From Flavobacterium sp. J372 (GTDB lineage Bacteria; Bacteroidota; Bacteroidia; Flavobacteriales; Flavobacteriaceae), in assembly GCF_024699965.1 (NCBI RefSeq), contig NZ_JAJOMZ010000004.1:1176001-1240000 (forward strand): DNA of 64,000 bases, in the 5' to 3' direction. Below the pieces are notes generated by a model, which was not told the DNA's origin, made no database searches, and worked only from the letters and a program-made list of their open reading frames with translations. Of this stretch, positions 1 through 64,000 are shown in pieces. The number at the start of each line of letters is the position of its first letter. Positions within the stretch are counted from its first letter, which is position 1. The translations under genes and the position numbers were made by a program.

Positions 1-362
1 CATGGGTATGGCAAGTGGCGTGAGTGCAATATCATTACGGCGTTGGGCATCGTCTTCAACTTCTTTGTTTACGCCACGGCTTCGGGTAAATTTACGGTTA
101 AGGAGTGAAAAGCCCGAGTTTACAATAATAAAGCCACCGGCAATGCGGAGCGCATCTATGCTTATGCCGAAAAAAGCCAAAACATACTGCCCCACAAAAA
201 AGAAATGAGCATGATAATGAATACGTTTACCGCGCACCAAAGTGATATCCGCTGCCGCTCTTTGGTGCTGTCATCCTGGGTGAGGCCTACAAAAATAGGC
301 ACAGCCCCAAGCGGATTGATAACAGAAAAAAGCGCGGCAAATATGTAAACAAAAAGCTCCAT
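1..362 (-). CDS. marC: MarC family integral membrane protein (C-terminus off window, frameshifted)
   Basis: The minus strand encodes the start of a MarC-family multi-pass inner-membrane protein (UPF0056; exact substrate unknown in the family). The N-terminus has the family motif INPLGAVPIF at residues 16-25. The frame ends early after about 66 residues, but the next frame continues with the conserved GISIDALRIAGG and DIALTPLAIPM segments up to the window edge. The switch lies at the A run 196-201 (T run on the coding strand), where one extra base restores the frame. The C-terminal part is outside the window. I infer one gene broken by a homopolymer error. Confidence 0.8.
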
Positions 363-472
363 GTTTGTAAGTATTTATTGTAAATATAATGATTCTGTTT
401 GTAATGTTCCTGCTTATTGCCGGCATTTGCTCTTATGTTTTAAAAATCATTACTTTAGCAAAAACCTTACAA

Positions 473-1531
473 ATGAAACATCTCTTTCTTTTGTTGCTGT
501 TGTTATGTACCGGCACTATTTGGGCACAAAACATTGCCGGGCATGTATATAGCGCTGCTGACGGCAGGCCGCTTGAGGGTGCATCGGTCTACCTTGACGG
601 TACTACGCTTTCAACCACTACTGATGCTGATGGCTATTTTAAAGTTACGCCAACGCAACAGTATTTGGCCGGCCTGGTGGTGTCGTTCATAGGGTTTCAA
701 ACCCAGCGCATTGCCGACCCTTACAAAGACGGACAGCCTTTAAAAATAAATCTTGTACCTGAAATACTTAACCTGAAAGAGGTTGTGGTGTCTAAAAATA
801 AGCCGCTCTTCAGCCGCCAACAAATGCTTAAAGCTTTTAAAGAGCAATTCCTCGGTACATCAGATGCTGCCAGTTCATGCACCATCCTCAATGAAAATGA
901 TATCTACCTGACCTATGACGAACAAACTTTTACCTTGAACGCCGAGGCAGAAAAGCCCATACTGATAAGAAATGCAACATTGCAGTATGACATAAGTTAT
1001 GACCTTAAAAGCTTTAGGGTAAAATTCCGGGCAAAGAGTATTGACAAAATTGACGCGCTTACCTGTAATATATCTGGCTATACCCTTTTCAGGGACAGGT
1101 CTAAAAACGGAAATGCTAACAGATTACGGCAGGAAGCATACTACGGCTCGGTACCGCACCTTATGAAAACATTGAGCAATAACAGTTGGGATAAAGGCGG
1201 TTTTTATATGTATAAACTTCACTCTAAGTTCAGGCCTCAAGACCTGCTTCAGGTTACAGATTCGGCGGGTGTAAAAAAGGTCAAGGTGCTCCCCGAAGCG
1301 AAACAAATACAAAAAGTATACAACCGCCAGTTTAAAAGTGACGAAGAGGTTACATTTAATGTAAGTGACAGGAGAAACCGCACCTCATTTATCATTTTCA
1401 ATCAGGATGAATTTTACATAGATAAGAACGGTATGGTTTTTCCTTTAGAAGCGCTTATGTTTGGCGGCTATCTGGGGTCATTAAAAACAGGGGATATGCT
1501 GCCGGCAGATTATGTGTATGCTGGTAATTAA
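473..1531 (+). CDS. Secreted carboxypeptidase-regulatory-like domain protein
   Basis: A 352-residue protein with a signal peptide (MKHLFLLLLLL...TIWAQ) followed at about residues 20-105 by a carboxypeptidase D regulatory-like beta-sandwich (GHVYSAADGRPLEGASVYLDGT). Such domains are common at the front of Bacteroidetes outer-membrane and envelope proteins. No TonB plug or barrel follows; the remaining ~240 residues match nothing I recognise. An upstream in-frame ATG at 389 would add 28 residues, but the start at 473 gives a clean signal peptide. The gene stands alone between marC and the TSUP permease. Function is unknown, probably periplasmic or envelope-associated. Confidence 0.75.
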   Translation: MKHLFLLLLLLCTGTIWAQNIAGHVYSAADGRPLEGASVYLDGTTLSTTTDADGYFKVTPTQQYLAGLVVSFIGFQTQRIADPYKDGQPLKINLVPEILNLKEVVVSKNKPLFSRQQMLKAFKEQFLGTSDAASSCTILNENDIYLTYDEQTFTLNAEAEKPILIRNATLQYDISYDLKSFRVKFRAKSIDKIDALTCNISGYTLFRDRSKNGNANRLRQEAYYGSVPHLMKTLSNNSWDKGGFYMYKLHSKFRPQDLLQVTDSAGVKKVKVLPEAKQIQKVYNRQFKSDEEVTFNVSDRRNRTSFIIFNQDEFYIDKNGMVFPLEALMFGGYLGSLKTGDMLPADYVYAGN

Positions 1532-1632
1532 ATTATTAATTGTAAAGTAAAGAAAGCGTAAAGTTTTCATGTTGACCCTCCGGCTTACAATGATCCGTGG
1601 ATATATTTGCTAAAGTAATTGAAGTTGGTAGT

Positions 1633-2404
1633 ATGGAGATTTTAATTATTTCGCTGGCAGCCTTTCTGGTAGCAATACTTACCTTTTTTCAGGTTTTGGC
1701 CTGGGTACCATACTTGCGCCGGTATTTATGTTCTTTTTCCTGTTGAAGTTGCCATTGGCCTCACAGGAGTAGTGCATTTATTTAATAACCTGTTTAAGCT
1801 TTTGCTGGTAGGCAGGCATGCTGATAAAGGAGTGGTGTTACGGTTTGGTATTCCTGCGGTGCTGTTTGCAGTTCTAGGTTCATGGCTTTTATTACAGATT
1901 ACAAATTTAAAGCCTTTATTCAGTTATTGGGCGGTGGGCATTACTTTCAATATATATCCCGTAAAGCTTACAATTGCAATTTTGTTGATGTTTTTTGCAC
2001 TCATAGAACTAATACCTTATTTCAGCAGGCTGCAGTTCAGTAAAAAGCATCTTGCTGTTGGCGGTGCTATGAGCGGATTTTTCGGTGGGCTGTCAGGAGT
2101 TCAGGGGGCATTACGGAGCGCATTTCTTATCAAGGCAGGGCTTTCAAAAGAAGCATTTATTGCAACAGCGGTAGTAGTGTCAACCTTTGTAGATATTACA
2201 AGGTTGGGAATTTATGCTTTAAATTTTACAGGCGCCGGGCTTTCTCAAAACTTGATATTGGTAGTGGCTGCAACGCTTTCAGGAATATTAGGAGCTTACG
2301 TTGGCAACAGGCTTTTGAAAAAAGTAACTTTAAAATCTGTACAGCAAACTGTGGCAATTATGCTCATTATCATAGCTGTTGCACTGGGTGCGGGGCTGAT
2401 TTAA
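1633..2404 (+). CDS. Sulfite exporter TauE/SafE (TSUP) family permease, two frameshifts
   Basis: The reading starts with MEILIISLAAFLVAIL and ends with a 210-residue hydrophobic segment containing the second TSUP half (GGAMSGFFGGLSGVQGA). TSUP proteins move sulfonates, sulfite or other organic anions. As read, the frame breaks at the T run 1684-1689 and again at 1734-1740. One added base at each restores the FSGFGLGTILAP and FFFPVEVAIGLTG segments typical of the first half, giving about 257 residues, the usual family size. I infer an intact gene with two indel errors. A TATATTTG element at 1602-1609 lies about 23 nt upstream. Confidence 0.75.
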
Positions 2405-2429
2405 ATATATATAACATGGTGTGTTAATC

Positions 2430-2552
2430 ATAAAACCCTGAGTTTTATGCTTGCTAAAGCAAAAAGGCATTGCCATATAAGTTGCTGTACACTGGTTATG
2501 CTTCGATAAATCAATATTAGCAGGAGTGGCAGGCGCCTCTTTGCTGATATAC
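2430..2552. pseudogene. Remnant copy of CoA-binding/symporter gene junction
   Basis: This ~123-bp stretch aligns along its length with 3974-4097, where the CoA-binding gene (+) and the symporter gene (-) converge. Shared blocks include AAAACCCTGAG, TTGCTAAAGCA and the run ATAAATCAATATTAGCAGGA. Several substitutions and small indels break both reading frames in the copy. On the minus strand it still translates in part as APATPANIDLS, the symporter C-terminus. It looks like what is left of a partial duplication whose remainder was deleted. Confidence 0.7.
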
Positions 2553-2771
2553 AATGTTTAAGAAAGATAAAGAAAGTGTAAAGTTTTGGGGTTAATAAGG
2601 CCGCATGTATAGCAATTTTAAATTAGTTATCGTCAATTTCAACAGATTAATTTACCTATTACAAAACTTGAATAACTCAAAGTATTGATACCATTGGGAT
2701 AGATTATTTTTTAGTTAATTATTAAATTTTCAGCTTTTTTATTATATTAACATTAATAATTTAACTAAATA

Positions 2772-2801
2772 TTTGTCTTATTATACTTCTTATTATATTT
2801 G
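2772..2801 (+). promoter_or_regulatory. Bacteroidetes-type promoter for the lipoprotein gene
   Basis: TTTG at 2772-2775, an 18-bp spacer and TATATTTG at 2794-2801 match the Bacteroidetes -33/-7 consensus (TTTG, TAnnTTTG). The lipoprotein start codon at 2826 lies 24 nt downstream. Confidence 0.55.
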
Positions 2802-2825
2802 TCATCCAACTTAAAAATTTTTACA

Positions 2826-3488
2826 ATGAAAAAAACAATTTTCAAATCAGTATTTGCCCTTGCGTTATTTGCCGGGGTGGTTTCGTGCAGTAATGAGGAA
2901 ACAACAACATCTGAGTCACAAAGTGTTCCTTTTAACGAGGAAGCATTTGTTGATGCTCACTCAGATGCTGCAACAAGGCGCGGCGGACAGTATGGTATAA
3001 AGCCCTTTTTATTTAGTTACAATGATAGTTATGAAGCTGCAGCTGCGCTGAAGGACTCAGCTTACGTATTACAAAAGTTTGTTGATCAGCAAATGATTGA
3101 CAACCCGGCTATTACTGATGTTGTGATGCGATTAAACATTAGCAACGGAAAGGCTTTTATAAACGATATTACTTTTCTTGATGCAAATAACAGCAAAGTT
3201 TTGGATGGGGTAGTCAGAAATCCCATTACCGATGATTTTGAAGCGGTTCCTAACTCATGGCCCGGATTCGGATTCTGGAATGCAGTGCTGAACGGTATGT
3301 GTCCTGACGGATATACTTCAATAGCGAGTTGTAATTATTCTGATGGTGCCGAAGCTACTGCTGCATGTATGGGCACTGCACAAGCTAATTATACTTTTAA
3401 CAACGCTATTGTCGGGGGGCAGATTAACTTTAACCTTAGCTTTGGCTTAACAGGAGCAACCGTTTGCGCACAAACAATAAAGCCGTAA
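2826..3488 (+). CDS. Hypothetical SPII lipoprotein
   Basis: A 220-residue protein with a lipoprotein signal ending in the lipobox FAGVVSC, then an acidic, Ser/Thr/Glu-rich linker. The C-terminal half has paired Cys residues (NGMCPDGY, SIASCNYSD, AACMGT, TVCAQ) that could form disulfides in the periplasm or at the surface. I recognise no family. An in-frame ATG at 2799 exists, but 2826 gives the proper signal and suits the promoter just upstream. A strong terminator follows, so it is probably monocistronic. Confidence 0.75.
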   Translation: MKKTIFKSVFALALFAGVVSCSNEETTTSESQSVPFNEEAFVDAHSDAATRRGGQYGIKPFLFSYNDSYEAAAALKDSAYVLQKFVDQQMIDNPAITDVVMRLNISNGKAFINDITFLDANNSKVLDGVVRNPITDDFEAVPNSWPGFGFWNAVLNGMCPDGYTSIASCNYSDGAEATAACMGTAQANYTFNNAIVGGQINFNLSFGLTGATVCAQTIKP

Positions 3489-3514
3489 GCAGAAGTACAT
3501 ACTTTGAGAAGAAT

Positions 3515-3539
3515 AACTCCGGTGCATGCCGGAGTTTTG
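3515..3539 (+). terminator. Rho-independent terminator
   Basis: Perfect 8-bp stem AACTCCGG/CCGGAGTT with a TGCATG loop, followed by a short T run. It lies 27 nt after the lipoprotein stop codon. Confidence 0.75.
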
Positions 3540-3654
3540 CATTTAATAAGGCAACATTGCAAAATGAATTATTTACTATTCTAAAAGCAGAATTAGTAAC
3601 GTATCTGAACCTTAAAGTAGTTATAAATTATAATCTTCAGTTTGTTAAAACCCG

Positions 3655-3684
3655 TTGATATTTCTCGCATAAATTTTATCTTTA
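3655..3684 (+). promoter_or_regulatory. Promoter-like site upstream of CoA-binding gene
   Basis: TTG (3655-3657), a 19-bp spacer and TATCTTTA (3677-3684), one base off the TAnnTTTG consensus. The start codon is 14 nt downstream. The same TATCTTTA variant precedes the genes at 35167 and 58812. Confidence 0.3.
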
Positions 3685-3698
3685 AATAAAAAAGTAAC

Positions 3699-4067
3699 AT
3701 GGGTGTACAAAAGAAAACACTGGTAATGGGCGCATCTACAGATCCCGGCCGGTATGCATATAAGGCGATTAAGATGTTAGGGCGTTATGGCCACCCCGTT
3801 GTGGCGGTAGGGAAGAAGCAGGACGAGCTTGACGGCATTACAATAGAAAAAGAACACGTGCAGTTTGACGGGGTTGATACGGTAACCTTATACCTTAACC
3901 CCATGAACCAACGCCAGTATTACGACTACATCATAGGCCTGAAGCCAAAACGTGTTATCTTCAATCCGGGGACAGAAAACCCTGAGCTTTATGCTTTGCT
4001 AAAGCAGAACGGCATTGCTATAGAAGTTGGCTGTACGCTGGTTATGCTCTCGATAAATCAATATTAG
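3699..4067 (+). CDS. CoA-binding domain protein (YccU-like)
   Basis: A 122-residue single-domain protein of the CoA_binding_2/YccU family: a Rossmann-like fold starting with TLVMGASTDPGRYAYKAI (nucleotide-binding loop) and ending with RVIFNPGTENPEL and the conserved EVGCTLVML. Its physiological role is not established. The 3' end overlaps that of the converging symporter gene by 26 bp. A decayed copy of this junction sits at 2430-2552. Confidence 0.85.
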   Translation: MGVQKKTLVMGASTDPGRYAYKAIKMLGRYGHPVVAVGKKQDELDGITIEKEHVQFDGVDTVTLYLNPMNQRQYYDYIIGLKPKRVIFNPGTENPELYALLKQNGIAIEVGCTLVMLSINQY

Positions 4068-5571
4068 CAGGAGTTGCCGGAGCTTTTTTACTGATGCATA
4101 ACAGCAGCAGGAAAGTGATGAGCCCGTTCACGATGATAAGTTCGGCATCAAATACATAGCTCCCGAAAAACATTTCAGAGTTCAGGCTCAGGAAAAGTGT
4201 GATGAACGGTGAAGCAATGCATACTATCGGAACCAGCTTATCGCGCACGGTCAGGTTTTTCAGGAAAAGCCCGAAGGCATACAAGCCAAGAAGCGGCCCA
4301 TAAGTGTAGCCTGCAATGCGGAAAATCATACTTACTACCGACTCATCATTTAGCGCGTTGAAAACGAGTATTACCAGGAACATAAGCAGTGAGAAGCCGA
4401 TGTGTACCATGTGCCTGCGCCTCACATTTGTTGGGTTTGCCAGGTTTTCAGCTTTGTCCATATTCAGGAAGTCCACACAGAAAGAGGTAGTTAGCGCGGT
4501 AAGGGCAGAGTCGGTTGTGGCAAATGTAGCTGCTGTAAGTCCTAAAAGAAATATCACCGCCGGAACAATTGCCAGGTGGTTAAAAGCGATTTCAGGGAAA
4601 AGCAGGTCGGTACGCGGAACCCCGTTTGATGTTGGTATGCCGATGCCGTTTTGCTCTGCGTAAATGTATAGCAATGCGCCTACTCCGAGGAAGAAGATAT
4701 TGATTACAACAAATATTCCGGTGAAAGTAAACATGTTCTTCTGCGCCTCTCCGATGTTTTTGCAGCTGAGGTTTTTCTGCATAAGGTCCTGGTCTAGCCC
4801 CACCATCGCAATAGTTACAAAAATGCCGCCAAGTATCTGCTTCACAAAATGGAACTTGCTGCTTAAAAAGTCTTCCCAGAAAAATATTTTGCTGTAGCCG
4901 CTGTTCTTTACAGTTTCAAAGGCTTCCGGCAAAGAAAGCCCAAGACTGTCACACACAAAATATATGGTAAAGAATACTGACGATACCAAGAACAGCGTTT
5001 GCAAAGTATCGGTAATAATAATCGTTTTGAGTCCGCCCTTATAGGTATAGGCAAATATCAGCATCAGTGAGCAAAGTACAGTAACCCAAAAGGGTATGCC
5101 GCCTTCAACAATGTTGTCAAAAACATAGCGCTGCAGCACAATTACCACCAGGTACAGCCTGAACGCTGACCCTATAGTACGGCTTATCAAAAATATTATA
5201 GCCGACGTCTTGTAGCTGTAATAGCCCAGCCTGCCCTCAATATACCCATAGATAGAGGTAAGATTCAGCCTGTAATACAAAGGCAGCAGTACCTTTGCAA
5301 TTAGCAAAAAGCCAATGGCATTGCCCAAAACGAACTGAAAATATTTGAACTGTGCCCCGCTGGGTGCGCCAACCTCACCGGGAACGGATATAAACGTGAC
5401 ACCCGATAACGCGGTGCCAATCATGCCGAATGCAACCAGATACCACTTTGAGTTTTTATTGGCTTTAAAGAAAGCGTCATTATCGCTGTTCTTGTTGCTG
5501 ACTACCCTTGATATAAGGATGAGCAGCCCGAAATAAACGATGATTATAGAGAGTATGGTTTCCGGGGTCAT
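4042..5571 (-). CDS. Sodium:solute symporter (SSS family)
   Basis: A 509-residue, highly hydrophobic protein with about 13 predicted membrane segments. Family features include the N-terminal segment GTALSGVTFISVPGEVG and the central GLTAATFATTDSALTALTTS (the Na+-binding helix region of SSS carriers). These proteins use the sodium gradient to import sugars, amino acids, vitamins or sialic acid; the substrate cannot be read from the sequence. The start at 5571 gives the expected first helix. It stands alone and converges on the CoA-binding gene. Confidence 0.88.
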   Translation of the reverse strand: MTPETILSIIIVYFGLLILISRVVSNKNSDNDAFFKANKNSKWYLVAFGMIGTALSGVTFISVPGEVGAPSGAQFKYFQFVLGNAIGFLLIAKVLLPLYYRLNLTSIYGYIEGRLGYYSYKTSAIIFLISRTIGSAFRLYLVVIVLQRYVFDNIVEGGIPFWVTVLCSLMLIFAYTYKGGLKTIIITDTLQTLFLVSSVFFTIYFVCDSLGLSLPEAFETVKNSGYSKIFFWEDFLSSKFHFVKQILGGIFVTIAMVGLDQDLMQKNLSCKNIGEAQKNMFTFTGIFVVINIFFLGVGALLYIYAEQNGIGIPTSNGVPRTDLLFPEIAFNHLAIVPAVIFLLGLTAATFATTDSALTALTTSFCVDFLNMDKAENLANPTNVRRRHMVHIGFSLLMFLVILVFNALNDESVVSMIFRIAGYTYGPLLGLYAFGLFLKNLTVRDKLVPIVCIASPFITLFLSLNSEMFFGSYVFDAELIIVNGLITFLLLLCISKKAPATPANIDLSRA

Positions 5572-5914
5572 GTTCTATTGTTTGTATTACAAATAAAAGA
5601 AAACTTTTATTCTTTTCTTTTGTCTTGAAACAAAAGAAACAAAAATTCAAGCCTGACCTAATTTCACTTAAAATCTACGTCAGGCTTCGGCCCATGCGAC
5701 CCGAGTCGTTCGCTTGCTGCGCCGCTCACTCGCGGATCGCTTTCCTTCTCCCCACGATAAAGCCTGTCCTTGATTTTTACGCGAAATCCGGTAGGGCGGC
5801 AGCAGCTTCACTCAGTCGGGTTCATTATGTTCGTGGCAAAAATAAACCGTGACTATCCGTTAAATCTGTTCAATCTGTGTTGCTAAATTGCAGCTTTCAC
5901 TACCTTTGCACCCT
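5572..5914. repeat. Palindromic intergenic element in a 343-bp spacer
   Basis: The spacer between the divergent symporter and recR genes has no credible gene. It holds a perfect 10-bp hairpin at 5614-5639 (TTTCTTTTGT, loop CTTGAA, ACAAAAGAAA), a second perfect 9-bp inverted repeat at 5649-5687 (AAGCCTGAC/GTCAGGCTT), then a block (about 5690-5830) visibly richer in G+C than its surroundings, with ACCCGA and TCGGGT at opposite ends. This architecture resembles dispersed REP-like elements of Flavobacteriaceae; copy number elsewhere in the genome is unknown. Confidence 0.5.
5880..5908 (+). promoter_or_regulatory. recR promoter
   Basis: TTG (5880-5882), an 18-bp spacer and TACCTTTG (5901-5908) match the Bacteroidetes consensus. 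The recR start codon begins only 7 nt after the element, so the transcript probably has little or no leader. Confidence 0.55.
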
Positions 5915-6535
5915 ATGGAAATGTCGTCGAAATTACTGGAAAGGGCCGTAGCCGAAATCTCCCAATTGCCCGGCATAGGTAAGCGCACAGCATTGAGGCT
6001 GGCATTGCATTTACTCCGCCAGCCGGAGGGGCAGACTGAAGAGCTTGCCAATGCCATTCTGAAAATGCGCACCCAGATGCAGCAATGCAAAAAGTGCCAT
6101 AACATTAGCGATGTGGAGCTGTGCGAAATATGCATCAACCCGCAGCGCGACCATTCCCTTATTTGCGTGGTTGAAGATGTGCGCGATGTAATGGCGATTG
6201 AAAATACAGGATTGTTCCGCGGGGTGTACCATGTATTGGGCGGAAAGATATCACCCATAGACGGTATTGGCCCGGGGCAGCTCACCATAATTCCGCTGAT
6301 TGAAAAAGTAAGGTCAGGCAGCGTAAAGGAACTAATTTTCGCGCTTAGCCCCACCATGGAAGGCGACACCACCAATTTCTATATTTACCGCCAGGTAAAA
6401 GATACCGGCGTGGTTACATCGGCTATAGCAAGAGGCATTTCTGTAGGAGATGAGCTTGAATTTGCCGACGAAGTTACCCTAGGGCGCAGTATTATGCACC
6501 GTGTACCATTTGAAAATTCCCTTGCCGGAAAATAA
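5915..6535 (+). CDS. recR: Recombination protein RecR
   Basis: A 206-residue RecR, the normal family length. RecR works with RecF and RecO to load RecA at gaps in damaged DNA. The sequence shows the N-terminal helix-hairpin-helix ([20 protein letters not shown]), the four-Cys zinc finger ([16 protein letters not shown]), and the Toprim domain ([17 protein letters not shown] ... [14 protein letters not shown]). An upstream in-frame CAA/TTG region could extend it, but the ATG at 5915 fits the promoter and homologue starts. It lies alone, directly before the polysaccharide locus. Confidence 0.95.
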
Positions 6536-6693
6536 GCAGTTAACTTTCTTTAAATAAATAAGTTAGTAATTGTATATTTTACTACAATTACACCTTCTTC
6601 GCGTGGTTTACGCAAAGAATTGTATATTTACATGAAATATTAAGAAATGTTAATGTAATTGTAGGAATAAGGGACATATCAAATTTAAGTCTC

Positions 6694-6701
6694 TATATTT
6701 G
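6694..6701 (+). promoter_or_regulatory. -7 element before the polysaccharide locus
   Basis: TATATTTG followed by C matches the Bacteroidetes -7 element and sits 40 nt before the first gene of the locus. No clear TTG lies at the right distance upstream, so the call rests on the -7 box alone. Confidence 0.4.
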
Positions 6702-6741
6702 CACAGCTAAAAATAAGCATATAAAAACACCATTACTTTAC

Positions 6742-7726
6742 ATGCAGGAGACTACTAATAAACGAATCCTAATTACCGGCGGTGCGGGGTTCATTGGTTC
6801 TAATTTATGTGATTATTTCTTAGGCAAAGGCTACACCGTGGTATGTCTTGACAATTTTGCCACAGGCCACAGGAAGAACATTGCCCAACATGCCGACAAC
6901 CCGAAATTTACTCTTATAGAAGGCGACATACGCAACATAGCCGACTGCGAGAAAGCAGTTACAGGCGCGGATTATGTGCTTCACCAGGCAGCTCTTGGTT
7001 CGGTGCCGCGCTCTATAAAAGACCCAATAACCAGTAATGATGTTAACGTAAGCGGTTTTATGAACATGCTTGTTGCCGCGCGCGATGCAGGCGTTAAGCG
7101 CTTTGTGTACGCGGCAAGTTCATCAACTTATGGAGATTCAGAATCACTTCCTAAAGTGGAAGATGTTATCGGCAGGCCATTATCACCATATGCTATCACC
7201 AAGTATGTAAACGAGCTTTATGCCGATGTTTTCAGTAAAACGTATGGCATAGAATGTATAGGCCTTCGCTATTTCAACGTATTCGGCCGCAGGCAGGACC
7301 CCTAACGGCGCTTATGCAGCAGTAATACCAAAATTTACATTACAGTTCATGGCACACCAAAGCCCTACGGTAAATGGTGATGGTAACTTCTCGCGTGACT
7401 TCACGTATATAGACAATGTGATTCAGATGAACGAGCTGGCCATGACTACAGATAACCCGTCTGCTGTAAACACTGTGTACAACACGGCTTTTGGAGACCG
7501 TACTACGTTGAACGACCTTATAAAATACCTAAAAGAATACCTGAGCGAATATGACCCTGCCATTGCCAATGTAGACGTAATTTACGGGCCAAACCGTGCA
7601 GGCGACATTCCGCATTCACTGGCAAGCATTGATAAAGGGCGCACACTCCTTGGCTATAACCCGAAATATTCTTTGGGTGAGGGGCTAAGAGAGGCCGTGA
7701 AATGGTATTGGGAAAACCTTAAATAG
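6742..7726 (+). CDS. wbpP: UDP-GlcNAc 4-epimerase, WbpP/TviC type (frameshifted)
   Basis: A short-chain dehydrogenase-type epimerase that interconverts UDP-GlcNAc and UDP-GalNAc. The N-terminus has the NAD loop [12 protein letters not shown]; then come ALGSVPRSI, the catalytic Ser/Thr region AASSSTYGD and the Tyr/Lys pair PYAITKY. The segment [19 protein letters not shown] is characteristic of WbpP. The frame breaks in the C run 7299-7302; removing one C joins both parts into about 327 residues. It is first in the locus and 30 nt before the matching dehydrogenase, together predicting UDP-GalNAc then UDP-GalNAcA, as in WbpP/WbpO systems. Confidence 0.85.
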
Positions 7727-7756
7727 TAACAAAACAACACAATCATAAGTAACGTT

Positions 7757-9028
7757 ATGAAAATAGCAGTAATAGGATTAGGATATGTAGGCCTTCCGCT
7801 GGCGAGGCTTTTTGCAACAAAATACTCTGTAGTAGGGTTTGATATCAATCAAGGCCGCGTTGCCGAGCTGAACTCAGGAAAAGACAGTACCCTTGAAGTG
7901 GAAGACGAGCTGCTTCAGTCAGTACTTAAAAAATCTGCATCTGCCGAAAACGGCCTTTACTGCAGCACAAACCTTGACGATATTAAAGACTGTAACTATT
8001 ATGTGGTTACTGTGCCAACGCCGGTTGACAAAAACAACAGGCCCGACCTTACCCCGCTTTACAAATCGAGCGAAACTGTAGGCAAGGTGCTTAAAAAAGG
8101 CGATATCGTAATTTACGAATCTACAGTATATCCGGGCGTGACCGAAGATGAATGTGTGCCGGTGCTGGAGAAGATAAGCGGACTTAAATTCAACGAAGAT
8201 TTCTTCGCAGGATATTCGCCGGAACGTATCAACCCGGGTGATAAAGAGCATACAGTTGAGAAAATACTTAAAGTTACTGCTGGATCTACGCCCGAAGTAG
8301 GCCAGAAGGTAGACCAGCTTTATAAAAGCGTTATAACGGCAGGTACACACCTTGCCCCAACCATAAAAGTGGCCGAAGCTGCTAAAGTGATTGAAAATTC
8401 GCAGCGTGATATCAACATTGCTTTCGTTAATGAGCTTTCTAAAATATTCAACTGCATGGATATTGATACGCATGCCGTACTTGAGGCTGCGGGCACAAAA
8501 TGGAACTTTCTTCCGTTTAAGCCGGGGCTTGTGGGCGGACACTGTATAGGAGTCGACCCTTACTATCTTGCACAAAAGGCTCAGGAAATGGGTTACCACC
8601 CTGAAATTATCCTTGCAGGGCGCAGGTTGAACGACAGCATGGGAGAATATGTAGCCTCTCAGGTAGTGAAGCTTATGATTAAACGAGGCGTGATTGTAAA
8701 TGGTTCAAGCGTACTAATGCTGGGTATAACTTTCAAGGAAAACTGCCCTGACGTACGTAACACAAAGATAGTTGACGTTATAAAGGCGCTGAAAGATTAC
8801 GGCATTAACGTGACAATATTCGACCCATGGGCCAACCCTGCAGAGGTGCAGCATGAGTATGGTATTGAGACGGTAAGCGAGCTGCCTAAAGACAAATATG
8901 ATGCAATTATACTTGGTGTGGCACATAATGAATTTAAGGAACTTGACTTTGCCGGCCTTAAGAAAGAAAAGAGCGTTGTATATGATGTAAAAGGCATATT
9001 GGGCGCTAAAGCTGACGGTAAACTGTAA
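7757..9028 (+). CDS. tviB: UDP-N-acetyl-hexosamine 6-dehydrogenase (TviB/WbpO type)
   Basis: A 423-residue nucleotide-sugar dehydrogenase that oxidises C6 of a UDP-HexNAc to the uronic acid in two NAD+-dependent steps. The Rossmann loop [11 protein letters not shown] opens the protein, [11 protein letters not shown] and [20 protein letters not shown] follow, and the catalytic Cys is in [15 protein letters not shown] near residue 258. Length and motifs fit TviB, WbpO and WbpA; these differ in preference for GlcNAc or GalNAc. The neighbouring WbpP-type epimerase suggests UDP-GalNAcA as end product. Confidence 0.88.
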
Positions 9029-9039
9029 CAGAACATTAG

Positions 9040-10431
9040 ATGAAAGTTAAAAATATATGCTGTATAGGCGCAGGTTATGTAGGAGGCCCTACAATGTCTG
9101 TCATTGCCTATAAGTGCCCTGATATTAAGGTAAATATTGTTGACCTTAATGCAGAACGTATTGCAGCCTGGAATGATGAGGATGTAAACAACATACCGGT
9201 TTATGAGCCTGGCCTTAGCGATATTGTGGCTGCAGCGCGCGGAAAAAACCTTTTCTTTTCAACAGATGTGGAAAAGGCGATTGAAGAGGCCGACATGATT
9301 TTCATATCTGTAAACACACCTACCAAAACATATGGTGTGGGTAAAGGCATGGCTGCCGACCTTAAGTATATTGAGCTTTGCGCCAGGCAGATAGCTGCTG
9401 TGGCTAAAAGTGATAAGATTGTGGTTGAGAAATCAACGCTTCCCGTGCGTACTGCAGAGGCTGTGAAGAACATCCTTGAAAACACAGGTAACGGTGTTAA
9501 GTTCCAGATACTGAGCAACCCTGAATTCCTTGCCGAAGGTACGGCAGTTGATGATTTGCTCAACCCTGACCGTGTGCTTGTAGGGGGTGACACTACCCCT
9601 GAAGGGCAGGAGGCCATGAACGCGCTTGTTGAGGTATATGCCAACTGGATACCGAAAGACCGTATACTTACCACCAACGTATGGTCATCAGAGCTTTCTA
9701 AGCTTACAGCCAACGCATTCCTTGCACAGCGTGTATCATCTATCAATGCGATTTCTGAGCTTTGTGAAAGGACAGGCGCTGATGTGAACGAGGTGGCGAG
9801 GGCAATAGGTACAGACAGCCGCATTGGCCCAAAATTCCTTAAAGCATCGGTTGGTTTCGGCGGTTCGTGCTTCCAGAAAGACATACTGAACCTGGTATAT
9901 ATTGCACGCACTTACGGGCTTACCGAAGTTGCCGATTACTGGGAACAGGTAATCATAATGAATGACCACCAAAAACGCAGGTTTGCATCAAACATAGTAA
10001 AGACACTTTACAACACCGTATCAGGCAAAAAGATAGCTTTTCTTGGCTGGGCATTTAAAAAAGATACCAATGATACGCGGGAATCAGCTGCAATATATGT
10101 AGCGGATGACCTTTTAAACGAGCAGGCAGGTATTGCGGTTTATGACCCTAAAGTAGAAGAAGAAGCCATTTACCGCGATATGGACTACCTTGCAACACGC
10201 GGATCTTCAGTAAACAGGAAAGGAATTACAGTTTATACTGACCCTTATGAAGCTTGCAGAGATGCACATGCCATAGCAATACTTACCGAATGGGATGAAT
10301 TTAAAGGCTATGACTGGCAGCGTATTTATGATAATATGAAAAAACCTGCATTTGTGTTTGACGGGCGTAATATACTTGATAGTGACCAACTGCAAAAAAT
10401 AGGCTTTATAGTTAGCAGCATAGGAAAATAA
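9040..10431 (+). CDS. ugd: UDP-glucose 6-dehydrogenase (eukaryote-like type)
   Basis: A 463-residue enzyme making UDP-glucuronate from UDP-glucose with two NAD+. The N-terminal loop is [30 protein letters not shown] is typical of the longer eukaryote-like UGDH subfamily. The catalytic Cys lies in [17 protein letters not shown], and [17 protein letters not shown] marks the C-terminal NAD/substrate domain. It follows tviB by 11 nt. Its product is the substrate of the predicted UDP-GlcA 4-epimerase at 27663. Confidence 0.92.
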
Positions 10432-10526
10432 AATTATATAGCCTGTTGCAACTAACTATGCGGGTGATATAATAGATTTTTATAAAATGGGTTATTACAT
10501 GATAATCATTTAAAAGGTAAAGACTA

Positions 10527-11573
10527 ATGAAAAAAATATTGATAACCGGAGGTGCAGGATTTATAGGATCACACGTTGTGAGGAGGTTTGTAAACAACTA
10601 TCCGGACGTACAGATTTACAATCTTGATGCGCTTACATATGCCGGTAATCTTGAAAATATAAGGGATATAGAAAATGCTCCTAATTATGTTTTTGTAAAA
10701 GGCAATATTACAGATACGGCTTTTGTAGATAGTTTGTTTTCTGAGCATGATTTTGAAGGCGTAATCAATCTTGCTGCAGAATCTCATGTTGACAGGTCTA
10801 TAACCGACCCGCTAATTTTTGTAAAGACCAATGTTATTGGTACCATGAATTTACTTAATGCGGCTAAAGACAGCTGGAAAGGTAATTATGAAGGCAAAAG
10901 GTTCTATCACGTAAGCACTGATGAGGTGTATGGTACATTGGGCAAAGAAGGCCTGTTTACAGAGACTACACCATACTCTCCTAATTCACCTTATTCTGCA
11001 TCAAAAGCAGCATCAGACCATTTTGTAAGGGCATATGGCGAGACCTACGGGCTCCCTTATATAATTACAAACTGCTCTAACAATTATGGGCCTTACCATT
11101 TTCCTGAAAAGTTGATTCCGTTATTCATAAATAACATCATAAATAATAAGCCGCTGCCGGTATACGGAGACGGGCGTTACACCCGGGACTGGCTTTTTGT
11201 GGAAGACCACGCGGCCGCTATTGACCTTGTTTACCACAATGGTAAAAACCACGAAACCTATAACATAGGCGGGTTTAACGAGTGGCAGAACATTGATCTT
11301 GTAAAGCTGCTGTGTACTAAAATGGACGAAAAGCTTGGACGTGAAAGCGGGGAATCTGAAAAGTTGATTACGTATGTAAAAGACCGCCCGGGCCATGACC
11401 TTCGTTATGCTATAGATGCGTCTAAAATAAATAAAGAACTGGGGTGGGAACCGTCAGTAACTTTTGAACAGGGCCTTGAAAAAACCATTGACTGGTACCT
11501 ACAAAATGAAGAGTGGCTAAACAGTGTTACATCCGGCGCTTATAAAGAATACTACCAAAAACAATATCAATAA
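10527..11573 (+). CDS. rfbB: dTDP-glucose 4,6-dehydratase
   Basis: A 348-residue RmlB. It converts dTDP-glucose to dTDP-4-keto-6-deoxyglucose. Seen are the NAD loop [13 protein letters not shown], the catalytic VSTDEVYG (Thr-Asp-Glu), the SDR pair in SPYSASKAASDHF, and NCSNNYGPYHFPEKLIPL. No rfbA, rfbC or rfbD lies in the window, so the dTDP-glucose must come from elsewhere and the product is not obviously going to rhamnose. The nearby aminotransferase (13105) and acetyltransferase (14193) suggest a dTDP-4-acetamido-4,6-dideoxyhexose instead. Confidence 0.93.
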   Translation: MKKILITGGAGFIGSHVVRRFVNNYPDVQIYNLDALTYAGNLENIRDIENAPNYVFVKGNITDTAFVDSLFSEHDFEGVINLAAESHVDRSITDPLIFVKTNVIGTMNLLNAAKDSWKGNYEGKRFYHVSTDEVYGTLGKEGLFTETTPYSPNSPYSASKAASDHFVRAYGETYGLPYIITNCSNNYGPYHFPEKLIPLFINNIINNKPLPVYGDGRYTRDWLFVEDHAAAIDLVYHNGKNHETYNIGGFNEWQNIDLVKLLCTKMDEKLGRESGESEKLITYVKDRPGHDLRYAIDASKINKELGWEPSVTFEQGLEKTIDWYLQNEEWLNSVTSGAYKEYYQKQYQ

Positions 11574-11616
11574 ATTGCTCCGGCTATAAAAACGCTTCTA
11601 TTAAAGATCTAAAGGT

Positions 11617-13060
11617 ATGTCGTTAAGAAAGAAAGCCATCAGTGGTACCGTCTGGATATTTGCCCAGCAGTTCGGGTCTCAGGGTATCAGCTTCCTGGTG
11701 TCTATCGTTATCGCACGTATCTTAGATCCGTCAGAATTTGGCCTTATAGGTATGATTGGCATTTTTATGGCCCTTGCTACCACATTGGTAAATAGCGGCC
11801 TTGCCCAGTCATTGATAAGAACGGCTAAACCTGACCAGGAAGATTATTCCACCGTATTTTTCTTTAACCTTGCCATGAGTATTTTAATATATATTATATT
11901 ATTTCTCACGGCACCGTTGATCGCCGACTTTTATAACCAGGAAATTTTAACGGGTATCGTCAGGCTATACTGCCTTTCCTTCATCATCAATGCATTTTCT
12001 GCAGTTCAGCTAACCAGGCTTACCAAAGAAATGAACTTTAAGGTACAGCTTTTAGTCTCATTACCATCGCTTGTATTTTCGGGCATAGTAGGTATTATAC
12101 TGGCGTACTTAGATTATGGTGTGTGGAGCCTTGTATGGATGGGGCTGGCACAGTCTTTTTTCAGTACTGTGCAAATATGGATTCGTTCCGGATGGGCGCC
12201 GTCACTGGTTTTCAGCAAAGAAAAATTTAAGTATCATTTCAGGTTTGGTTATAACCTTGCTATATCAGGCGTGCTGGATACAATTTTTACCAACATCTAT
12301 CAAATAATTATAGGCCGTTTCTTTTCGCCGGTACAGGTTGGTTTTTATACCAGGGCAAATTTGCTGAAACAATTGCCGGTAAGCAATATTACCAATGCCC
12401 TCAACAAAGTCACATTTCCTTTATTTGCATCGATAAATGATGATGACGTGCGGCTTAAGAGGGTTTACAAGCAGACAATGCAAATGGTAGTTTTTGTATT
12501 ATCTCCGGTAATGATTTTTATGGGGGGTTTTGGCAGAGCCGCTTTTTAGGTTTTTGTTTACTGAAAAATGGCTTCCGGCAGTTCCCTATTTCCAGGCGCT
12601 TTGCATTACAGGTATTATATTCCCGGTACAGTCATATAACCTTACTATACTTAAGATTAAAGGCAGGTCTGACCTTTTTTTGCGTATAGAAATAGTAAAA
12701 AAAATCCTCGTAGTAATATCTATAGCAATAAGCATACAGTTTGGTATAATAGCATTGATATTCGGCCAGGTTATTATAAGTTTTATCGCGTTTTTCATTA
12801 ATTCATTTTATTCTGGCAGATTTATTAATTATTCAGCCTGGCAGCAATTGCGCGATATTCTTCCTGCAATGGCTGTAGGTACCGTGGCGGGGCTTAGTAT
12901 TTACCTGCTTGACATTTACGTGATGGCTCCGGCATTTATTGATATTGTAAGGCTAATAGCCGGCTCTGCTTTTGGCCTTGGTTTATACCTTTTGCTATGT
13001 TATGTGCTTAAGTTCAATGCCATTTCTGACCTGAAGAAAATATTGCTTAAAAAAGCATAG
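11617..13060 (+). CDS. wzx: Polysaccharide flippase, Wzx-like (MOP superfamily; frameshifted)
   Basis: A membrane protein of about 480 residues after correction, with 12-14 hydrophobic segments. The N-terminus KKAISGTVWIFAQQFGSQGI and IVIARILDPSEFGLIGM are typical of polysaccharide-transport flippases of the WzxC/RfbX kind, which move undecaprenyl-linked repeat units across the inner membrane. The frame breaks in the six-G run 12522-12527; dropping one G reads through as MGVLAEPLFRFLFTEKWLP. It belongs with the polymerase at 19325. Confidence 0.85.
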
Positions 13061-13104
13061 TTGATAATGCTGTTTTGTTTATTTTGTAAAATTATTAGTG
13101 CTTT

Positions 13105-14187
13105 ATGATACCAGTTACAAAACCCTTCTTACCGCCGCTTGCAGAATATAATGCTTACCTTGAAGGTGTATGGCAAAGACAGTGGCTTACAAATATGGGC
13201 CCTCTTGCCAGTGACCTGGAGATGAAATTAAAGCAGCACCTTGGCGTGTCTCACCTGCTGTTTGTGACTAATGGCACAGTTGCTTTACAAATGGCAATTA
13301 AGGCACTTAACCTGACAGGCGAAATAATTACAACCCCATTTTCTTTTATAGCTACAACAAGCTGCATAGTTTGGGAAAACTGTACGCCTGTATTCGCAGA
13401 TATCAACAGGGACAATCTTAATATAGACCCGGCTTCAATTGAAAAGGCCATTACAGATAAAACTTCGGCTATACTTGCCACACACGTTTACGGCAACCCA
13501 TGTGATGTTGAGAAGATTGAAGCTATCGCAAAAAAACACAACCTCAAGGTGATTTATGATGGGGCTCATGCCTTTGGAGTAAAAGTAAAAGGAAAATCGG
13601 TTTTTGAGTATGGCGATGTTTCTACATGCAGCCTGCACGCTACCAAGCTTTACCATTCGGGTGAAGGCGGGCTGATTGTTACAAAAGACCCACAACTGCT
13701 TAAAAAGCTTGCCTACATGCGCAATTTCGGGTTTAATGGTCCGGAAGCATTTGCAGAGCTCGGCATAAATGGAAAAAATTCAGAACTGCATGCAGCTATG
13801 GGCTTGGTTAACCTGAAATATATTGAGGCGATACACAATAAAAGAAAGGAAATTTCTGAAAGGTATGATGAAAAGCTTAAGGGCCTGAAAGCAGTAAGGC
13901 CGAAATGGCACAAAGATTCGGCTCAGAATTATGCCTATTATCCTGTGGTTTTTGAATCAGAAGAATTATTGCTGAAGTCAGTCCAGAAACTTGCAGGCAA
14001 CAATATTGGTGCGCGGAGGTATTTTTACCCTTCACTTGCCAATACTTTGCCATACCTTAACCCTGTAGAACTGGAAGTTACTGATACAATATCAAAAAAA
14101 GTACTATGCCTGCCATTGTATTATGATTTATCTCTTGAAGAAGTAGATTTAATATGCAGGTTATTACTAAGAGTCCAAAATAACTAA
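13105..14187 (+). CDS. DegT/DnrJ/EryC1/StrS sugar aminotransferase (VioA/WecE-like)
   Basis: A 360-residue PLP enzyme of the sugar-aminotransferase family. The PLP lysine is in HATKLYHSGEGG (K about 179), the cofactor phosphate region in TNGTVALQMAI, and an Asp-His pair in YDGAHAFGV. HATKLYHSGEGG resembles enzymes acting on dTDP-4-keto-6-deoxyhexoses such as VioA. With rfbB upstream and an acetyltransferase 5 nt downstream it probably makes dTDP-4-amino-4,6-dideoxy-hexose. Galacto or gluco stereochemistry cannot be told from sequence. Confidence 0.85.
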   Translation: MIPVTKPFLPPLAEYNAYLEGVWQRQWLTNMGPLASDLEMKLKQHLGVSHLLFVTNGTVALQMAIKALNLTGEIITTPFSFIATTSCIVWENCTPVFADINRDNLNIDPASIEKAITDKTSAILATHVYGNPCDVEKIEAIAKKHNLKVIYDGAHAFGVKVKGKSVFEYGDVSTCSLHATKLYHSGEGGLIVTKDPQLLKKLAYMRNFGFNGPEAFAELGINGKNSELHAAMGLVNLKYIEAIHNKRKEISERYDEKLKGLKAVRPKWHKDSAQNYAYYPVVFESEELLLKSVQKLAGNNIGARRYFYPSLANTLPYLNPVELEVTDTISKKVLCLPLYYDLSLEEVDLICRLLLRVQNN

Positions 14188-14192
14188 GGCCT

Positions 14193-14921
14193 ATGCATAT
14201 TGAAAATTCAGTTATTGATGATACTGTATTCAAAGGAGAAAACATCTTTGTAAAGAACTCCCGTGTCCTGGGCCAGTCTTCCTTATTCAGGGATTGCAGG
14301 GTAACAGATTCTGAAGTTGGCGTTAAATGTATAGTAGGTGACTTCTCAAGAATCATGTCAGGCGTTCTGGGCGGATACAATAAAATAGATCGGAACAGCT
14401 TGATTTACCATTCATCTGTAGGTGATTATTCATATTTTGGTGTTAATGATATTATCATGCACTCGGTAATTGGTAAGTTTTGTGCCATATCTTGGGGAGT
14501 TACTATTGGCGGCGCCAACCATAATTACAGCAAACTATCTACCCATGATTTTTATTATAATGATTTTTATGGTATCAAGCCCATTGAAGAACAGCCTGCA
14601 TATAACAGGTTTAAAAATAAAACCAAGATAGGAAATGATGTGTGGATTGGCGCCAATTCTACCATAGCAAACGGCATTACAATTGGCGATGGCGCAGTGG
14701 TAGGTGCAAATGCAATGGTTACTAAAGATGTACCGCCTTATGCAATTGTGGCAGGTAATCCGGCAAAAATTCTAAAATACAGGTTTAGCGAAAGTATAAT
14801 AAAAGACTTGCTTGAGCTATGCTGGTGGGATTTTCCAAAAGATATTATAACAGACAATTACGATTTATTAAAATCTGATGATATTGAAGATATTATCAGA
14901 AAACTAAAAAAATTAAAATAA
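14193..14921 (+). CDS. CatB-related hexapeptide acetyltransferase
   Basis: A 242-residue left-handed beta-helix acyltransferase of the xenobiotic-acetyltransferase-like group. Hexapeptide repeats run through most of the protein; IGNDVWIGANSTIANGITIGDG and YAIVAGNPAKILKYRF are the usual acetyl-CoA-binding end. The His in GGANHNYS is the likely catalytic base. Position right after the aminotransferase suggests N-acetylation of the dTDP-4-amino sugar, though O-acetylation of the polymer is possible. Its stop codon overlaps the next start (TAATG). Confidence 0.8.
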   Translation: MHIENSVIDDTVFKGENIFVKNSRVLGQSSLFRDCRVTDSEVGVKCIVGDFSRIMSGVLGGYNKIDRNSLIYHSSVGDYSYFGVNDIIMHSVIGKFCAISWGVTIGGANHNYSKLSTHDFYYNDFYGIKPIEEQPAYNRFKNKTKIGNDVWIGANSTIANGITIGDGAVVGANAMVTKDVPPYAIVAGNPAKILKYRFSESIIKDLLELCWWDFPKDIITDNYDLLKSDDIEDIIRKLKKLK

Positions 14922-15941
14922 TGAATATATTAATAACTTCTGCCGGCAGAAGGTCATATCTGGTAAAATATTTTCAGGAAGTACTTAGCGGCAAAGGTAA
15001 AGTATTCGTGTCAAATTCAGCTCCATCGCTTGCAACGCAGGATGCTGACGGTTTTTTTATATCTCCTTTGATATATAGTGATAATTACATTGATGCTATA
15101 TTAGATTTTTGCCATAAAGAAAATATTAAAGCCATAATCTCGGTATTTGATATTGACTTGCTGGTGTTGGCTCAAAATAAACAAAAGATAGGAAAGCAAC
15201 GGTATTAAATTATTGCTTTCAGGCCATGACGTCGTAGAGATATGCAACGATAAATGGAAAACGTATGAATTCCTCAGGTCAAATAATATAGGCACACCTA
15301 AAACCTATAAGAACTTAGATTCTCTTCATCAGGCATTAGACAATGGTGAAATAAATTTCCCAATTGTGATAAAGCCAAGATGGGGCATGGCCTCAATGGG
15401 TATTTATATGGCTGATGACATGAAAGAGCTTGAAGTGTTTTATAATAAGTCGTTAAAAGAAATTGGCAGCAGCTACTTAAAATATGAATCTGCAATAACC
15501 CCTGATGAGATGATAATTTTTCAGGAAAAGCTTAAAGGCCAGGAGTATGGACTTGATGTTATAAATGACCTTGAAGGTAATTTTGTAAAATGTATACCAA
15601 AGTCTAAGCTGGAAATGAGGGCAGGAGAAACAGACCTGGGGCAGGTTGTAGCATCAAAGCCATTTGACGGGCTTGCAGCCAGGCTAAGCGAACTTTTCAG
15701 GCATGAAGTAATTTTGTCTGTTGACTGCTTCGATTGCAGCGATGAACTTAAGGTTATAGAAATGAACTGCAGGATTTCCGGGCATTATCCGCTAAGCCAC
15801 CTTGCAGGTATAAACCTCCCGGCGCAGATTATTGAATGGCTTGAAGGCAAACCAACCAATTCACGCTACTTTGAATATACTGAGGGCCTTTATATCACAA
15901 AAGATCTTGTGCCACGTATTATTGAATATAAAAAACCTTAA
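14921..15941 (+). CDS. ATP-grasp protein, CarB-like (frameshifted)
   Basis: An ATP-grasp enzyme of about 339 residues after correction. The N-terminus ILITSAGRRSYLVKYF and AIISVFDIDLLVLA form the PreATP-grasp fold; FPIVIKPRWGMASMGI carries the ATP-binding lysine, and LKVIEMNCRISGHYPL is the metal-binding site. Such proteins join an acid to an amine with ATP. In polysaccharide loci they may amidate uronic acids or attach amino acids; the substrate is unknown here. The frame breaks at 15191-15192, where removing one G gives QNKQKIESNGIKLLLSGHDV. Confidence 0.8.
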
Positions 15942-15982
15942 TTCACACTGATTAACTGTAGCTGATACATACACATTGCAAT

Positions 15983-17131
15983 ATGAACCTGCACCTGGTT
16001 AATGACGAGAAATTTATAAATGGATCAATAAATACTTTTGAAAGGTTTTATCCGGGCAAAAATATATTTATTGTACAGAAATCAAATTCAAAAAACTGGA
16101 AGCCCCGGTATGTATCAGGCAGTGATGTAAAATTTCTTTCTCTCACAAACCGTAAAGATGTAAATGCAATCAGTGATATTGTAGCCAAAACCGGTGTTAC
16201 CAGCATATTCGTGCATTATCTTACTGATGCTAAGGCTGCCATAGTTAATAATATTAGGCACAAGAACAAGAGTATCAAGACATACTGGATATTTCAGGGG
16301 GCCGACTTATATGGTGTGTTGCACAAAAAGTTTAATTATGAGTTGATAGACAACACTTCTAAACCGGTAAAATCAATTAACCAGCGCATGGCATCAATAA
16401 TCTCCAGAATTAAATTCCTGGCATTTTATCATGCATTCCCATTTGCGTCATACAAAAAGTTCATTAAAGAGCTTGACTATTTTTGCTTTTGGAATCCGTA
16501 TGACTTTAAACTTTTAAAGCATCATTTTGATACGGATGCCGAGTTTAAATACTTTGGTTACAACGCAAGCCTAGCTGAAAATTTACTGCCAAATACAACC
16601 GTTAATAACAGGGTGAATATAATTGTAAATAATTCTGCATCTCAAAACGGAAATCACAGAACTGTTCTTGATAAGCTGCACCTGATAGGTTCAAATGCTT
16701 TTAATAAGGTTGTTGTGCCATTAAGCTATGGTGATAGCGGCGTAAAGAAAGATGTTTTAGAATACGGGCGCACCTTATTTGGAGACAAATTCTTCCCGCT
16801 GACAGAGTTTATGGCCAAAGATGAGTATTTTAAGCTGCTTTACGATATTGATGTTGCTTTTTTCGGTGCCAGAAGGCAGGAAGCGGCCGGTAATATTTTC
16901 CTGTTGCTTGGGCTGGGTGTAAAGGTGTTCCTGCGCAAAGACAACAATATGATACATCTCTTAAAAGATAATGGATTCATATTCTTTATCTTTGAAGACG
17001 ACTTAAATACTGCCGACGATATAAAGCCGCTTACAAGTAGTGAGAAATTGGCAAATAACAAAGCATACCAGGATTTTTATAACCCTGAAAAGCACACTAA
17101 AATGATGGAAAACTTAATTATAAATGTGTAA
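15983..17131 (+). CDS. WecF-like 4-acetamido-4,6-dideoxygalactose transferase (GT56)
   Basis: A 382-residue glycosyltransferase resembling family GT56 (WecF), which transfers Fuc4NAc from dTDP-Fuc4NAc. Family landmarks seen are IIVNNSASQNGNH, the VVPLSYGDSGVKKDVLEYG stretch, FFPLTEFMAKDEYFKLL, and GARRQEAAGNIFLLLGLGVK. Its likely donor, a dTDP-4-acetamido sugar, would be made by rfbB plus the aminotransferase and acetyltransferase just upstream, so gene order supports the assignment. Acceptor linkage is unknown. Confidence 0.78.
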   Translation: MNLHLVNDEKFINGSINTFERFYPGKNIFIVQKSNSKNWKPRYVSGSDVKFLSLTNRKDVNAISDIVAKTGVTSIFVHYLTDAKAAIVNNIRHKNKSIKTYWIFQGADLYGVLHKKFNYELIDNTSKPVKSINQRMASIISRIKFLAFYHAFPFASYKKFIKELDYFCFWNPYDFKLLKHHFDTDAEFKYFGYNASLAENLLPNTTVNNRVNIIVNNSASQNGNHRTVLDKLHLIGSNAFNKVVVPLSYGDSGVKKDVLEYGRTLFGDKFFPLTEFMAKDEYFKLLYDIDVAFFGARRQEAAGNIFLLLGLGVKVFLRKDNNMIHLLKDNGFIFFIFEDDLNTADDIKPLTSSEKLANNKAYQDFYNPEKHTKMMENLIINV

Positions 17132-17133
17132 TT

Positions 17134-18225
17134 ATGAAAATTAGCATTATAGCAGGCGCAAGGCCAAACTTTATGAAAATAGCGCCAATTATACATGCTA
17201 TAAAAAAGGCGCACTCATCTGGCCACAACTTACAGTACCGCCTTATACATACAGGCCAGCATTATGATGAGAAAATGTCAGATACATTTTTTAAAGAACT
17301 CAATATTCCACATCCTGATGCCAACCTTAACTGCGGCGGGGGTACACAGGCAGAGCAAACAGCTGCTATACTGGTAGCGTTTGAGAAAGAACTTCTCGAA
17401 AATCCGGCCGACCTTGTTTTGGTGGTAGGAGATGTAACATCTACAATGGCCTGCGCCATAGTTGCCAAAAAGCTTAATACAAAAGTTGCCCATGTTGAAG
17501 CGGGTATACGCTCATTTGACCTTACCATGCCCGAGGAAATAAACCGTATGGTAACAGACAGCATTACAGATTACTTTTTTACCACAAGCACCTTTGCCAA
17601 TGATAATCTTAAAAAGAGCGGCATAAGCGAAAGTAATATCTTTTTTACAGGAAATGTAATGATTGATACGCTGAACGCTAATAGGAGCAAGTTGCGCAAG
17701 CCTGCCATTTTTGATGAAAACAACCTTGAAAAAGGTAAATATCTGGTGATGACGCTGCACAGGCCGGCCAATGTTGATGAAGGTGAAAAACTTAAGGCGC
17801 TTATTGACGAAATTGTAAATAATGTTGAAGGCCTGCCTATAATATTTCCTATACACCCACGCACAGCTAAGATATTTTCAAGCCTTGGCATAGAGGCAGA
17901 TAATTTGTTGATAGTAGAGCCATTGGGTTATCTTGAATTTAATTATCTTGTGGAGAATTGCAAGGCGGTGATTACCGACTCTGGCGGAATTACAGAAGAA
18001 ACTACCGTGATGGGAGTGCCGTGTATAACACTTCGCGCAAATACAGAAAGGCCTGAAACCGTGAGCATAGGCACAAACGAGCTGATTGGTGTAAACCCGG
18101 AAGCTGTAAAACCCGCTCTTGCAAAATTGTTTGCCGGAGACTGGAAAAAAGGCGGCATACCGGAACTATGGGACGGACACGCTGCGGAACGTATTGTTGA
18201 CTCTTTATTAAAAATCAATGCCTAA
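17134..18225 (+). CDS. wecB: UDP-GlcNAc 2-epimerase (non-hydrolysing)
   Basis: A 363-residue WecB/MnaA converting UDP-GlcNAc to UDP-ManNAc. Family motifs are GARPNFMKIAPIIHAI at the N-terminus, HVEAGIRSFDLTMPEEINR (active-site acids), MTLHRPANVD, and ITDSGGITEETTVMGVPCI in the UDP-binding domain. It lies 2 nt behind the WecF-like gene and overlaps the next glycosyltransferase by 8 bp. UDP-ManNAc may be used directly or oxidised to ManNAcA; no dedicated WecC is obvious beside it. Confidence 0.93.
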   Translation: MKISIIAGARPNFMKIAPIIHAIKKAHSSGHNLQYRLIHTGQHYDEKMSDTFFKELNIPHPDANLNCGGGTQAEQTAAILVAFEKELLENPADLVLVVGDVTSTMACAIVAKKLNTKVAHVEAGIRSFDLTMPEEINRMVTDSITDYFFTTSTFANDNLKKSGISESNIFFTGNVMIDTLNANRSKLRKPAIFDENNLEKGKYLVMTLHRPANVDEGEKLKALIDEIVNNVEGLPIIFPIHPRTAKIFSSLGIEADNLLIVEPLGYLEFNYLVENCKAVITDSGGITEETTVMGVPCITLRANTERPETVSIGTNELIGVNPEAVKPALAKLFAGDWKKGGIPELWDGHAAERIVDSLLKINA

Positions 18226-19323
18226 AAAAAGCATATTAATAGTAACCAAAGCTTTTTATCCTGAGAACTCGCCAAGGGCTTTCCGGGCAACTGAGCTTGC
18301 GAAAGAATTTTCAAGGCAGGGGCATGATGTTACGGTAATGTTGCCCGAGAAAAATGTTGATTATAGTTCTCTTCTGAAAGAATACCCCATCAACATTAAA
18401 ACATTCACTTTGAGATTTTCCAAATTTAAATCATCAAATAAAATATTAGATTCTCTGCTGCACAAATTAAACAGGGCGCTCTTTTTGATGTTTGAATATC
18501 CCAACATTGAAATAATGGGCAAGGTTAAAAAGAGCTTAAAAATACGGCTGCTACTTATGACCTTATGATATCTATAGCCGTTCCTCACCCTATACATTGG
18601 GGAATTGCTGCCGTAAGAAATAAGAAAAACCCCATTGCCCATACCTGGATTGCAGATTGTGGCGACCCTTTTATGGGAAATACTCTTGAGTCTATAAAAC
18701 CGCCATTCTGGTTCAAATACCTTGAAAAGTCTTTTTGCAGGAAAGCAGATTTTATATCTGTACCAACAGAAACATCAGTTAAAGCGTATTACCCTGAATT
18801 TCACTCAAAAATAGTTGTAATACCGCAAGGATTTGATTTTGATGAGATTAAAATAAATCATACAGATGAAGTAAACCCTGTGCCTACATTTGCTTATGCA
18901 GGAGGCGTTGCGTTATCAGGGATTAGGAGCCCTAAATTAATTATCGATTATTTACTGGAATCAGGTAAAGATTTCAGGTTTCATGTATTTTCAAATAACA
19001 GTTCAACCCTCGGAATGTACGCCAAGTATCCTCAGGTTGTGCTGCACCAGCCTTTGCCACGCCCATTGCTTTTGCAGGAGCTTGCCAAAATGGATTTTTT
19101 ATTGAATCTTAATAACGGCACCGTAAACCAAACGCCAAGCAAGCTGATAGATTACAGCCTTGTCAAAAAACCGATATTGGATATTCAGGCAGAGAAGCCC
19201 GATTTTAAGATAATAGATGAATTTTTGAATGGTGATTACCACAACAGTTTTGTAGTGAAAGATCTCGAAAAATTCAGTATACAAAGCGTTGCGCAGAAAT
19301 TTTTTAATCTTATGAAAAAGTAG
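18218..19323 (+). CDS. Glycosyltransferase, GT4-like (frameshifted)
   Basis: A GT-B fold glycosyltransferase of about 368 residues after correction. The N-terminus ILIVTKAFYPENSPRAFRAT and later FAYAGGVALSGIRSPKLII, then NGTVNQTPSKLIDYSLVKKP fit family GT4-type enzymes that use nucleotide-sugar donors at the cytoplasmic face. The frame breaks at the A run 18538-18542; one more A reads through as KNTAATYDLMISIAVPHP. It overlaps wecB by 8 bp, suggesting coupled translation. Donor and linkage are unknown. Confidence 0.75.
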
Positions 19324-19324
19324 T

Positions 19325-20586
19325 TTGAAAGACGCGGTATTACATACCAAAACATCCGTTTTTGAAAGGATAAGTGAGGAGAGCAGGAAAAAATACCAGC
19401 TTCTGATCTTTCTTATTTGGCCTTTCATAGGATTTATTATGGCGTGCCGTGATTTTTCGAGTCGTTTAAACAGAAATCTAATCCTTGTATTTTATACGCT
19501 TTACGGATTTACTTTTTTGTAAATCCTGCTATGGATGGTGAGCGCTATGCAAACCAGCTGCTTAGGGTTTATGACATACCTTTTGAAAACAGGGATAAGA
19601 TATTCGAGGGCTTATTTAGTGAAGAGGGTGAGCTGGATTTACTGCAGCCGGCACTTACTTTTTTAGTGTCAAGATTTACATCATACCCCGGTATTCTTTT
19701 TGCGGTTTTTGCATTGGTTTTTGGCCTGCTGCAGCTAAAAACTATTTATATGGTATATCAGGACACCGAAGGTCATAGAAATAAAAATGTAATAGCATTG
19801 CTTTGTTACCTTCCTCTTTTATTACCAATTTTCTCTATAAACGGTTTCAGGATGTGGACAGCCGCCTGGCTTTTTGCCTACGGCGTTTATAATTATGCCT
19901 ACAGGAATAAGAAACTGTATCTTTTTGTAGCGCTTTCTGCAATATTGGTTCACTTTAGTTTCATAACGGTTAGCATTGTGCTTCTTATATATGTTTTTGC
20001 AGGTAATCGTAAATGGATATATACAGTGCTCGCATCAATATCATTCATGCTTTCAGAACTGCCCCTGCCTGCAATAGAAGCCTATGTTGAAAATTTTGGA
20101 AGCGGTATAACGAGAAAATTTAATAGTTATACCAACACCAAATACACAAAAACGGTTGAAGAATATAAGCAACAGGCAGCATGGTTTATAACATTATCAT
20201 CTGTAACACTTAAATATTTTTTTACCATTGCTATGGGCAGCATGTATTTCAGGATTGGGAAGGTAAAGGTATCAAAGGAGTTCAACAGTTTATGGTGTGT
20301 GACCTTATTAATACTTACATACGCCAATCTCGCATCAACAGTTCCTTCGGGCGGGCGCTTCTTAACAGTATATTATATTTTGGCAACTTTGCTGCTAATT
20401 ATTTTTTATGCGCATTATTACAATACCAGGAAGCTTGACCCTATAATTTTATTTGGTATTTTTCCAATGTTATTAACAGCTGCCATAAGTACCCGTGTGG
20501 GTCTCAATACTACGAATATTACATTATTGATGCCATCACCGATAATAGCAATTTTTTCAGATAACGGTATGCCAATTATAAAATGA
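19325..20586 (+). CDS. wzy: EpsG-like oligosaccharide polymerase, Wzy candidate (frameshifted, TTG start)
   Basis: A polytopic membrane protein of about 420 residues after correction, with roughly 10-12 helices and few polar motifs. Features such as FIGFIMACRDFSS, DGERYANQLLRVYDIPFE, and NGFRMWTAAWLFAYGVYNYA match EpsG-type Wzy polymerases, which join lipid-linked repeat units in the periplasm. The frame breaks in the T run 19513-19518; one T restores FFVNPAMDGERY. The start is a TTG right behind the preceding stop; no ATG is available in frame upstream. Confidence 0.75.
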
Positions 20587-20587
20587 T

Positions 20588-21705
20588 ATGATCGGGAAAA
20601 TTAAACAGCTATATTTCAGGCTTGGCTGGAAAACTTCCAGAAAGCTTATTGTATTTACCTCTGACGATTGGGGAAGTGTGCGTGTAGCGTCAAATGAAGC
20701 CCGTGAAAATCTTAAGGCAAAAGGCTTCAATATGGATTCAAACAGGTTCAACAGGTTTGATACCCTTGAATCTTCCGCAGATATGCAAGCATTATTTGAA
20801 GTGCTTTCAAAACATAAAGACAAGAATGGTAATAAAGCAGTTTTTACTACCCTTACCAATGTGGCAAATCCCGACTTTAAAAAAATTAAAGAATCAGGTT
20901 TTTCAAAGTATCATTACGAACCTTTCACCGAAACGCTGAAGAATTATCCTGAACATGGCGCTGTATATGATCTATATAAGCAGGGCATTGCCGAAAATAT
21001 TTTCCGTCCTGAATTCCATGGGCGCGAACACCTCAATGTAAACCGGTGGATGGCGGCGCTGCAGGGCGGCAATAAAAATGCGCTTACAGCTTTTGAGCAT
21101 GGCTTTTATATACCGGATAGGGCAGATATGCTTACCGAAGGCGCAAAAAACTTTGGGGCGGCATTTGATGTTGATTTCCCTGCGGATGTCGCAGAACATG
21201 AAGCAATAGTTGTTGATGGGCTAAACTTGTTCCGGCAGCTGTTTGGGTATAAAGCAAAGCTTTTTACGGCTCCGTCACAAATTTATAATTCGGGTATAGA
21301 GAAAACGCTGGCTGCAGAAGGTATAAAATTGCTTGATGTACCAACGCTGCAAAAGATACCAGTAGGCTATGGCAAAGAAAAAAGAAGCTTCGCTACATAG
21401 GGAAGAAAAATGGTTTGGGGCAGCGGTATATTACCCGCAATGCGGTTTTTGAACCAAATATGAATGAATCAGGCAATGGGGTAAACTCTTGCCTGGCCGA
21501 TATAGAAAAGGTTTTTAAGGCTAAAAAGCCTGCTATTATAAGTAACCACCGGGCAGCATTTACAGGTAGTATAGACCCCGCTAACCGCGATAAAGGTGTT
21601 AAGGCACTGGATGAACTGCTCACTGCAATTCTTAAAAAGTGGCCCGATGCTGAATTTATTTCTGCAGCCGCGCTATATGATATAATGAACGGTGCAGGCG
21701 AATAA
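20588..21705 (+). CDS. Polysaccharide deacetylase-like protein, paralogue 1 (frameshifted)
   Basis: A protein of about 372 residues after correction resembling the polysaccharide deacetylase/glycoside hydrolase superfamily. SDDWGSVR near the N-terminus carries an Asp pair in the place of the NodB metal motif, EFHGREH supplies histidines, and IISNHRAAFTGSIDP gives another conserved His. I infer a metal-dependent deacetylase acting on the repeat unit, but no characterised relative is recognised. The frame breaks in the A run 21378-21383. The following gene is a paralogue with the same motifs. Confidence 0.65.
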
Positions 21706-21710
21706 ATAAT

Positions 21711-22808
21711 ATGAAGATTAAAAAGGAACTATACAGGAATTACATCAATTTATCCGGACTGAAAAGTAAGGAAAAACTTATAATCATTGAATCTGACGAC
21801 TGGGGAGGTATACGAATGCCGTCAAAAGAGGTGTTTGAAATCTTGAAAGGATCTTCAATACGTGTTGAGAAATGCGCCTATTCAAAATTTGATGCTCTGG
21901 AATTAAACAGTGATTATGAAAACCTGTACGAAGTGTTGTCAAAGCACAAAGATAAAGATGGTAACAGCCCTGTAATTACTGCAAATTTTCTTACTGCCAA
22001 TCCTGACTTCAAAAGAATTAAAGAGCATAATTTTGAGCAGTATTTTTTTGAAGATATAACGGCTGCATACAACAATTATGATGGCAGTGACAGAGTCATG
22101 AGCCTAATTAATGATGGTGTGAAAAGCGGTATGTTAAGCCCGCAGCTTCATGGCAGGGAACATATTAACCCAATAGCATGGCTTGACCTTGTAAGGAATA
22201 ACCCTGATGTGAGGAAAGCATTCGATTATAACATAAGCACCTTAAGTTTTGAAAATGTCCCCACAATCAGAGTGCCTTATCTTGCTTCTTTTTACAGGGT
22301 AGGGGGTGAAGATTTTAAAGCTGTGCTCACTGATGCTCACAAACAATTCAGGGAAATATTTAATGAATATCCTAAAAGTTTTATTGCCCCGGTATATGTT
22401 TGGGATGATGAGGTAGAAAACATAACTGCAGGGCTGGGTATTACAAGCATACAAGGCCTGCATTATAAATATGCCGACCAGCAAAAAACAAAAAAACTGT
22501 CAAGGACCCGCAGCACCAAAACACAATACGGGCAGTTAAATATTGTTCGCAATTGCTTTTTTGAGCCAAGTACAAAATCAAATTTTGACTGGGTTAATGA
22601 GTGCCTTAGCGATATAAATGCCGCATTCCGGTGGAACAGGCCGGCTATCATATGCTCACACAGGTTGAATTTTACAGGCCGGATTGACGTAAGTAACAGA
22701 GATACAAATTTGAAGCTGCTTAATAAACTGATAAGTGAAATACTTAAAAAGTGGCCTGATGCCAGGTTTGTAAGCAGCGATGGTTTAAGTAAAAAATTTT
22801 TGGGATGA
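21711..22808 (+). CDS. Polysaccharide deacetylase-like protein, paralogue 2
   Basis: A 365-residue intact paralogue of the preceding gene. Shared motifs in the same order are ESDDWGGIRMPSKEVFE, ANFLTANPDFKRIKE, PQLHGREHINPIAWLD, NCFFEPS and SHRLNFTGRIDVSNRD. Histidines and the paired Asp suggest a metal site as in carbohydrate deacetylases. No signal peptide is visible, so it would act in the cytoplasm on nucleotide- or lipid-linked sugars. It starts 6 nt after paralogue 1 and its stop overlaps the next start (ATGA). Confidence 0.65.
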   Translation: MKIKKELYRNYINLSGLKSKEKLIIIESDDWGGIRMPSKEVFEILKGSSIRVEKCAYSKFDALELNSDYENLYEVLSKHKDKDGNSPVITANFLTANPDFKRIKEHNFEQYFFEDITAAYNNYDGSDRVMSLINDGVKSGMLSPQLHGREHINPIAWLDLVRNNPDVRKAFDYNISTLSFENVPTIRVPYLASFYRVGGEDFKAVLTDAHKQFREIFNEYPKSFIAPVYVWDDEVENITAGLGITSIQGLHYKYADQQKTKKLSRTRSTKTQYGQLNIVRNCFFEPSTKSNFDWVNECLSDINAAFRWNRPAIICSHRLNFTGRIDVSNRDTNLKLLNKLISEILKKWPDARFVSSDGLSKKFLG

Positions 22809-23389
22809 GAAAAATTCTCAATAAGTGGTATCTAAAATACCTGCGCCGTAAGTATCCGAATTTCAAGACGGGTAAAAATGTATCTGTAGATTACGATTCT
22901 CAGTTTATCTTATATAAAAATGAGTTGGTACTAAAAGACAACGTGAAGATAAGGTCGAGACAAAGAGGCTATCATGCCGGAATGCCTTTCGTATCCACAT
23001 TTTTAATTGATGTACCCGGTGCAAAAATAACCGTTGGTGAAAATTGCAGGCTTAATGGTGTATACCTGCATGCACAGAGTGAAATAGCAATAGGGAGAAA
23101 TACAGTTATTGCATCGGGGGTAAATATAATTGATTCAAACGGGCATGTTCTTAATTCTTCAAACCGCACTGTTGGCCGGGATGTGCCTAAGCCCATAATT
23201 ATTGGGGAAAACGTTTGGATTGGCCTTAATTCAATAATTTTAAAAGGCACGGTAATAGGAGATAATTCTATGGTAACCGCAGGTTCAGTAGTAAAAGGGG
23301 ACTTTCCCGCAAACAGTTTAATAAGCGGTAATCCTGCTAAAGTAACTGATATTATAAATATTAAGGATTATGAAATTAGCAATACATAA
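22805..23389 (+). CDS. Hexapeptide-repeat acyltransferase (WcaF/Maa-like)
   Basis: A 194-residue left-handed beta-helix acetyltransferase. Hexapeptide repeats are clear in GENCRLNGVYLHAQSEIAIG, IIGENVWIGLNSIILKGTVI and the closing loop SLISGNPAKVTD. The conserved SNGHVLNSS segment holds the likely catalytic His. In a polysaccharide locus it probably O-acetylates the repeat unit, or re-acylates an amino group freed by the deacetylase-like neighbours. Its start overlaps the upstream stop and its end overlaps the next gene by 20 bp, so all three are probably co-translated. Confidence 0.78.
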   Translation: MRKILNKWYLKYLRRKYPNFKTGKNVSVDYDSQFILYKNELVLKDNVKIRSRQRGYHAGMPFVSTFLIDVPGAKITVGENCRLNGVYLHAQSEIAIGRNTVIASGVNIIDSNGHVLNSSNRTVGRDVPKPIIIGENVWIGLNSIILKGTVIGDNSMVTAGSVVKGDFPANSLISGNPAKVTDIINIKDYEISNT

Positions 23390-24400
23390 GTCAAACTGGG
23401 GTTTTAGTCCGCACTGGATTGAATACTGCGAGAAAAAAGGAATTCCTTTTAAAATAGTTGACTGTTACAAGTCAGATATTATTGAACAGGTAGAGGATTG
23501 TGATGTTTTATTGTGGCATCACCACCATACACTTGCAAAAGATAAGCTCTTTGCCCAGCAATTGCTGTTTGCTTTAGAGCACTCCGGTAAAGAGTATGGC
23601 CTGAATTTAATTCAGGCTGGCACTTTGATGATAAAGTGGCACAAAAGTATTTACTGGAAGCGATAAATGCGCCTTTAGTACCTACAGATGTTTTTTATTC
23701 CAGGAAAGACGCAATAGAATATGTAAAAAATACAGAATTCCCTAAAGTATTTAAACTTAGGGGCGGTGCCGGCTCAAGCAATGTAAAGCTTTTACACACA
23801 AAAGCTGATGCCATGAAGTTTGTTAACCGCGCTTTCGGTGTAGGCTTCGGGTCATATGACAAGTGGGGGAACCTGAAAGAAGTACTGAGAAAATACAGGC
23901 TGGGAAAAAGCACTTCAAGAGAGATTTTAAAGAGCCTGCGCAGATTGATAGTTTCTACAGAGTTTGCAAACATCCACGGAAAGCAGAAGGGGTATATGCT
24001 TTTCCAGAAGTTTATCCCGAATAATACATTTGACATCAGGATAATTGTTATTGGTGACAGGGCTTTTGCAATAAAAAGGATGGTTCGCGAAAATGATTTC
24101 AGGGCATCTGGTAGCGGTTTTGTGCGCTATGACCGTGAAGAAATGGACGAAAGATGTGTGCAGATTTCTTTTGATGTGCAGAAGCGCCTAAATGCTTCAT
24201 GCGTGGCGTTTGACTATGTCTTTGATGAAGATAACAACCCGCTGATTGTTGAAATAAACTATGGCTATGCTATTGAAGTTTATTACCCTTGCCCCGGTTA
24301 TTGGGACAGGGATTTAAACTGGCATGAAGGAAAATTCATTTCGGTACATTTCATAATTGATGACATTGTCAATAGTTTACAAGAAGCCAATAAAGTTTAA
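23370..24400 (+). CDS. RimK-like ATP-grasp protein (frameshifted)
   Basis: An ATP-grasp enzyme of about 343 residues after correction. VFKLRGGAGSSNVKLL holds the ATP-binding lysine and glycine-rich loop, GYMLFQKFIPNNTFDIRIIV the linker, and NASCVAFDYVFDEDNNPLIVEIN the Mg-binding acids. The resemblance is to RimK/GshB-type ligases that form amide bonds. The frame breaks near 23594; one extra G gives EVWPEFNSGWHFDDKVAQ, a usual segment in relatives. Its place beside acyltransferases and an asparagine-synthetase-like gene suggests amino-acid or amide decoration of sugars. Confidence 0.78.
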
Positions 24401-24417
24401 CTCTGCTCATTTTATTG

Positions 24418-24425
24418 TAGATTTG
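24418..24425 (+). promoter_or_regulatory. Possible internal promoter
   Basis: TAGATTTG matches the Bacteroidetes -7 element in the 52-nt gap before the asparagine-synthetase-like gene. TTTA at 24396-24399 is an imperfect -33 partner 18 bp upstream. Confidence 0.3.
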
Positions 24426-24452
24426 TTCCGCTAAAAACCTGATATCCCCCAC

Positions 24453-25658
24453 ATGGAAATTTCACCTAACCTGCAATCATTTTTAAATCTCGGCTATTTT
24501 GTAGAATATGACAAAGGCCGTGATTACTTCAGCCTTGATGGTATTGACCGCGGGAAGTATAAAAACGTATCTAAACCCGCGCTTTTAACTGAAGGCGCAA
24601 AAGTTTTCAGGGATTCTGTTGAACATAACTACCAGCCCGGGCAAAAACATATTGTACCCTTAAGCGGAGGTCTTGACAGCCGGGCTATACTTGCAGCGCT
24701 GCTTGAGCATACCGAGGCTGCAAATATCAGTACAATAACATTTGGTATTCCGGGTGCATGGGATTTTGAGATAGGGCAGATGGTGTCAAAAAAGCTGGGT
24801 ATAAAAAATACACCGTTTGACCTGAACAAGTATGAGTACCGGACTGATGAACTGATGGACATATCTAAGCGAAATAACCAGCAAACAGTGCTGTTTCACC
24901 ACTGGCCGGTATGGATGATGGATAAGATAAGTGAAGGGCAGGTATTGTGGAGCGGCTTTTTTGGAGACCCGGTTGCGGGCAGCCATCAGCCTGCTGTAGT
25001 AACAGACAATCTTGATGCTGCAAAACAATACTTCATCAAGAAAAATAAATATGTTGTATCTGTCCCTTTGCCTAAAGACGATATAGCCGGGATACTTGAC
25101 AGCGGAAATCTTGTGGGTCCTGAAAAGCTAAGCTATGAAGAGCAGCTCGATTTCAGGATAAGGCAGGGAAGATATATTGCCCCACATGTATTGCTTGAAG
25201 GCTATGACTTCAGGCTGCCGTTTACTTACCAGCCTTTTGTTGATTTCTTTTTGAGCTTGCCTCACCATGAGCGTAAAGACCAGAAATTTTATAAAGAGAT
25301 GCTGATGGATGCATTCCCGAAGGCATTTTCATACGTAACAAAAACCACCGCAGGCCTTCCGCTGAATGCACCGGATAAGCTCGTTTACTTATCTAAAGCT
25401 GTCAACAAGGTAATGTCTAAATTTACAGGTAAATCAAAAGGAGTGAACTTCCTTAATTTCAACGACAAGATTCGTGAGAAACAGGACTTAAGGAATGTAA
25501 TAACCGAACATATAAACGATTTCAGCAAAAGGAATATCCTGGATATAGATGCTGTAAAGCTGCTGAATGACCACTTGTCAAATAAAGGCAATTATTATGA
25601 TATATTGCTGGTACTGACATCACTTGAAATTCATTTAAAAACAGGTAAGGTACTGTAA
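24453..25658 (+). CDS. Asparagine-synthetase-like ATP pyrophosphatase without glutaminase domain
   Basis: A 401-residue protein with the asparagine synthetase catalytic domain. The PP-loop is HIVPLSGGLDSRAILAALL at about residues 67-85, and SGFFGDPVAGSH resembles the second substrate loop. The N-terminal glutaminase domain with its Cys2 nucleophile is absent, so ammonia would have to be supplied otherwise, or the acceptor amine is different. Family chemistry is adenylation of a carboxylate followed by amide formation. In this locus a uronic acid is an attractive substrate, but that is inference. Confidence 0.8.
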   Translation: MEISPNLQSFLNLGYFVEYDKGRDYFSLDGIDRGKYKNVSKPALLTEGAKVFRDSVEHNYQPGQKHIVPLSGGLDSRAILAALLEHTEAANISTITFGIPGAWDFEIGQMVSKKLGIKNTPFDLNKYEYRTDELMDISKRNNQQTVLFHHWPVWMMDKISEGQVLWSGFFGDPVAGSHQPAVVTDNLDAAKQYFIKKNKYVVSVPLPKDDIAGILDSGNLVGPEKLSYEEQLDFRIRQGRYIAPHVLLEGYDFRLPFTYQPFVDFFLSLPHHERKDQKFYKEMLMDAFPKAFSYVTKTTAGLPLNAPDKLVYLSKAVNKVMSKFTGKSKGVNFLNFNDKIREKQDLRNVITEHINDFSKRNILDIDAVKLLNDHLSNKGNYYDILLVLTSLEIHLKTGKVL

Positions 25659-25675
25659 CATTAAACAGAACTAAA

Positions 25676-26578
25676 ATGAGCATTAGGTATAATAATTTTT
25701 TCAGGCCGGCAAGGCAGCTTGTCAAAGAAGTGATGAGCCGTTCTTACCCGTTTGTGATAAAGGTATATCCGTTGCCGGATGTGCGTTCTATTGATGAAAC
25801 GCTGGATGAAATTGTAGAAAACAAAAGGTCGATAGCGCGGTATGGTGACGGCGAGTTTCTTTACCTGATAGACAAGCTGGAGCTCCCATTTCAGCGTTAT
25901 GACCAAAAGCTGGCTAAAAAACTGAAAGACATCCTTGTGCTTGAGGATGAGAAATTTATGGTTGGCCTGCCTATAGGTTACCATTCAATGAATAACCTTA
26001 CCAAAAGCTGTTCCCGTTTCTGGAAATGCCAGATAGCATGGATTTACCCAAGGCTTAAGAAATACCTGAAGCCGGGCAAGGTGTACTATAACGCCAGTAT
26101 GACAAGAGTTTATTCCGGGTTTGAAGACAGGTCGGTTAGCGATGGTTACTTTAAAAAAGTAATGCAGATATGGGATGGGCGTGATGTAGTCTTGATTGAA
26201 GGCGAAAAAAGCAGGCTTGGTGTTGGGAATAATCTTTTCAGCACGGCAAAGAGCCTGAAGCGTGTTTTAGCGCCCAAGCATAATGCTTTTGACAGGTATG
26301 ACGATTTGTATAATGAAGCGCTGAAGCATGATAAATCTACATTGATACTACTTGCTTTAGGCCCAACGGCAACGGCGCTTTCATATGATCTGTACAAAGC
26401 AGGTTACCATACCGTAGATATTGGCAATGTAGATATTGAATATGAGTGGTTCTTGCGTGGCGCAACCAAAAAAATAGTGATTGAAGGAAAATATACGAGT
26501 GAGGTAAAAGGTGGAAGAGAGGTTGACGATGTTGAAGACCCATTATATGCCTCACAAATAATAGCAAGCTATCTTTAA
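25676..26578 (+). CDS. GT-D fold glycosyltransferase (DUF1792/SP_1767 family)
   Basis: A 300-residue protein of the GT-D type, the DUF1792 fold found in streptococcal adhesin glycosylation. The signature RSIARYGDGEFLYL is at about residues 52-65, with the metal-binding Asp-Glu, and LALGPTATALSYDLYKAGYH and IGNVDIEYEWFL follow near the C-terminus. Such enzymes transfer glucose or other hexoses from a nucleotide sugar. It follows the asparagine-synthetase-like gene by 17 nt and stops 2 nt before the next GT. Donor unknown. Confidence 0.8.
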   Translation: MSIRYNNFFRPARQLVKEVMSRSYPFVIKVYPLPDVRSIDETLDEIVENKRSIARYGDGEFLYLIDKLELPFQRYDQKLAKKLKDILVLEDEKFMVGLPIGYHSMNNLTKSCSRFWKCQIAWIYPRLKKYLKPGKVYYNASMTRVYSGFEDRSVSDGYFKKVMQIWDGRDVVLIEGEKSRLGVGNNLFSTAKSLKRVLAPKHNAFDRYDDLYNEALKHDKSTLILLALGPTATALSYDLYKAGYHTVDIGNVDIEYEWFLRGATKKIVIEGKYTSEVKGGREVDDVEDPLYASQIIASYL

Positions 26579-26580
26579 TT

Positions 26581-27659
26581 ATGGCAAAAAAAATTGCAGT
26601 TATAGGGCCGTGCGTAAACATGGGCGGTATAGAAAGGGCATCATCAACGCTGGTAAACTACGCTGCCGGACAGGGTTATGAAGTAATGTACCTCGCCATA
26701 TTTAAGCACCCCAGGTTTTTTGACCTGCATCCTGCAATTTTTTACAATGAACCAACAGATGGGACAAACGTTTCAAAACTCGATATACCAAAAACGATTA
26801 TCAGAATCAGAAGGGAAATAAAAAAATATAACCCCGATACTATATTAGCTTACAATAAATTTTATGCATCACTGGCATTAATTGCCTTAGCCGGCACCGG
26901 CAGGAAAGTTTTCATTTCGGAGAGATCAAGTCCGTTTTACAAATGGCCGAAAAAATCGAAATTATAAACAAGCTTGCTGTTATTTTAAAAAAGCCTGCAG
27001 GCATAGTTGCCCAGACATCTGTGGCAGCAAAACACCAGGCTAAAAGATACGGTAATATTCCTGTTAAAGTTATCCCAAATGCTGTTCGGAAGATTATACG
27101 ATATCCCGAAATTGCAAGGCAAAAAATAATTCTTGCAGTGGGGCGCTTTGGTGACCCTCTAAAAGGATTCGACCGCCTTGTGGAAGCTTTTGCATTGGTT
27201 GAAGATAAAAGCTGGAAACTTGTATTTGCGGGAGGTTCATCTAATGAAAGTCCGCAGCTTACTCAACGGGCGCGCGAGTTAGGTATACTCGACAACATTG
27301 TTTTTTTAGGGAAAGTTGCCGAAATTGACAAAATTTATGCTGAAGCGGGTATCTTTGTGATACCATCAAGAAGTGAGGGCTTCCCAAATGCATTGGCCGA
27401 AGCTATGACAGCAGGAGTTCCGTGCATTAGCTATGATTTTTACGCGGGCCCGCGCGATATTATCACTCCGGATGTTGACGGGATTTTGGTTGAAGAGGGC
27501 AATATCAATGCATTAGGTATAGCTATGAACAAGCTGATTGCAGACGAAGAGACACGTGAAAAACTTAGTAAAAATGCTGCAGCTAATGCCAATCGTTTCA
27601 ATGAAGATAAGATTGGGAAAGAAGTTATAGATTTTATATTAGGCGGCTGTAAACAATAA
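26581..27659 (+). CDS. Glycosyltransferase family 4 (frameshifted)
   Basis: A GT-B retaining glycosyltransferase of about 359 residues after correction. NMGGIERASSTLVNYA opens the acceptor domain; AVGRFGDPLKGFDRLVEAF and VIPSRSEGFPNALAEAMTAG form the GT4 donor domain, with the E-x7-E type pair in the latter. The frame breaks in the A run 26950-26955; one more A reads WPKKIEIINKLAVILKKP. The C-terminal half resembles GalNAc or glucosyl transferases of O-antigen loci, but donor identity is not determinable. Confidence 0.82.
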
Positions 27660-27662
27660 GAT

Positions 27663-28709
27663 ATGGCAAAAACTACTATTCTGGTTACGGGAGCGGCGGG
27701 TTTTATTGGTTATCACCTCAGTAAAAAATTGCTGGAGCTTGGGAATGATGTGGTGGGCATAGATAACATTAATGATTATTATGATACTGCCTTAAAATAC
27801 GGCAGGCTTACTGATTTAGGTGTTGAAGTAAATGAACCACAAAGCAATAAACATAAGGGTTTCAGCTTTTATAAAGCTGATATCAGTGATAAACCTGCTC
27901 TTGAAGAAATATTCCGTAATAATAGTTTTGACTATATAATTCATCTTGCAGCCCAGGCGGGTGTTCGCTACTCAATTGAAAATCCGGATGCCTATGTTCA
28001 AAGCAATGTACAGGGCTTCATGAATATTCTTGAAATGGCTCGCCATTACAAGCCGAAGCACTTAATTTTTGCTTCGTCAAGCTCTGTATACGGGCTAAAC
28101 GGGCAAATGCCGTTTTCCACATCGCACCATACCGATCACCCTGTAAGCCTTTACGCAGCTACAAAGAAAGCCAATGAAATGATGGCACACTGTTATGCGC
28201 AGCTATACAACATACCATGTACCGGGCTTAGATTTTTTACCGTTTACGGACCTTGGGGCAGGCCAGATATGGCTTACTTCGGGTTTACGCAAAAGATATT
28301 CAATGGTCAGCCAATACAGGTTTTCAATAATGGAGACCTTATGCGGGACTTTACATACATTGATGATATTGTTGATGGTATTGTGAGGCTTATTGATAAA
28401 GTTCCACAAAAAAATGAAGCCTTCGATAATAAGAATCCTGACCCGTCAACATCTTCCGCACCTTATGCCATTTATAATATAGGTAACAATAAACCGGTAC
28501 AGCTAAAGGAGTTTATAGAGACTCTTGAAAATGCGCTTGGCCACGAGGCTGTAAAAGAGTATAAGCCTATGCAGCAAGGGGATGTATACGCTACGTTTGC
28601 TGATGTTTCGGCGCTGAATAAAGTTTGCGGTTTTGAGCCGAAAACGAATATTAAAGAAGGCCTAGGCAAATTTGCTGCATGGTATAAGGAGTTTTACCAA
28701 CAGGCATAA
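27663..28709 (+). CDS. UDP-glucuronate 4-epimerase-like NAD-dependent epimerase
   Basis: A 348-residue extended SDR. LVTGAAGFIGYHLSKKLL is the NAD loop; GIDNINDYYDTALKYGRL is typical of GAE/CapI-type UDP-GlcA 4-epimerases. The catalytic region is FASSSSVYGLNGQMPF with the Tyr/Lys pair in SLYAATKKANE; TVYGPWGRPDMAYFGFT is also characteristic of that group. It would convert UDP-GlcA, made by ugd in the same locus, to UDP-GalA. It sits between two glycosyltransferases with gaps of 3-4 nt. Confidence 0.85.
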   Translation: MAKTTILVTGAAGFIGYHLSKKLLELGNDVVGIDNINDYYDTALKYGRLTDLGVEVNEPQSNKHKGFSFYKADISDKPALEEIFRNNSFDYIIHLAAQAGVRYSIENPDAYVQSNVQGFMNILEMARHYKPKHLIFASSSSVYGLNGQMPFSTSHHTDHPVSLYAATKKANEMMAHCYAQLYNIPCTGLRFFTVYGPWGRPDMAYFGFTQKIFNGQPIQVFNNGDLMRDFTYIDDIVDGIVRLIDKVPQKNEAFDNKNPDPSTSSAPYAIYNIGNNKPVQLKEFIETLENALGHEAVKEYKPMQQGDVYATFADVSALNKVCGFEPKTNIKEGLGKFAAWYKEFYQQA

Positions 28710-28713
28710 AAAG

Positions 28714-29872
28714 ATGGAAAATAACAGCAAAATAAAGATAGCAGTACTGGTAGATAAAGAAATCCCGACTGATCATTCATTTATACAAGGGGTTCTTGAA
28801 AAATCAATGCTGAACGAAAACTGCGAAGTTACATTTGTTGGGTATGCCTCAAATGCTGCTCCTGTTGTCAACGATGAAAGGGGTCCGCTTTCTTACCGTA
28901 CCTGACGGCCCTTCAAACTTCTTCCTTAAAAAAATAGATAAACTGAAGAGTTTTTCTGCAAAAATTGAAGAATCAGGGCCTTATGATGTGCTTTTTACAC
29001 GTAATGACCCTGTTTTTCTTATCATCGCCAAACAGCTCAAGGCGAAGAAAGTTGTAAAACTGCATTTTCACCAGATATCACACCTTCATGCTTTCGCTAA
29101 AGGAAATGCACTCTACAAGATTAAAGCATTCGGGGATAAATTGCTGCGTAAGACTTACCTCAAGTATGCAGACAGGATACTGGTGATAAGTGAACAGATG
29201 AGGACATTTCTTGATAAGGAGTGGCCAATGTTCCGTGATAAATATATTGTTTACCCACTAGGGGTTGAGGTAGGCGATTTTGAAAATCCTAAGCCTTATG
29301 CCGAACGTTCGCATGATGTTGTATACATTGGTACACTTGCGGGAAGCAGGCGTGTCGACGTGATGATTGATGCCGTAAAGATATATAATGAGAAATACGG
29401 TCCGCTTGTACTCGACATTTGGGGTGCATCGCATAACCCGCAGGATGATCAAAACCTGAAACAGCATGCGCAAAACACCGGGATGGCAGATAAAGTAAAA
29501 TTTCACGGTAAAATTTCCCGCCAAGAAGTGCTTGCGAAACTTAAGGATACGAAAATTGGATTGTCGGCCATACCATCTACAGGTATCCTCAACCAGATAT
29601 CGCCTACCAAACTTATGGAATACCTGGCTGCGGGTAGCTGCGTAATTGCAACCGGCGGCATTAAAGACCAGGTTGATATCATAAACGAAGCATATGGCGG
29701 CGGGCTTATTGACTTCAATGCTGGAGAGATTGCAGAGGCAATACATAATATCCTGAATGATAATAACAAAGCTGAAGCATTATCGCAACAGGGCAGGGAA
29801 TACATTTTAGAAAAAAGATCTTATAAAACCATGGCGCAAAAACTTCGTGCCGAAATGCAGCAACTGCTTTAA
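28714..29872 (+). CDS. Glycosyltransferase, GT4-like (frameshifted)
   Basis: A GT-B glycosyltransferase of about 385 residues after correction. Donor-domain motifs are VVYIGTLAGSRRVDVMIDAV, VKFHGKISRQEVLAKLKD, and ILNQISPTKLMEYLAAGSCV, the last with the catalytic Glu region. The frame breaks in the G run 28880-28883; removing one G gives NDERVRFLTVPDGPSNFF. The gene lies 4 nt behind the UDP-GlcA epimerase and 8 nt before another GT. Donor and linkage are unknown. Confidence 0.78.
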
Positions 29873-29880
29873 CATCACCC

Positions 29881-31057
29881 ATGAAACCAAAACTGGTAAG
29901 GATAACCACAGTGCCCATTTCAATGAATATATTATTGAAAGGGCAGCTGGCATTTATGAACCGCCACTTTGAGGTTATAGGCGTTACCGGGCAGGACGAA
30001 AAGCATTTTAAAGAGGCTGGCGAGCGTGAAGGGATACGTATGGCTCCTATATCAATGCAACGCGCAATTAGCCCCGTAAAAGACCTTATATCGCTTTATA
30101 AGCTATATAGTTTTATGCGTAAAGAAAAGCCTGCAATAGTTCATACTCATACACCAAAAGCGGGATTGCTGGGTATGACGGCTGCCTGGCTTGCCGGAGT
30201 ACCTGTAAGACTGCATACTGTAGCGGGATTGCCTCTTGTAGAAACATCCGGCTTTAAGCGTAAGCTTCTGTCTTTTATAGAAAAGATTACTTACAAAATG
30301 GCGCATGAGGTATATCCAAACTCTTACGGGCTTGAAGAGATTATCCTAAAAGAAGAATTCTGCCGAAAGGATAAAATGAAGGTGATTGCCAACGGTAGTT
30401 CAAACGGTATAAATACAACCCATTTTTCGACAGATTTTATTGAAGGAGGCAAACAGGAGTATCGCGAAAAGTTCAGGGCTGATTTAGGAATTAAACCGAA
30501 TGATGTAGTATATAGTTTTGTGGGCAGGCTGAGTTCAGAAAAAGGTATCGCAGAACTTGTAAATGCATTTTCAAAACTGCAAAAGCAGCCTGGTGGTAAA
30601 AATTCAAAACTGTTGCTGGTGGGACCCAATGGAAAAGGATACGGGTATATTAAATCAGGATGTTTTAACAGCTATTGACGAAACCCCAGAAATATTGGCT
30701 GTTGGCAGGCATGACGATATCCGTCCGTACCTGTTTGCCAGTGACATCTTTGCTTTTCCTAGTTATCGTGAAGGCTTCCCTAATGTAGTATTACAGGCAG
30801 GTGCTTTAGGGTTGCCGTGTATTGTGAGTAACATTAACGGCAGCAACGAAATAATCACACATAATCAGAACGGACTAATTGTCCCTGTAAAAAATACGGA
30901 ACAGCTTTTTGAGGCGATGCAGCTATTGCTGAATGATATGCCGTTACGTAAAAGGTTAGCTTCTGCAGCCAGAGATACGGTTGTGAGCCGCTTTAAAAAT
31001 GATATTGTTTGGGAAGCGATACTTCAGGAATATAAAAAACATTTAAAACAGGTATAA
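29881..31057 (+). CDS. Glycosyltransferase family 4 (frameshifted)
   Basis: A retaining GT-B enzyme of about 391 residues after correction. HTHTPKAGLLGMTAAWLAGV and RLHTVAGLPLVETSG form the N-terminal domain; YSFVGRLSSEKGIAELVNAF and FAFPSYREGFPNVVLQAGAL the donor domain, typical of capsular GT4 enzymes such as CapM relatives. The frame breaks at 30625-30629 (ACCCAA); removing one base reads LLVGPMEKDTGILNQ. It stops 1 nt before the phosphoglycosyl transferase, so it may add the sugar next to the initiating residue. Confidence 0.83.
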
Positions 31058-31058
31058 T

Positions 31059-31664
31059 ATGTACAGGTCATTTTTTAAACGTCTTATAGATTTTACGGCA
31101 TCACTTATTGGTTTGCTGCTAATATCGCCGGTGTTTATCATTGTGACAATTATCTTGTACATGCAAAATAACGGCAAGCCCTTCTTTTTTCAGGAGCGTC
31201 CGGGTAAAGATGCAAAGCCGTTTCATATCATCAAATTCAAGTCGATGACGGATGCTAAAGATAAAGATGGAAAACTGCTGCCTGATAACGAAAGAATAAC
31301 AGCTGCAGGAAATTTCATCCGTAAAACATCGCTTGATGAAATTCCCCAACTTATAAATGTACTCAAAGGTGATATGAGCCTGATTGGCCCCAGGCCGCTG
31401 CTATTCAAATACATTCCGCTTTATAATCAAACCCAGATGCGCCGCCATGAGGTGAGGCCGGGTATTACAGGATGGGCACAGGTAAACGGGCGCAACAGCA
31501 TAAGCTGGACAGATAAATTCAATCTTGATATTTATTACATTGATAATCTTTCGTTACTTTTGGATATTAAAATCCTTTTCTTAACCGCTAAAAAGGTGCT
31601 TGTAAGAGAAGGGATTAACCAGAGTGACAGCAGGCCGATGATGCCGTTTGACGGAACTAACTAA
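31059..31664 (+). CDS. Initiating phosphoglycosyl transferase (PglC-like)
   Basis: A 201-residue monotopic phosphoglycosyl transferase that links a sugar-phosphate to undecaprenyl phosphate. It has one N-terminal membrane segment (LIGLLLISPVFIIVTIIL), KFKSMTDAKD, the catalytic Asp-Glu in TSLDEIPQLINVLKGDMSLI, then GPRPLL and RPGITGWAQVNGR. Its short length is that of PglC rather than WbaP. With pglD-, pglE- and pglF-like genes downstream, UDP-diNAc-bacillosamine is a likely substrate. A second enzyme of this class lies at 33304. Confidence 0.85.
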   Translation: MYRSFFKRLIDFTASLIGLLLISPVFIIVTIILYMQNNGKPFFFQERPGKDAKPFHIIKFKSMTDAKDKDGKLLPDNERITAAGNFIRKTSLDEIPQLINVLKGDMSLIGPRPLLFKYIPLYNQTQMRRHEVRPGITGWAQVNGRNSISWTDKFNLDIYYIDNLSLLLDIKILFLTAKKVLVREGINQSDSRPMMPFDGTN

Positions 31665-31668
31665 TATT

Positions 31669-32667
31669 ATGAAAAGACTACTCTACCTCGGATATTACTT
31701 CAAAGAGCTTAACAAAACTAAGATGCAGGCCTTTTTGAAGCATGCATCAAAGGAAACAGGGAAATCTAAAGCCTCACTTTGGGCTGACGCTATAAAATCA
31801 TCGCTGAAATATAATATTTCCATACTCGATTATTTCTATTTCAAATTTTACAGCCTGGATGAAAGACAGCGCGAGGCCTGGGCGGGTACCGGCTTTATGT
31901 ATGAGTACCAGTTAAAGATGAACCCGAAAGAGTATCGTGACGTGCTTGAGAATAAGATAAAATTCATTAAAAAGTTTAAAGACTTTATAATACGCAAAGC
32001 CGCACCGATAGATGAGCTAAAAGCAAATCCGGCAAAGCTGCAGGAATTGATGGAGAATCCAAGCGGCAGGCTTGTAGCAAAAGGTTCTATGGGTCAGGTT
32101 GGAGCTGAAGTTAAAATAATTAAAGTTAAAGATTATTCAGCAGAAAGTCTGTTGAAGTTTATGGATGATAACCAGCTTGACCTGCTTGAAGAATATGTAC
32201 TACAGCACCCTGATATAATGGCGCTTTCACCATCAGGCCTTAATACAGTACGTATTTTTACTCAGATTGAAAACGGCCAGTTGCATTATCTTGGTGCAAG
32301 GCTGCGCGTTACCATAAACAGCGAAGTAGACAATATGGCGGCAGGCAACCCCGCAGCTACAATAAATATAGAGACCGGCGAGGTTGACGGCCCGGGTGTA
32401 TTTAGTGATATAACCCGCAAGCCGGTTACCGTACATCCTGTTACCGGCGTTCCAATAACAGGTTTTAAAGTCCCGTTCTGGCAGGAAATTAAGCAGATGA
32501 TGGAGAAAGCAGTATTTGTAGCCCCTGAAAATCGTTCGGTAGGGTGGGACGTTGCTATTACCGACAAAGGCCCGGAACTTATAGAAGGCAATCATAACTG
32601 GTGCAAGCTGCTGTGGCAGCTGCCTGCTGAAAAAGGCATGAAGGCTGAACTAAAGAAATTTCAATGA
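31669..32667 (+). CDS. Sugar-transfer-associated ATP-grasp protein
   Basis: A 332-residue protein of the ATP-grasp family found next to sugar transferases. LVAKGSMGQVGAEVKIIKV carries the ATP-binding lysine; ALSPSGLNTVRIFTQI and GWDVAITDKGPELIEGNHNW are the signature end with the metal-binding acid and Asn. These proteins are thought to ligate an amino acid or acid to the polysaccharide unit. The start at 31669 is chosen over an in-frame ATG at 31648 lying inside the upstream gene. It overlaps the next start (ATGA). Confidence 0.82.
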   Translation: MKRLLYLGYYFKELNKTKMQAFLKHASKETGKSKASLWADAIKSSLKYNISILDYFYFKFYSLDERQREAWAGTGFMYEYQLKMNPKEYRDVLENKIKFIKKFKDFIIRKAAPIDELKANPAKLQELMENPSGRLVAKGSMGQVGAEVKIIKVKDYSAESLLKFMDDNQLDLLEEYVLQHPDIMALSPSGLNTVRIFTQIENGQLHYLGARLRVTINSEVDNMAAGNPAATINIETGEVDGPGVFSDITRKPVTVHPVTGVPITGFKVPFWQEIKQMMEKAVFVAPENRSVGWDVAITDKGPELIEGNHNWCKLLWQLPAEKGMKAELKKFQ

Positions 32668-33293
32668 AAAAGCTTCTGATTATTGGCGCCGGTAATGTTG
32701 GCGGATATATTTCATTTAATATAAACGAGTTTCCGGGTTTTGAATTGCTAGGCTTTTTAGACGATAATCCTGATAAACATGGTAAGGAATATTATGATTT
32801 AAAGGTACTCGGCCCCGTGTCAGACATTGACAAATTTCTTTCTGATGACGGGCCTCTTCATGTTGCCATAGGTATAGCAAATCCGGCTGTGAAGCAAAAG
32901 ATAGCAAAGCTGCTTGAGGGTAAAAACATCATATTCCCTTCATTAATACCAGCCCATACCTGGCTTTCTAAAAAAGTTATAGTAGGTAAGGGTGTGATTC
33001 TTTATCCGGGTGTTTCTATCAACTATGAAACCGTTCTTGAAGACTTTGTCATTATGAACATGAACTGCGCCATAGGCCATAATTGCCATATATCAGCTTA
33101 TTCTACATTGGCTCCGGGTGTAAATCTCGGAGGCTTTACGCATATAGGTACAGCTACAGATATTGGTATTGGGACATCTACACGGCAAGGCATAAAAATT
33201 GGCAGTGGTGTGGTAGTTGGCGGCCAGACGATGATTGCCAGAGATATACCTGACAATGTAAAGGTAAAAGGCGTACCGGCAAAAGAATATTAA
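32664..33293 (+). CDS. Sugar O/N-acetyltransferase, PglD/NeuD-like
   Basis: A 209-residue acetyltransferase with an N-terminal Rossmann-like domain (LLIIGAGNVGGYISFNI, FLDDNPDK) and a C-terminal left-handed beta-helix. NCAIGHNCHISAYSTLAPGV holds the catalytic His, and VVVGGQTMIARDIPDNVKVK ends the helix. In PglD the reaction is N-acetylation of UDP-4-amino-sugar on the way to UDP-diNAcBac. The locus has matching dehydratase (35167) and aminotransferase (33961) genes, which supports that role over generic O-acetylation. Confidence 0.82.
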   Translation: MKKLLIIGAGNVGGYISFNINEFPGFELLGFLDDNPDKHGKEYYDLKVLGPVSDIDKFLSDDGPLHVAIGIANPAVKQKIAKLLEGKNIIFPSLIPAHTWLSKKVIVGKGVILYPGVSINYETVLEDFVIMNMNCAIGHNCHISAYSTLAPGVNLGGFTHIGTATDIGIGTSTRQGIKIGSGVVVGGQTMIARDIPDNVKVKGVPAKEY

Positions 33294-33303
33294 TCTCACT
33301 CAA

Positions 33304-33897
33304 ATGCGTTCATTATTGCTAAAGCGGCTATTTGACTTTGCAAGCGCATTAACAGGTTTGCTTGTATTTGGGTGGATAATACTTTTGGTATGCGTACTGG
33401 CTGCTATTGATACAGCTTCATCAGGCATCTTTTTACAAAAACGTATCGGCAGGTATGGTAAGCCATTTACTATTTTCAAATTGCGCACAATACGTTGTGA
33501 TGGGACAATATCAACTATAGGTAGTTTCCTTAGAAAGTTTAAAATCGATGAATTCCCGCAATTACTCAATGTCTTGCTTGGTGATATGAGCTTAGTGGGC
33601 CCCAGGCCTGATGTGGCCGGCTATTATGACAAATTGCAGGGAACAGACAGGCAATTGTTGCAATTGCGCCCCGGGATTACAGGCTTGGCGAGCCTCAAAT
33701 ATGCAGATGAAGAAGAAATTTTGTCACAACAAAATGAACCGGATATGTATAATGATAAAGTACTTTTTCCTGATAAAGTCCGACTAAATTTGATATATCT
33801 TCGACAACGCAACCTGTTTCTTGACATAAAGATAATATTATGGACATTTGCCGGAAATAAGGCTAAAACAGAGTTTGTCAAATCGTTTAAAGATTGA
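33304..33897 (+). CDS. Second initiating phosphoglycosyl transferase
   Basis: A 197-residue monotopic sugar transferase. One membrane helix (TGLLVFGWIILLVCVLAAID) is followed by FTIFKLRTIRCDG, the catalytic Asp-Glu in FKIDEFPQLLNVLLGDMSLV, and GPRPDVAGYY and RPGITGLASLKYAD. Motifs are complete, so it should be active, raising the question why the locus needs two initiators. Donor preference cannot be read. The next gene has its own promoter. Confidence 0.83.
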   Translation: MRSLLLKRLFDFASALTGLLVFGWIILLVCVLAAIDTASSGIFLQKRIGRYGKPFTIFKLRTIRCDGTISTIGSFLRKFKIDEFPQLLNVLLGDMSLVGPRPDVAGYYDKLQGTDRQLLQLRPGITGLASLKYADEEEILSQQNEPDMYNDKVLFPDKVRLNLIYLRQRNLFLDIKIILWTFAGNKAKTEFVKSFKD

Positions 33898-33908
33898 TTA
33901 AATAATTT

Positions 33909-33937
33909 TTTGATTGCTTCTTAATCCGTTACATTTG
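33909..33937 (+). promoter_or_regulatory. Strong promoter candidate within the locus
   Basis: TTTG (33909-33912), a 17-bp spacer and TACATTTG (33930-33937) followed by C match the Bacteroidetes consensus. The aminotransferase start lies 24 nt downstream. This suggests the last part of the locus can be transcribed separately. Confidence 0.6.
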
Positions 33938-33960
33938 CACAAAATTTAACACACAGCAAT

Positions 33961-35100
33961 ATGGCCGACAGCAAGATTTGGCTCTCGTCACCGCACATGG
34001 GTGGTGGTGAGCAAAAATATGTTCAGGAAGCGTTTGATACTAATTGGGTTGCACCTTTGGGCCCTAACGTTACAGGCTTTGAGCAGGATCTTGAGAAATA
34101 TATCGGAGGTGAGCGTTTCGTGGGCGCTTTAAGTTCAGGTACTGCTGCCATCCATTTGGGGCTTATAATGCTTGGCGTTGAAGCAGGAGATGAGGTTATA
34201 TGCCAGAGCATGACATTTTCAGCATCAGCCAATCCGATAAAATATCTGGGCGCTACTCCTGTCTTTATTGATAGTGAAGAAACAACCTGGAATATTTGCC
34301 CTATAGCGCTTGAAGAGGCAATAAAAGACCGTATTGCAAAAGGTAAAAAACCGAAAGCTATTATAGCTGTGCATCTTTATGGTATGCCCTATCAGGCAGA
34401 CGAAGTAAACCGAATAGCACAGCAATACGATATCCCGGTGCTTGAAGACAGCGCAGAAGCCTTGGGCAGCCGCTACAAAGGCAAAAGCTGTGGTACCCTT
34501 GCAGATTTAGGAATACTTTCTTTCAACGGAAATAAAATCATTACAACATCAGGCGGGGGAGCAATTGTAACTAAAACTAAAGAACAGAAAGATACTGCTG
34601 TATTTCTTTCAACACAGGCGCGTGACAACGCCCCGCACTACCAGCATAGCCATGTAGGGTATAATTACCGTATGAGCAATATTTGCGCAGGTATTGGCCG
34701 CGGGCAGATGGAAGTTCTTGACAAGCATATAAACCTGAGGCGAAGCATGCACCAATTTTATGCAGAACTGTTTGCTGATATTGAAGGAGTGTCAATCTTA
34801 AGCGAACCCAATGAAGATTATCATTCAAACTTCTGGCTTAGTTCAATTGTAATTGATCCTCTTAAAACAGGTGGTAAAGACCGTGAAGGCCTTAGGCTGG
34901 CGCTTGAAGCAGAAAATATTGAGTGCAGGCCTTTGTGGAAACCAATGCACCTGCAGCCGGTTTTTGAAGGCTGTCCTTACTATGGTAAAAAAGTTTCAGA
35001 AAAGCTTTTTGAAAACGGATTGTGCCTGCCATCAGGTTCAAACCTGACAGAAGATGAAAAATCAAGGATAAGTAAAGCCATAAAACAATTTTTTTCGTAG
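33961..35100 (+). CDS. UDP-sugar aminotransferase, PglE-like (DegT family)
   Basis: A 379-residue PLP-dependent sugar aminotransferase. SSGTAAIHLGLIMLGV binds the cofactor phosphate, VLEDSAEALGSRYKG has the Asp that contacts the pyridine nitrogen, and the PLP lysine is in SFNGNKIITTSGGG near residue 184. The SFNGNKIITTSGGG form is that of PglE/LegC-type enzymes acting on UDP-4-keto-6-deoxy-HexNAc, different from the HATKLYH form of the other aminotransferase at 13105. It lies directly before the pglF-like dehydratase. Confidence 0.85.
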   Translation: MADSKIWLSSPHMGGGEQKYVQEAFDTNWVAPLGPNVTGFEQDLEKYIGGERFVGALSSGTAAIHLGLIMLGVEAGDEVICQSMTFSASANPIKYLGATPVFIDSEETTWNICPIALEEAIKDRIAKGKKPKAIIAVHLYGMPYQADEVNRIAQQYDIPVLEDSAEALGSRYKGKSCGTLADLGILSFNGNKIITTSGGGAIVTKTKEQKDTAVFLSTQARDNAPHYQHSHVGYNYRMSNICAGIGRGQMEVLDKHINLRRSMHQFYAELFADIEGVSILSEPNEDYHSNFWLSSIVIDPLKTGGKDREGLRLALEAENIECRPLWKPMHLQPVFEGCPYYGKKVSEKLFENGLCLPSGSNLTEDEKSRISKAIKQFFS

Positions 35101-35166
35101 TTTAAACTAATGTTAATTTGTGTATCTTTATGCACAATGACATAACTGAATTAATTTCCACAAAAC

Positions 35167-37146
35167 TTGGCCAAAAAAGTACGTAAAGAATTGGGTGATG
35201 CCGTAAATCATGCTATCAGCAATACAAAATTGTGGAATAGCGTGCACAGCCTTGGCTATCTGCCACGTTGGATAATCTTGGTTATTGATTTATTTGTTAT
35301 TGCAATAACCGGCCTAATATCTTACATACTTATACATCGTACAGGAGTTCTTTATGTAAAGAAAGATGTATATATCATAAGTATTCCTGTGTACCTTATC
35401 ATAAGCCTGGTTACTTTCAGGGTTTTCCGCACTTATTCCGGTATCATAAGGTACTCATCATACATTGATGCTGTTAAAATATTTTTTGCACAATTTACTG
35501 CTGCTTTTTTCCTATTGGGGTTCAACAGCATTTACTACGCTCTTAACGGAGATTTATTATACCTGAATATAGGTATACTCATCAATGCCATTTTTTCTTT
35601 CAGCTGCTTGTTCTTGTACAGGGTCTTAATCAAGCAATTCTTTGAGAATTATGTAGGCAACAAAGGGCAGAAACTTACCAAAGCCATAATTTACGGTACC
35701 GATGCCAACGCCATAGCTGTTGCGAACGCACTTAAGGCAGAAATCCCTGCACGATTTAAACTTGTTGGCTTTATAGATAAGTACAGCCAGAACCGCTCAA
35801 AAATGATTTTGGGGCTGCCAATATTACAACATAAAAAGCGTACATCTACGCTTATGCGTGTTTTTGGTGCGCAGGCCCTTGTAATTGCTGATAAAAGCCT
35901 TACCAAAGAAGAAAAACTTACCATTGTAGACGAATGCCTTGAATTTAATTACAAGGTATATACTGTACCATTGGTATCTGACTGGGAAGACCAAAAAGAA
36001 ATATCAAAAAAAATCAAGAATTTCCAGATTCAGGATTTACTGGAGCGCAAACCGATTGTGCTTGATAACATTTCAATCTCGTCTCAGTTAAAAAACAAGA
36101 CGGTAATGATAACCGGTGCAGCAGGCTCAATTGGCAGTGAAATAGTACGCCAGGTAATACAATTTAGTCCCAGGAGAGTTATAATGGTTGATCAGGCTGA
36201 AACACCATTACATCATCTTAGCCTTGAAGTTGAAAAACTGTCTACGCACGTAAAACTGCATTCTGTGATTTCAGATGTGCGTAACGGTGAAGCGATGGAG
36301 GGAATATTCAACTATTATAAGCCTGAAGTTGTTTATCATGCCGCAGCTTACAAACATGTGCCTATGATGGAGAAAAATCCGTCACAGGCGGTTTTTGTAA
36401 ATGTAATGGGTACAAAGCTGGTGGCAGACCTTTCATGCAAATATAATGTTGACACTTTTGTAATGGTATCAACAGATAAGGCTGTTAACCCAAGCAACGT
36501 TATGGGTGCCAGCAAGCGCATCGCTGAAAAATATGTGCAATCGCTTCAGGAACATATAAGGGCAAACGGCAGTGGCTGCAAAACAAAATTTATAACTACA
36601 CGCTTTGGCAATGTGCTGGGGTCAAATGGGTCGGTAGTACCGCTGTTTACAAAACAGATAGAAGCCGGTGGCCCAATTACGCTTACACATCCTGACATTA
36701 TAAGGTACTTTATGACCATTCCTGAAGCATGCCAGCTGGTGCTGGAGGCCGGAGCTATGGGTAAAGGTGGTGAAATCTATATATTTGATATGGGTAAGCC
36801 GGTGAAAATTATTGATCTGGCAAATAAGATGATTCGCCTTGCAGGGTTTGTGCCGGATAAAGACATTGAGATAAAGGTTATAGGGCTACGTCCGGGTGAA
36901 AAGCTTTATGAAGAGCTGCTTAATGATACATCAAGTACTCTGCCAACCCATCATGAAAAAATTATGATAGCCAAAGAAATATTTGAAGACTTTAGCAATT
37001 TATCAATGAACGTTAGTGATTTGATTTCCATAGCAAATACGTTTAACAGAGAAGATGTTGTTGTAAAAATGAAGGAGATAGTACCTGAGTTCATCAGCCT
37101 AAATTCTAACTATCAGGTATTCGATAAAAATGTCATCGCCAAATAG
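35167..37146 (+). CDS. Membrane UDP-HexNAc 4,6-dehydratase (PglF/CapD/WbpM-like)
   Basis: A 659-residue protein with four N-terminal membrane helices, a CoA-binding-like Rossmann domain and a C-terminal SDR dehydratase domain. VMITGAAGSIGSEIVRQV binds NAD; HAAAYKHVPMMEKNP and STDKAVNPSNVMGASKR hold the catalytic Thr-Asp-Lys and Met-Lys features of this dehydratase group. It would make UDP-4-keto-6-deoxy-HexNAc, first step to UDP-diNAcBac or FucNAc. The start is TTG, since an in-frame stop at 35152 excludes anything upstream. Confidence 0.9.
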   Translation: MAKKVRKELGDAVNHAISNTKLWNSVHSLGYLPRWIILVIDLFVIAITGLISYILIHRTGVLYVKKDVYIISIPVYLIISLVTFRVFRTYSGIIRYSSYIDAVKIFFAQFTAAFFLLGFNSIYYALNGDLLYLNIGILINAIFSFSCLFLYRVLIKQFFENYVGNKGQKLTKAIIYGTDANAIAVANALKAEIPARFKLVGFIDKYSQNRSKMILGLPILQHKKRTSTLMRVFGAQALVIADKSLTKEEKLTIVDECLEFNYKVYTVPLVSDWEDQKEISKKIKNFQIQDLLERKPIVLDNISISSQLKNKTVMITGAAGSIGSEIVRQVIQFSPRRVIMVDQAETPLHHLSLEVEKLSTHVKLHSVISDVRNGEAMEGIFNYYKPEVVYHAAAYKHVPMMEKNPSQAVFVNVMGTKLVADLSCKYNVDTFVMVSTDKAVNPSNVMGASKRIAEKYVQSLQEHIRANGSGCKTKFITTRFGNVLGSNGSVVPLFTKQIEAGGPITLTHPDIIRYFMTIPEACQLVLEAGAMGKGGEIYIFDMGKPVKIIDLANKMIRLAGFVPDKDIEIKVIGLRPGEKLYEELLNDTSSTLPTHHEKIMIAKEIFEDFSNLSMNVSDLISIANTFNREDVVVKMKEIVPEFISLNSNYQVFDKNVIAK

Positions 37147-37174
37147 CGCATGAGTATAATAAATGCATTTAAAC

Positions 37175-37182
37175 TATATTTG
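37175..37182 (+). promoter_or_regulatory. -7 element before the export genes
   Basis: TATATTTG followed by T, 24 nt before the export lipoprotein start. No clear -33 partner is seen. Confidence 0.35.
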
Positions 37183-37206
37183 TCATTAGTAACTATTTTA
37201 CCAAAC

Positions 37207-37987
37207 ATGTATAAGTATTTCCATTGTTCTTTAAAGTTTTTTTTAGCATTAGCTTTTGTACTCGCATTTAGTTCATGTGCTTCAAATAAGAAAATACATT
37301 ATCTGCAAAAAGCGGGGGAGGAAATGGAAAATGCTTTAAAGTATGAAAATACATTGCAGCCAGATGATAACCTTATGATTACGGTTACAGGCGCAAACGC
37401 AGATTTGGTGCAGGATTTCAACATGTCTTTTCTGTACAGGCGCAGTACGGAAATGATTAGTAATACTGATAATTCAGGCTATACTTATCTTATTGATCAG
37501 AACGGAGATATTAATTTCCCGATTTTAGGAAAATTAAGGCTTGCAGGGCTCACAAGGATTGAGGCTGAAAACTATATTAAAGAAAGGCTTACCCAGTATA
37601 TTAATAATCCCGGGGTAAACCTGAGGGTTACAAATTTTAAAGTATCTGTAATTGGGGAGGTGGGCCGGCCGGGCTCGCAGCAAGTTACCGGTGACAGGAT
37701 AACCATCTTTGAGGCACTTAGTGCGGCTGGTGATTTAACAATTTATGGAAAACGTAAAGATGTTATGATAATCAGGGAAAAAGATAACGTAAAAAAAAAT
37801 AACCCAGGTTGACCTCACAAACCCTGATATAATTTCAAGCCCTTATTATTATTTGGCGCATAATGATGTTGTTTATATAAAACCTAACAAAACAAGGGTA
37901 AATTCATCTGTAGTGGGGCCAAACCTTACTTTGGCATTGTCAACAATATCATTGCTAATTACAATCATAACGCTTACCACCCGATAA
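37207..37987 (+). CDS. wza: Polysaccharide export outer-membrane lipoprotein, Wza-like (frameshifted)
   Basis: A lipoprotein of about 259 residues after correction. The signal peptide ends in LAFSSCAS. KIHYLQKAGEEMENALK and LQPDDNLMITVTG begin the polysaccharide export domain, and VTNFKVSVIGEVGRPGSQQV is the SLBB segment. The C-terminus after correction has a membrane helix (LALSTISLLITIITL). The frame breaks in the nine-A run 37791-37799; eight A read KKITQVDLTNPDIISSPYYY. It forms the outer-membrane channel with the kinase gene 4 nt downstream. Confidence 0.87.
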
Positions 37988-37990
37988 AAA

Positions 37991-40354
37991 ATGCAAGAGA
38001 ATAAAGATTTAAATCAAAATCCTGATTTTAATTTTAACCTTAAAGATATTGTATACAGGTATCTTTCCAGGTGGCCGTGGTTCTTATTAGCAATATTATT
38101 TTCACTTTCTGCCGCATATCTTTATTTGCGCTACAGTGTTAACCAGTATAGCGCTTCAGCCACAATACTCGTGAAGGACGACAAAAAAGGTGGTATGGTT
38201 GGCGAAATTGCTGCAATTTCAGATATTGATGTACTAAAGAAGGTGAAAAGTACCGTAGATAATGAAATGCAGATTATCAATTCGCGTACAATTGTAACAA
38301 AAGCGGTTGATTCATTAAAGCTGAATATCCAGTATTTTAGTGACGGACGCCTGCGACAGGAAGATTTGTATAAAGCATCACCTATCGAAATCGTATTCAA
38401 CAATAAGATTGAAAAGTCAGGAAGTTATGCAGTAGAAAGTACTGACGCACAAAATTTTGAACTTTTTGACAGTGAAGACAATTTAATAGGTAAGTATAAA
38501 TTTGGCCAGCTTGTACCTAAATTGAATTTTACTGTAATCAATAAAACAGGCGATAGTAACATCAATACCAAATTTAAATACCTGCCGCTCCTGTCATCTG
38601 CCCAGATTTATAAAAGTAAGCTTAATGTAAGGCTGATTGCTGAAAATACAAGTGTTGTTGAGCTATCAATTGTTGACCAGAATAAAGACAGGGCTCAGGA
38701 TTTTCTGGATATGGTAATATGGCACTATAACCAGGATGCTATTGATGATAAAAAGGCTGTTTTCAGAAGGACCAGTGAATTTATCAATCAAAGGATAGAT
38801 TCATTAGGTGTTGAGCTAAGCGTTGTTGAAAGGCAGGGTGAAAGATATAAGATAGCTAACAGGCTTACTGACATAACATCAGAATCGGGGTTATATATAC
38901 AAAATGCATCAGAACTTAATCGACAGCTAAATGATGTTGACACCCAACTTGCTATTGTATCTTCACTGATGAATACAATCAGAAGGGCAGGGCCGCTAGA
39001 GCTTATACCAACCAACGTCCTTACTACGTCGTCACAGGATGCTACTTCAGCACCAGTGCTGATATCCAACTACAATACCATGATATTAAGGCAGCGGGAT
39101 TATATGAATGACTCGGGGCCTGAAAATCCTAGGGTGAAACAGATAAATGCACAATTACCTGTCTTAAAAGATAATATACTTTCAAGCCTTCAAACTCTTA
39201 TAGAGAACTTAAGGATAAAGAAGAGGGAGTTACTGTCACAGCAGGGTAACGTTAGCTCAAAAATATCGGCAGTACCTACACAGCAGAGAGAATACAAAGG
39301 GATTTCAAGGCAGGAAGGCTTAAAAGAGGCCATATATGTATATCTTCTGCAAAAAAGAGAAGAAATTGCTATATCTCTTGCCGCGACAGAGCCTAATGCT
39401 AAAATTATTGATTCTGCATTGGCTGCCAGTACGCCCGTATCTCCTAAAACCGGTACAATATATTTGTCTGCCCTGTTTTTAGGATGTTTTATTCCTTTAG
39501 GAATTTTCTATGTACGCGATATACTTGATACAAAAATTCACGGTTCAGCTATAATCAAACAATTATCAATACCTTATATAGGAGATATACCTAAGGCTGA
39601 TAATAATGATGAGATTGTAACATTGAACAGCAGGTCAAGTACAGCTGAATCATTACGTATTGTACGTACCAATCTTGAATTTATGCTTAGCCGGGTACCG
39701 GAAGGTGTTGGTAAGACTATATTTGTAACTTCTACTATTCCGCAGGAAGGTAAAACTTTTATATCTGTAAATCTTAGTGCAACAATTGCAATGTCAGGTA
39801 AAAAGGTATTACTCATAGGAATGGATATACGTAATCCTAAACTTGATGAATATATAGATATTCCATCTAAAGGTTTGAGCAATTACTTGTCAACTTCAAG
39901 TAATGCCTCTTATAAAGAATATGTTGTTAAACTTAAGGATTATGATAATTTATATGTTATCCCGCCTGGTATAATTCCTCCAAATCCTGCAGAATTGCTT
40001 ATGTCTCCTAAAATCGAGGAATTATTTAATGATTTGCAGCAGGAGTATGATTATATAGTAGTTGATACTGCACCGGTAAGCCTTGTAACAGATACCTTAA
40101 TAATTGCTCATCATGCCCACAGTTTCTTGTATGTGGTTCGTGATAATCATCTTGATAAGCGTTTGCTATCGGTGCCTGAATCATTATACAATGAAGGCAA
40201 ACTGCCAAACATGGGTATAATACTTAATGATACAGTTAAACATCACGGGTATGCCTACGGCTACGGTTATGGCTACGGCTATGGTTATGGCTACGGCTAT
40301 GGTCCTGCTGTAAAGAAAAAATCACTGCTTGACAGGATATTAAGAAGGAAATAA
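37991..40354 (+). CDS. wzc: Polysaccharide co-polymerase/tyrosine autokinase, Wzc-like
   Basis: A 787-residue protein: an N-terminal Wzz domain with membrane helices at about residues 30-50 and 500-520, a periplasmic coiled-coil region between them, and a C-terminal BY-kinase. Walker A is FVTSTIPQEGKTFISV, Walker A' LLIGMDIRNPKL, Walker B YDYIVVDTAPV. The tail has eight consecutive Tyr-Gly units, a dense version of the Tyr cluster that is phosphorylated in this family and regulates chain length. It ends the locus and meets the CpsB-type phosphatase gene tail to tail with no gap. Confidence 0.93.
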   Translation: MQENKDLNQNPDFNFNLKDIVYRYLSRWPWFLLAILFSLSAAYLYLRYSVNQYSASATILVKDDKKGGMVGEIAAISDIDVLKKVKSTVDNEMQIINSRTIVTKAVDSLKLNIQYFSDGRLRQEDLYKASPIEIVFNNKIEKSGSYAVESTDAQNFELFDSEDNLIGKYKFGQLVPKLNFTVINKTGDSNINTKFKYLPLLSSAQIYKSKLNVRLIAENTSVVELSIVDQNKDRAQDFLDMVIWHYNQDAIDDKKAVFRRTSEFINQRIDSLGVELSVVERQGERYKIANRLTDITSESGLYIQNASELNRQLNDVDTQLAIVSSLMNTIRRAGPLELIPTNVLTTSSQDATSAPVLISNYNTMILRQRDYMNDSGPENPRVKQINAQLPVLKDNILSSLQTLIENLRIKKRELLSQQGNVSSKISAVPTQQREYKGISRQEGLKEAIYVYLLQKREEIAISLAATEPNAKIIDSALAASTPVSPKTGTIYLSALFLGCFIPLGIFYVRDILDTKIHGSAIIKQLSIPYIGDIPKADNNDEIVTLNSRSSTAESLRIVRTNLEFMLSRVPEGVGKTIFVTSTIPQEGKTFISVNLSATIAMSGKKVLLIGMDIRNPKLDEYIDIPSKGLSNYLSTSSNASYKEYVVKLKDYDNLYVIPPGIIPPNPAELLMSPKIEELFNDLQQEYDYIVVDTAPVSLVTDTLIIAHHAHSFLYVVRDNHLDKRLLSVPESLYNEGKLPNMGIILNDTVKHHGYAYGYGYGYGYGYGYGYGPAVKKKSLLDRILRRK
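40256..40303 (+). repeat. Tyr-Gly tandem repeat in the kinase tail
   Basis: Eight tandem TA(C/T)GG(C/T) units encode (Tyr-Gly)8 near the kinase C-terminus, just before the basic end LLDRILRRK. Repeat number could change by slippage in steps of two residues without a frameshift. Confidence 0.9.
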
Positions 40355-41092
40355 TCAGCAGCTAAAAAACTGATTTCTTTTCATAGCATTTATAAGTGCT
40401 GCTGTATCTTTCAGCAGCACTTTTGATTTAATAGCTTCAACATGCCTTTGATGGTGTACATCACTGCCGGTAAAATCTATCATACCAGCCTCAAGTAATT
40501 TTTTTGCGGTTTCCAGAGGTGCTTTTCCGTAGTAGCCTGTTACTGAGAGAAGATTAAGCTGGAAAAGGCATCCTGCTTTTTTCAGTTTGTGAAACTCGTC
40601 AATCTTACCGGAATAAAAATTGTACCGTTCAGGATGTGCAAGAACCGGTTTATAGTCACGCAATTGTAACTCGTAAATTATATCATACAACTGCATCGGC
40701 GCATTTAGGTAACTCATCTCTACAAGAACATAGTTTTCCTTCAGGGTAAGTAGTTTATCTGTTTTAAGCAGGCTTAAAAAGGTGTCATCCATCAGGTATT
40801 CTGCAGCGCTTTTAAGTGGCGCTTTAATACCGTATTCCGGCAGTCGGGCAATTGTTTCACTTTCGGTTTCTTTTATGCCTTCAGAGGTATTATTCCAGAC
40901 CCCTGTCAAGATATGAGGTGTGGTTATAAAATTTTTAAAACCCAATTCTTCCAGCGATTTTATAAGTGAAGCCGTATCGGCAATATCAGTTGCGCCATCG
41001 TCTATGCCTGGCAGCAAATGTGAGTGGATATCTGTATATCCATCAGGGATAAGATCTGCAAGGCTTTGTTTTGGTTTACTGAAGAATAGCAC
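40355..41092 (-). CDS. CpsB/CapC-type tyrosine-protein phosphatase
   Basis: A 245-residue PHP-superfamily phosphatase that dephosphorylates BY-kinases in capsule systems. Metal-binding motifs are TDIHSHLLPGIDDGA near residue 20, TTPH near residue 59, VLVEMSY, LAHPERY near residue 155 and GSDVHH near residue 213. The start is GTG. It lies downstream of the DUF4105 gene on the same strand (5-nt gap) and ends exactly beside the autokinase, its probable partner. Confidence 0.88.
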   Translation of the reverse strand: MLFFSKPKQSLADLIPDGYTDIHSHLLPGIDDGATDIADTASLIKSLEELGFKNFITTPHILTGVWNNTSEGIKETESETIARLPEYGIKAPLKSAAEYLMDDTFLSLLKTDKLLTLKENYVLVEMSYLNAPMQLYDIIYELQLRDYKPVLAHPERYNFYSGKIDEFHKLKKAGCLFQLNLLSVTGYYGKAPLETAKKLLEAGMIDFTGSDVHHQRHVEAIKSKVLLKDTAALINAMKRNQFFSC

Positions 41093-41097
41093 GTTAA

Positions 41098-42232
41098 TTA
41101 CGATTTATTATTGAATGGTTTAGATTGTGTTTTTAATATTCGCCAGAATATTACAGCATGAAGAAATATAAGCGGGATAATTATTGTAAAATGCGGCTTA
41201 TTCAGCATTACAAATACATATATTGCATTACAGGCAATGCATGCAAATGTTACCAGCCTAATCATCTTTTGGCGCTGCATTATATTAAAAATCAACATTA
41301 TTATAAATATAGGATTCAGGAGCAATGCATTATAATTCAGGGTTATTTCACTATGGAAGGAATAAAACCCAACTGTAAGAAAAAATAGTCCCAATAGGCC
41401 TGCAATTGCCATATAAGTCTGCATAGCTATTTTATATCGTGTAAAAAAAGCCAGGATTGCTATTGCTGCTGAAAATGTATAGATATTGTTCCACCAGGGC
41501 GATGCTGCTTTTTGCTGACGTGAATAAACCGTTTCATTATTTTTAGCGAGAGGCATAGAGTCATTCTTTGTAAACGCAACACCCTCCATAAGGTGTTTGG
41601 GGAGGAAAGGCTTATCTGGTAAGATGTCTGTTTTAGCACCAAACATTAAGTGTATCCCAAGATTTTCATAGAAATGATTTTCTTTAAGGTAAGAATATAT
41701 AATTTCACGGTTGGTAAGTCCGTTATCACTATTTTTATTTGAAATCTTTTCAGGAAGGGTTTTGTTGATAATGTCTCTCACCATGGTGGTGCAGTTCCTG
41801 TCAATAAATTTATAGGTGTAGAATTTCCTGTCAGATAATAAGATAGCATTCAGTTCATTGGCAATATCCTGCTTTTGTTTAGCAGAAAGATTTAACTCCT
41901 GCTCAAAAACATCCCGGTCATAATATTGATATTGGTATACAAACTCTTTGTAAGAGCTTACAGAAACATAATATTGCAAATCGCCTTTCACAAACTTCAG
42001 ATAGGAAATTAGGCGTGTCAAAATCAAATGTGCCGAAGTTGTATACAGTGTCCATTCCACTGTTCGGGTCATTGACCCGTATTGCTGTATGCCCGAAGAC
42101 AGAATACAATTCATCTCCTGAGCCACAGGTAAGCAATGTAATCTTTGCCTGAGCGCTTAGTGCCTGAGCTGTCAGATTAAAATTAAAAGCGAAAATAAGT
42201 AATGCAGAAAATAAAAATTTCAGCGGGCGCAT
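41098..42232 (-). CDS. DUF4105/Lnb-N-terminal-domain membrane protein (frameshifted)
   Basis: A protein of about 377 residues after correction, with a signal peptide (LLIFAFNFNLTAQ), a DUF4105 domain, and C-terminal membrane helices. Papain-like features are YSVFGHTAIRV (His) and DRNCTTMVRDII (Cys). DUF4105 is the N-terminal periplasmic domain found in the lipoprotein acyltransferase Lnb; actual function here is unproven. The frame breaks at 42004-42005, where removing one base gives TPNFYLKFVKGDLQYY. It is 10 nt behind the PorV-like gene and 5 nt before the phosphatase. Confidence 0.8.
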
Positions 42233-42242
42233 GGTGTTTGTT

Positions 42243-43316
42243 TTATCGCCTAAAGATACCTAAATCAACTTTAAGTGAAAAGATATTAGAATATAAAGCC
42301 GCACTTTGGTCACCAATATCAGTTAATGCGTAATCAACCTGTATACCTTTGTACTTAAAACCAAGCCCTATATTCGGCTGGAAGCCAACGCGGGTAGAAT
42401 TGTCAATTTCTCTCAGGTTTTGGAAATTGCCAACCCCTGCTCTCAAATATACTAAATCAATATAACCCGCTTCAAACCCTACAGCAGGGTCGATGCTAAC
42501 AATTTCACTTGATATTATGTCATTAGTCTGTGCGAACTGCATGTTCAGGTTTACAGCTGCTTGTATAGTATAATCATAGCGGATGGTGAACTTTTTGGCA
42601 AACCCAAGCTGGGCTTTTGGCGCTGTTATCTCTGTAATCTCGGGTAGTTCCTGGTTTTCACCGGGTACAGCATCTTTTATGGTCTGGAATTCTTCCTCAT
42701 CAATCTGCCACACGTTGTAGGTTGTGGTAATGTCGCGTAACATAAGGCCAATCTGCCAGTCATTCTTTGTTTGGTACTGTAGCCCGATATCAAAACCAAA
42801 TCCCCATGAATTGGCAAAATCACCAATAATACGGCGAATCACCTTGGCATTGATACCGTAATTTAAACCGTCAAGCGGAAGTGAACGTGCGTAAGAAAGT
42901 GTCACCCCATAATCTGCCGCCGAAAACAGGCTGATTCGGTTGTAGTCGATATTACCCTCGCTGTCAATAAGCTGGGTAGTGTTAAGTATGTCATCAACAC
43001 CGAAGCGTATTACCGATATTCCGAAAGCGCTCCGCTGGTCTATTGGCATAGCAAAAGCTGCATAATCATATTGTGCAATATTGGCAAAGTAGCTGGCATG
43101 CATCAGGGCTATTTGTTTATCTTCTACTTTCAAAAGTCCGGCAGGGTTCCAGTACCCGGAATTCACATCGGCGGTATGGGCCGTAACAGCATTGCTCATT
43201 CCCAATGCGGCAGCATCAACACCAATGTTCATGAATTCATTGGAGTATTTACGTATCGCCTGGCTGAATGAGGGGAGCGTTAAAAAAAGTACAAAAACGG
43301 TGAATATCCTTTTCAA
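42243..43316 (-). CDS. PorV/PorQ family protein (type IX secretion associated)
   Basis: A 357-residue secreted beta-barrel protein. Signal peptide (FVLFLTLPSFSQA), then the family opening FMNIGVDAAALGMSNAVTA and NSGYWNPAGLL, as in FadL-like PorV/PorQ proteins. PorV carries T9SS substrates from the translocon to the attachment complex; PorQ-type relatives have less clear roles. It starts the minus-strand group with DUF4105 and the phosphatase. No other T9SS gene is in the window. Confidence 0.85.
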   Translation of the reverse strand: MKRIFTVFVLFLTLPSFSQAIRKYSNEFMNIGVDAAALGMSNAVTAHTADVNSGYWNPAGLLKVEDKQIALMHASYFANIAQYDYAAFAMPIDQRSAFGISVIRFGVDDILNTTQLIDSEGNIDYNRISLFSAADYGVTLSYARSLPLDGLNYGINAKVIRRIIGDFANSWGFGFDIGLQYQTKNDWQIGLMLRDITTTYNVWQIDEEEFQTIKDAVPGENQELPEITEITAPKAQLGFAKKFTIRYDYTIQAAVNLNMQFAQTNDIISSEIVSIDPAVGFEAGYIDLVYLRAGVGNFQNLREIDNSTRVGFQPNIGLGFKYKGIQVDYALTDIGDQSAALYSNIFSLKVDLGIFRR

Positions 43317-43386
43317 TGCAATAATTTGTGCAAATATGACATAAAAATCTCAATTAGTAAACTCCGTTTCTATGAAGTTATTGTGT

Positions 43387-43394
43387 TAACTTTG
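43387..43394 (+). promoter_or_regulatory. -7 element before pssA
   Basis: TAACTTTG matches TAnnTTTG and ends 19 nt before the pssA start codon. No good -33 partner is visible. Confidence 0.35.
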
Positions 43395-43412
43395 TGGTAT
43401 AAAATCAATAAT

Positions 43413-44162
43413 ATGTCGGTAAAGAAGCAAATCCCTAACATAATTACACTTCTAAACCTGTCTTCAGGACTTATAGCCCTCATCTATGCTTTTGACACTA
43501 ATTACCAAATGGCCTTTTTTTGGGTGACTATGGGTATATTTTTTGATTTTTGGGATGGTTTTTTCGCCCGTATCCTTAAGGCGCAAAGCCCTATAGGCCT
43601 GCAGCTTGACTCGCTTGCCGACATGGTTACAAGCGGCGTTGTTCCGGGACTGGTAATGTTCCAGATGCTTGTAGGCATTGCTGATATTCAGGACGAAATG
43701 AACCTTAGCGAAGAAAATATGTATATGGGAATGCTGCCTTATGTTGCATTTATAATAACACTTGCTTCATGCTACAGACTCGCCAAGTTTAATGTTGACA
43801 CACGCCAGACAGATTCTTTTATCGGCCTCCCAACACCAGCTAATGCTTTGTTTATAATGAGCCTTCCAGTTATACAAATTCACAGCGATGGAGATGGGTG
43901 GGTTTTCAGCGCGCTTAGTAATCCTTATGTTTTGGTAGGGATTGCTTTTGTCAGCGCTTTTCTTCTAAATTCAGAAATACGACTGTTTTCACTTAAGGTA
44001 AAATACTTTAATTGGGAAACCAATAAAATTCAGGTGGTGTTTTTAGTAGTGTCAGTATTGCTGCTGTTTTTCTTCCAGTACAAAGCAATACCGCTTATCA
44101 TTATCTTCTACATCCTGCTGTCTGTAATCACCAATAGGTTTAGGACATCTTCTGCAGTATAA
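43413..44162 (+). CDS. pssA: CDP-diacylglycerol-serine O-phosphatidyltransferase
   Basis: A 249-residue inner-membrane enzyme of phosphatidylethanolamine synthesis, joining CDP-diacylglycerol and serine. The CDP-alcohol phosphotransferase motif DGFFAR...GLQLDSLAD (D-G-x2-A-R-x8-G-x3-D-x3-D) is complete at about residues 46-68. About eight membrane helices follow. The start at 43413 gives the usual MSVKKQIPNIITLLNL opening; an upstream in-frame ATG at 43326 is unlikely. Its 3' end overlaps the converging methyltransferase by 23 bp. Confidence 0.93.
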   Translation: MSVKKQIPNIITLLNLSSGLIALIYAFDTNYQMAFFWVTMGIFFDFWDGFFARILKAQSPIGLQLDSLADMVTSGVVPGLVMFQMLVGIADIQDEMNLSEENMYMGMLPYVAFIITLASCYRLAKFNVDTRQTDSFIGLPTPANALFIMSLPVIQIHSDGDGWVFSALSNPYVLVGIAFVSAFLLNSEIRLFSLKVKYFNWETNKIQVVFLVVSVLLLFFFQYKAIPLIIIFYILLSVITNRFRTSSAV

Positions 44163-44856
44163 AGATACATGGCCTGTTGTGCAGGTCAACCTTTTCTTTT
44201 TTCCACTGCGCAACTGTTTTTGTTTTTATGTATTCAGTAGGTTGTGTAATGTCTGCCGCGATGCACAAGTGCGTGTTGGGTTGCAGCGTAGCCAATACAT
44301 CCTCAAGCATTTTATTGTTACGGTATGGTGTTTCCATAAAAATTTGTGCCTGATTTTTATCGTATGATAATTTTTCAAGATTTTTAAATGCTGCCTTTTT
44401 ATCACTTTTTTCTATCGGCAGGTAACCGTTGAAGGCAAAGCTTTGTCCATTCATACCTGAAGCCATAAGTGCCAACAGGATAGACGAGGGGCCAACCAAT
44501 GGCACTACCTGAATGCCTTTTTCATGGGCCAATTTTACAATCGCCGCACCGGGGTCGGCAACACCGGGACACCCTGCTTCACTCATCAGGCCAACGTTTT
44601 TACCCTCAATGCAGGGCTGCAAAAAACCTGCATGCTGACTCACTTCCGTATGTTTGTTCAGTACTGAAAGTTTTAGATCAGGCTGTTTTTTGGATGGAAG
44701 TATTGCCTTGATGAAGCGGCGCGCTGTCTTCTCGTTCTCAACGATATAATTGTCTATGAAGTCTATTGAACGTGCTACGGTTTCCGGCAATACTTCGCTG
44801 GCATTGCCTTCATCGCCAAGCGGCACGGGTAGGAGATAAAGTTTACCGGCAGGCAT
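44140..44856 (-). CDS. SAM-dependent methyltransferase (tetrapyrrole methylase fold, RsmI-related)
   Basis: A 238-residue methyltransferase of the class III (tetrapyrrole methylase) fold, related to RsmI that methylates 16S rRNA C1402. LYLLPVPLGDEGNA opens the SAM domain, GLMSEAGCPGVADPGA is the strongest motif, and QVVPLVGPSSILLALMASG follows. It is shorter and divergent from true RsmI, so the target may be different. It overlaps the phosphatase gene by one base and is probably in one unit with dnaA. Confidence 0.85.
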   Translation of the reverse strand: MPAGKLYLLPVPLGDEGNASEVLPETVARSIDFIDNYIVENEKTARRFIKAILPSKKQPDLKLSVLNKHTEVSQHAGFLQPCIEGKNVGLMSEAGCPGVADPGAAIVKLAHEKGIQVVPLVGPSSILLALMASGMNGQSFAFNGYLPIEKSDKKAAFKNLEKLSYDKNQAQIFMETPYRNNKMLEDVLATLQPNTHLCIAADITQPTEYIKTKTVAQWKKEKVDLHNRPCIFILQKMS

Positions 44857-45323
44857 TACGAATGCTCTTTTATAAGTTTGTCGGCAACAATGCTACACGC
44901 CTGGTCAAGCATGTCATACACATTTTCAAAACCATCCTGCTCGCTCCAGTATGGGTCAGGTACATCTATATTTTTTCCGTGGAAAACCTCGTCCATCATC
45001 AGCTTTACTTTGGCTTTCGCTTCGGCATCGGGAGCCAGTTTGGTTACATCTTTATAGTTCGATGCATCCATTACGTAGATATGGTCAAACTCCGTAAAGT
45101 CAGAGGGTTTCAATTGGCGTGCTTTCTGGCAGCTAATGTCAATCCCGCGGCCCTTTGCTGTAGCAACAGAGCGCTTATCAGGGCCTTGGCCAACATGCCA
45201 GTCGCCTGTTCCGGCAGAGTCAACAATAAATTTATCTGCAGGTAATTTTGACTGCAATATACCTTCTGCCAGCGGAGAGCGGCAAATGTTCCCGAGGCAT
45301 ACCATCAAAATCTTAACAGGCAT
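44856..45323 (-). CDS. Low-molecular-weight protein-tyrosine phosphatase
   Basis: A 155-residue LMW-PTP. The active-site loop VCLGNICRSPLAEG (C-x5-R-S) is at residues 8-21 and the general acid in VPDPYWSEQDGF. Enzymes of this family remove phosphate from tyrosines; Wzb of capsule systems belongs to it. Here it sits between dnaA (1-nt gap) and the methyltransferase gene, the usual flavobacterial order, so a link to the nearby Wzc-like kinase is possible but not implied by operon structure. Confidence 0.9.
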   Translation of the reverse strand: MPVKILMVCLGNICRSPLAEGILQSKLPADKFIVDSAGTGDWHVGQGPDKRSVATAKGRGIDISCQKARQLKPSDFTEFDHIYVMDASNYKDVTKLAPDAEAKAKVKLMMDEVFHGKNIDVPDPYWSEQDGFENVYDMLDQACSIVADKLIKEHS

Positions 45324-45324
45324 T

Positions 45325-46752
45325 TTATAAAGAGAGTTTCTTGTTGATGTCTTCTACAAACTTGCGGAACTGCTTATCTGTAGTTACAAGGTTGTCAACT
45401 GTTTTGCAGGCATGGAGAACTGTAGCATGGTCACGGTCGCCAATCTGAGAGCCGATGTTGGCAAGTGATGCTTTTGTGAACTTCTTTGCAAAGAACATAG
45501 CCAGCTGCCGTGCCTGTACCACATGGCGCTTGCGTGTTTTAGACTGAAGCGTATCTACATCAAGCTGAAAGTAGTCTGACACTACTTTTTGTATATAGTC
45601 TATTGATATTTCTCGCTTTACATTCTTTACAAATTTCTCTACAACCTGCTTGGCAAGCTCAATGGTCACTTCGCGGTGATTGAAAGACGATTGTGCAATA
45701 AGTGATATGATTGCGCCCTCAAGCTCCCGTACGTTGCTTTTGATGTTCTTGGCAACATACTCAATAATCTCTTCAGGCATTTCAACGCCATCACGATACA
45801 ATATATTGTTCAGGATTGAGATACGTGTTTCGTAGTCAGGCTGGTGCAACTCTGCCGAAAGGCCCCATTTAAAGCGGGACAGCAGTCGCTGTTCAATATC
45901 CTGCATGTCAACAGGCGCTTTGTCTGATGTCAGGATAACCTGTTTTCCGTTTTGGTGCAGGTGGTTGAAGATGTGGAAAAACACATCCTGCGTACCGGTT
46001 TTACCCGAAAGGAACTGTACATCGTCTATAATAAGTACATCGATAAGCTGGTAAAAATGAATAAAGTCATTCCTTGTATTGCGCTTAACAGAATCTATAT
46101 ATTGTTGTGTAAATATTTCGGCAGAGATATAAAGAACGGTCTTCTCAGGATATTTCTCCTTAATATCAACACCAATGGCATGTGCAAGGTGTGTTTTGCC
46201 TAATCCTACACCGCCAAATATAAGGAGCGGGTTGAACGATGTTCCGCCCGGCTTGTTAGCAACCGCCAAACCTGCCGAACGCGCCAGCCTGTTAGAGTCT
46301 CCCTCAAGGAAATTCTCAAAGCTGTAATTGGCATTTAGCTGCGATTCTATCTTAAGATTTCGAATTCCGGGAATCACGAAAGGGTTCTTCAGTTCGGGAT
46401 TTTTGTTCTGCAGCGGCACATCAACCTCCTGTGGTTTTACAGGGGCACGATGGGCGCTTGGCAACTGCTCTGTAAAGGGCTGTTTGTTGCCGTAAGTGTT
46501 CTCCATTTTAATTTTATAGAGTAACTTTGCGCTGCTGCCAAGTTCTTTTGTCAGGGCAACCTTAAGCAATTTTACGTAGTGCTCTTCAAGCCATTCATAA
46601 AAGAACTTTGAAGGCACCTGGATATATAGTGCACTGTCTGTCAGCTCAACTGCCCTAATTGGCTCAAACCAGGTCTTATAAGCCTGATCCTGGATATTGT
46701 CTTTTATGAAAACGAGACAGTTCTCCCATACCGATTGCGCAGTTTTTACCAT
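45325..46752 (-). CDS. dnaA: Chromosomal replication initiator DnaA
   Basis: A 475-residue DnaA. It binds DnaA boxes at oriC, oligomerises with ATP and opens the duplex. Domain I at the N-terminus (WENCLVFIKDNIQDQAYKTW), a variable linker, then the AAA+ domain with Walker A FGGVGLGKTHLAHAIG and Walker B VLIIDDVQFL, and domain IV with the signature IGDRDHATVLHACKTVDNL. Length is normal. No cluster of DnaA boxes was recognised in the 188-bp upstream spacer, so oriC cannot be placed here. Confidence 0.97.
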   Translation of the reverse strand: MVKTAQSVWENCLVFIKDNIQDQAYKTWFEPIRAVELTDSALYIQVPSKFFYEWLEEHYVKLLKVALTKELGSSAKLLYKIKMENTYGNKQPFTEQLPSAHRAPVKPQEVDVPLQNKNPELKNPFVIPGIRNLKIESQLNANYSFENFLEGDSNRLARSAGLAVANKPGGTSFNPLLIFGGVGLGKTHLAHAIGVDIKEKYPEKTVLYISAEIFTQQYIDSVKRNTRNDFIHFYQLIDVLIIDDVQFLSGKTGTQDVFFHIFNHLHQNGKQVILTSDKAPVDMQDIEQRLLSRFKWGLSAELHQPDYETRISILNNILYRDGVEMPEEIIEYVAKNIKSNVRELEGAIISLIAQSSFNHREVTIELAKQVVEKFVKNVKREISIDYIQKVVSDYFQLDVDTLQSKTRKRHVVQARQLAMFFAKKFTKASLANIGSQIGDRDHATVLHACKTVDNLVTTDKQFRKFVEDINKKLSL

Positions 46753-46940
46753 AGATCCTGAATAATTTTGTTTAATTAAAGGTTGTTCTTACAAAAGAAA
46801 CAGATACATTTTCTTCTGCTTTGGGAGAACAAATATTAGATAAAAATTTTTAAAAAAAAATTGTTTGCATGTTGATTTTATAAAAAAAATATTGTAAGCA
46901 TATTTAAGAAAAATTAATAAAAAATTAACAATCAAAAAAT

Positions 46941-47339
46941 ATGAATTTTCACGAATTTAAAGTACGTGTGCGCTATGCAGAAACAGACCAGATGGGAGTG
47001 GTTTATCACGGAAATTACGCGCAATACTTCGAAATGGGGCGGGTTGAATGGCTTCGAAATCTGGGACTTAGTTATGCCTATATGGAAAAGAACGGAATTA
47101 TGCTGCCGGTAGTATCTTTAACATTAAATTATAAAAAACCTGCCCGGTATGATGACCTGCTTACTGTAAGAACTATCTTAAAAAAGCAGGAGTCTGTCAA
47201 GATAGAATTTGACTATGAAATTTACAGCGAGAAAGGTGAGTTATTAACAACAGGCAACTCGGTACTTGTGTTTGTAGATATGAAAACAGGCCGGCCAGTT
47301 TTACCTCCTGATTATGTTATAGAAAAGATAGCCCACTAA
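46941..47339 (+). CDS. Acyl-CoA thioesterase, YbgC/FadM-like hotdog protein
   Basis: A 132-residue single hotdog-fold thioesterase. RVRYAETDQMGVVYHGNYAQ (residues 9-28) is the 4-hydroxybenzoyl-CoA thioesterase-type active site with the catalytic Asp, and FEMGRVEWLRNLG follows. Such proteins hydrolyse short or medium acyl-CoA; in some bacteria YbgC is linked to the Tol-Pal system, which is not evident here. It diverges from dnaA and overlaps the 3' end of yigZ by 4 bp. Confidence 0.9.
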   Translation: MNFHEFKVRVRYAETDQMGVVYHGNYAQYFEMGRVEWLRNLGLSYAYMEKNGIMLPVVSLTLNYKKPARYDDLLTVRTILKKQESVKIEFDYEIYSEKGELLTTGNSVLVFVDMKTGRPVLPPDYVIEKIAH

Positions 47340-47998
47340 TCCCGAAAGGGGAATTGCTCCGACTCAAACTCCCCCTTTGGGGGGCTGGGGGCTTTTGATA
47401 CTAACTGTATGCAATTGCTCAAATGCCTCAAGTACCATTGGGGCATTTTTTTTCTTGCGGCCACGATAATTTCACAGTCGTTTTCCATTTTTTGTGAAAT
47501 AATATTCAGATTCTTTTCTTTAATAACCCGCATTACCTTATTCATGTCGGTATAGCCAAACTTAATGGTATAATGAACATCAATGGTTTTTTCAATAATT
47601 TCAGAAGCCTCGAGTGCCATTTGGGCTGACAGCCGATAAGCTGAAATAAGCCCCCCTACGCCCAGTTTTACTCCTCCAAAGTAGCGAACTGACACCATCA
47701 GAACATTTGTCACCCCAAATGATTGTATCTGCCCGTAGATGGGCATTCCGGCAGAATTGTTTGGTTCGCCGTCATCATTGGCTCGGTAGTAGAGCTTATC
47801 CGTTCCAATTTGGAAAGCATAGCAAAAATGCCCTGCGCCGGTGTGTTTCTTCCGCAGGTTTTCAAGGATAGGCTTTACGTCATCTTCAGTACTTATGGGA
47901 AAAGCATAGCCATAGAACTTGCTGTTCTTTTCTTTAAATAGCGTTTCTTCTGAAGGAGCAGCAAGGGTTTTGTAAGTGTCGGTTTCCTGATTTGCCAT
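47336..47998 (-). CDS. YigZ/IMPACT family protein
   Basis: A 220-residue YigZ family protein (two-domain: UPF0029 N-terminal, DUF1949 C-terminal). NSKFYGYAFPISTEDDV, HFCYAFQIG, RANDDGEPNNSAGMPI and VSVRYFGGVKLGVGGLI are the conserved core. Relatives include eukaryotic IMPACT, a regulator of Gcn2; bacterial function is not settled. The last ~20 residues (KAPSPPKGEFESEQFPFRD) come from a palindromic repeat and are probably a non-homologous addition, the usual C-terminus ending near LRHLSNC. Confidence 0.88.
   Translation of the reverse strand: MANQETDTYKTLAAPSEETLFKEKNSKFYGYAFPISTEDDVKPILENLRKKHTGAGHFCYAFQIGTDKLYYRANDDGEPNNSAGMPIYGQIQSFGVTNVLMVSVRYFGGVKLGVGGLISAYRLSAQMALEASEIIEKTIDVHYTIKFGYTDMNKVMRVIKEKNLNIISQKMENDCEIIVAARKKMPQWYLRHLSNCIQLVSKAPSPPKGEFESEQFPFRD
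47345..47396. repeat. GC-rich REP-like palindrome in the yigZ 3' end
   Basis: AAAGGGG (47345-47351) pairs with CCCCTTT (47372-47378), and CCCCCTTTGGGGG (47371-47383) is itself palindromic, followed by a G-rich GGCTGGGGG. It lies where two genes converge and may work as a bidirectional terminator. It is read as the tail APSPPKGEF in YigZ. Confidence 0.55.
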
Positions 47999-48037
47999 TA
48001 CGGCAAAGGTATTTCATCAGTGATTCAAATGCAACAG

Positions 48038-48619
48038 TTACTGCATCACCTCATATCCAATTGGCTTAAAGCTACCGTTGTTGCTCATCTCTGCTGAGCA
48101 TGCGGTCAATCCCACAATCAAATCCATTACGGCCTCAATGATGATATAGTCGCCGGCATTGCTTTTTGGAGGAAGGACATCAACTTTACCTGTTGCACCA
48201 TCCACAGCCACATGCATAAATACATTGAAGGTGATAGGGATATCATCAGGCTCAATGCCATACTCAGCCAGCGCTTCACAAAGATTTCCAAAGCAGCCCT
48301 TGTGCGGGTTCTCATGCCCGTAAATAATCCTGAAGGTATCTTTACTGCATGGGGTAAGCAAAAAATCATGGCGGCCTACAGTATCTTCCACAATACGGAA
48401 CATTATATTACTTCGGTTGCTGTAAAAAGGGTGGCCGGTTGTTAGGAATATTGTTTCGGCGTAATCTATAGTTCGGCCTGATGAAAGGTACTCTTTTTTA
48501 TCATGAAGATTGAAGCAAAGCAGGTCGCTTACCTGTTCTCCTTTTATATCGGTAACCTTAAGGCGCTGGCCTTTTTTTAAGATAAATGATGTGCCGCTAC
48601 GCGGATTTATTATGTGCAT
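48038..48619 (-). CDS. DUF1989 (urea carboxylase-associated) family protein
   Basis: A 193-residue DUF1989 protein. Conserved parts seen are VTDIKGEQVSDLLCFNLHD, SSGRTIDYAET, NIMFRIVEDTVGRHDFLLTPCS, HKGCFGNLCEAL and the Cys-rich end GLTACSAEMSNNG. Family members sit next to urea or guanidine carboxylases; some were shown to be carboxyguanidine deiminase subunits. Here no carboxylase is near. It overlaps the upstream YqcI/YcgG gene by 23 bp and is probably translated together with it. Confidence 0.83.
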   Translation of the reverse strand: MHIINPRSGTSFILKKGQRLKVTDIKGEQVSDLLCFNLHDKKEYLSSGRTIDYAETIFLTTGHPFYSNRSNIMFRIVEDTVGRHDFLLTPCSKDTFRIIYGHENPHKGCFGNLCEALAEYGIEPDDIPITFNVFMHVAVDGATGKVDVLPPKSNAGDYIIIEAVMDLIVGLTACSAEMSNNGSFKPIGYEVMQ

Positions 48620-49284
48620 TTCCTGAATGATTTATATGTAATGGGCATTTCCAGCTTTCGGGCAGCTTTTCACCGGTGTATTGGTAAGCTTCAGATTTAT
48701 CGCCGAAATCTGTCAGCATCGGGTTGATATCGCCCGCCAGTGCTGTATCGCGTTTCCTGATGATGTTCTGCATTTTCTTATATTGGTTGGCGTCACGCAG
48801 CTGCTCAAATTGCGCATGCGGATTAAAAACCATTGCAGGGTATTTAAACCTGCGCGCAGGCCTGCTGGCTGCCGGGTGCATGCCTATCACAAAGAAGGCT
48901 TCACCTTTAAGGCTAAAACTGAAATTTTCTGAATGCGGGTCCAGGGTCCACACGATGGTCATACTCATAGTCCACTGCATCAAGGTCTGACAGCGCCTGC
49001 AGCCTTGACCAGAAAAACTGGCTGAACATTTGCTCGCTGTAAATTTCAGGTTGCGGAAATATAACAACCGCGCTATGGAACATTTTATCTGATTTGCAGT
49101 AATTATCAGTAAAGTTATATATGAAGTCAAGTATAGCCCTGTCATCTTTCGGGCATGCCATATGGCCGGCAACCATCACGTTCAACTGCTCTTTTACCAG
49201 TGCTGCTTTTGCTGCAACACACGGAAATTCCGTATTTTCAATATGGGCAAGCCAGTCTTCTTTTATCTCAAAATCGGTAGTCAT
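48597..49284 (-). CDS. YqcI/YcgG family heme-oxygenase-like protein (GntA-related; frameshifted)
   Basis: A protein of about 228 residues after correction, in the YqcI/YcgG family. The FPCVAAKAAL segment, then DPDPHSENFSFS, EAFFVIGMHPAASRPARRF and MVFNPHAQFEQLR are the conserved core. Members include the heme-dependent guanidino N-hydroxylase GntA of guanitoxin synthesis; most are uncharacterised. The frame breaks at 48941-48942; removing one base joins VDPDPHSENF. An upstream in-frame ATG at 49332 would add 16 residues. It precedes and overlaps the DUF1989 gene. Confidence 0.78.
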
Positions 49285-49388
49285 AGCCTTTAATTTTTCA
49301 ACTAAATTCGCTATGAATCCCTGTGAATACAAGCTTTTTAGCGTAATCTTAGGCTTTTTATGAAAGGTTTATGAGTTGAAGCTGAAGA

Positions 49389-50006
49389 TCAGGGTTCGTC
49401 AGGCGAAATGATTTTTTTGTCAAAGAGCTCAACTACATCTTCTTTACCAACCTCAAGGTTCCATATCTGGAAACCAAGCGTTTCGGCGGCATCAGTATTA
49501 TATTTCTTATCATCAACAAACAAAGTCCGCTTAGGCTGCAGCTCATGTTTGTTTATAAGATAATAAAATGCTTCCTCAGCGGGTTTACGGTGGCCTATCT
49601 CGTGTGAAAAATAAACAGCCTCAAAACATCTGTAAAAATCGCCATAGAACGATTCACCTGTATCCTGCTCAAATTTCTCAATGTGAATCGGGTCTGTATT
49701 GCTCAGCAGGAAAAGCGTATAGTTTTCAGCCAGCTTCTGCAGGAATTCAAGCCTGTACAAAGGAAATTCGCCAATGCCCAGGTTCCATGCTTCCTTGATT
49801 TCATCTATCGAAACAGTAGGAATGTATTGTTGTATACCTTTAAGAAATGTGGTTGCGTCAATCCTGCCTGTTTCAAGCATTGTCTCCATATTGTCGAGAG
49901 CTGGCGGCCAGTCTTTAAGGCCAAGTTCGGCAAAGCGCTTTGTTTTGGCATCTTTGTTTTTATCTATAAATACATCACCGAAATCAAAGATAATTGTATT
50001 AATCAT
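49389..50006 (-). CDS. HAD family phosphatase
   Basis: A 205-residue haloacid dehalogenase-like hydrolase, subfamily IA. The nucleophile motif is IIFDFGDVFIDKN at the N-terminus, motif II LFLLSNTDPIH, the Lys in IGHRKPAEEAF and motif IV LFVDDKKYNTDAAE. Such enzymes dephosphorylate small metabolites; related proteins are often called epoxide hydrolase-like or YihX-like. It overlaps the 3' end of ribD by 8 bp, so one role might be the missing riboflavin-pathway phosphatase; that is inference. Confidence 0.88.
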   Translation of the reverse strand: MINTIIFDFGDVFIDKNKDAKTKRFAELGLKDWPPALDNMETMLETGRIDATTFLKGIQQYIPTVSIDEIKEAWNLGIGEFPLYRLEFLQKLAENYTLFLLSNTDPIHIEKFEQDTGESFYGDFYRCFEAVYFSHEIGHRKPAEEAFYYLINKHELQPKRTLFVDDKKYNTDAAETLGFQIWNLEVGKEDVVELFDKKIISPDEP

Positions 50007-51078
50007 GGCGTTTCAATATTGTCAGTTTATCTTCTTTAATCATCATTGCAGAAGCTGCATTGCCTGTAATCTCAGGGCTTTTTACTCCATCACCCAAATA
50101 AGGCGCCCCGGTAAAAATCCGTGCCTCATCCCATAACTTTGCAGTTATAAATGTCTCAAGTGTTTTGTTGCCGCCCTCAATAATTACCGAAAGCAGGCTA
50201 TATCTGTATAATACATTTAAAACATTGGCAGCCAGGTTTTCATCAAAGGCTGTCGGCTCATAAATGAGATTCTCTAAGTTAGTCAAACCATCTTGCTCTG
50301 TCAAGACAATTGTTTTTATTTTCTGATTTTTAACAGAAAAATCTTCGGTAATCCTGCCACTGCGGTCAAGAACAATACGAATAGGGTTTGACCCGGTCCA
50401 GTCGCGAACATCAAGCGAAGGGTTATCTTCCAATACGGTATGGGTGCCAACTAATATAGCAGCTTCTTCACTACGCCATTTATGTACCAGTTGGCGAGAG
50501 TATGTGTTGGTGATCCACACGGGCTTTAGTGCCTCAATATCTGCATCAAGAGTCACAGAATTTTTTAGCGGTGCCAGAAATGCATCAGCGCTTTGGGCCC
50601 ATTTCAGAATAACATATGGGCGCTTTTTTTCGTGAAAAGTAAAAAAGCGACGGTTCATTGCACGGCATTCATCTTCTAAAACACCTGCAATTACTGTACA
50701 TCCTGCTGTTTTTAATTTTTCGATACCCCGGCCCGCCACTAACGGATTAGGGTCTGATGTGCCGATAACTACGGTTTTAATTTTATGCTGGATGATCAGG
50801 TCTGAACATGGTGGTGTCTTCCCGAAATGTGAGCAGGGCTCAAGGCTTACGTATAATACAGAGTCAGGTATAAGTTGTATATCTTCGGGCTTTACCGAAT
50901 TAATGCAGTTCACTTCGCCATGAGGCCCGCCATAGGGGGAGGTAAAGCTTTCACCAATAATCCTCCCGTTGTATACTAATACCGCTCCAACCGAAGGGTT
51001 CGGCATAGCAGCACGCAAACCCGTTTCGGCTAGTTGAAGGCAGCGGCGCATAAATTGTTCGTGAACGGATTCTTGCAT
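49999..51078 (-). CDS. ribD: Bifunctional riboflavin deaminase/reductase RibD
   Basis: A 359-residue RibD for steps two and three of riboflavin synthesis. The N-terminal deaminase has the zinc motif GGPHGEVNCI and EPCSHFGKTPPCSD; the C-terminal reductase shows PYVILKWAQSADAFLAP and EGGNKTLETFI. Length is normal. A -7 element (TAACTTTG on this strand) ends 5 nt before the start, so the transcript may be leaderless. The HAD phosphatase gene follows with an 8-bp overlap. Confidence 0.95.
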   Translation of the reverse strand: MQESVHEQFMRRCLQLAETGLRAAMPNPSVGAVLVYNGRIIGESFTSPYGGPHGEVNCINSVKPEDIQLIPDSVLYVSLEPCSHFGKTPPCSDLIIQHKIKTVVIGTSDPNPLVAGRGIEKLKTAGCTVIAGVLEDECRAMNRRFFTFHEKKRPYVILKWAQSADAFLAPLKNSVTLDADIEALKPVWITNTYSRQLVHKWRSEEAAILVGTHTVLEDNPSLDVRDWTGSNPIRIVLDRSGRITEDFSVKNQKIKTIVLTEQDGLTNLENLIYEPTAFDENLAANVLNVLYRYSLLSVIIEGGNKTLETFITAKLWDEARIFTGAPYLGDGVKSPEITGNAASAMMIKEDKLTILKRHD

Positions 51079-51083
51079 AAGCC

Positions 51084-51091
51084 CAAAGTTA
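51084..51091 (-). promoter_or_regulatory. -7 element for ribD
   Basis: TAACTTTG on the minus strand, ending 5 nt before the ribD start codon. It lies in a 46-bp divergent spacer that also carries the GNAT -7 element. Confidence 0.4.
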
Positions 51092-51112
51092 CAAAAGTTA
51101 TGCAGAAACCCT

Positions 51113-51120
51113 TAGCTTTG
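51113..51120 (+). promoter_or_regulatory. -7 element for the GNAT gene
   Basis: TAGCTTTG followed by C, ending 4 nt before the GNAT start codon. No -33 partner is obvious. Confidence 0.4.
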
Positions 51121-51124
51121 CAAA

Positions 51125-51616
51125 ATGGCTGTAATAATCAGGAAAATTGAACAAAAAGATAATGCCGAAGTAGCATCTGTAATACGCAATGTGCTGCTTG
51201 AGCATAATGTACCAAAGGTAGGGACAGCCTATGCCGATGTTTCACTCGATTGGATGTTTGAAAAGTATGATGCTTCAAAATCAGTATATTACGTGGTTGA
51301 AGAGGATGCGAAAATACTAGGCGGAGCAGGCATAGCGCCATTGGAGGGCGGGGCCGAAGATACCTGTGAGTTACAAAAGATGTATTTCTTGGCTGAAGCC
51401 AGGGGCAAAGGCCTTGGTGAAACTATGATGCAGAAATGCCTGGCCTCAGCGCTTGATTTTGGCTTTGAAAGGTGCTACCTTGAAACCATGCCATACATGC
51501 AAAATGCCCAAAAGCTTTATCTGAAATCAGGATTTAAGTATCTTGATGCTCCAATGGGTGATACAGGCCATACCGAATGCCCTGTATGGATGGTAAAGGA
51601 CTTAACACTTCTTTAA
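51125..51616 (+). CDS. GNAT family N-acetyltransferase
   Basis: A 163-residue acetyl-CoA-dependent N-acetyltransferase. The acetyl-CoA pyrophosphate-binding motif is in FLAEARGKGLGETMMQKCL (R-x-x-G-x-G type), and YLKSGFKYLDAPMGDTGH ends motif B. Substrate cannot be read; GNAT enzymes acetylate amines of metabolites, antibiotics or protein N-termini. It lies 3 nt before prmC, so the two are probably in one transcript. Confidence 0.9.
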   Translation: MAVIIRKIEQKDNAEVASVIRNVLLEHNVPKVGTAYADVSLDWMFEKYDASKSVYYVVEEDAKILGGAGIAPLEGGAEDTCELQKMYFLAEARGKGLGETMMQKCLASALDFGFERCYLETMPYMQNAQKLYLKSGFKYLDAPMGDTGHTECPVWMVKDLTLL

Positions 51617-51619
51617 CAA

Positions 51620-52477
51620 ATGAAGATTAAAGATTATCGTACCTACTTTCTTCAAAAGCTATCAGAACTTTATGACGCGATGGAGGCAGAGAATTTTTTT
51701 GCCATCACGCTTGAAGAACTAAAGCGATGGAAGCGTATTGACGTTGCCATAAATCCCGATTACGAAATGACAGGTAATGAGATTGAAAAATGGAGCGAAG
51801 TGCTTTCGCAGCTTGAAGCACAAAGGCCGATTCAATACATTTTCGGGAAAGCCCATTTTTATGGATTGGAGTTTAAAGTAAATGAAAATACCCTGATTCC
51901 CCGTCCTGAAACTGAAGAGCTGGTGGAATGGGTTATTAACGATATACAAAATCCACAGTATTTAAAAATTCTGGATATAGGTACGGGCAGCGGCTGCATC
52001 GCGATAAGCATTGCAAAAAATCTGAAAGGTACAGAAGTATCAGCTATTGATGTTTCTGAAGAAGCGCTTGCCGTTGCAAAAGAAAATGCCAGAAAGAATG
52101 ACGTTGATATCTATTTCCATCTGCTTAATATTCTTGAGGCAGAATCATTTCCTCAAAAATATGATATTATAGTGTCAAACCCGCCTTACGTAAGGCACCT
52201 CGAAAAAGCAGAGATAAAACCTAATGTACTGGAGCACGAGCCGCACCTGGCGCTTTTTGTGGAAGATAATGATCCGCTGCTTTTTTACCGTAAAATAGCC
52301 CGGCTTGCAAAAAAGTACCTCAAACCCGATGGCAGGCTCTATTTCGAAATCAACCAATATCTCGGGCAGGAAACTTTAGCGATGCTTGAAGCGGAAGGTT
52401 TCAAAAATATTGTATTGCGAAAAGACCTGATGGGTAATGACAGGATGATTAGAAGTTTTCAGTCGCAGTCACAGTAG
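51620..52477 (+). CDS. prmC: Release-factor glutamine methyltransferase PrmC
   Basis: A 285-residue PrmC (HemK), which methylates the GGQ glutamine of release factors RF1 and RF2. SAM motif I is LDIGTGSGCIAISIAKN near residue 119, and the catalytic VSNPPYVRHLE near residue 184. RPIQYIFGKAHFYGLEFKV and LIPRPETEELVEWV are the usual N-terminal linker. The last residues (FQSQSQ) come from the left arm of an inverted repeat shared with the spacer. Confidence 0.95.
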   Translation: MKIKDYRTYFLQKLSELYDAMEAENFFAITLEELKRWKRIDVAINPDYEMTGNEIEKWSEVLSQLEAQRPIQYIFGKAHFYGLEFKVNENTLIPRPETEELVEWVINDIQNPQYLKILDIGTGSGCIAISIAKNLKGTEVSAIDVSEEALAVAKENARKNDVDIYFHLLNILEAESFPQKYDIIVSNPPYVRHLEKAEIKPNVLEHEPHLALFVEDNDPLLFYRKIARLAKKYLKPDGRLYFEINQYLGQETLAMLEAEGFKNIVLRKDLMGNDRMIRSFQSQSQ

Positions 52478-52564
52478 GCAAGTACAGATAAAGAGTAGCA
52501 GTTTGAGGTCTCAGTAAATAGTGCTGTAAATAACTGAAACTGCGACTGCGACTGCGACTGAGAA
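52456..52564. repeat. Inverted CAGTCG repeat between converging genes
   Basis: TTTTCAGTCGCAGTC at 52456-52470 pairs with GACTGCGACTGAGAA at 52550-52564 (14 of 15 bases). The right arm extends into three tandem CTGCGA units (52540-52557). The left arm lies in the prmC 3' end, the right one touches the permease stop codon. It may terminate transcription from both sides. Confidence 0.6.
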
Positions 52565-53806
52565 CTATTCGTAACGCAGCGCTTCCACAGGATCTAGCCT
52601 TGAGGCTTTTACAGCAGGATACGACCCCGATACAATCGCCACAATAATTACAGTAACCATGGCAGCTGTAATGGCAACCCACGGGATAACAAACGGCATT
52701 TTAAAAAGCAGCGAAAGGCCAAAGCCCGCTATCAAACCGAGTACGAGCCCCAGCAAGCCTCCGATGAAACTGATTATAAGCGTCTCTGTAAAAAACTGCA
52801 TAGCAATGGTGCTTCGGTTTGCTCCAAGAGATTTTCTCACGCCAATTTCCCGTGTACGTTCGGTTACAGATACCAGCATGATATTCATGAGCGCTATTGA
52901 AGATCCGAAAACGGTAATTATACCTATAAACCAGGCGGCTACCCCAAGCGCTGAAATTTCTGAAAGCAATGTCTGCATAAGGTCGTCACTGCGCTCAATC
53001 CCGAAATTATTGTCGGCAACGGGCTTCAGCTTCCTCACGCGCTTCATGGTGAGTATGGCCTCATCAACAGCATCATCAAGCATAGCGCCCTGGCCTGTCA
53101 TCACCTTTATCTCGTAGTCAATATTCGGTGCAGTAAACAGCGAGCGGGCCAGCTGTATGGGTATTATAAGGCGTAAATCCTGCCGCGACCCAAAGGTTGA
53201 GCCGCGCTCTTTCAAAACGCCTATAACCTTGAACCTCGCCCCGCGTATTGAAACCGTTTGGCCCAAAGGGTTCATGTCTTTAAAAAGCCCCTTCTCAAAA
53301 TCAGAGCCAAGTATGCACACATAATTATTGTTGCTGATATCAAAATTGTTGAAGTTTCGGCCTTTGGTAACTTCAAGCCCACTGTTCGGGATGAAATATT
53401 CATCAGCGCCCAGAATTGTAATTTCAGGATCGGTTTTTCGGCCCTCGCTCTTTACCTCAACGTTTGATGCAGCTGTAAAAGAAAGGGATACTGTTGAAAG
53501 CGGGAAAATATATTCGTCCTGGAAAGCCTTTGCTTCCGGGTATGATATAATTGGGTTTACTTTTACATCATTGCCCTGGCGGTTTATCTGGTCTGAAAAA
53601 TCATAACGCGAGATGGTAAAGGTATTGGCGCCCATCGAGGCAAAATTCCCGATGATGCTGCTTTGCAGAATGGCAACCAGCGTGAGCGTACCCACCAACG
53701 CCATAATGCCTATGCCCATGATTATGACAGTTAGTGTACTGCGCAGTATCTGGCTCCTGATAGAGTCTATGGCTATTTTTGAATTTTCGCGAAAAAGGCG
53801 GAACAT
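52565..53806 (-). CDS. MacB-like ABC transporter permease (FtsX domain)
   Basis: A 413-residue membrane protein of the MacB/LolC mechanotransmission type. One helix near the N-terminus, a periplasmic MacB_PCD domain, and an FtsX domain with three helices at the C-terminus (IALMNIMLVSVTERTREIGV, RKSLGANRSTIAMQFF). VSGSYPAVKASRLDPVEALR is the usual end. It would work with a MacB-like ATPase and export lipoproteins, peptides or drugs. No ATPase is adjacent in the window. Confidence 0.9.
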   Translation of the reverse strand: MFRLFRENSKIAIDSIRSQILRSTLTVIIMGIGIMALVGTLTLVAILQSSIIGNFASMGANTFTISRYDFSDQINRQGNDVKVNPIISYPEAKAFQDEYIFPLSTVSLSFTAASNVEVKSEGRKTDPEITILGADEYFIPNSGLEVTKGRNFNNFDISNNNYVCILGSDFEKGLFKDMNPLGQTVSIRGARFKVIGVLKERGSTFGSRQDLRLIIPIQLARSLFTAPNIDYEIKVMTGQGAMLDDAVDEAILTMKRVRKLKPVADNNFGIERSDDLMQTLLSEISALGVAAWFIGIITVFGSSIALMNIMLVSVTERTREIGVRKSLGANRSTIAMQFFTETLIISFIGGLLGLVLGLIAGFGLSLLFKMPFVIPWVAITAAMVTVIIVAIVSGSYPAVKASRLDPVEALRYE

Positions 53807-53955
53807 AATGGTTTATTATGCTACTAAAGTAGTGATTGCGGTTTACATAAAAAAATAGCCTGTAAAAACTTACAGCGGTAACTTTAGCATTACCCTAACA
53901 CGTGTTAATTAATATACATGGTAACTTAGTGTAAATAAACAAATAACACTAACGT

Positions 53956-54492
53956 ATGGACTCTATCAACAAACAACAACCGGAAGATAACACTAAGCAT
54001 TTAAGCGGCAAAGAAGCTGTTGACAAAATTAAGGAACTGGCAAAATCTGCCGGGGCAGGTTTTTTCTGTACTAAGATTACAACCGGCGGCATGGTTGATG
54101 CCCGCCCAATGGGACCTGAAGAAATTGACGACCACGGAAATATGTATTTCCTTAGCGCTGACGATTCACACAAAAATAAACATATTGCCGAAGACCCTAA
54201 AGTGCAGATGTTTTTCCAGGGCTCGGCGCATAGTGATTTCCTTACTTTATATGGTTCGGCAAGCATAAGCCGTGATAAAGCAAAGATTAAAGAGTTGTGG
54301 GATCCTATCATGAAGACCTGGTTTACCGAAGGTGAAGATGACCCGCGCATCACAGTAATAAAATTTACTCCTGAAGACGGCTACTACTGGGACACTAAAC
54401 ATGGTAATGCTGTGGCCTTCGCTAAAATGGCGTTTGGCGCTTTAACCGGCCAAACTCTTGACGACAGTGTTGAAGGGACAATTAAGCCGTAA
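53956..54492 (+). CDS. Pyridoxamine 5'-phosphate oxidase family protein (general stress type)
   Basis: A 178-residue split-barrel flavin-binding protein, like general stress protein 26. GAGFFCTKITTGGMVDARPM and IDDHGNMYFLSADDSHK form the FMN-binding core, DPKVQMFFQGSAHSDFLTLYG the barrel, and DDPRITVIKFTPEDGYYWD the C-terminal part. Such proteins bind FMN or FAD, and rarely have known substrates. A strong terminator follows, and the upstream gene is divergent, so it is monocistronic. Confidence 0.87.
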   Translation: MDSINKQQPEDNTKHLSGKEAVDKIKELAKSAGAGFFCTKITTGGMVDARPMGPEEIDDHGNMYFLSADDSHKNKHIAEDPKVQMFFQGSAHSDFLTLYGSASISRDKAKIKELWDPIMKTWFTEGEDDPRITVIKFTPEDGYYWDTKHGNAVAFAKMAFGALTGQTLDDSVEGTIKP

Positions 54493-54527
54493 GCAAATTA
54501 AGATTTAAGAATTGAGATTTAAGAGTG

Positions 54528-54553
54528 GGCTGCCTGTAAAGGCGGCCTTTTTT
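54528..54553 (+). terminator. Rho-independent terminator
   Basis: GGCTGCCT (54528-54535), loop GTAA, AGGCGGCC (54540-54547), then a T run. Eight-bp stem with one T-G pair, 36 nt after the PPOX stop codon. Confidence 0.75.
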
Positions 54554-54555
54554 GT

Positions 54556-55332
54556 TCAATATCCATTTGCAAGCATTAATGTAAATGGAAGGGCTTTACT
54601 GTAGTCAAGCTCATTATATTCTATACCAAGCGTCCTGATGTTGCGGTAATATAATTGATGGTTTTCATAATAATGCTTTTCAGATGTGATATACCACGCC
54701 TTCTGGCCAAGCTTTTGGGCAAGGAACCACTTTTCAAGCAGCCTTGCCGTGCGTCCGTTTCCGTCTTCATAAGGATGTATTTTTACAAATACCAGATGAA
54801 TCATAGAAGCGAAATATAACACCTCCTCAAAACTTAAGTTTTCGTCAAGCAATATCTTAATGTCGTAGTAAAGTTTCGCAATTTCTTTTACAATATCCTG
54901 GGGGTCGGCAGCAACGTAATCTATCTTACCATCATCTGTAATTACATACATGTTGCTGTTGCGATATTTTCCACGATGTGTTTCCTGCAAAATATTTCTC
55001 GTTATTAGAGTATGGGCATAATTTACTCCCAGCTCATCAAGATTATTATCCTGAGCAAATGCGTATGCCTCATATAAATCATCAATTTTCCGGGTATAAT
55101 CAGGCTGATACTGTACACCCATTTTTTTATGTTTGATAAAAGAATCAAGGTCGATATCTTCGCCTTCAATCTTTGATGAAAATACCGCCGATACCGATGT
55201 GTAAAAATCAAACGTTGCTGTTGACAATTTACTTTCAGCAAGATTTTCAAAATTTACAAATGCGTTTTCAGGAATCGCCTGTTTAAAGTCTTCTAATAAG
55301 TCTGTCGGGATGATTTGGAGTTGTATTGCCAT
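54556..55332 (-). CDS. Fic family protein with N-terminal inhibitory motif
   Basis: A 258-residue Fic protein. The active-site loop HPYEDGNGRTARLLEKW (canonical HxFx(D/E)GNGRxxR with Tyr for Phe) is at about residues 190-206. SSKIEGEDI near residue 53 matches the inhibitory helix motif (S/T)xxxE(G/N), placing it in the self-inhibited class with the helix N-terminal to the Fic core. Such enzymes transfer AMP or other phospho-groups to proteins. No antitoxin or partner is adjacent. The target is unknown. Confidence 0.9.
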   Translation of the reverse strand: MAIQLQIIPTDLLEDFKQAIPENAFVNFENLAESKLSTATFDFYTSVSAVFSSKIEGEDIDLDSFIKHKKMGVQYQPDYTRKIDDLYEAYAFAQDNNLDELGVNYAHTLITRNILQETHRGKYRNSNMYVITDDGKIDYVAADPQDIVKEIAKLYYDIKILLDENLSFEEVLYFASMIHLVFVKIHPYEDGNGRTARLLEKWFLAQKLGQKAWYITSEKHYYENHQLYYRNIRTLGIEYNELDYSKALPFTLMLANGY

Positions 55333-55336
55333 ATCT

Positions 55337-55344
55337 CAAATATA
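55337..55344 (-). promoter_or_regulatory. -7 element for the Fic gene
   Basis: TATATTTG on the minus strand, ending 4 nt before the Fic start codon. Spacing suggests a leaderless transcript. Confidence 0.4.
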
Positions 55345-55370
55345 CTTATTTTTATACCTAAATAATTGCT

Positions 55371-55824
55371 ATGTACACATTAACACGAACCGATTCATCA
55401 AACCCGGATTTTCAAAAACTTGTTGTAGAACTAGACAAAGATCTCGCCCTACGCGATGGTGACGAGCATGCCTTTTTTGCACAGTTCAATAAAATTGCTG
55501 CTATAAAACATGTGATTGTAGCGTATAACGGTAATACTGCTGCAGGCTGCGGCGCCATTAAAGAATATGAAACGGGTGTAGCTGAAGTTAAGCGAATGTA
55601 TGTACCTGAAGAGTACAGAGGCAGGGGTATAGCATCACTAATTTTAGCCGAACTGGAAAAGTGGGCCGCAGGGCTAGGCTACACGAAATGCATCCTTTGA
55701 AACCGGTGTAAGGCAGCCCGAGGCCATTGGCCTTTACAAAAAGAATGGCTATACCATCATATCAAACTATGGGCAGTATGCTAATGTAGAGAGCAGCGTT
55801 TGTTTTGAGAAGGGATTGGAATAA
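55371..55824 (+). CDS. GNAT family N-acetyltransferase (frameshifted)
   Basis: A protein of about 150 residues after correction. The acetyl-CoA-binding motif is VKRMYVPEEYRGRGIASLIL (R-G-R-G) near residues 74-93. After the frame break the reading resumes with LETGVRQPEAIGLYKKNGY, the usual motif B of the family, to the end near 55824. The break is in the T run 55696-55698, where one T too many stops the frame. Likely a small-molecule or protein acetyltransferase; no substrate can be named. Confidence 0.83.
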
Positions 55825-55826
55825 AA

Positions 55827-55850
55827 AACCCGCAGCTTTCACTACGGGTT
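55827..55850. terminator. Bidirectional terminator, copy 1
   Basis: AACCCG (55827-55832), a 12-nt loop and CGGGTT (55845-55850), with A runs on the left and T/A-rich sequence on the right. It ends the GNAT gene (+) and the lipoprotein gene (-). The sequence recurs at 56567. Confidence 0.65.
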
Positions 55851-55871
55851 CTCCAAAAAAAGTAACCAGGC

Positions 55872-56405
55872 TTATTGTCTCGTCATAACCATATTTACGT
55901 TACCGGTACTATACATCATGTTGCCATCAATGTCCATGCTAGGGTATTGCCAGTTGTTCATACTGCGTGTAAGTGTTGTGCCGCCCGCGCCTGTACCTGA
56001 TGCAAAGCTGTAGTTGGTGTTCATGCTCTGCCCGCCCGACATGTGGCTTGTAGCGAAAGAGTTTCCGTTGCGTGTCCATGTTCCTGCAGTAGTCTCAGTG
56101 CCGCATGATGAAGTTCCGTTGTTAATGTTCATGGTATTATACGTCATGGTATATGTACCGTCATTATTTACAGTCATCATAGAGTTGTTGTAGCAGTTGC
56201 TTTCTGTCATCATATTTGTGCCCGATACGCCGTCACCGTTAAAATCAGCAGCCATAGGAGCATTCCAGCTTGTCATACGGTATGTGCCGGTAAGATCGGC
56301 ATTCTGGTTGCCGTTGTTCATGTTAGTGTCATTGTCATCGTCTGAACATGACGTGAAAGCCAGGCATCCTGCCACCGCCATCATCAGTAATCTGAAATTT
56401 TTCAT
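55872..56405 (-). CDS. Small lipoprotein rich in Asn, Met, Thr and Gly
   Basis: A 177-residue lipoprotein: signal and lipobox LAFTSCSDDD, an acidic/Asn-rich linker, then LTGTYRMTSWNAPMAAD like the opening of lipocalin-like Bacteroidetes lipoproteins. DFNGDGVSGTN looks like a single calcium-binding loop of EF-hand/dockerin type. One Cys pair remains (SNCYNN, SSCGTE). Function unknown. Composition with many Met and Asn is unlike neighbouring genes. A hairpin terminator follows. Confidence 0.75.
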   Translation of the reverse strand: MKNFRLLMMAVAGCLAFTSCSDDDNDTNMNNGNQNADLTGTYRMTSWNAPMAADFNGDGVSGTNMMTESNCYNNSMMTVNNDGTYTMTYNTMNINNGTSSCGTETTAGTWTRNGNSFATSHMSGGQSMNTNYSFASGTGAGGTTLTRSMNNWQYPSMDIDGNMMYSTGNVNMVMTRQ

Positions 56406-56565
56406 AGTTATTAGAATTAAAGTTTGTTACGCCAAAAGTAGGCTACTGCAAACCCGCAAAAAGTAAGGCTTAACACCGCTTTAACCTGAAACCGGCACCT
56501 GTAAACTTCTTTTTTCTAAGCATTACATCATTTTCCAGATGGCTTGCATAATCCTGAACAAAAAA

Positions 56566-56590
56566 AAACCGCAGCTTTCACTACGGGTTC
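56566..56590 (-). terminator. htpG terminator, copy 2 of the hairpin
   Basis: AACCGCAGCTTTCACTACGG plus GTTCT repeats copy 1 at 55827 except for one C fewer in the left arm. On the minus strand it is followed by a run of T after the htpG stop. Confidence 0.6.
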
Positions 56591-56610
56591 TTAATACTAA
56601 TGTCTTAGTA

Positions 56611-58497
56611 CTATTTTATCATTTCAAAGCTGCGTTTTACGAATGCGGTAAGCTCTTCACCTTTCAGTAGGTTTTGGCTAAGCTTGGCAAGATCAAGCGC
56701 CTGCTTTACCAATGCCTCCTGGTGAGATTTGTCTTCGGTATTCAGTATACTTCCGCTCAGCTCATGATTGGTGTTCACTACAAGATTATACATTTCAGGG
56801 AAGCTGCCCATACCGAACATACCGCCTCCGCCGCTTTGGCTCATCTCTTTCATACGGCGCATAAATTCCGGCTGCGTAATGATAAACGGCGCCGCACTGC
56901 TATCCATCGCCTCAAGCTGAACGCTGTAAGTTTGTTTCGGTACTATTTCTTCAAGTACGTTTTTTAGTTTGTCCTTTTCTTCATCGCTTAGCTTAGAGAT
57001 CTGCTCCTCATCTTTTTTAATGAGCCTGTCAATATGGTCGGCATCAACACGTGCAAATGTCAGGTTTTCATTATCAGCCTCAAGCTTTTGTATCACGTGT
57101 GATATTATTGGCGAGTCAAGCAAAAGTACCTCATAGCCTTTACCTTTAGCCGTTTCAATAAAGCTATGCTGTGCATCTTTGTTTGAAGCGTAAAGCACTA
57201 CCAGCTTACCATCTTTATCGGTGTGGTTAGCTGCCAGTTTTTCCTTCAGCTCTTCAATGGTGAAGTACTTACCATCAACAGTTGGGTACAGTACAAAAGC
57301 TCCTGCCTTTTCGTAGAATTTTGGTTCTGTTAGCATACCATACTCCAGAACTATCTTTATATCGTTCCACTTCTGCTCAAAGTCTTCCCGGTTTTCATTG
57401 AAGAGTGACTTCAGCTTATCGGCAACCTTACGGGTGATGTAGTTGGATATCTTCTTTACAGCACCATCGGCCTGCAGGTAAGAGCGCGACACGTTAAGCG
57501 GAATATCCGGACTGTCAATAACACCGCGCAGCATGGTTAGGAATTCAGGTACTATACCTTCAACGTTGTCTGTTACAAAAACCTGGTTTTGGTATAGCTG
57601 AATCTTATCTTTCTGTATCTGCAGGTCAGCCGACAGTTTCGGGAAGTACAATATACCCGTCAGGTTAAACGGATAGTCTACATTAAGGTGTATGTTGAAA
57701 AGCGGCTCATCAAACTGCATTGGGTACAGCTCACGGTAAAACTGCTTGTAATCTTCATCGGTAAGATCGCTTGGCTGCTTAGTCCATGCAGGGGTAGGAT
57801 TATTGATGATATTATCAACTTCAACTTCTTCCGCTTTATAATCTTCAGGAGCGTCTTCCGGTTTTGGCAAAGTTTCTTTGCGTGTGCCGAACTTAATTGG
57901 CACCGGCATAAACTTATTGTACTTGGTCAGTAGTCCGCGAATACGTCCCTCTTCTAAAAACTCAGTTGAGTCTTCAGCAATGTGCAATACTATTTCAGTA
58001 CCACGTGTAATCTTGTCAGCCGGTTCAAGCGTAAACTCAGGGCTGCCATCACATACCCAGTGTACCGCAGGCTCATCTTTATATGATTTGGTTATGATTT
58101 CCACCTTTTCGGCTACCATAAATGCCGAGTAAAAACCAAGCCCGAAGTGGCCTATAATACCACTGTCTTTAGCTGAATCTTTATATTTTTCAAGGAATTC
58201 CTCGGCTCCGGAGAACGCCACCTGGTTGATGTATTTTTCAACCTCTTCACCCGTCATACCAATACCCTGGTCAATAATGTGGAGTTTTTTACCTTCTTTA
58301 TCAATCTTAACTTCAATTACAGGGTTGCCGTATTCTACCTTTGCCTCGCCTATGCTTGTAAGGTGTTTCAGCTTTAAAGTTGCGTCTGTAGCGTTTGAAA
58401 CCAGCTCACGAAGGAATATTTCATGGTCGCTGTATAAAAATTTCTTGATTAAGGGAAAGATGTTTTCTACCGAAACATTGATTTTTCCTGTTGTCAT
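56611..58497 (-). CDS. htpG: Molecular chaperone HtpG (Hsp90)
   Basis: A 628-residue Hsp90. The N-terminal GHKL ATPase has IFLRELVSNATDATLKL (Asn for Mg-ATP), IDQGIGMTGEEVEKYI and GHFGLGFYSAFMVAEKVEI; the middle domain shows LPLNVSRSYLQ-like IPLNVSRSYLQAD, and the C-terminal dimerisation part follows. Size is normal for Bacteroidetes HtpG. It is monocistronic, with its terminator at 56566 and a long upstream spacer. Confidence 0.96.
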   Translation of the reverse strand: MTTGKINVSVENIFPLIKKFLYSDHEIFLRELVSNATDATLKLKHLTSIGEAKVEYGNPVIEVKIDKEGKKLHIIDQGIGMTGEEVEKYINQVAFSGAEEFLEKYKDSAKDSGIIGHFGLGFYSAFMVAEKVEIITKSYKDEPAVHWVCDGSPEFTLEPADKITRGTEIVLHIAEDSTEFLEEGRIRGLLTKYNKFMPVPIKFGTRKETLPKPEDAPEDYKAEEVEVDNIINNPTPAWTKQPSDLTDEDYKQFYRELYPMQFDEPLFNIHLNVDYPFNLTGILYFPKLSADLQIQKDKIQLYQNQVFVTDNVEGIVPEFLTMLRGVIDSPDIPLNVSRSYLQADGAVKKISNYITRKVADKLKSLFNENREDFEQKWNDIKIVLEYGMLTEPKFYEKAGAFVLYPTVDGKYFTIEELKEKLAANHTDKDGKLVVLYASNKDAQHSFIETAKGKGYEVLLLDSPIISHVIQKLEADNENLTFARVDADHIDRLIKKDEEQISKLSDEEKDKLKNVLEEIVPKQTYSVQLEAMDSSAAPFIITQPEFMRRMKEMSQSGGGGMFGMGSFPEMYNLVVNTNHELSGSILNTEDKSHQEALVKQALDLAKLSQNLLKGEELTAFVKRSFEMIK

Positions 58498-58811
58498 AGT
58501 AATATCTGTTTAAGTTTACAATATTGTGCCAGTCAAAAGAAATACCAAAAGCTAAAAAATGACAATTTGACACAAGTGCATTTGTTAAAGAAATAAGGGT
58601 TTAAGAAAAGATTAATATGCTTAATCTTTAAATGGATTTTTCAAGAACACTTTAAAATTAAAGGCGTTGCAAAAAAGGTGTAATCATTACGGCAAAAATG
58701 TAAGTTTTTACTGTTAAAACTCGTAACCTTAATTTGCACATTTCCTTATTTGGAAAGTATCTTTATGTTGGTTTTAATGAAAATTCAAACAAGTAACCTA
58801 TTTAATCAATT
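58498..58811. other. 314-bp divergent spacer with a promoter-like site
   Basis: AT-rich spacer between htpG (-) and a lipoprotein gene (+), with no credible ORF. For the lipoprotein gene, TTTG (58733-58736) and TATCTTTA (58758-58765) with 21 bp between resemble a promoter. I saw no clear CIRCE or heat-shock operator for htpG. Confidence 0.4.
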
Positions 58812-59261
58812 ATGAAAAAGTTTCTTTTTTTAAGCTTGTGCCTAATCGGGTTGGCGTCTTGCGGAAGTATAGACCATAAATCTCAGGTGGGCTTTAACGG
58901 CAACTGGACAATAAGCCAGGTAAGTTACGCTAACAGCGATGTAATCAAGGTAACATCTTTTGATGTGGCCGATGCAAAATGCCTTGAAGGCAGCATGTGG
59001 AAGTTTGTATCAAACAACAACAGCGGCACTATGACCATAAGCAAGGCTGGATGCCCTTCATTCAGCAGCCCGATTGTATGGACGTCTACTAAAGACGGAA
59101 CTTTTACGCTAAAGATAACCGAAGGCGAAAAGGCAAAACGTGTTACACAGGGATATTACCTGCAATTGCGCAACCAGACATCAAACTCATTTGAACTTGT
59201 AGATAATGTAAATGTTGCCGGCAGGAATACAGAGGTGGTTTACACTTTTATGAGAATGTAA
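58812..59261 (+). CDS. Lipocalin-like lipoprotein
   Basis: A 149-residue lipoprotein with lipobox IGLASCG. GFNGNWTISQVSYAN, then GSMWKFVSNNNSGTMTI and YYLQLRNQTSNSFELVDNVN follow the pattern of lipocalin-like (DUF4923/lipocalin_4-type) proteins of Bacteroidetes. Probably outer-membrane-anchored; function unknown. It lies 20 nt before the OmpA-family gene, and no terminator intervenes, so the pair is likely one operon. Confidence 0.8.
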   Translation: MKKFLFLSLCLIGLASCGSIDHKSQVGFNGNWTISQVSYANSDVIKVTSFDVADAKCLEGSMWKFVSNNNSGTMTISKAGCPSFSSPIVWTSTKDGTFTLKITEGEKAKRVTQGYYLQLRNQTSNSFELVDNVNVAGRNTEVVYTFMRM

Positions 59262-59281
59262 TTAACAGTAAAACAAAAAAT

Positions 59282-59977
59282 ATGAAAGCAATAAAAAAGT
59301 ATGTACTGTCAATGGCAGTAGTTGTAGGTTTGGGCCTTGGCTCGTGCGAATCTGTAAAAAACACGAATAAGACACAGCGTGGTGTAGCCATCGGCGCAGC
59401 ATCAGGTGCGGTTATTGGTGGTGTGTTGGGTAACAATGTTGGTAAAGGCGGCAATACAGCCCTTGGTGCTATCATAGGGGGTGTAGTTGGCGGTACCGTA
59501 GGTGGTGTTATTGGTAACAGGATGGACAAGCAGGCGCAGAAAATTGATGAAGCGCTGCCCGGTGCTGAAGTTGAAAGGGTAGGTGAGGGTATAAAACTTA
59601 CGCTTGGTGAAAACTCTGTACGTTTTGATCTGAATAAATCTTCATTAACATCTACTGCAAAAGCTAATCTTGACAGGCTTGTGCCAATATTTAATGAATA
59701 TCCTGATACAGATATCCAGATCTTTGGTTATACAGATAGCAGCGGCGCTGATGATTATAACCTTAAGCTATCTGAACAGAGGGCAGCATCTGTAAAGAGC
59801 TATCTTACTGGCAAAGGGCTAAAATCATCCCGATTTACAACAATTGGCCGTGGTGAGGCAGACCCGGTTGCCGATAATAGTACAAAAGAGGGTATGAGCC
59901 AGAACAGGCGTGTAGAGTTTGCTATTACTGCAAATGAGAAAATGGTACAAGACGCCGAGAAAGAGGCAAAACAGTAA
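59282..59977 (+). CDS. OmpA family lipoprotein with glycine-zipper (YiaD-like)
   Basis: A 231-residue lipoprotein. Lipobox GLGLGSCE, a glycine-zipper membrane segment (AIGAASGAVIGGVLGNNVG and AIIGGVVGGTVGGVIGNRM), then an OmpA C-terminal domain with FDLNKSSLTSTAKANLDRLV, FGYTDSSGADDYNLKLSEQR and GMSQNRRVE for peptidoglycan binding. It tethers outer membrane to cell wall, like YiaD/Pal proteins. It ends in a strong terminator and pairs with the lipoprotein upstream. Confidence 0.92.
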   Translation: MKAIKKYVLSMAVVVGLGLGSCESVKNTNKTQRGVAIGAASGAVIGGVLGNNVGKGGNTALGAIIGGVVGGTVGGVIGNRMDKQAQKIDEALPGAEVERVGEGIKLTLGENSVRFDLNKSSLTSTAKANLDRLVPIFNEYPDTDIQIFGYTDSSGADDYNLKLSEQRAASVKSYLTGKGLKSSRFTTIGRGEADPVADNSTKEGMSQNRRVEFAITANEKMVQDAEKEAKQ

Positions 59978-60000
59978 TATTTGGTTTATTCCAAAAAGAA

Positions 60001-60032
60001 AAATCCCGTTCGAAAGAGCGGGATTTTTTTAT
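60001..60032 (+). terminator. Rho-independent terminator of the OmpA-family gene
   Basis: AAATCCCG (60001-60008) and CGGGATTT (60019-60026) form a perfect 8-bp stem, followed by T run. Confidence 0.8.
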
Positions 60033-60257
60033 GTCGTCAAACGAATTAGAAAGTTAGTAATATTTTGATCACAGAATTGTCTGTAACGGCACAGACATCG
60101 TCACTGGAGAAAGCTTTGGTTGTATATTATATTGTGCGGCTAAAAGCAATACAATTATCAAGTTGTTTTTAAAACACCTATATCTAAGAACCTTAACTTA
60201 GCAATTTCTAAGCTCATGAAATAAAAGAAAAGCTCAATCGTAAACATTCAATAAACA

Positions 60258-60284
60258 AAAGTCCCGCCTTGAGAGCGGGACTTT
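60258..60284 (-). terminator. Terminator of the outer-membrane protein gene
   Basis: AAAGTCCCGC (60258-60267), loop CTTGAGA, GCGGGACTTT (60275-60284): a perfect 10-bp stem. On the minus strand it is followed by TTTG and T-rich sequence. Confidence 0.75.
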
Positions 60285-60304
60285 CTATAACTTTATATAT
60301 ACTG

Positions 60305-60940
60305 TTACCTCCAGTCAGAATCATTTTCATTTTTACCGAAGTAAAATGTAATTCCTGCCGAAAGATTGATTATACCTCCCATAAATGCGTTAAGTGTATA
60401 TGGTGCAGCTTCAGGATATGTTCCGTCAAAATTATAATGCTGTGTAAAGTTAAATACATATGATGCATCAACATGCGCTGCAAATTGATCGCTTATCCAA
60501 AATTGAGGCCTTAAGCCAACAACCACGTTCCCAATATTATCAATACCCGCTTTACGTGTAGATTGCAGGGCGGAGTAACCAAGACCGGCATGGCCTATTA
60601 AGTTTACCCAATCGCCTGTAATATATGGTAAGTCTAGCGCACGGCCTATATTGTACACTCCTGATACTGTAAAACGGTGATAGTTTGATCCTTCTTTAGA
60701 TCCGCCTTCATCTACCCTAAAGGAGTCATTGCCGTAATCAACCTTAATGCCATAATATTCATTGAACATATAACGGAAGCCAACGTCAAAATGCTGAAAA
60801 CTAGTGATGTTTGAATTTTCGCCCTTGCTCATACCGTGGCTTAAACCATAGCTTGCTTCAAGCGAATACTGATCATACGTTCGCTGTGCAAAAGCCATTG
60901 AAAATGTGAGTACTACAAGTAACGTAATTATTTTTTTCAT
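60305..60940 (-). CDS. Outer-membrane beta-barrel protein (OmpA/OmpW-like)
   Basis: A 211-residue protein with a signal peptide (LVVLTFSMAFAQ) and alternating beta-strand pattern up to a barrel-like end (INLSAGITFYFG). FDVGFRYMFNEYYGIKVDYG is typical of small 8-stranded barrels of Bacteroidetes porin families. No peptidoglycan-binding domain follows. Probably an outer-membrane structural protein; function is not known. Monocistronic, with its own terminator. Confidence 0.82.
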   Translation of the reverse strand: MKKIITLLVVLTFSMAFAQRTYDQYSLEASYGLSHGMSKGENSNITSFQHFDVGFRYMFNEYYGIKVDYGNDSFRVDEGGSKEGSNYHRFTVSGVYNIGRALDLPYITGDWVNLIGHAGLGYSALQSTRKAGIDNIGNVVVGLRPQFWISDQFAAHVDASYVFNFTQHYNFDGTYPEAAPYTLNAFMGGIINLSAGITFYFGKNENDSDWR

Positions 60941-61251
60941 TGGGGTTGATTTTGGGCTGTAAAGATATTAGTAAGTATAATAGTGATAAAATGATTTTAG
61001 ATTTTTTAACAAAAATTTTTAAATGTGTTAAAATCATGAAGATATGAAACCAATGTGGTAGTTATATCGTAACTAATTAATGATGATTGATTAATGTAAA
61101 TGGAGAAATTGCTATAAGAGGTTTTGTTTATTTTATTGGTTAGGTTTGTAAAGGTGTCACAATTTAATCGTGGCACCTTTATTTTTAAACAACATTTATA
61201 TTGTAATGCGGCGGTCAAATTAGTAGCTTTGCGCAATATTTTTAGTATTAT
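60941..61251. other. 311-bp spacer with an orphan hairpin
   Basis: Only very short ORFs occur. AAAGGTGTCAC (61150-61160), loop AATTTAATC and GTGGCACCTTT (61170-61180) form an 11-bp stem with one T-G pair, followed by ATTTTT, so it looks like a + strand terminator although no + gene lies upstream within the spacer. It may end a small RNA, or be bidirectional. Confidence 0.5.
61201..61231 (+). promoter_or_regulatory. Promoter of the ABC ATPase gene
   Basis: TTG (61201-61203), a 20-bp spacer and TAGCTTTG (61224-61231) followed by C match the Bacteroidetes consensus. The start codon is 21 nt downstream. Confidence 0.5.
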
Positions 61252-62214
61252 ATGCTTGCCGTAAAAGATGTTTCTTTTGGATATGACCCGCGCAAAATCA
61301 TTCTGCATAACCTTACCTTCACGGTAAAGAGCGGGCAGAATATTGCAGTGATTGGTGAAAGCGGCTGTGGCAAGAGTACATTGCTCAAAATTATATACGG
61401 TCTTTTTGATATTGAGAGTGGAGATATCACTTTTAATGGTGAACTTGTTACAGGCCCTAAGAATAATCTTGTGCCGGGTATGCCTAATATGAAATATCTT
61501 GCCCAGGATTTTGACCTCATGCCTTACATATCGGCTGCAGAGAATGTAGGCAAATTCCTGTCTAATTTTTATCCTGAAGAGAAAGAACAACGCATACGCG
61601 AATTGCTGGATGTTGTTGAAATGGGTGAATTTGCCAATGTAAAGGCGAAATACCTTAGCGGGGGGCAGCAGCAGCGTATAGCCATTGCCCGTGTGCTGGC
61701 AGTTGAGCCGCAATTGCTATTGCTTGACGAGCCTTTTAGCCATATAGATAATTTCCGGAAGAATGCCTTGCGAAGAAATCTTTTTGCTTACCTGAAGCAA
61801 AAACGCATAACAGTGATTGTAGCCACGCATGACAGTACCGATGCACTCTCTTTTGCTGATGAAACTATAGTTATCCGTAATGGGAAGATTATAGAAAAAG
61901 CACCGTCAAAGGAAGTGTACTATAATGCTGCCGATAAATATACGGCATCACTCTTTGGTGAAGTAAATGAGCTGAAGCTTGGGCAGGTAGCCCTTACCCA
62001 GAATCCTGATGAAATTGTGCTGCTATACCCGCACCAGTTAAAAATTGATGACAACGGGCCGCTGAAAGTGATTGTAAAACAATGTTATTTTAAAGGCAAC
62101 CGCTACCTTGTGAAGGCCGCTCATGACAGGCAGGTAATTTTCTTTGAGCATCATAAAGAACTGCGTACCAATGCCGAGGTTTCACTGACGGTTGACAGGA
62201 ATGCTTTTAGTTAA
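61252..62214 (+). CDS. ABC transporter ATP-binding protein (PotA-like)
   Basis: A 320-residue ABC ATPase with a C-terminal extension. Walker A GESGCGKSTLLKII, Q-loop AQDFDLMPYI, signature LSGGQQQRIAIARVL, Walker B LLLLDEPFSHID, His-switch VATHDSTDA. The last ~90 residues (after about 230) resemble a TOBE-like substrate or regulatory domain, as in PotA and CysA. No permease or binding protein is near, so substrate is open. Its end overlaps the converging gene by 4 bp. Confidence 0.92.
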   Translation: MLAVKDVSFGYDPRKIILHNLTFTVKSGQNIAVIGESGCGKSTLLKIIYGLFDIESGDITFNGELVTGPKNNLVPGMPNMKYLAQDFDLMPYISAAENVGKFLSNFYPEEKEQRIRELLDVVEMGEFANVKAKYLSGGQQQRIAIARVLAVEPQLLLLDEPFSHIDNFRKNALRRNLFAYLKQKRITVIVATHDSTDALSFADETIVIRNGKIIEKAPSKEVYYNAADKYTASLFGEVNELKLGQVALTQNPDEIVLLYPHQLKIDDNGPLKVIVKQCYFKGNRYLVKAAHDRQVIFFEHHKELRTNAEVSLTVDRNAFS

Positions 62215-62627
62215 TTAGCTTCCCTGATAACACCTCCATCATAACTGCTTCGTACAGTAACAGGCAGTTTAAATCTTACCCTTGCAGGTTTACCATTAAG
62301 GTATCCCGGAGTCCACTTGCTCTGTTCCAATAATTTCCTAAATTTCTTTTTCATTTTTGGTTCACAATTTTCGGAAATTACAATATCACTTAAACTTCCA
62401 TCCTTTTCTACAATGAAAGTCGCATAAATTATCTGGCTTTTTTTGAACTTGGCACTCAATAATTTTTCTTTGACATCACTATAGAATGACTGAATACCGC
62501 CCGGATATTGCGGTAATATGTCAATCTTTTTCTCCTTTGATAGAGAATCTATCTTAACAAGGTAGATTTCCTGGCCTACCAATGTATAACCTAAAAGCAG
62601 GAAGACAATAAGTGTAAAATTTTTCAT
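62211..62627 (-). CDS. Secreted TonB-C-like protein
   Basis: A 138-residue protein with a signal peptide (FLLLGYTLVGQ) and a C-terminal part like the TonB C-domain: YATFIVEKDGSLSDIVIS, EQSKWTPGYLNGKPARVRFK. LPQYPGGIQSFYSDV is the usual opening of Bacteroidetes energy-transducer TonB-type domains. It lacks the membrane helix and Pro-rich linker of a working TonB, so it is a free periplasmic domain. Function unknown. It is divergent from fabH. Confidence 0.82.
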   Translation of the reverse strand: MKNFTLIVFLLLGYTLVGQEIYLVKIDSLSKEKKIDILPQYPGGIQSFYSDVKEKLLSAKFKKSQIIYATFIVEKDGSLSDIVISENCEPKMKKKFRKLLEQSKWTPGYLNGKPARVRFKLPVTVRSSYDGGVIREAN

Positions 62628-62752
62628 GTGTCAAATCTAAAAGTAAATTCCGTATCCTAAAATTGTTTATAAGTAAAAGTGAACAATTATATATTTTTAG
62701 TTTTAAGGAATGTTTATTTTTACAACACCATTTTTATTAAAAACTCAATTTG

Positions 62753-63766
62753 ATGTACAATTCAAAAATCTCAGGGCTTGGCTATTACGTTCCTCAAAAT
62801 ATAGTTACCAATGACGACCTTTCAAAAATCATGGATACTAACGATGCCTGGATTCAGGAGCGTACGGGTATTAAAGAGCGCCGTCATGTAGTGAAGGGCG
62901 ATGGCGATACTACCACTACAATGGGAGTTAAGGCAGCTAAAATAGCTGTAGAGCGTGCAGGCATAGATAAGGAAGATATAGATTTTATAATCTTCGCTAC
63001 CCTTAGTCCTGACTATTACTTTCCCGGTCCGGGTGTATTGGTTCAGCGTGATTTGGGCATGAAACATACTGTTGGGGCTCTTGACGTTCGCAACCAATGT
63101 TCGGGCTTCATATATGCGCTTAGCGTGGCAGACCAGTTCATAAAAACCGGAATGTATAAGAATATCCTTATTATAGGCTCTGAACTGCATTCAACCGGGT
63201 TAGATATGACTACGCGCGGGCGTGGAGTATCGGTAATATTTGGTGACGGGGCAGGCGCAGCTGTACTTTCCCGCGAAGATGATAATGCTAAAGGCATACT
63301 TTCTACCCACCTGCATAGTGAGGGACAGCATGCCGAAGAACTTTCACTTATAGCCCCAGGTATGGGCAAGCGCTGGGTAACTGATATCATTGCTGACAAT
63401 AACCCAGAAGATGAAAGCTATTACCCTTATATGAACGGCCAGTTTGTGTTTAAGAATGCTGTTGTTCGCTTCAGTGAGGTGATCATGGAGGGGCTCAAAA
63501 CAAATGACCTGCAGGTAAGCGATATTGATATGCTGATACCGCACCAGGCCAACCTGCGCATTTCGCAGTTCATACAGCAGAAATTCCAGCTTAGTGATGA
63601 TAAGGTTTACAATAATATAATGAGCTATGGCAATACCACGGCAGCTTCAATCCCAATTGCTTTGACAGAAGCTTGGGAACAGGGTAAAATCAAGCAGGGT
63701 GATACTGTAGTGCTTGCAGCCTTCGGTAGCGGATTTACCTGGGGCAGCGCAATTATAAAGTGGTAA
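62753..63766 (+). CDS. 3-oxoacyl-ACP synthase III family protein (FabH-like)
   Basis: A 337-residue KASIII-type condensing enzyme. Catalytic Cys in DVRNQCSGFIYAL near residue 116, His in MLIPHQANLRI near residue 266 and Asn in YGNTTAASIPIAL near residue 296 are all present. In FabH these start fatty-acid synthesis from acetyl-CoA and malonyl-ACP. The substitution at the Cys loop (RNQCSGF) and length set it a little apart from E. coli FabH, so a beta-ketoacyl synthase with other substrate is possible. A TTG at 62750 could also be used. Confidence 0.88.
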   Translation: MYNSKISGLGYYVPQNIVTNDDLSKIMDTNDAWIQERTGIKERRHVVKGDGDTTTTMGVKAAKIAVERAGIDKEDIDFIIFATLSPDYYFPGPGVLVQRDLGMKHTVGALDVRNQCSGFIYALSVADQFIKTGMYKNILIIGSELHSTGLDMTTRGRGVSVIFGDGAGAAVLSREDDNAKGILSTHLHSEGQHAEELSLIAPGMGKRWVTDIIADNNPEDESYYPYMNGQFVFKNAVVRFSEVIMEGLKTNDLQVSDIDMLIPHQANLRISQFIQQKFQLSDDKVYNNIMSYGNTTAASIPIALTEAWEQGKIKQGDTVVLAAFGSGFTWGSAIIKW

Positions 63767-63787
63767 ACATATATAGATAACAGAATT

Positions 63788-63814
63788 GCCGGAGCATGTG
63801 TTCCGGCTTTTTTA
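63788..63814 (+). terminator. Terminator of the FabH-like gene
   Basis: GCCGGA (63788-63793) and TCCGGC (63802-63807) form the stem, followed by a run of T. It lies 22 nt after the stop codon. Confidence 0.75.
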
Positions 63815-63827
63815 TTTACTAAAAAAA

Positions 63828-63852
63828 ACGCCCCGGTATGCACCCGGAGCGT
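63828..63852 (-). terminator. Terminator for the minus-strand gene at the window end
   Basis: ACGC-C-CCGG (63828-63836) and CCGG-A-GCGT (63844-63852) form a stem with one mismatch. The minus-strand side is followed by eight T. Confidence 0.6.
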
Positions 63853-63934
63853 CCCTCAAACTAACTAAACCTATGAAATATATTTTTAAGCTTATGAGCG
63901 ACTAAGCTAAAAGCTTAGCAGCTAAGCGCTTTTT

Positions 63935-64000
63935 CTAAAACATTCCCCCGCCGCCTTGCTTGGTGTTGTCATCACGCTGCTTGCGCTGCATTGCCATATT
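63935..64000 (-). CDS. C-terminal end of an unidentified protein (partial)
   Basis: The last 66 bases encode on the minus strand 21 residues (NMAMQRKQRDDNTKQ then a Gly run and MF) and a stop codon. A terminator hairpin lies about 80 nt downstream, which supports a real gene end. The rest is outside the window. I do not recognise the protein. Confidence 0.45.
   Translation of the reverse strand, partial: NMAMQRKQRDDNTKQGGGGMF

Follow-up and report, generated by a model that had tools for sequence, protein, structure and literature searches.

The locus described here raises the question of whether four putative amide-forming enzymes, encoded together among polysaccharide genes, act jointly on uronic acids. 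Amide and amino-acid groups change both the charge of bacterial surface sugars and the way these are recognised, and only a handful of the enzymes responsible are known. The genes lie in a 64,000-nt stretch of Flavobacterium sp. J372 DNA, the whole of which is referred to as the window (Table 1).

Table 1. Coordinates of the genes discussed in the text (positions within the window; scores in bits)
Gene product	Position	Strand	Match or remark
Nucleotide-sugar dehydrogenase, HexNAcA type	7757..9028	+	188 bits to 4r16
UDP-glucose 6-dehydrogenase	9040..10431	+	648 bits to 5w4x
DegT-type aminotransferase	13105..14187	+	upstream of ATP-grasp 1
Hexapeptide acyltransferase	14193..14921	+	directly 5' of ATP-grasp 1
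ATP-grasp 1, PylC/CPS-like	14921..15941	+	frame change splits gene at about 15190-15213
UDP-GlcNAc 2-epimerase WecB	17134..18225	+	330 bits, cut-off 210
Putative polysaccharide deacetylase 1	20588..21702	+	frame change near 21397 splits gene
Putative polysaccharide deacetylase 2, CE4/GH57-like fold	21711..22808	+	invariant DD, HGREH, HRxN
Hexapeptide acyltransferase	22805..23389	+	first cassette gene, where L121 has complete AsnB
ATP-grasp 2, RimK-like	23370..24400	+	frame change splits gene at about 23590-23663
ASN, PP-loop asparagine-synthetase-type protein without glutaminase domain	24453..25658	+	one frame, 401 aa
GT-D fold glycosyltransferase	25676..26578	+	directly 3' of ASN here, of complete AsnB in L121
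SDR-type sugar epimerase/dehydratase	27663..28709	+	galE 151 bits, cut-off 262
Sugar transferase	31059..31664	+	adjoins ATP-grasp 3
ATP-grasp 3, sugar-transfer associated	31669..32667	+	PF14397 ATPgrasp_ST 148.5 bits, cut-off 31.4; one frame
PglD/NeuD-type acyltransferase	32664..33293	+	
DegT aminotransferase	33961..35100	+	LegC-like, just under cut-off
4,6-dehydratase of PF02719 kind	35167..37146	+	

The putative amide-forming enzymes and their neighbours

The ASN protein matched the Pfam Asn_synthase model (PF00733) at 38.4 bits (cut-off 21) over residues 50-128 only, about 80 residues, and scored 30.8 bits, below the cut-off of 267.1, against TIGR01536 (glutamine-hydrolysing asparagine synthase). 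In a profile alignment with a complete AsnB of 631 aa, the region aligned to ASN was residues 177-628 (probability 99.5%), and the Cys2 glutaminase domain was absent from the ASN N-terminus. A stand-alone glutaminase partner was also sought, and the GATase profile gave no match at E <= 1e-4 among window frames of at least 60 aa. The PP-loop motif SGGxDS, which reads SGGLDS in ASN, was invariant in all 40 family members compared; a conserved lysine is kept as well, and the synthetase domain superposes on AsnB-type structures. These results bear out the initial annotation, which had described the protein as carrying a full PP-loop without a Cys2 glutaminase domain.

The three ATP-grasp genes gave Pfam matches to different subgroups, as had been recognised previously. 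For ATP-grasp 1, the piece 14921-15205 matched PF21360 PylC-like_N (82.5 bits), and the piece 15213-15938 matched ATPgrasp_Ter (48.8 bits), ATP-grasp_3 (44.9), ATP-grasp_4 (39.6), RimK (33.6) and CPSase_L_D2 (29.0). Its earlier label, CarB-like, is fair: the best NCBIfam match of a piece was NF009404 (carbamoyl phosphate synthase-like) at 215.5 bits, though below the cut-off of 316, and the intact relative in the locus L119 reached 305.2 bits. ATP-grasp 2 consists of the pieces 23370-23663 and 23636-24397, and the latter matched RimK (PF08443) at 35.1 bits (cut-off 21); against TIGR00768 (RimK family alpha-L-glutamate ligase), this gene scored 47.4 bits as a piece and its intact relative in L115 scored 44.4 bits, the cut-off of 143.4 not being reached. 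Intact relatives of ATP-grasp 2, at 51-55%, were found in four genomes (G065, G095, G100, G120). The names RimK-like and sugar-transfer-associated thus agree with the Pfam matches. None of the stretches 14921-15205, 15213-15938, 23636-24397 and 31669-32664 matched a TupA-like Pfam family at E <= 0.001, ATP-grasp 1 and 2 being scanned in pieces.

Uronic-acid pathway genes had been reported beside these enzymes, and the two sugar dehydrogenases and WecB were indeed identified there. The 27663 protein, whose best solved match was 5u4q (430 bits, deposited as dTDP-glucose 4,6-dehydratase), would be a uronate 4-epimerase, and the 35167 dehydratase is presumably of the PglF/WbpM type. In deacetylase 2, D29, D30, H147, H151 and H317 were invariant in 12 of 12 sequences, consistent with the CE4 metal-binding D-D and H..H motifs, and the fold matched 3qbu, 3rxz and ArnD (8t0j); no Pfam polysaccharide deacetylase model matched this protein, its sole Pfam match being Glyco_hydro_57 at 22.4 bits. 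Poly-gamma-glutamate synthesis was considered and rejected: PGA_cap adjoins AsnB-type genes elsewhere, but the PGA_cap profile had no match in the window.

A mosaic locus and the spread of its parts

The left part of the locus matches one relative (G087) and the right part another (G055), and assembly from modules by recombination is the best explanation of the sequence comparisons. ATP-grasp 1 belongs to a separate block, common to the window and G087. The acyltransferase, RimK-like ATP-grasp and ASN genes form a cassette (22805-25658), and at precisely its place the sister locus L121 of G055 has one complete glutamine-dependent AsnB; the right halves of the two loci are otherwise much the same. 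The pair therefore represents a natural swap between a complete AsnB and a glutaminase-less relative with an ATP-grasp enzyme.

Among close relatives, the RimK-like ATP-grasp gene lies directly 3' of a complete AsnB in four of four carriers, all of which also carry ATPgrasp_ST. When ATPgrasp_ST carriers were counted at >100 bits, nine other genus members and three more distant genomes (G121, G139, G173) were obtained; 11 of these 12, all except G121, were examined as stretches. A sugar transferase adjoined ATPgrasp_ST in the window and in 11 of 11 stretches, so that this ligase belongs with the amino-sugar module. Matches to ATPgrasp_ST at E <= 0.001 occurred in 126 of 199 genomes and exceeded the cut-off in 40, most being weak and partial.

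The ASN family (about 400 residues) is widespread, with at least 498 database members. Within the genus, ASN was present in one of 398 genomes searched, namely this one, and the four-enzyme set is thus known from this genome only. A phylum search gave matches at E <= 0.001 in 69 of 395 genomes; those below 1e-50 were confined to the present genome and G329 (189 bits), and most others are probably complete AsnBs, judging by frame length. In both searches up to four candidates were scored per genome, so a copy could be missed.

An alignment-based search of genome contigs yielded 78 ASN-family loci, and the best 28 of the 78 (L016-L043) were profiled with the three ATP-grasp subfamilies over up to 10 kb on each side, several stretches being shorter; the ASN gene itself was not called by the ORF caller in L027, L034 and L040. 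Within this range, no ATP-grasp gene was found in 23 of the 28, and ASN and ATP-grasp are therefore not obligate partners. The five loci with one were L022, L025, L026, L028 and L038 (L025 and L038 being two strains of one species). PGA_cap was present in three (L019, L022, L033) and a complete AsnB in two (L017, L024), with a weak AsnB-like gene in L022; as the AsnB of L024 overlaps the ASN start, ASN does not always replace AsnB. A stand-alone glutaminase was sought in all 28 loci, and GATase matches lay only inside AsnB-type genes (L017, L024; weak in L022). The Pfam tally of neighbours covered 100 of 150 genes, without the loci L021, L027, L029 and L031 and a number of other genes, long ones among them. 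Of the 20 genomes from which 20 of these loci come, 16 had RimK matches genome-wide and 14 had ATPgrasp_ST matches (seven over the cut-off), which were placed at the ASN loci only in part. A fixed four-enzyme system was dropped, the count of loci with an ATP-grasp gene (5 of 28) speaking against it.

Proposed pathway and competing readings

The locus is best read as a variant of known amidation (WbpS-type AsnB; ATP-grasp amidoligases) into which a glutamine-independent synthetase has been swapped. Judging from sequence, all four enzymes probably make amide bonds. We propose, with the balance about even, that a recombination-assembled surface polysaccharide locus, presumably of the Wzx/Wzy type, makes an amide-bearing sugar polymer. 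In the sister locus, AsnB would turn a uronic acid into a uronamide with glutamine, as WbpS does. In the window, ASN would activate a carboxyl group with ATP to an acyl-adenylate, and because no glutaminase is present, its nitrogen would come from free ammonia, a small amine or an amino acid. Amino groups that the deacetylases (at 20588 and 21711) may expose would be acylated by the ATP-grasp ligases via acyl phosphates; amino sugars may be the targets of ATP-grasp 1 and 3, and ATP-grasp 2 may work alongside ASN. We infer the step order and all substrates and products.

The initial annotation had proposed that the four enzymes decorate uronic acids. The amide-forming families and the uronate dehydrogenases were found, and parts of the set recur in the four close carriers; action of all four on uronates as one system did not hold up, as the linkage of ATP-grasp 1 and 3 is to amino-sugar genes rather than uronate genes, ATP-grasp 1 lies in the G087 block, and the three ATP-grasp profiles had no match in 23 of the 28 ASN-family loci. 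It would be a mistake to take every ATP-grasp ligase of such loci for a uronate amidase.

The enzymes may form no joint system at all and instead be ordinary accessory genes of a hypervariable polysaccharide locus, gathered by recombination and acting on different sugars or residues. This is possible, at less than an even chance: the mosaic of two layouts and the single ASN copy in the genus point to it, as do ATP-grasp 1 and 3 occurring together without AsnB in L119 and AsnB with ATP-grasp 3 but without the RimK-like gene in L121 and L126 (19.9 kb examined), whereas the joint presence of RimK-like, AsnB and ATPgrasp_ST in the four close carriers, and the cassette occupying the place of a likely functional analogue, argue against it. 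Somewhat short of even is the reading in which amino sugars from the DegT/PglD/PglF modules are the substrates that the ATP-grasp ligases N-acylate, using hydroxy acids or amino acids; the uronates would carry no ATP-grasp-made amide, and ASN would be the only possible carboxyl-amidating enzyme. Besides the adjoining sugar transferase, a deacetylase lies directly beside ATPgrasp_ST in L114, L115, L116, L118 and L123, and an aminotransferase and an acyltransferase precede ATP-grasp 1 both in the window and in L119. The F. psychrophilum O-polysaccharide contains Qui2NAc4N with a 3,5-dihydroxyhexanoate acyl group, but a PglD homologue with an acyl carrier protein, rather than an ATP-grasp enzyme, is credited with this group (PMC6519341); the one published capsule ATP-grasp amidation known to us targets the GlcA carboxyl (PMC11800379).

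Two further readings concern the genes themselves. ASN could be a PP-loop enzyme of other chemistry (e.g., sulfur transfer) or inactive, and make no amides: the acidic residue of the SGEGADE motif of several complete AsnBs is replaced by F in ASN, 39 of 40 family members having F or Y at the Glu position, and the PP-loop sulfurtransferases TtuA and LarE likewise match the fold. We regard this as improbable. In this assembly neither ATP-grasp 1 nor ATP-grasp 2 forms a single reading frame, a feature absent from the initial annotation; they could be true pseudogenes of a decaying locus, which is very improbable. Of 27 testable window genes, 11 are split while their relatives are whole, flippase and export genes included, so that assembly indels are likelier than decay. 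The identity of the ATP-grasp 1 pieces to the intact gene L119:5671-6681 (L119/G087) is about equal across the break (73% and 70%), and the database contains copies of ASN (98%) and ATP-grasp 3 (99%), for each of which the longest contig is given as 491,987 bases, probably in one separate record.

Returning to the swap of ASN for AsnB, a broader and rather doubtful hypothesis is that the ~400-residue family, with members as far apart as Bacteroidota, Bacillota and archaea, synthesises uronate amides independently of glutamine, attaching amines or amino acids instead of ammonia to the carboxyls of polysaccharides. A single recombination step could then put it, together with a RimK-like ATP-grasp enzyme, in the place of a WbpS-type AsnB, so that an N-substituted (amino-acid) uronamide would be made instead of a uronamide. 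Comparing window-type and L121-type polymers would test the function of the whole family.

Comparison with known systems

ATP-grasp 3 is a full member of PF14397, and no difference from the family was seen. The sugar-transfer associated ATP-grasp group reportedly goes back to Iyer et al. in 2009, and we know of no proven function for it; its name did not occur in the open-licence literature searched. In that literature, which leaves most subscription journals outside its scope, no description was found of the glutaminase-less family, the AsnB swap or this combination.

Beta-lactam synthetase and carbapenam synthetase activate a carboxyl group, take nitrogen that is not released from glutamine, and cyclise their substrate. 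ASN shares their AsnB-type synthetase fold; these enzymes keep a dead glutaminase domain, whereas in ASN the domain is missing altogether.

The suggestion of a new decoration system was too strong, as uronate amidation by AsnB-type (PMC7468200) and ATP-grasp enzymes (PMC11800379) is published. Campylobacter jejuni Cj1438C, a TupA-like ATP-grasp amidoligase, is likewise an ATP-grasp enzyme of a capsule locus and makes a uronic-acid amide; it is fused to a glycosyltransferase, whereas the ATP-grasp enzymes of the window are free-standing and their scanned pieces had no TupA-like Pfam match (PMC11800379). P. gingivalis PGN_1234 is a WbpS-type glutamine-dependent AsnB of the Wbp/Vim linking-sugar pathway, and general family scans showed no homologues of WbpB, WbpD, WbpE or VimA among the locus genes covered. 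The amino-acid step of that pathway is assigned to VimA (PMC7468200), and the ATP-grasp enzymes are the candidates here. In both systems an AsnB-type synthetase belongs to a surface-sugar pathway that includes a CE4-type deacetylase, and uronate-forming genes lie nearby (PMC7468200). ASN differs from the WbpS type in having no glutaminase domain, and in the sister locus it is a complete AsnB that holds its place.

Locus content and interrupted reading frames

The window covers bases 1176001–1240000 of contig C4, in a genome of 3.53 Mb (7 contigs), and its surface polysaccharide locus spans ∼6.7 to 40.4 kb. It encodes dehydrogenases, epimerases, a flippase, an EpsG-like protein, many glycosyltransferases, two sugar transferases, PglD/DegT/PglF-type amino-sugar proteins, an export protein and a Wzc-like protein. 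The three ATP-grasp proteins and the glutaminase-less asparagine synthetase-type protein (ASN) reported in the initial annotation were all located within it, at the coordinates given there. ATP-grasp 1 (14921) was closest to carbamoyl-phosphate-synthase-like models, and its closest structures were 2pn1 and then the amino-acid ligase 3vot. ATP-grasp 2 (23370) is one of the very numerous RimK-like proteins (an intact relative was matched by 7627 of the 7998 candidates scored), and ATP-grasp 3 (31669) is a full ATPgrasp_ST protein (2428 matches among 3996 candidates). Flavobacterium accounted for most of the named relatives of ATP-grasp 3 and of the ATP-grasp 2 from a genus member, and the bacterium is therefore termed Flavobacterium-like.

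The genes of ATP-grasp 1 and ATP-grasp 2 were each split over two frames. Querying with the intact genes of relatives (≥45% identity for the best match) allowed 27 genes between 6742 and 42076 to be tested, of which 11 were split by frame changes and 16 were whole; the relatives were whole. Identity was about equal on both sides of the breaks (73 and 70% for ATP-grasp 1), which makes residual assembly indels the likely cause. ASN and ATP-grasp 3 each occupied a single frame. The databases listed a copy of each (98% for ASN, source jgi; 99% for ATP-grasp 3), both with a longest contig of 491,987 bases; these probably come from one separate record.

Mosaic structure and co-occurrence in relatives

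Thirteen stretches of other genomes (L114–L126) were compared gene by gene; 11 contain a strong ATPgrasp_ST match, of 12 such matches in all, and two contain the ATP-grasp 2 genes of G095 and G024. The right part of the window was syntenic with L121 (40–78% identity), and the left part with L119 (65–89%; epimerase, flippase, aminotransferase, acyltransferase, ATP-grasp 1 and WecB). The window is therefore a mosaic of two layouts known from relatives, together with its own cassette. Where L121 carries one complete AsnB of 631 residues, flanked by the deacetylases and the GT-D transferase, the window carries an acyltransferase, the RimK-like ATP-grasp and ASN instead. The uncommon part is a glutaminase-less member of the AsnB family at the position of the sister locus's complete AsnB. 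The second sugar transferase (33304) was absent from L121. A sugar transferase adjoined ATPgrasp_ST in all 11 stretches having the latter. In L114–L117 (identified with Pfam, or with our own profile for L116), PGA_cap was followed by a complete AsnB (GATase_7 and Asn_synthase) and then directly by a RimK-like ATP-grasp.

In a search of 199 genomes, including our own and 120 further members of its genus, close relatives of ATP-grasp 2 (51–55%) were found in four genus members (G065, G095, G100 and G120), and weaker ones in G024 (42%), in G032 (32%) and in two genomes of the same order. All four carriers were among the nine genus members with ATPgrasp_ST above 100 bits; the chance of this among 120 genomes is 1.5e-5 if they are taken as independent, which they are not. 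The two genes lay 7–9 kb apart on the same contig in three carriers and on different contigs in G095. A 70% relative of ATP-grasp 1 was found in G087, the source of L119, ∼11 kb from its ATPgrasp_ST. Among 398 genus genomes, the ASN family profile (E ≤ 1e-20) matched our own genome only.

The ASN family

Of 6000 candidates in the database search, 498 matched ASN. Those listed (120) were 346–431 residues long, so the missing glutaminase half is a family trait. In structural superposition, the predicted model (pLDDT 94.5) matches the synthetase half of AsnB-type enzymes. SGGxDS was invariant in 40 of 40 members and the conserved lysine was present in 38. F or Y replaced the glutamate of the SGEGADE motif in 39; this glutamate and the lysine are catalytic in AsnB. 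In a pattern search of 12 complete AsnBs, SGEGADE was found in five and SADGGDE in L121, and the other six did not match the pattern.

The best 28 of 78 ASN-family loci came from public records of Bacteroidota, Bacillota, Elusimicrobia, Planctomycetota, Micavibrio, haloarchaea and others. The 100 neighbour genes from 16 of them included glycosyltransferase group 1 (PF13692; 27), ATPgrasp_ST (5) and PGA_cap (4). With our own profiles, an ATP-grasp was detected in 5 of the 28 and not in the other 23. The most telling is L022 (Bacteroidota), where ∼10.4 kb contain a pair of PGA_cap genes, ASN, a gene with weak similarity to AsnB and no match in Pfam, a pair of ATP-grasp genes and a phosphatidylserine-decarboxylase-like gene, a possible source of an ethanolamine-type amine. 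In L024, a complete AsnB and ASN both occur, the former overlapping the start of the latter; the two can therefore be present together, which favours distinct products over simple replacement. In several phyla, PGA_cap (CapA-like) genes neighboured AsnB-type genes of either form, complete or lacking the glutaminase; that of L114 also weakly matched the lasso-peptide epimerase model MslH (70.9 bits, cut-off 700).

Coordinates of ASN and of related features in other loci and elsewhere in the genome
Feature	Source	Position
ASN (401 aa)	window	24453-25658
PGA_cap beside AsnB-type gene	L114	18550-19680
PGA_cap beside AsnB-type gene	L115	12591-13721
PGA_cap beside AsnB-type gene	L117	13757-14884
PGA_cap beside AsnB-type gene	L019	8904-9989
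PGA_cap beside AsnB-type gene	L022	8877-10016
PGA_cap beside AsnB-type gene	L033	8654-9784
Phosphatidylserine-decarboxylase-like gene (PF02666, 138 bits), next to a pair of ATP-grasp genes and near ASN	L022	18458-19276
Three glutaminase-less ASN-family genes in tandem	L036 (Chloroflexi)	9815-13837
Tandem ATPgrasp_ST-like pair directly before ASN-family gene	L025 (with L026, Anaerophaga and Marinilabilia records)	7644-9996
Tandem ATPgrasp_ST-like pair directly before ASN-family gene	L026	7560-9967
AsnB frame of complete length (550 aa)	own genome, outside window	C4:1466968-1467858
Weak Asn_synthase match (397-aa frame, 19.7 bits, below cut-off)	own genome, outside window	C4:1335134-1335502

Deacetylases and the proposed decoration

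The putative deacetylases 20588 and 21711 belong to one family, and an alignment of 21711 with 11 members from relatives showed the motifs DD, HGREH and HRxN to be invariant (12 of 12). The predicted model of 21711 (pLDDT 85.5) was closest to polysaccharide deacetylases and GH57 enzymes. A family member directly adjoined ATPgrasp_ST in five stretches (L114, L115, L116, L118 and L123). For VimE and VimA, removal of an acetyl group and subsequent re-acylation with an amino acid have been proposed (PMC7468200).

In the proposed scheme, the dehydrogenase, epimerase and PglF/DegT/PglD genes would provide uronate-containing and diamino sugars, and the ATP-grasp ligases would acylate amino groups. 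The uronate carboxyl would be amidated by the glutamine-dependent AsnB in the sister locus, and by ASN, using ammonia or an amine, in the window. The initial annotation had read four amide-forming enzymes as possibly decorating uronic acids; its gene content is confirmed and this reading of it is partly supported. Sequence comparison establishes the enzyme families and the exchange of AsnB for the ASN cassette, and the substrates are those we infer. Neighbours of the scheme in the literature are WbpS (PMC7468200), Cj1438C (PMC11800379) and the Vibrio exopolysaccharide whose guluronic acid is amidated with glycine (PMC3901696).
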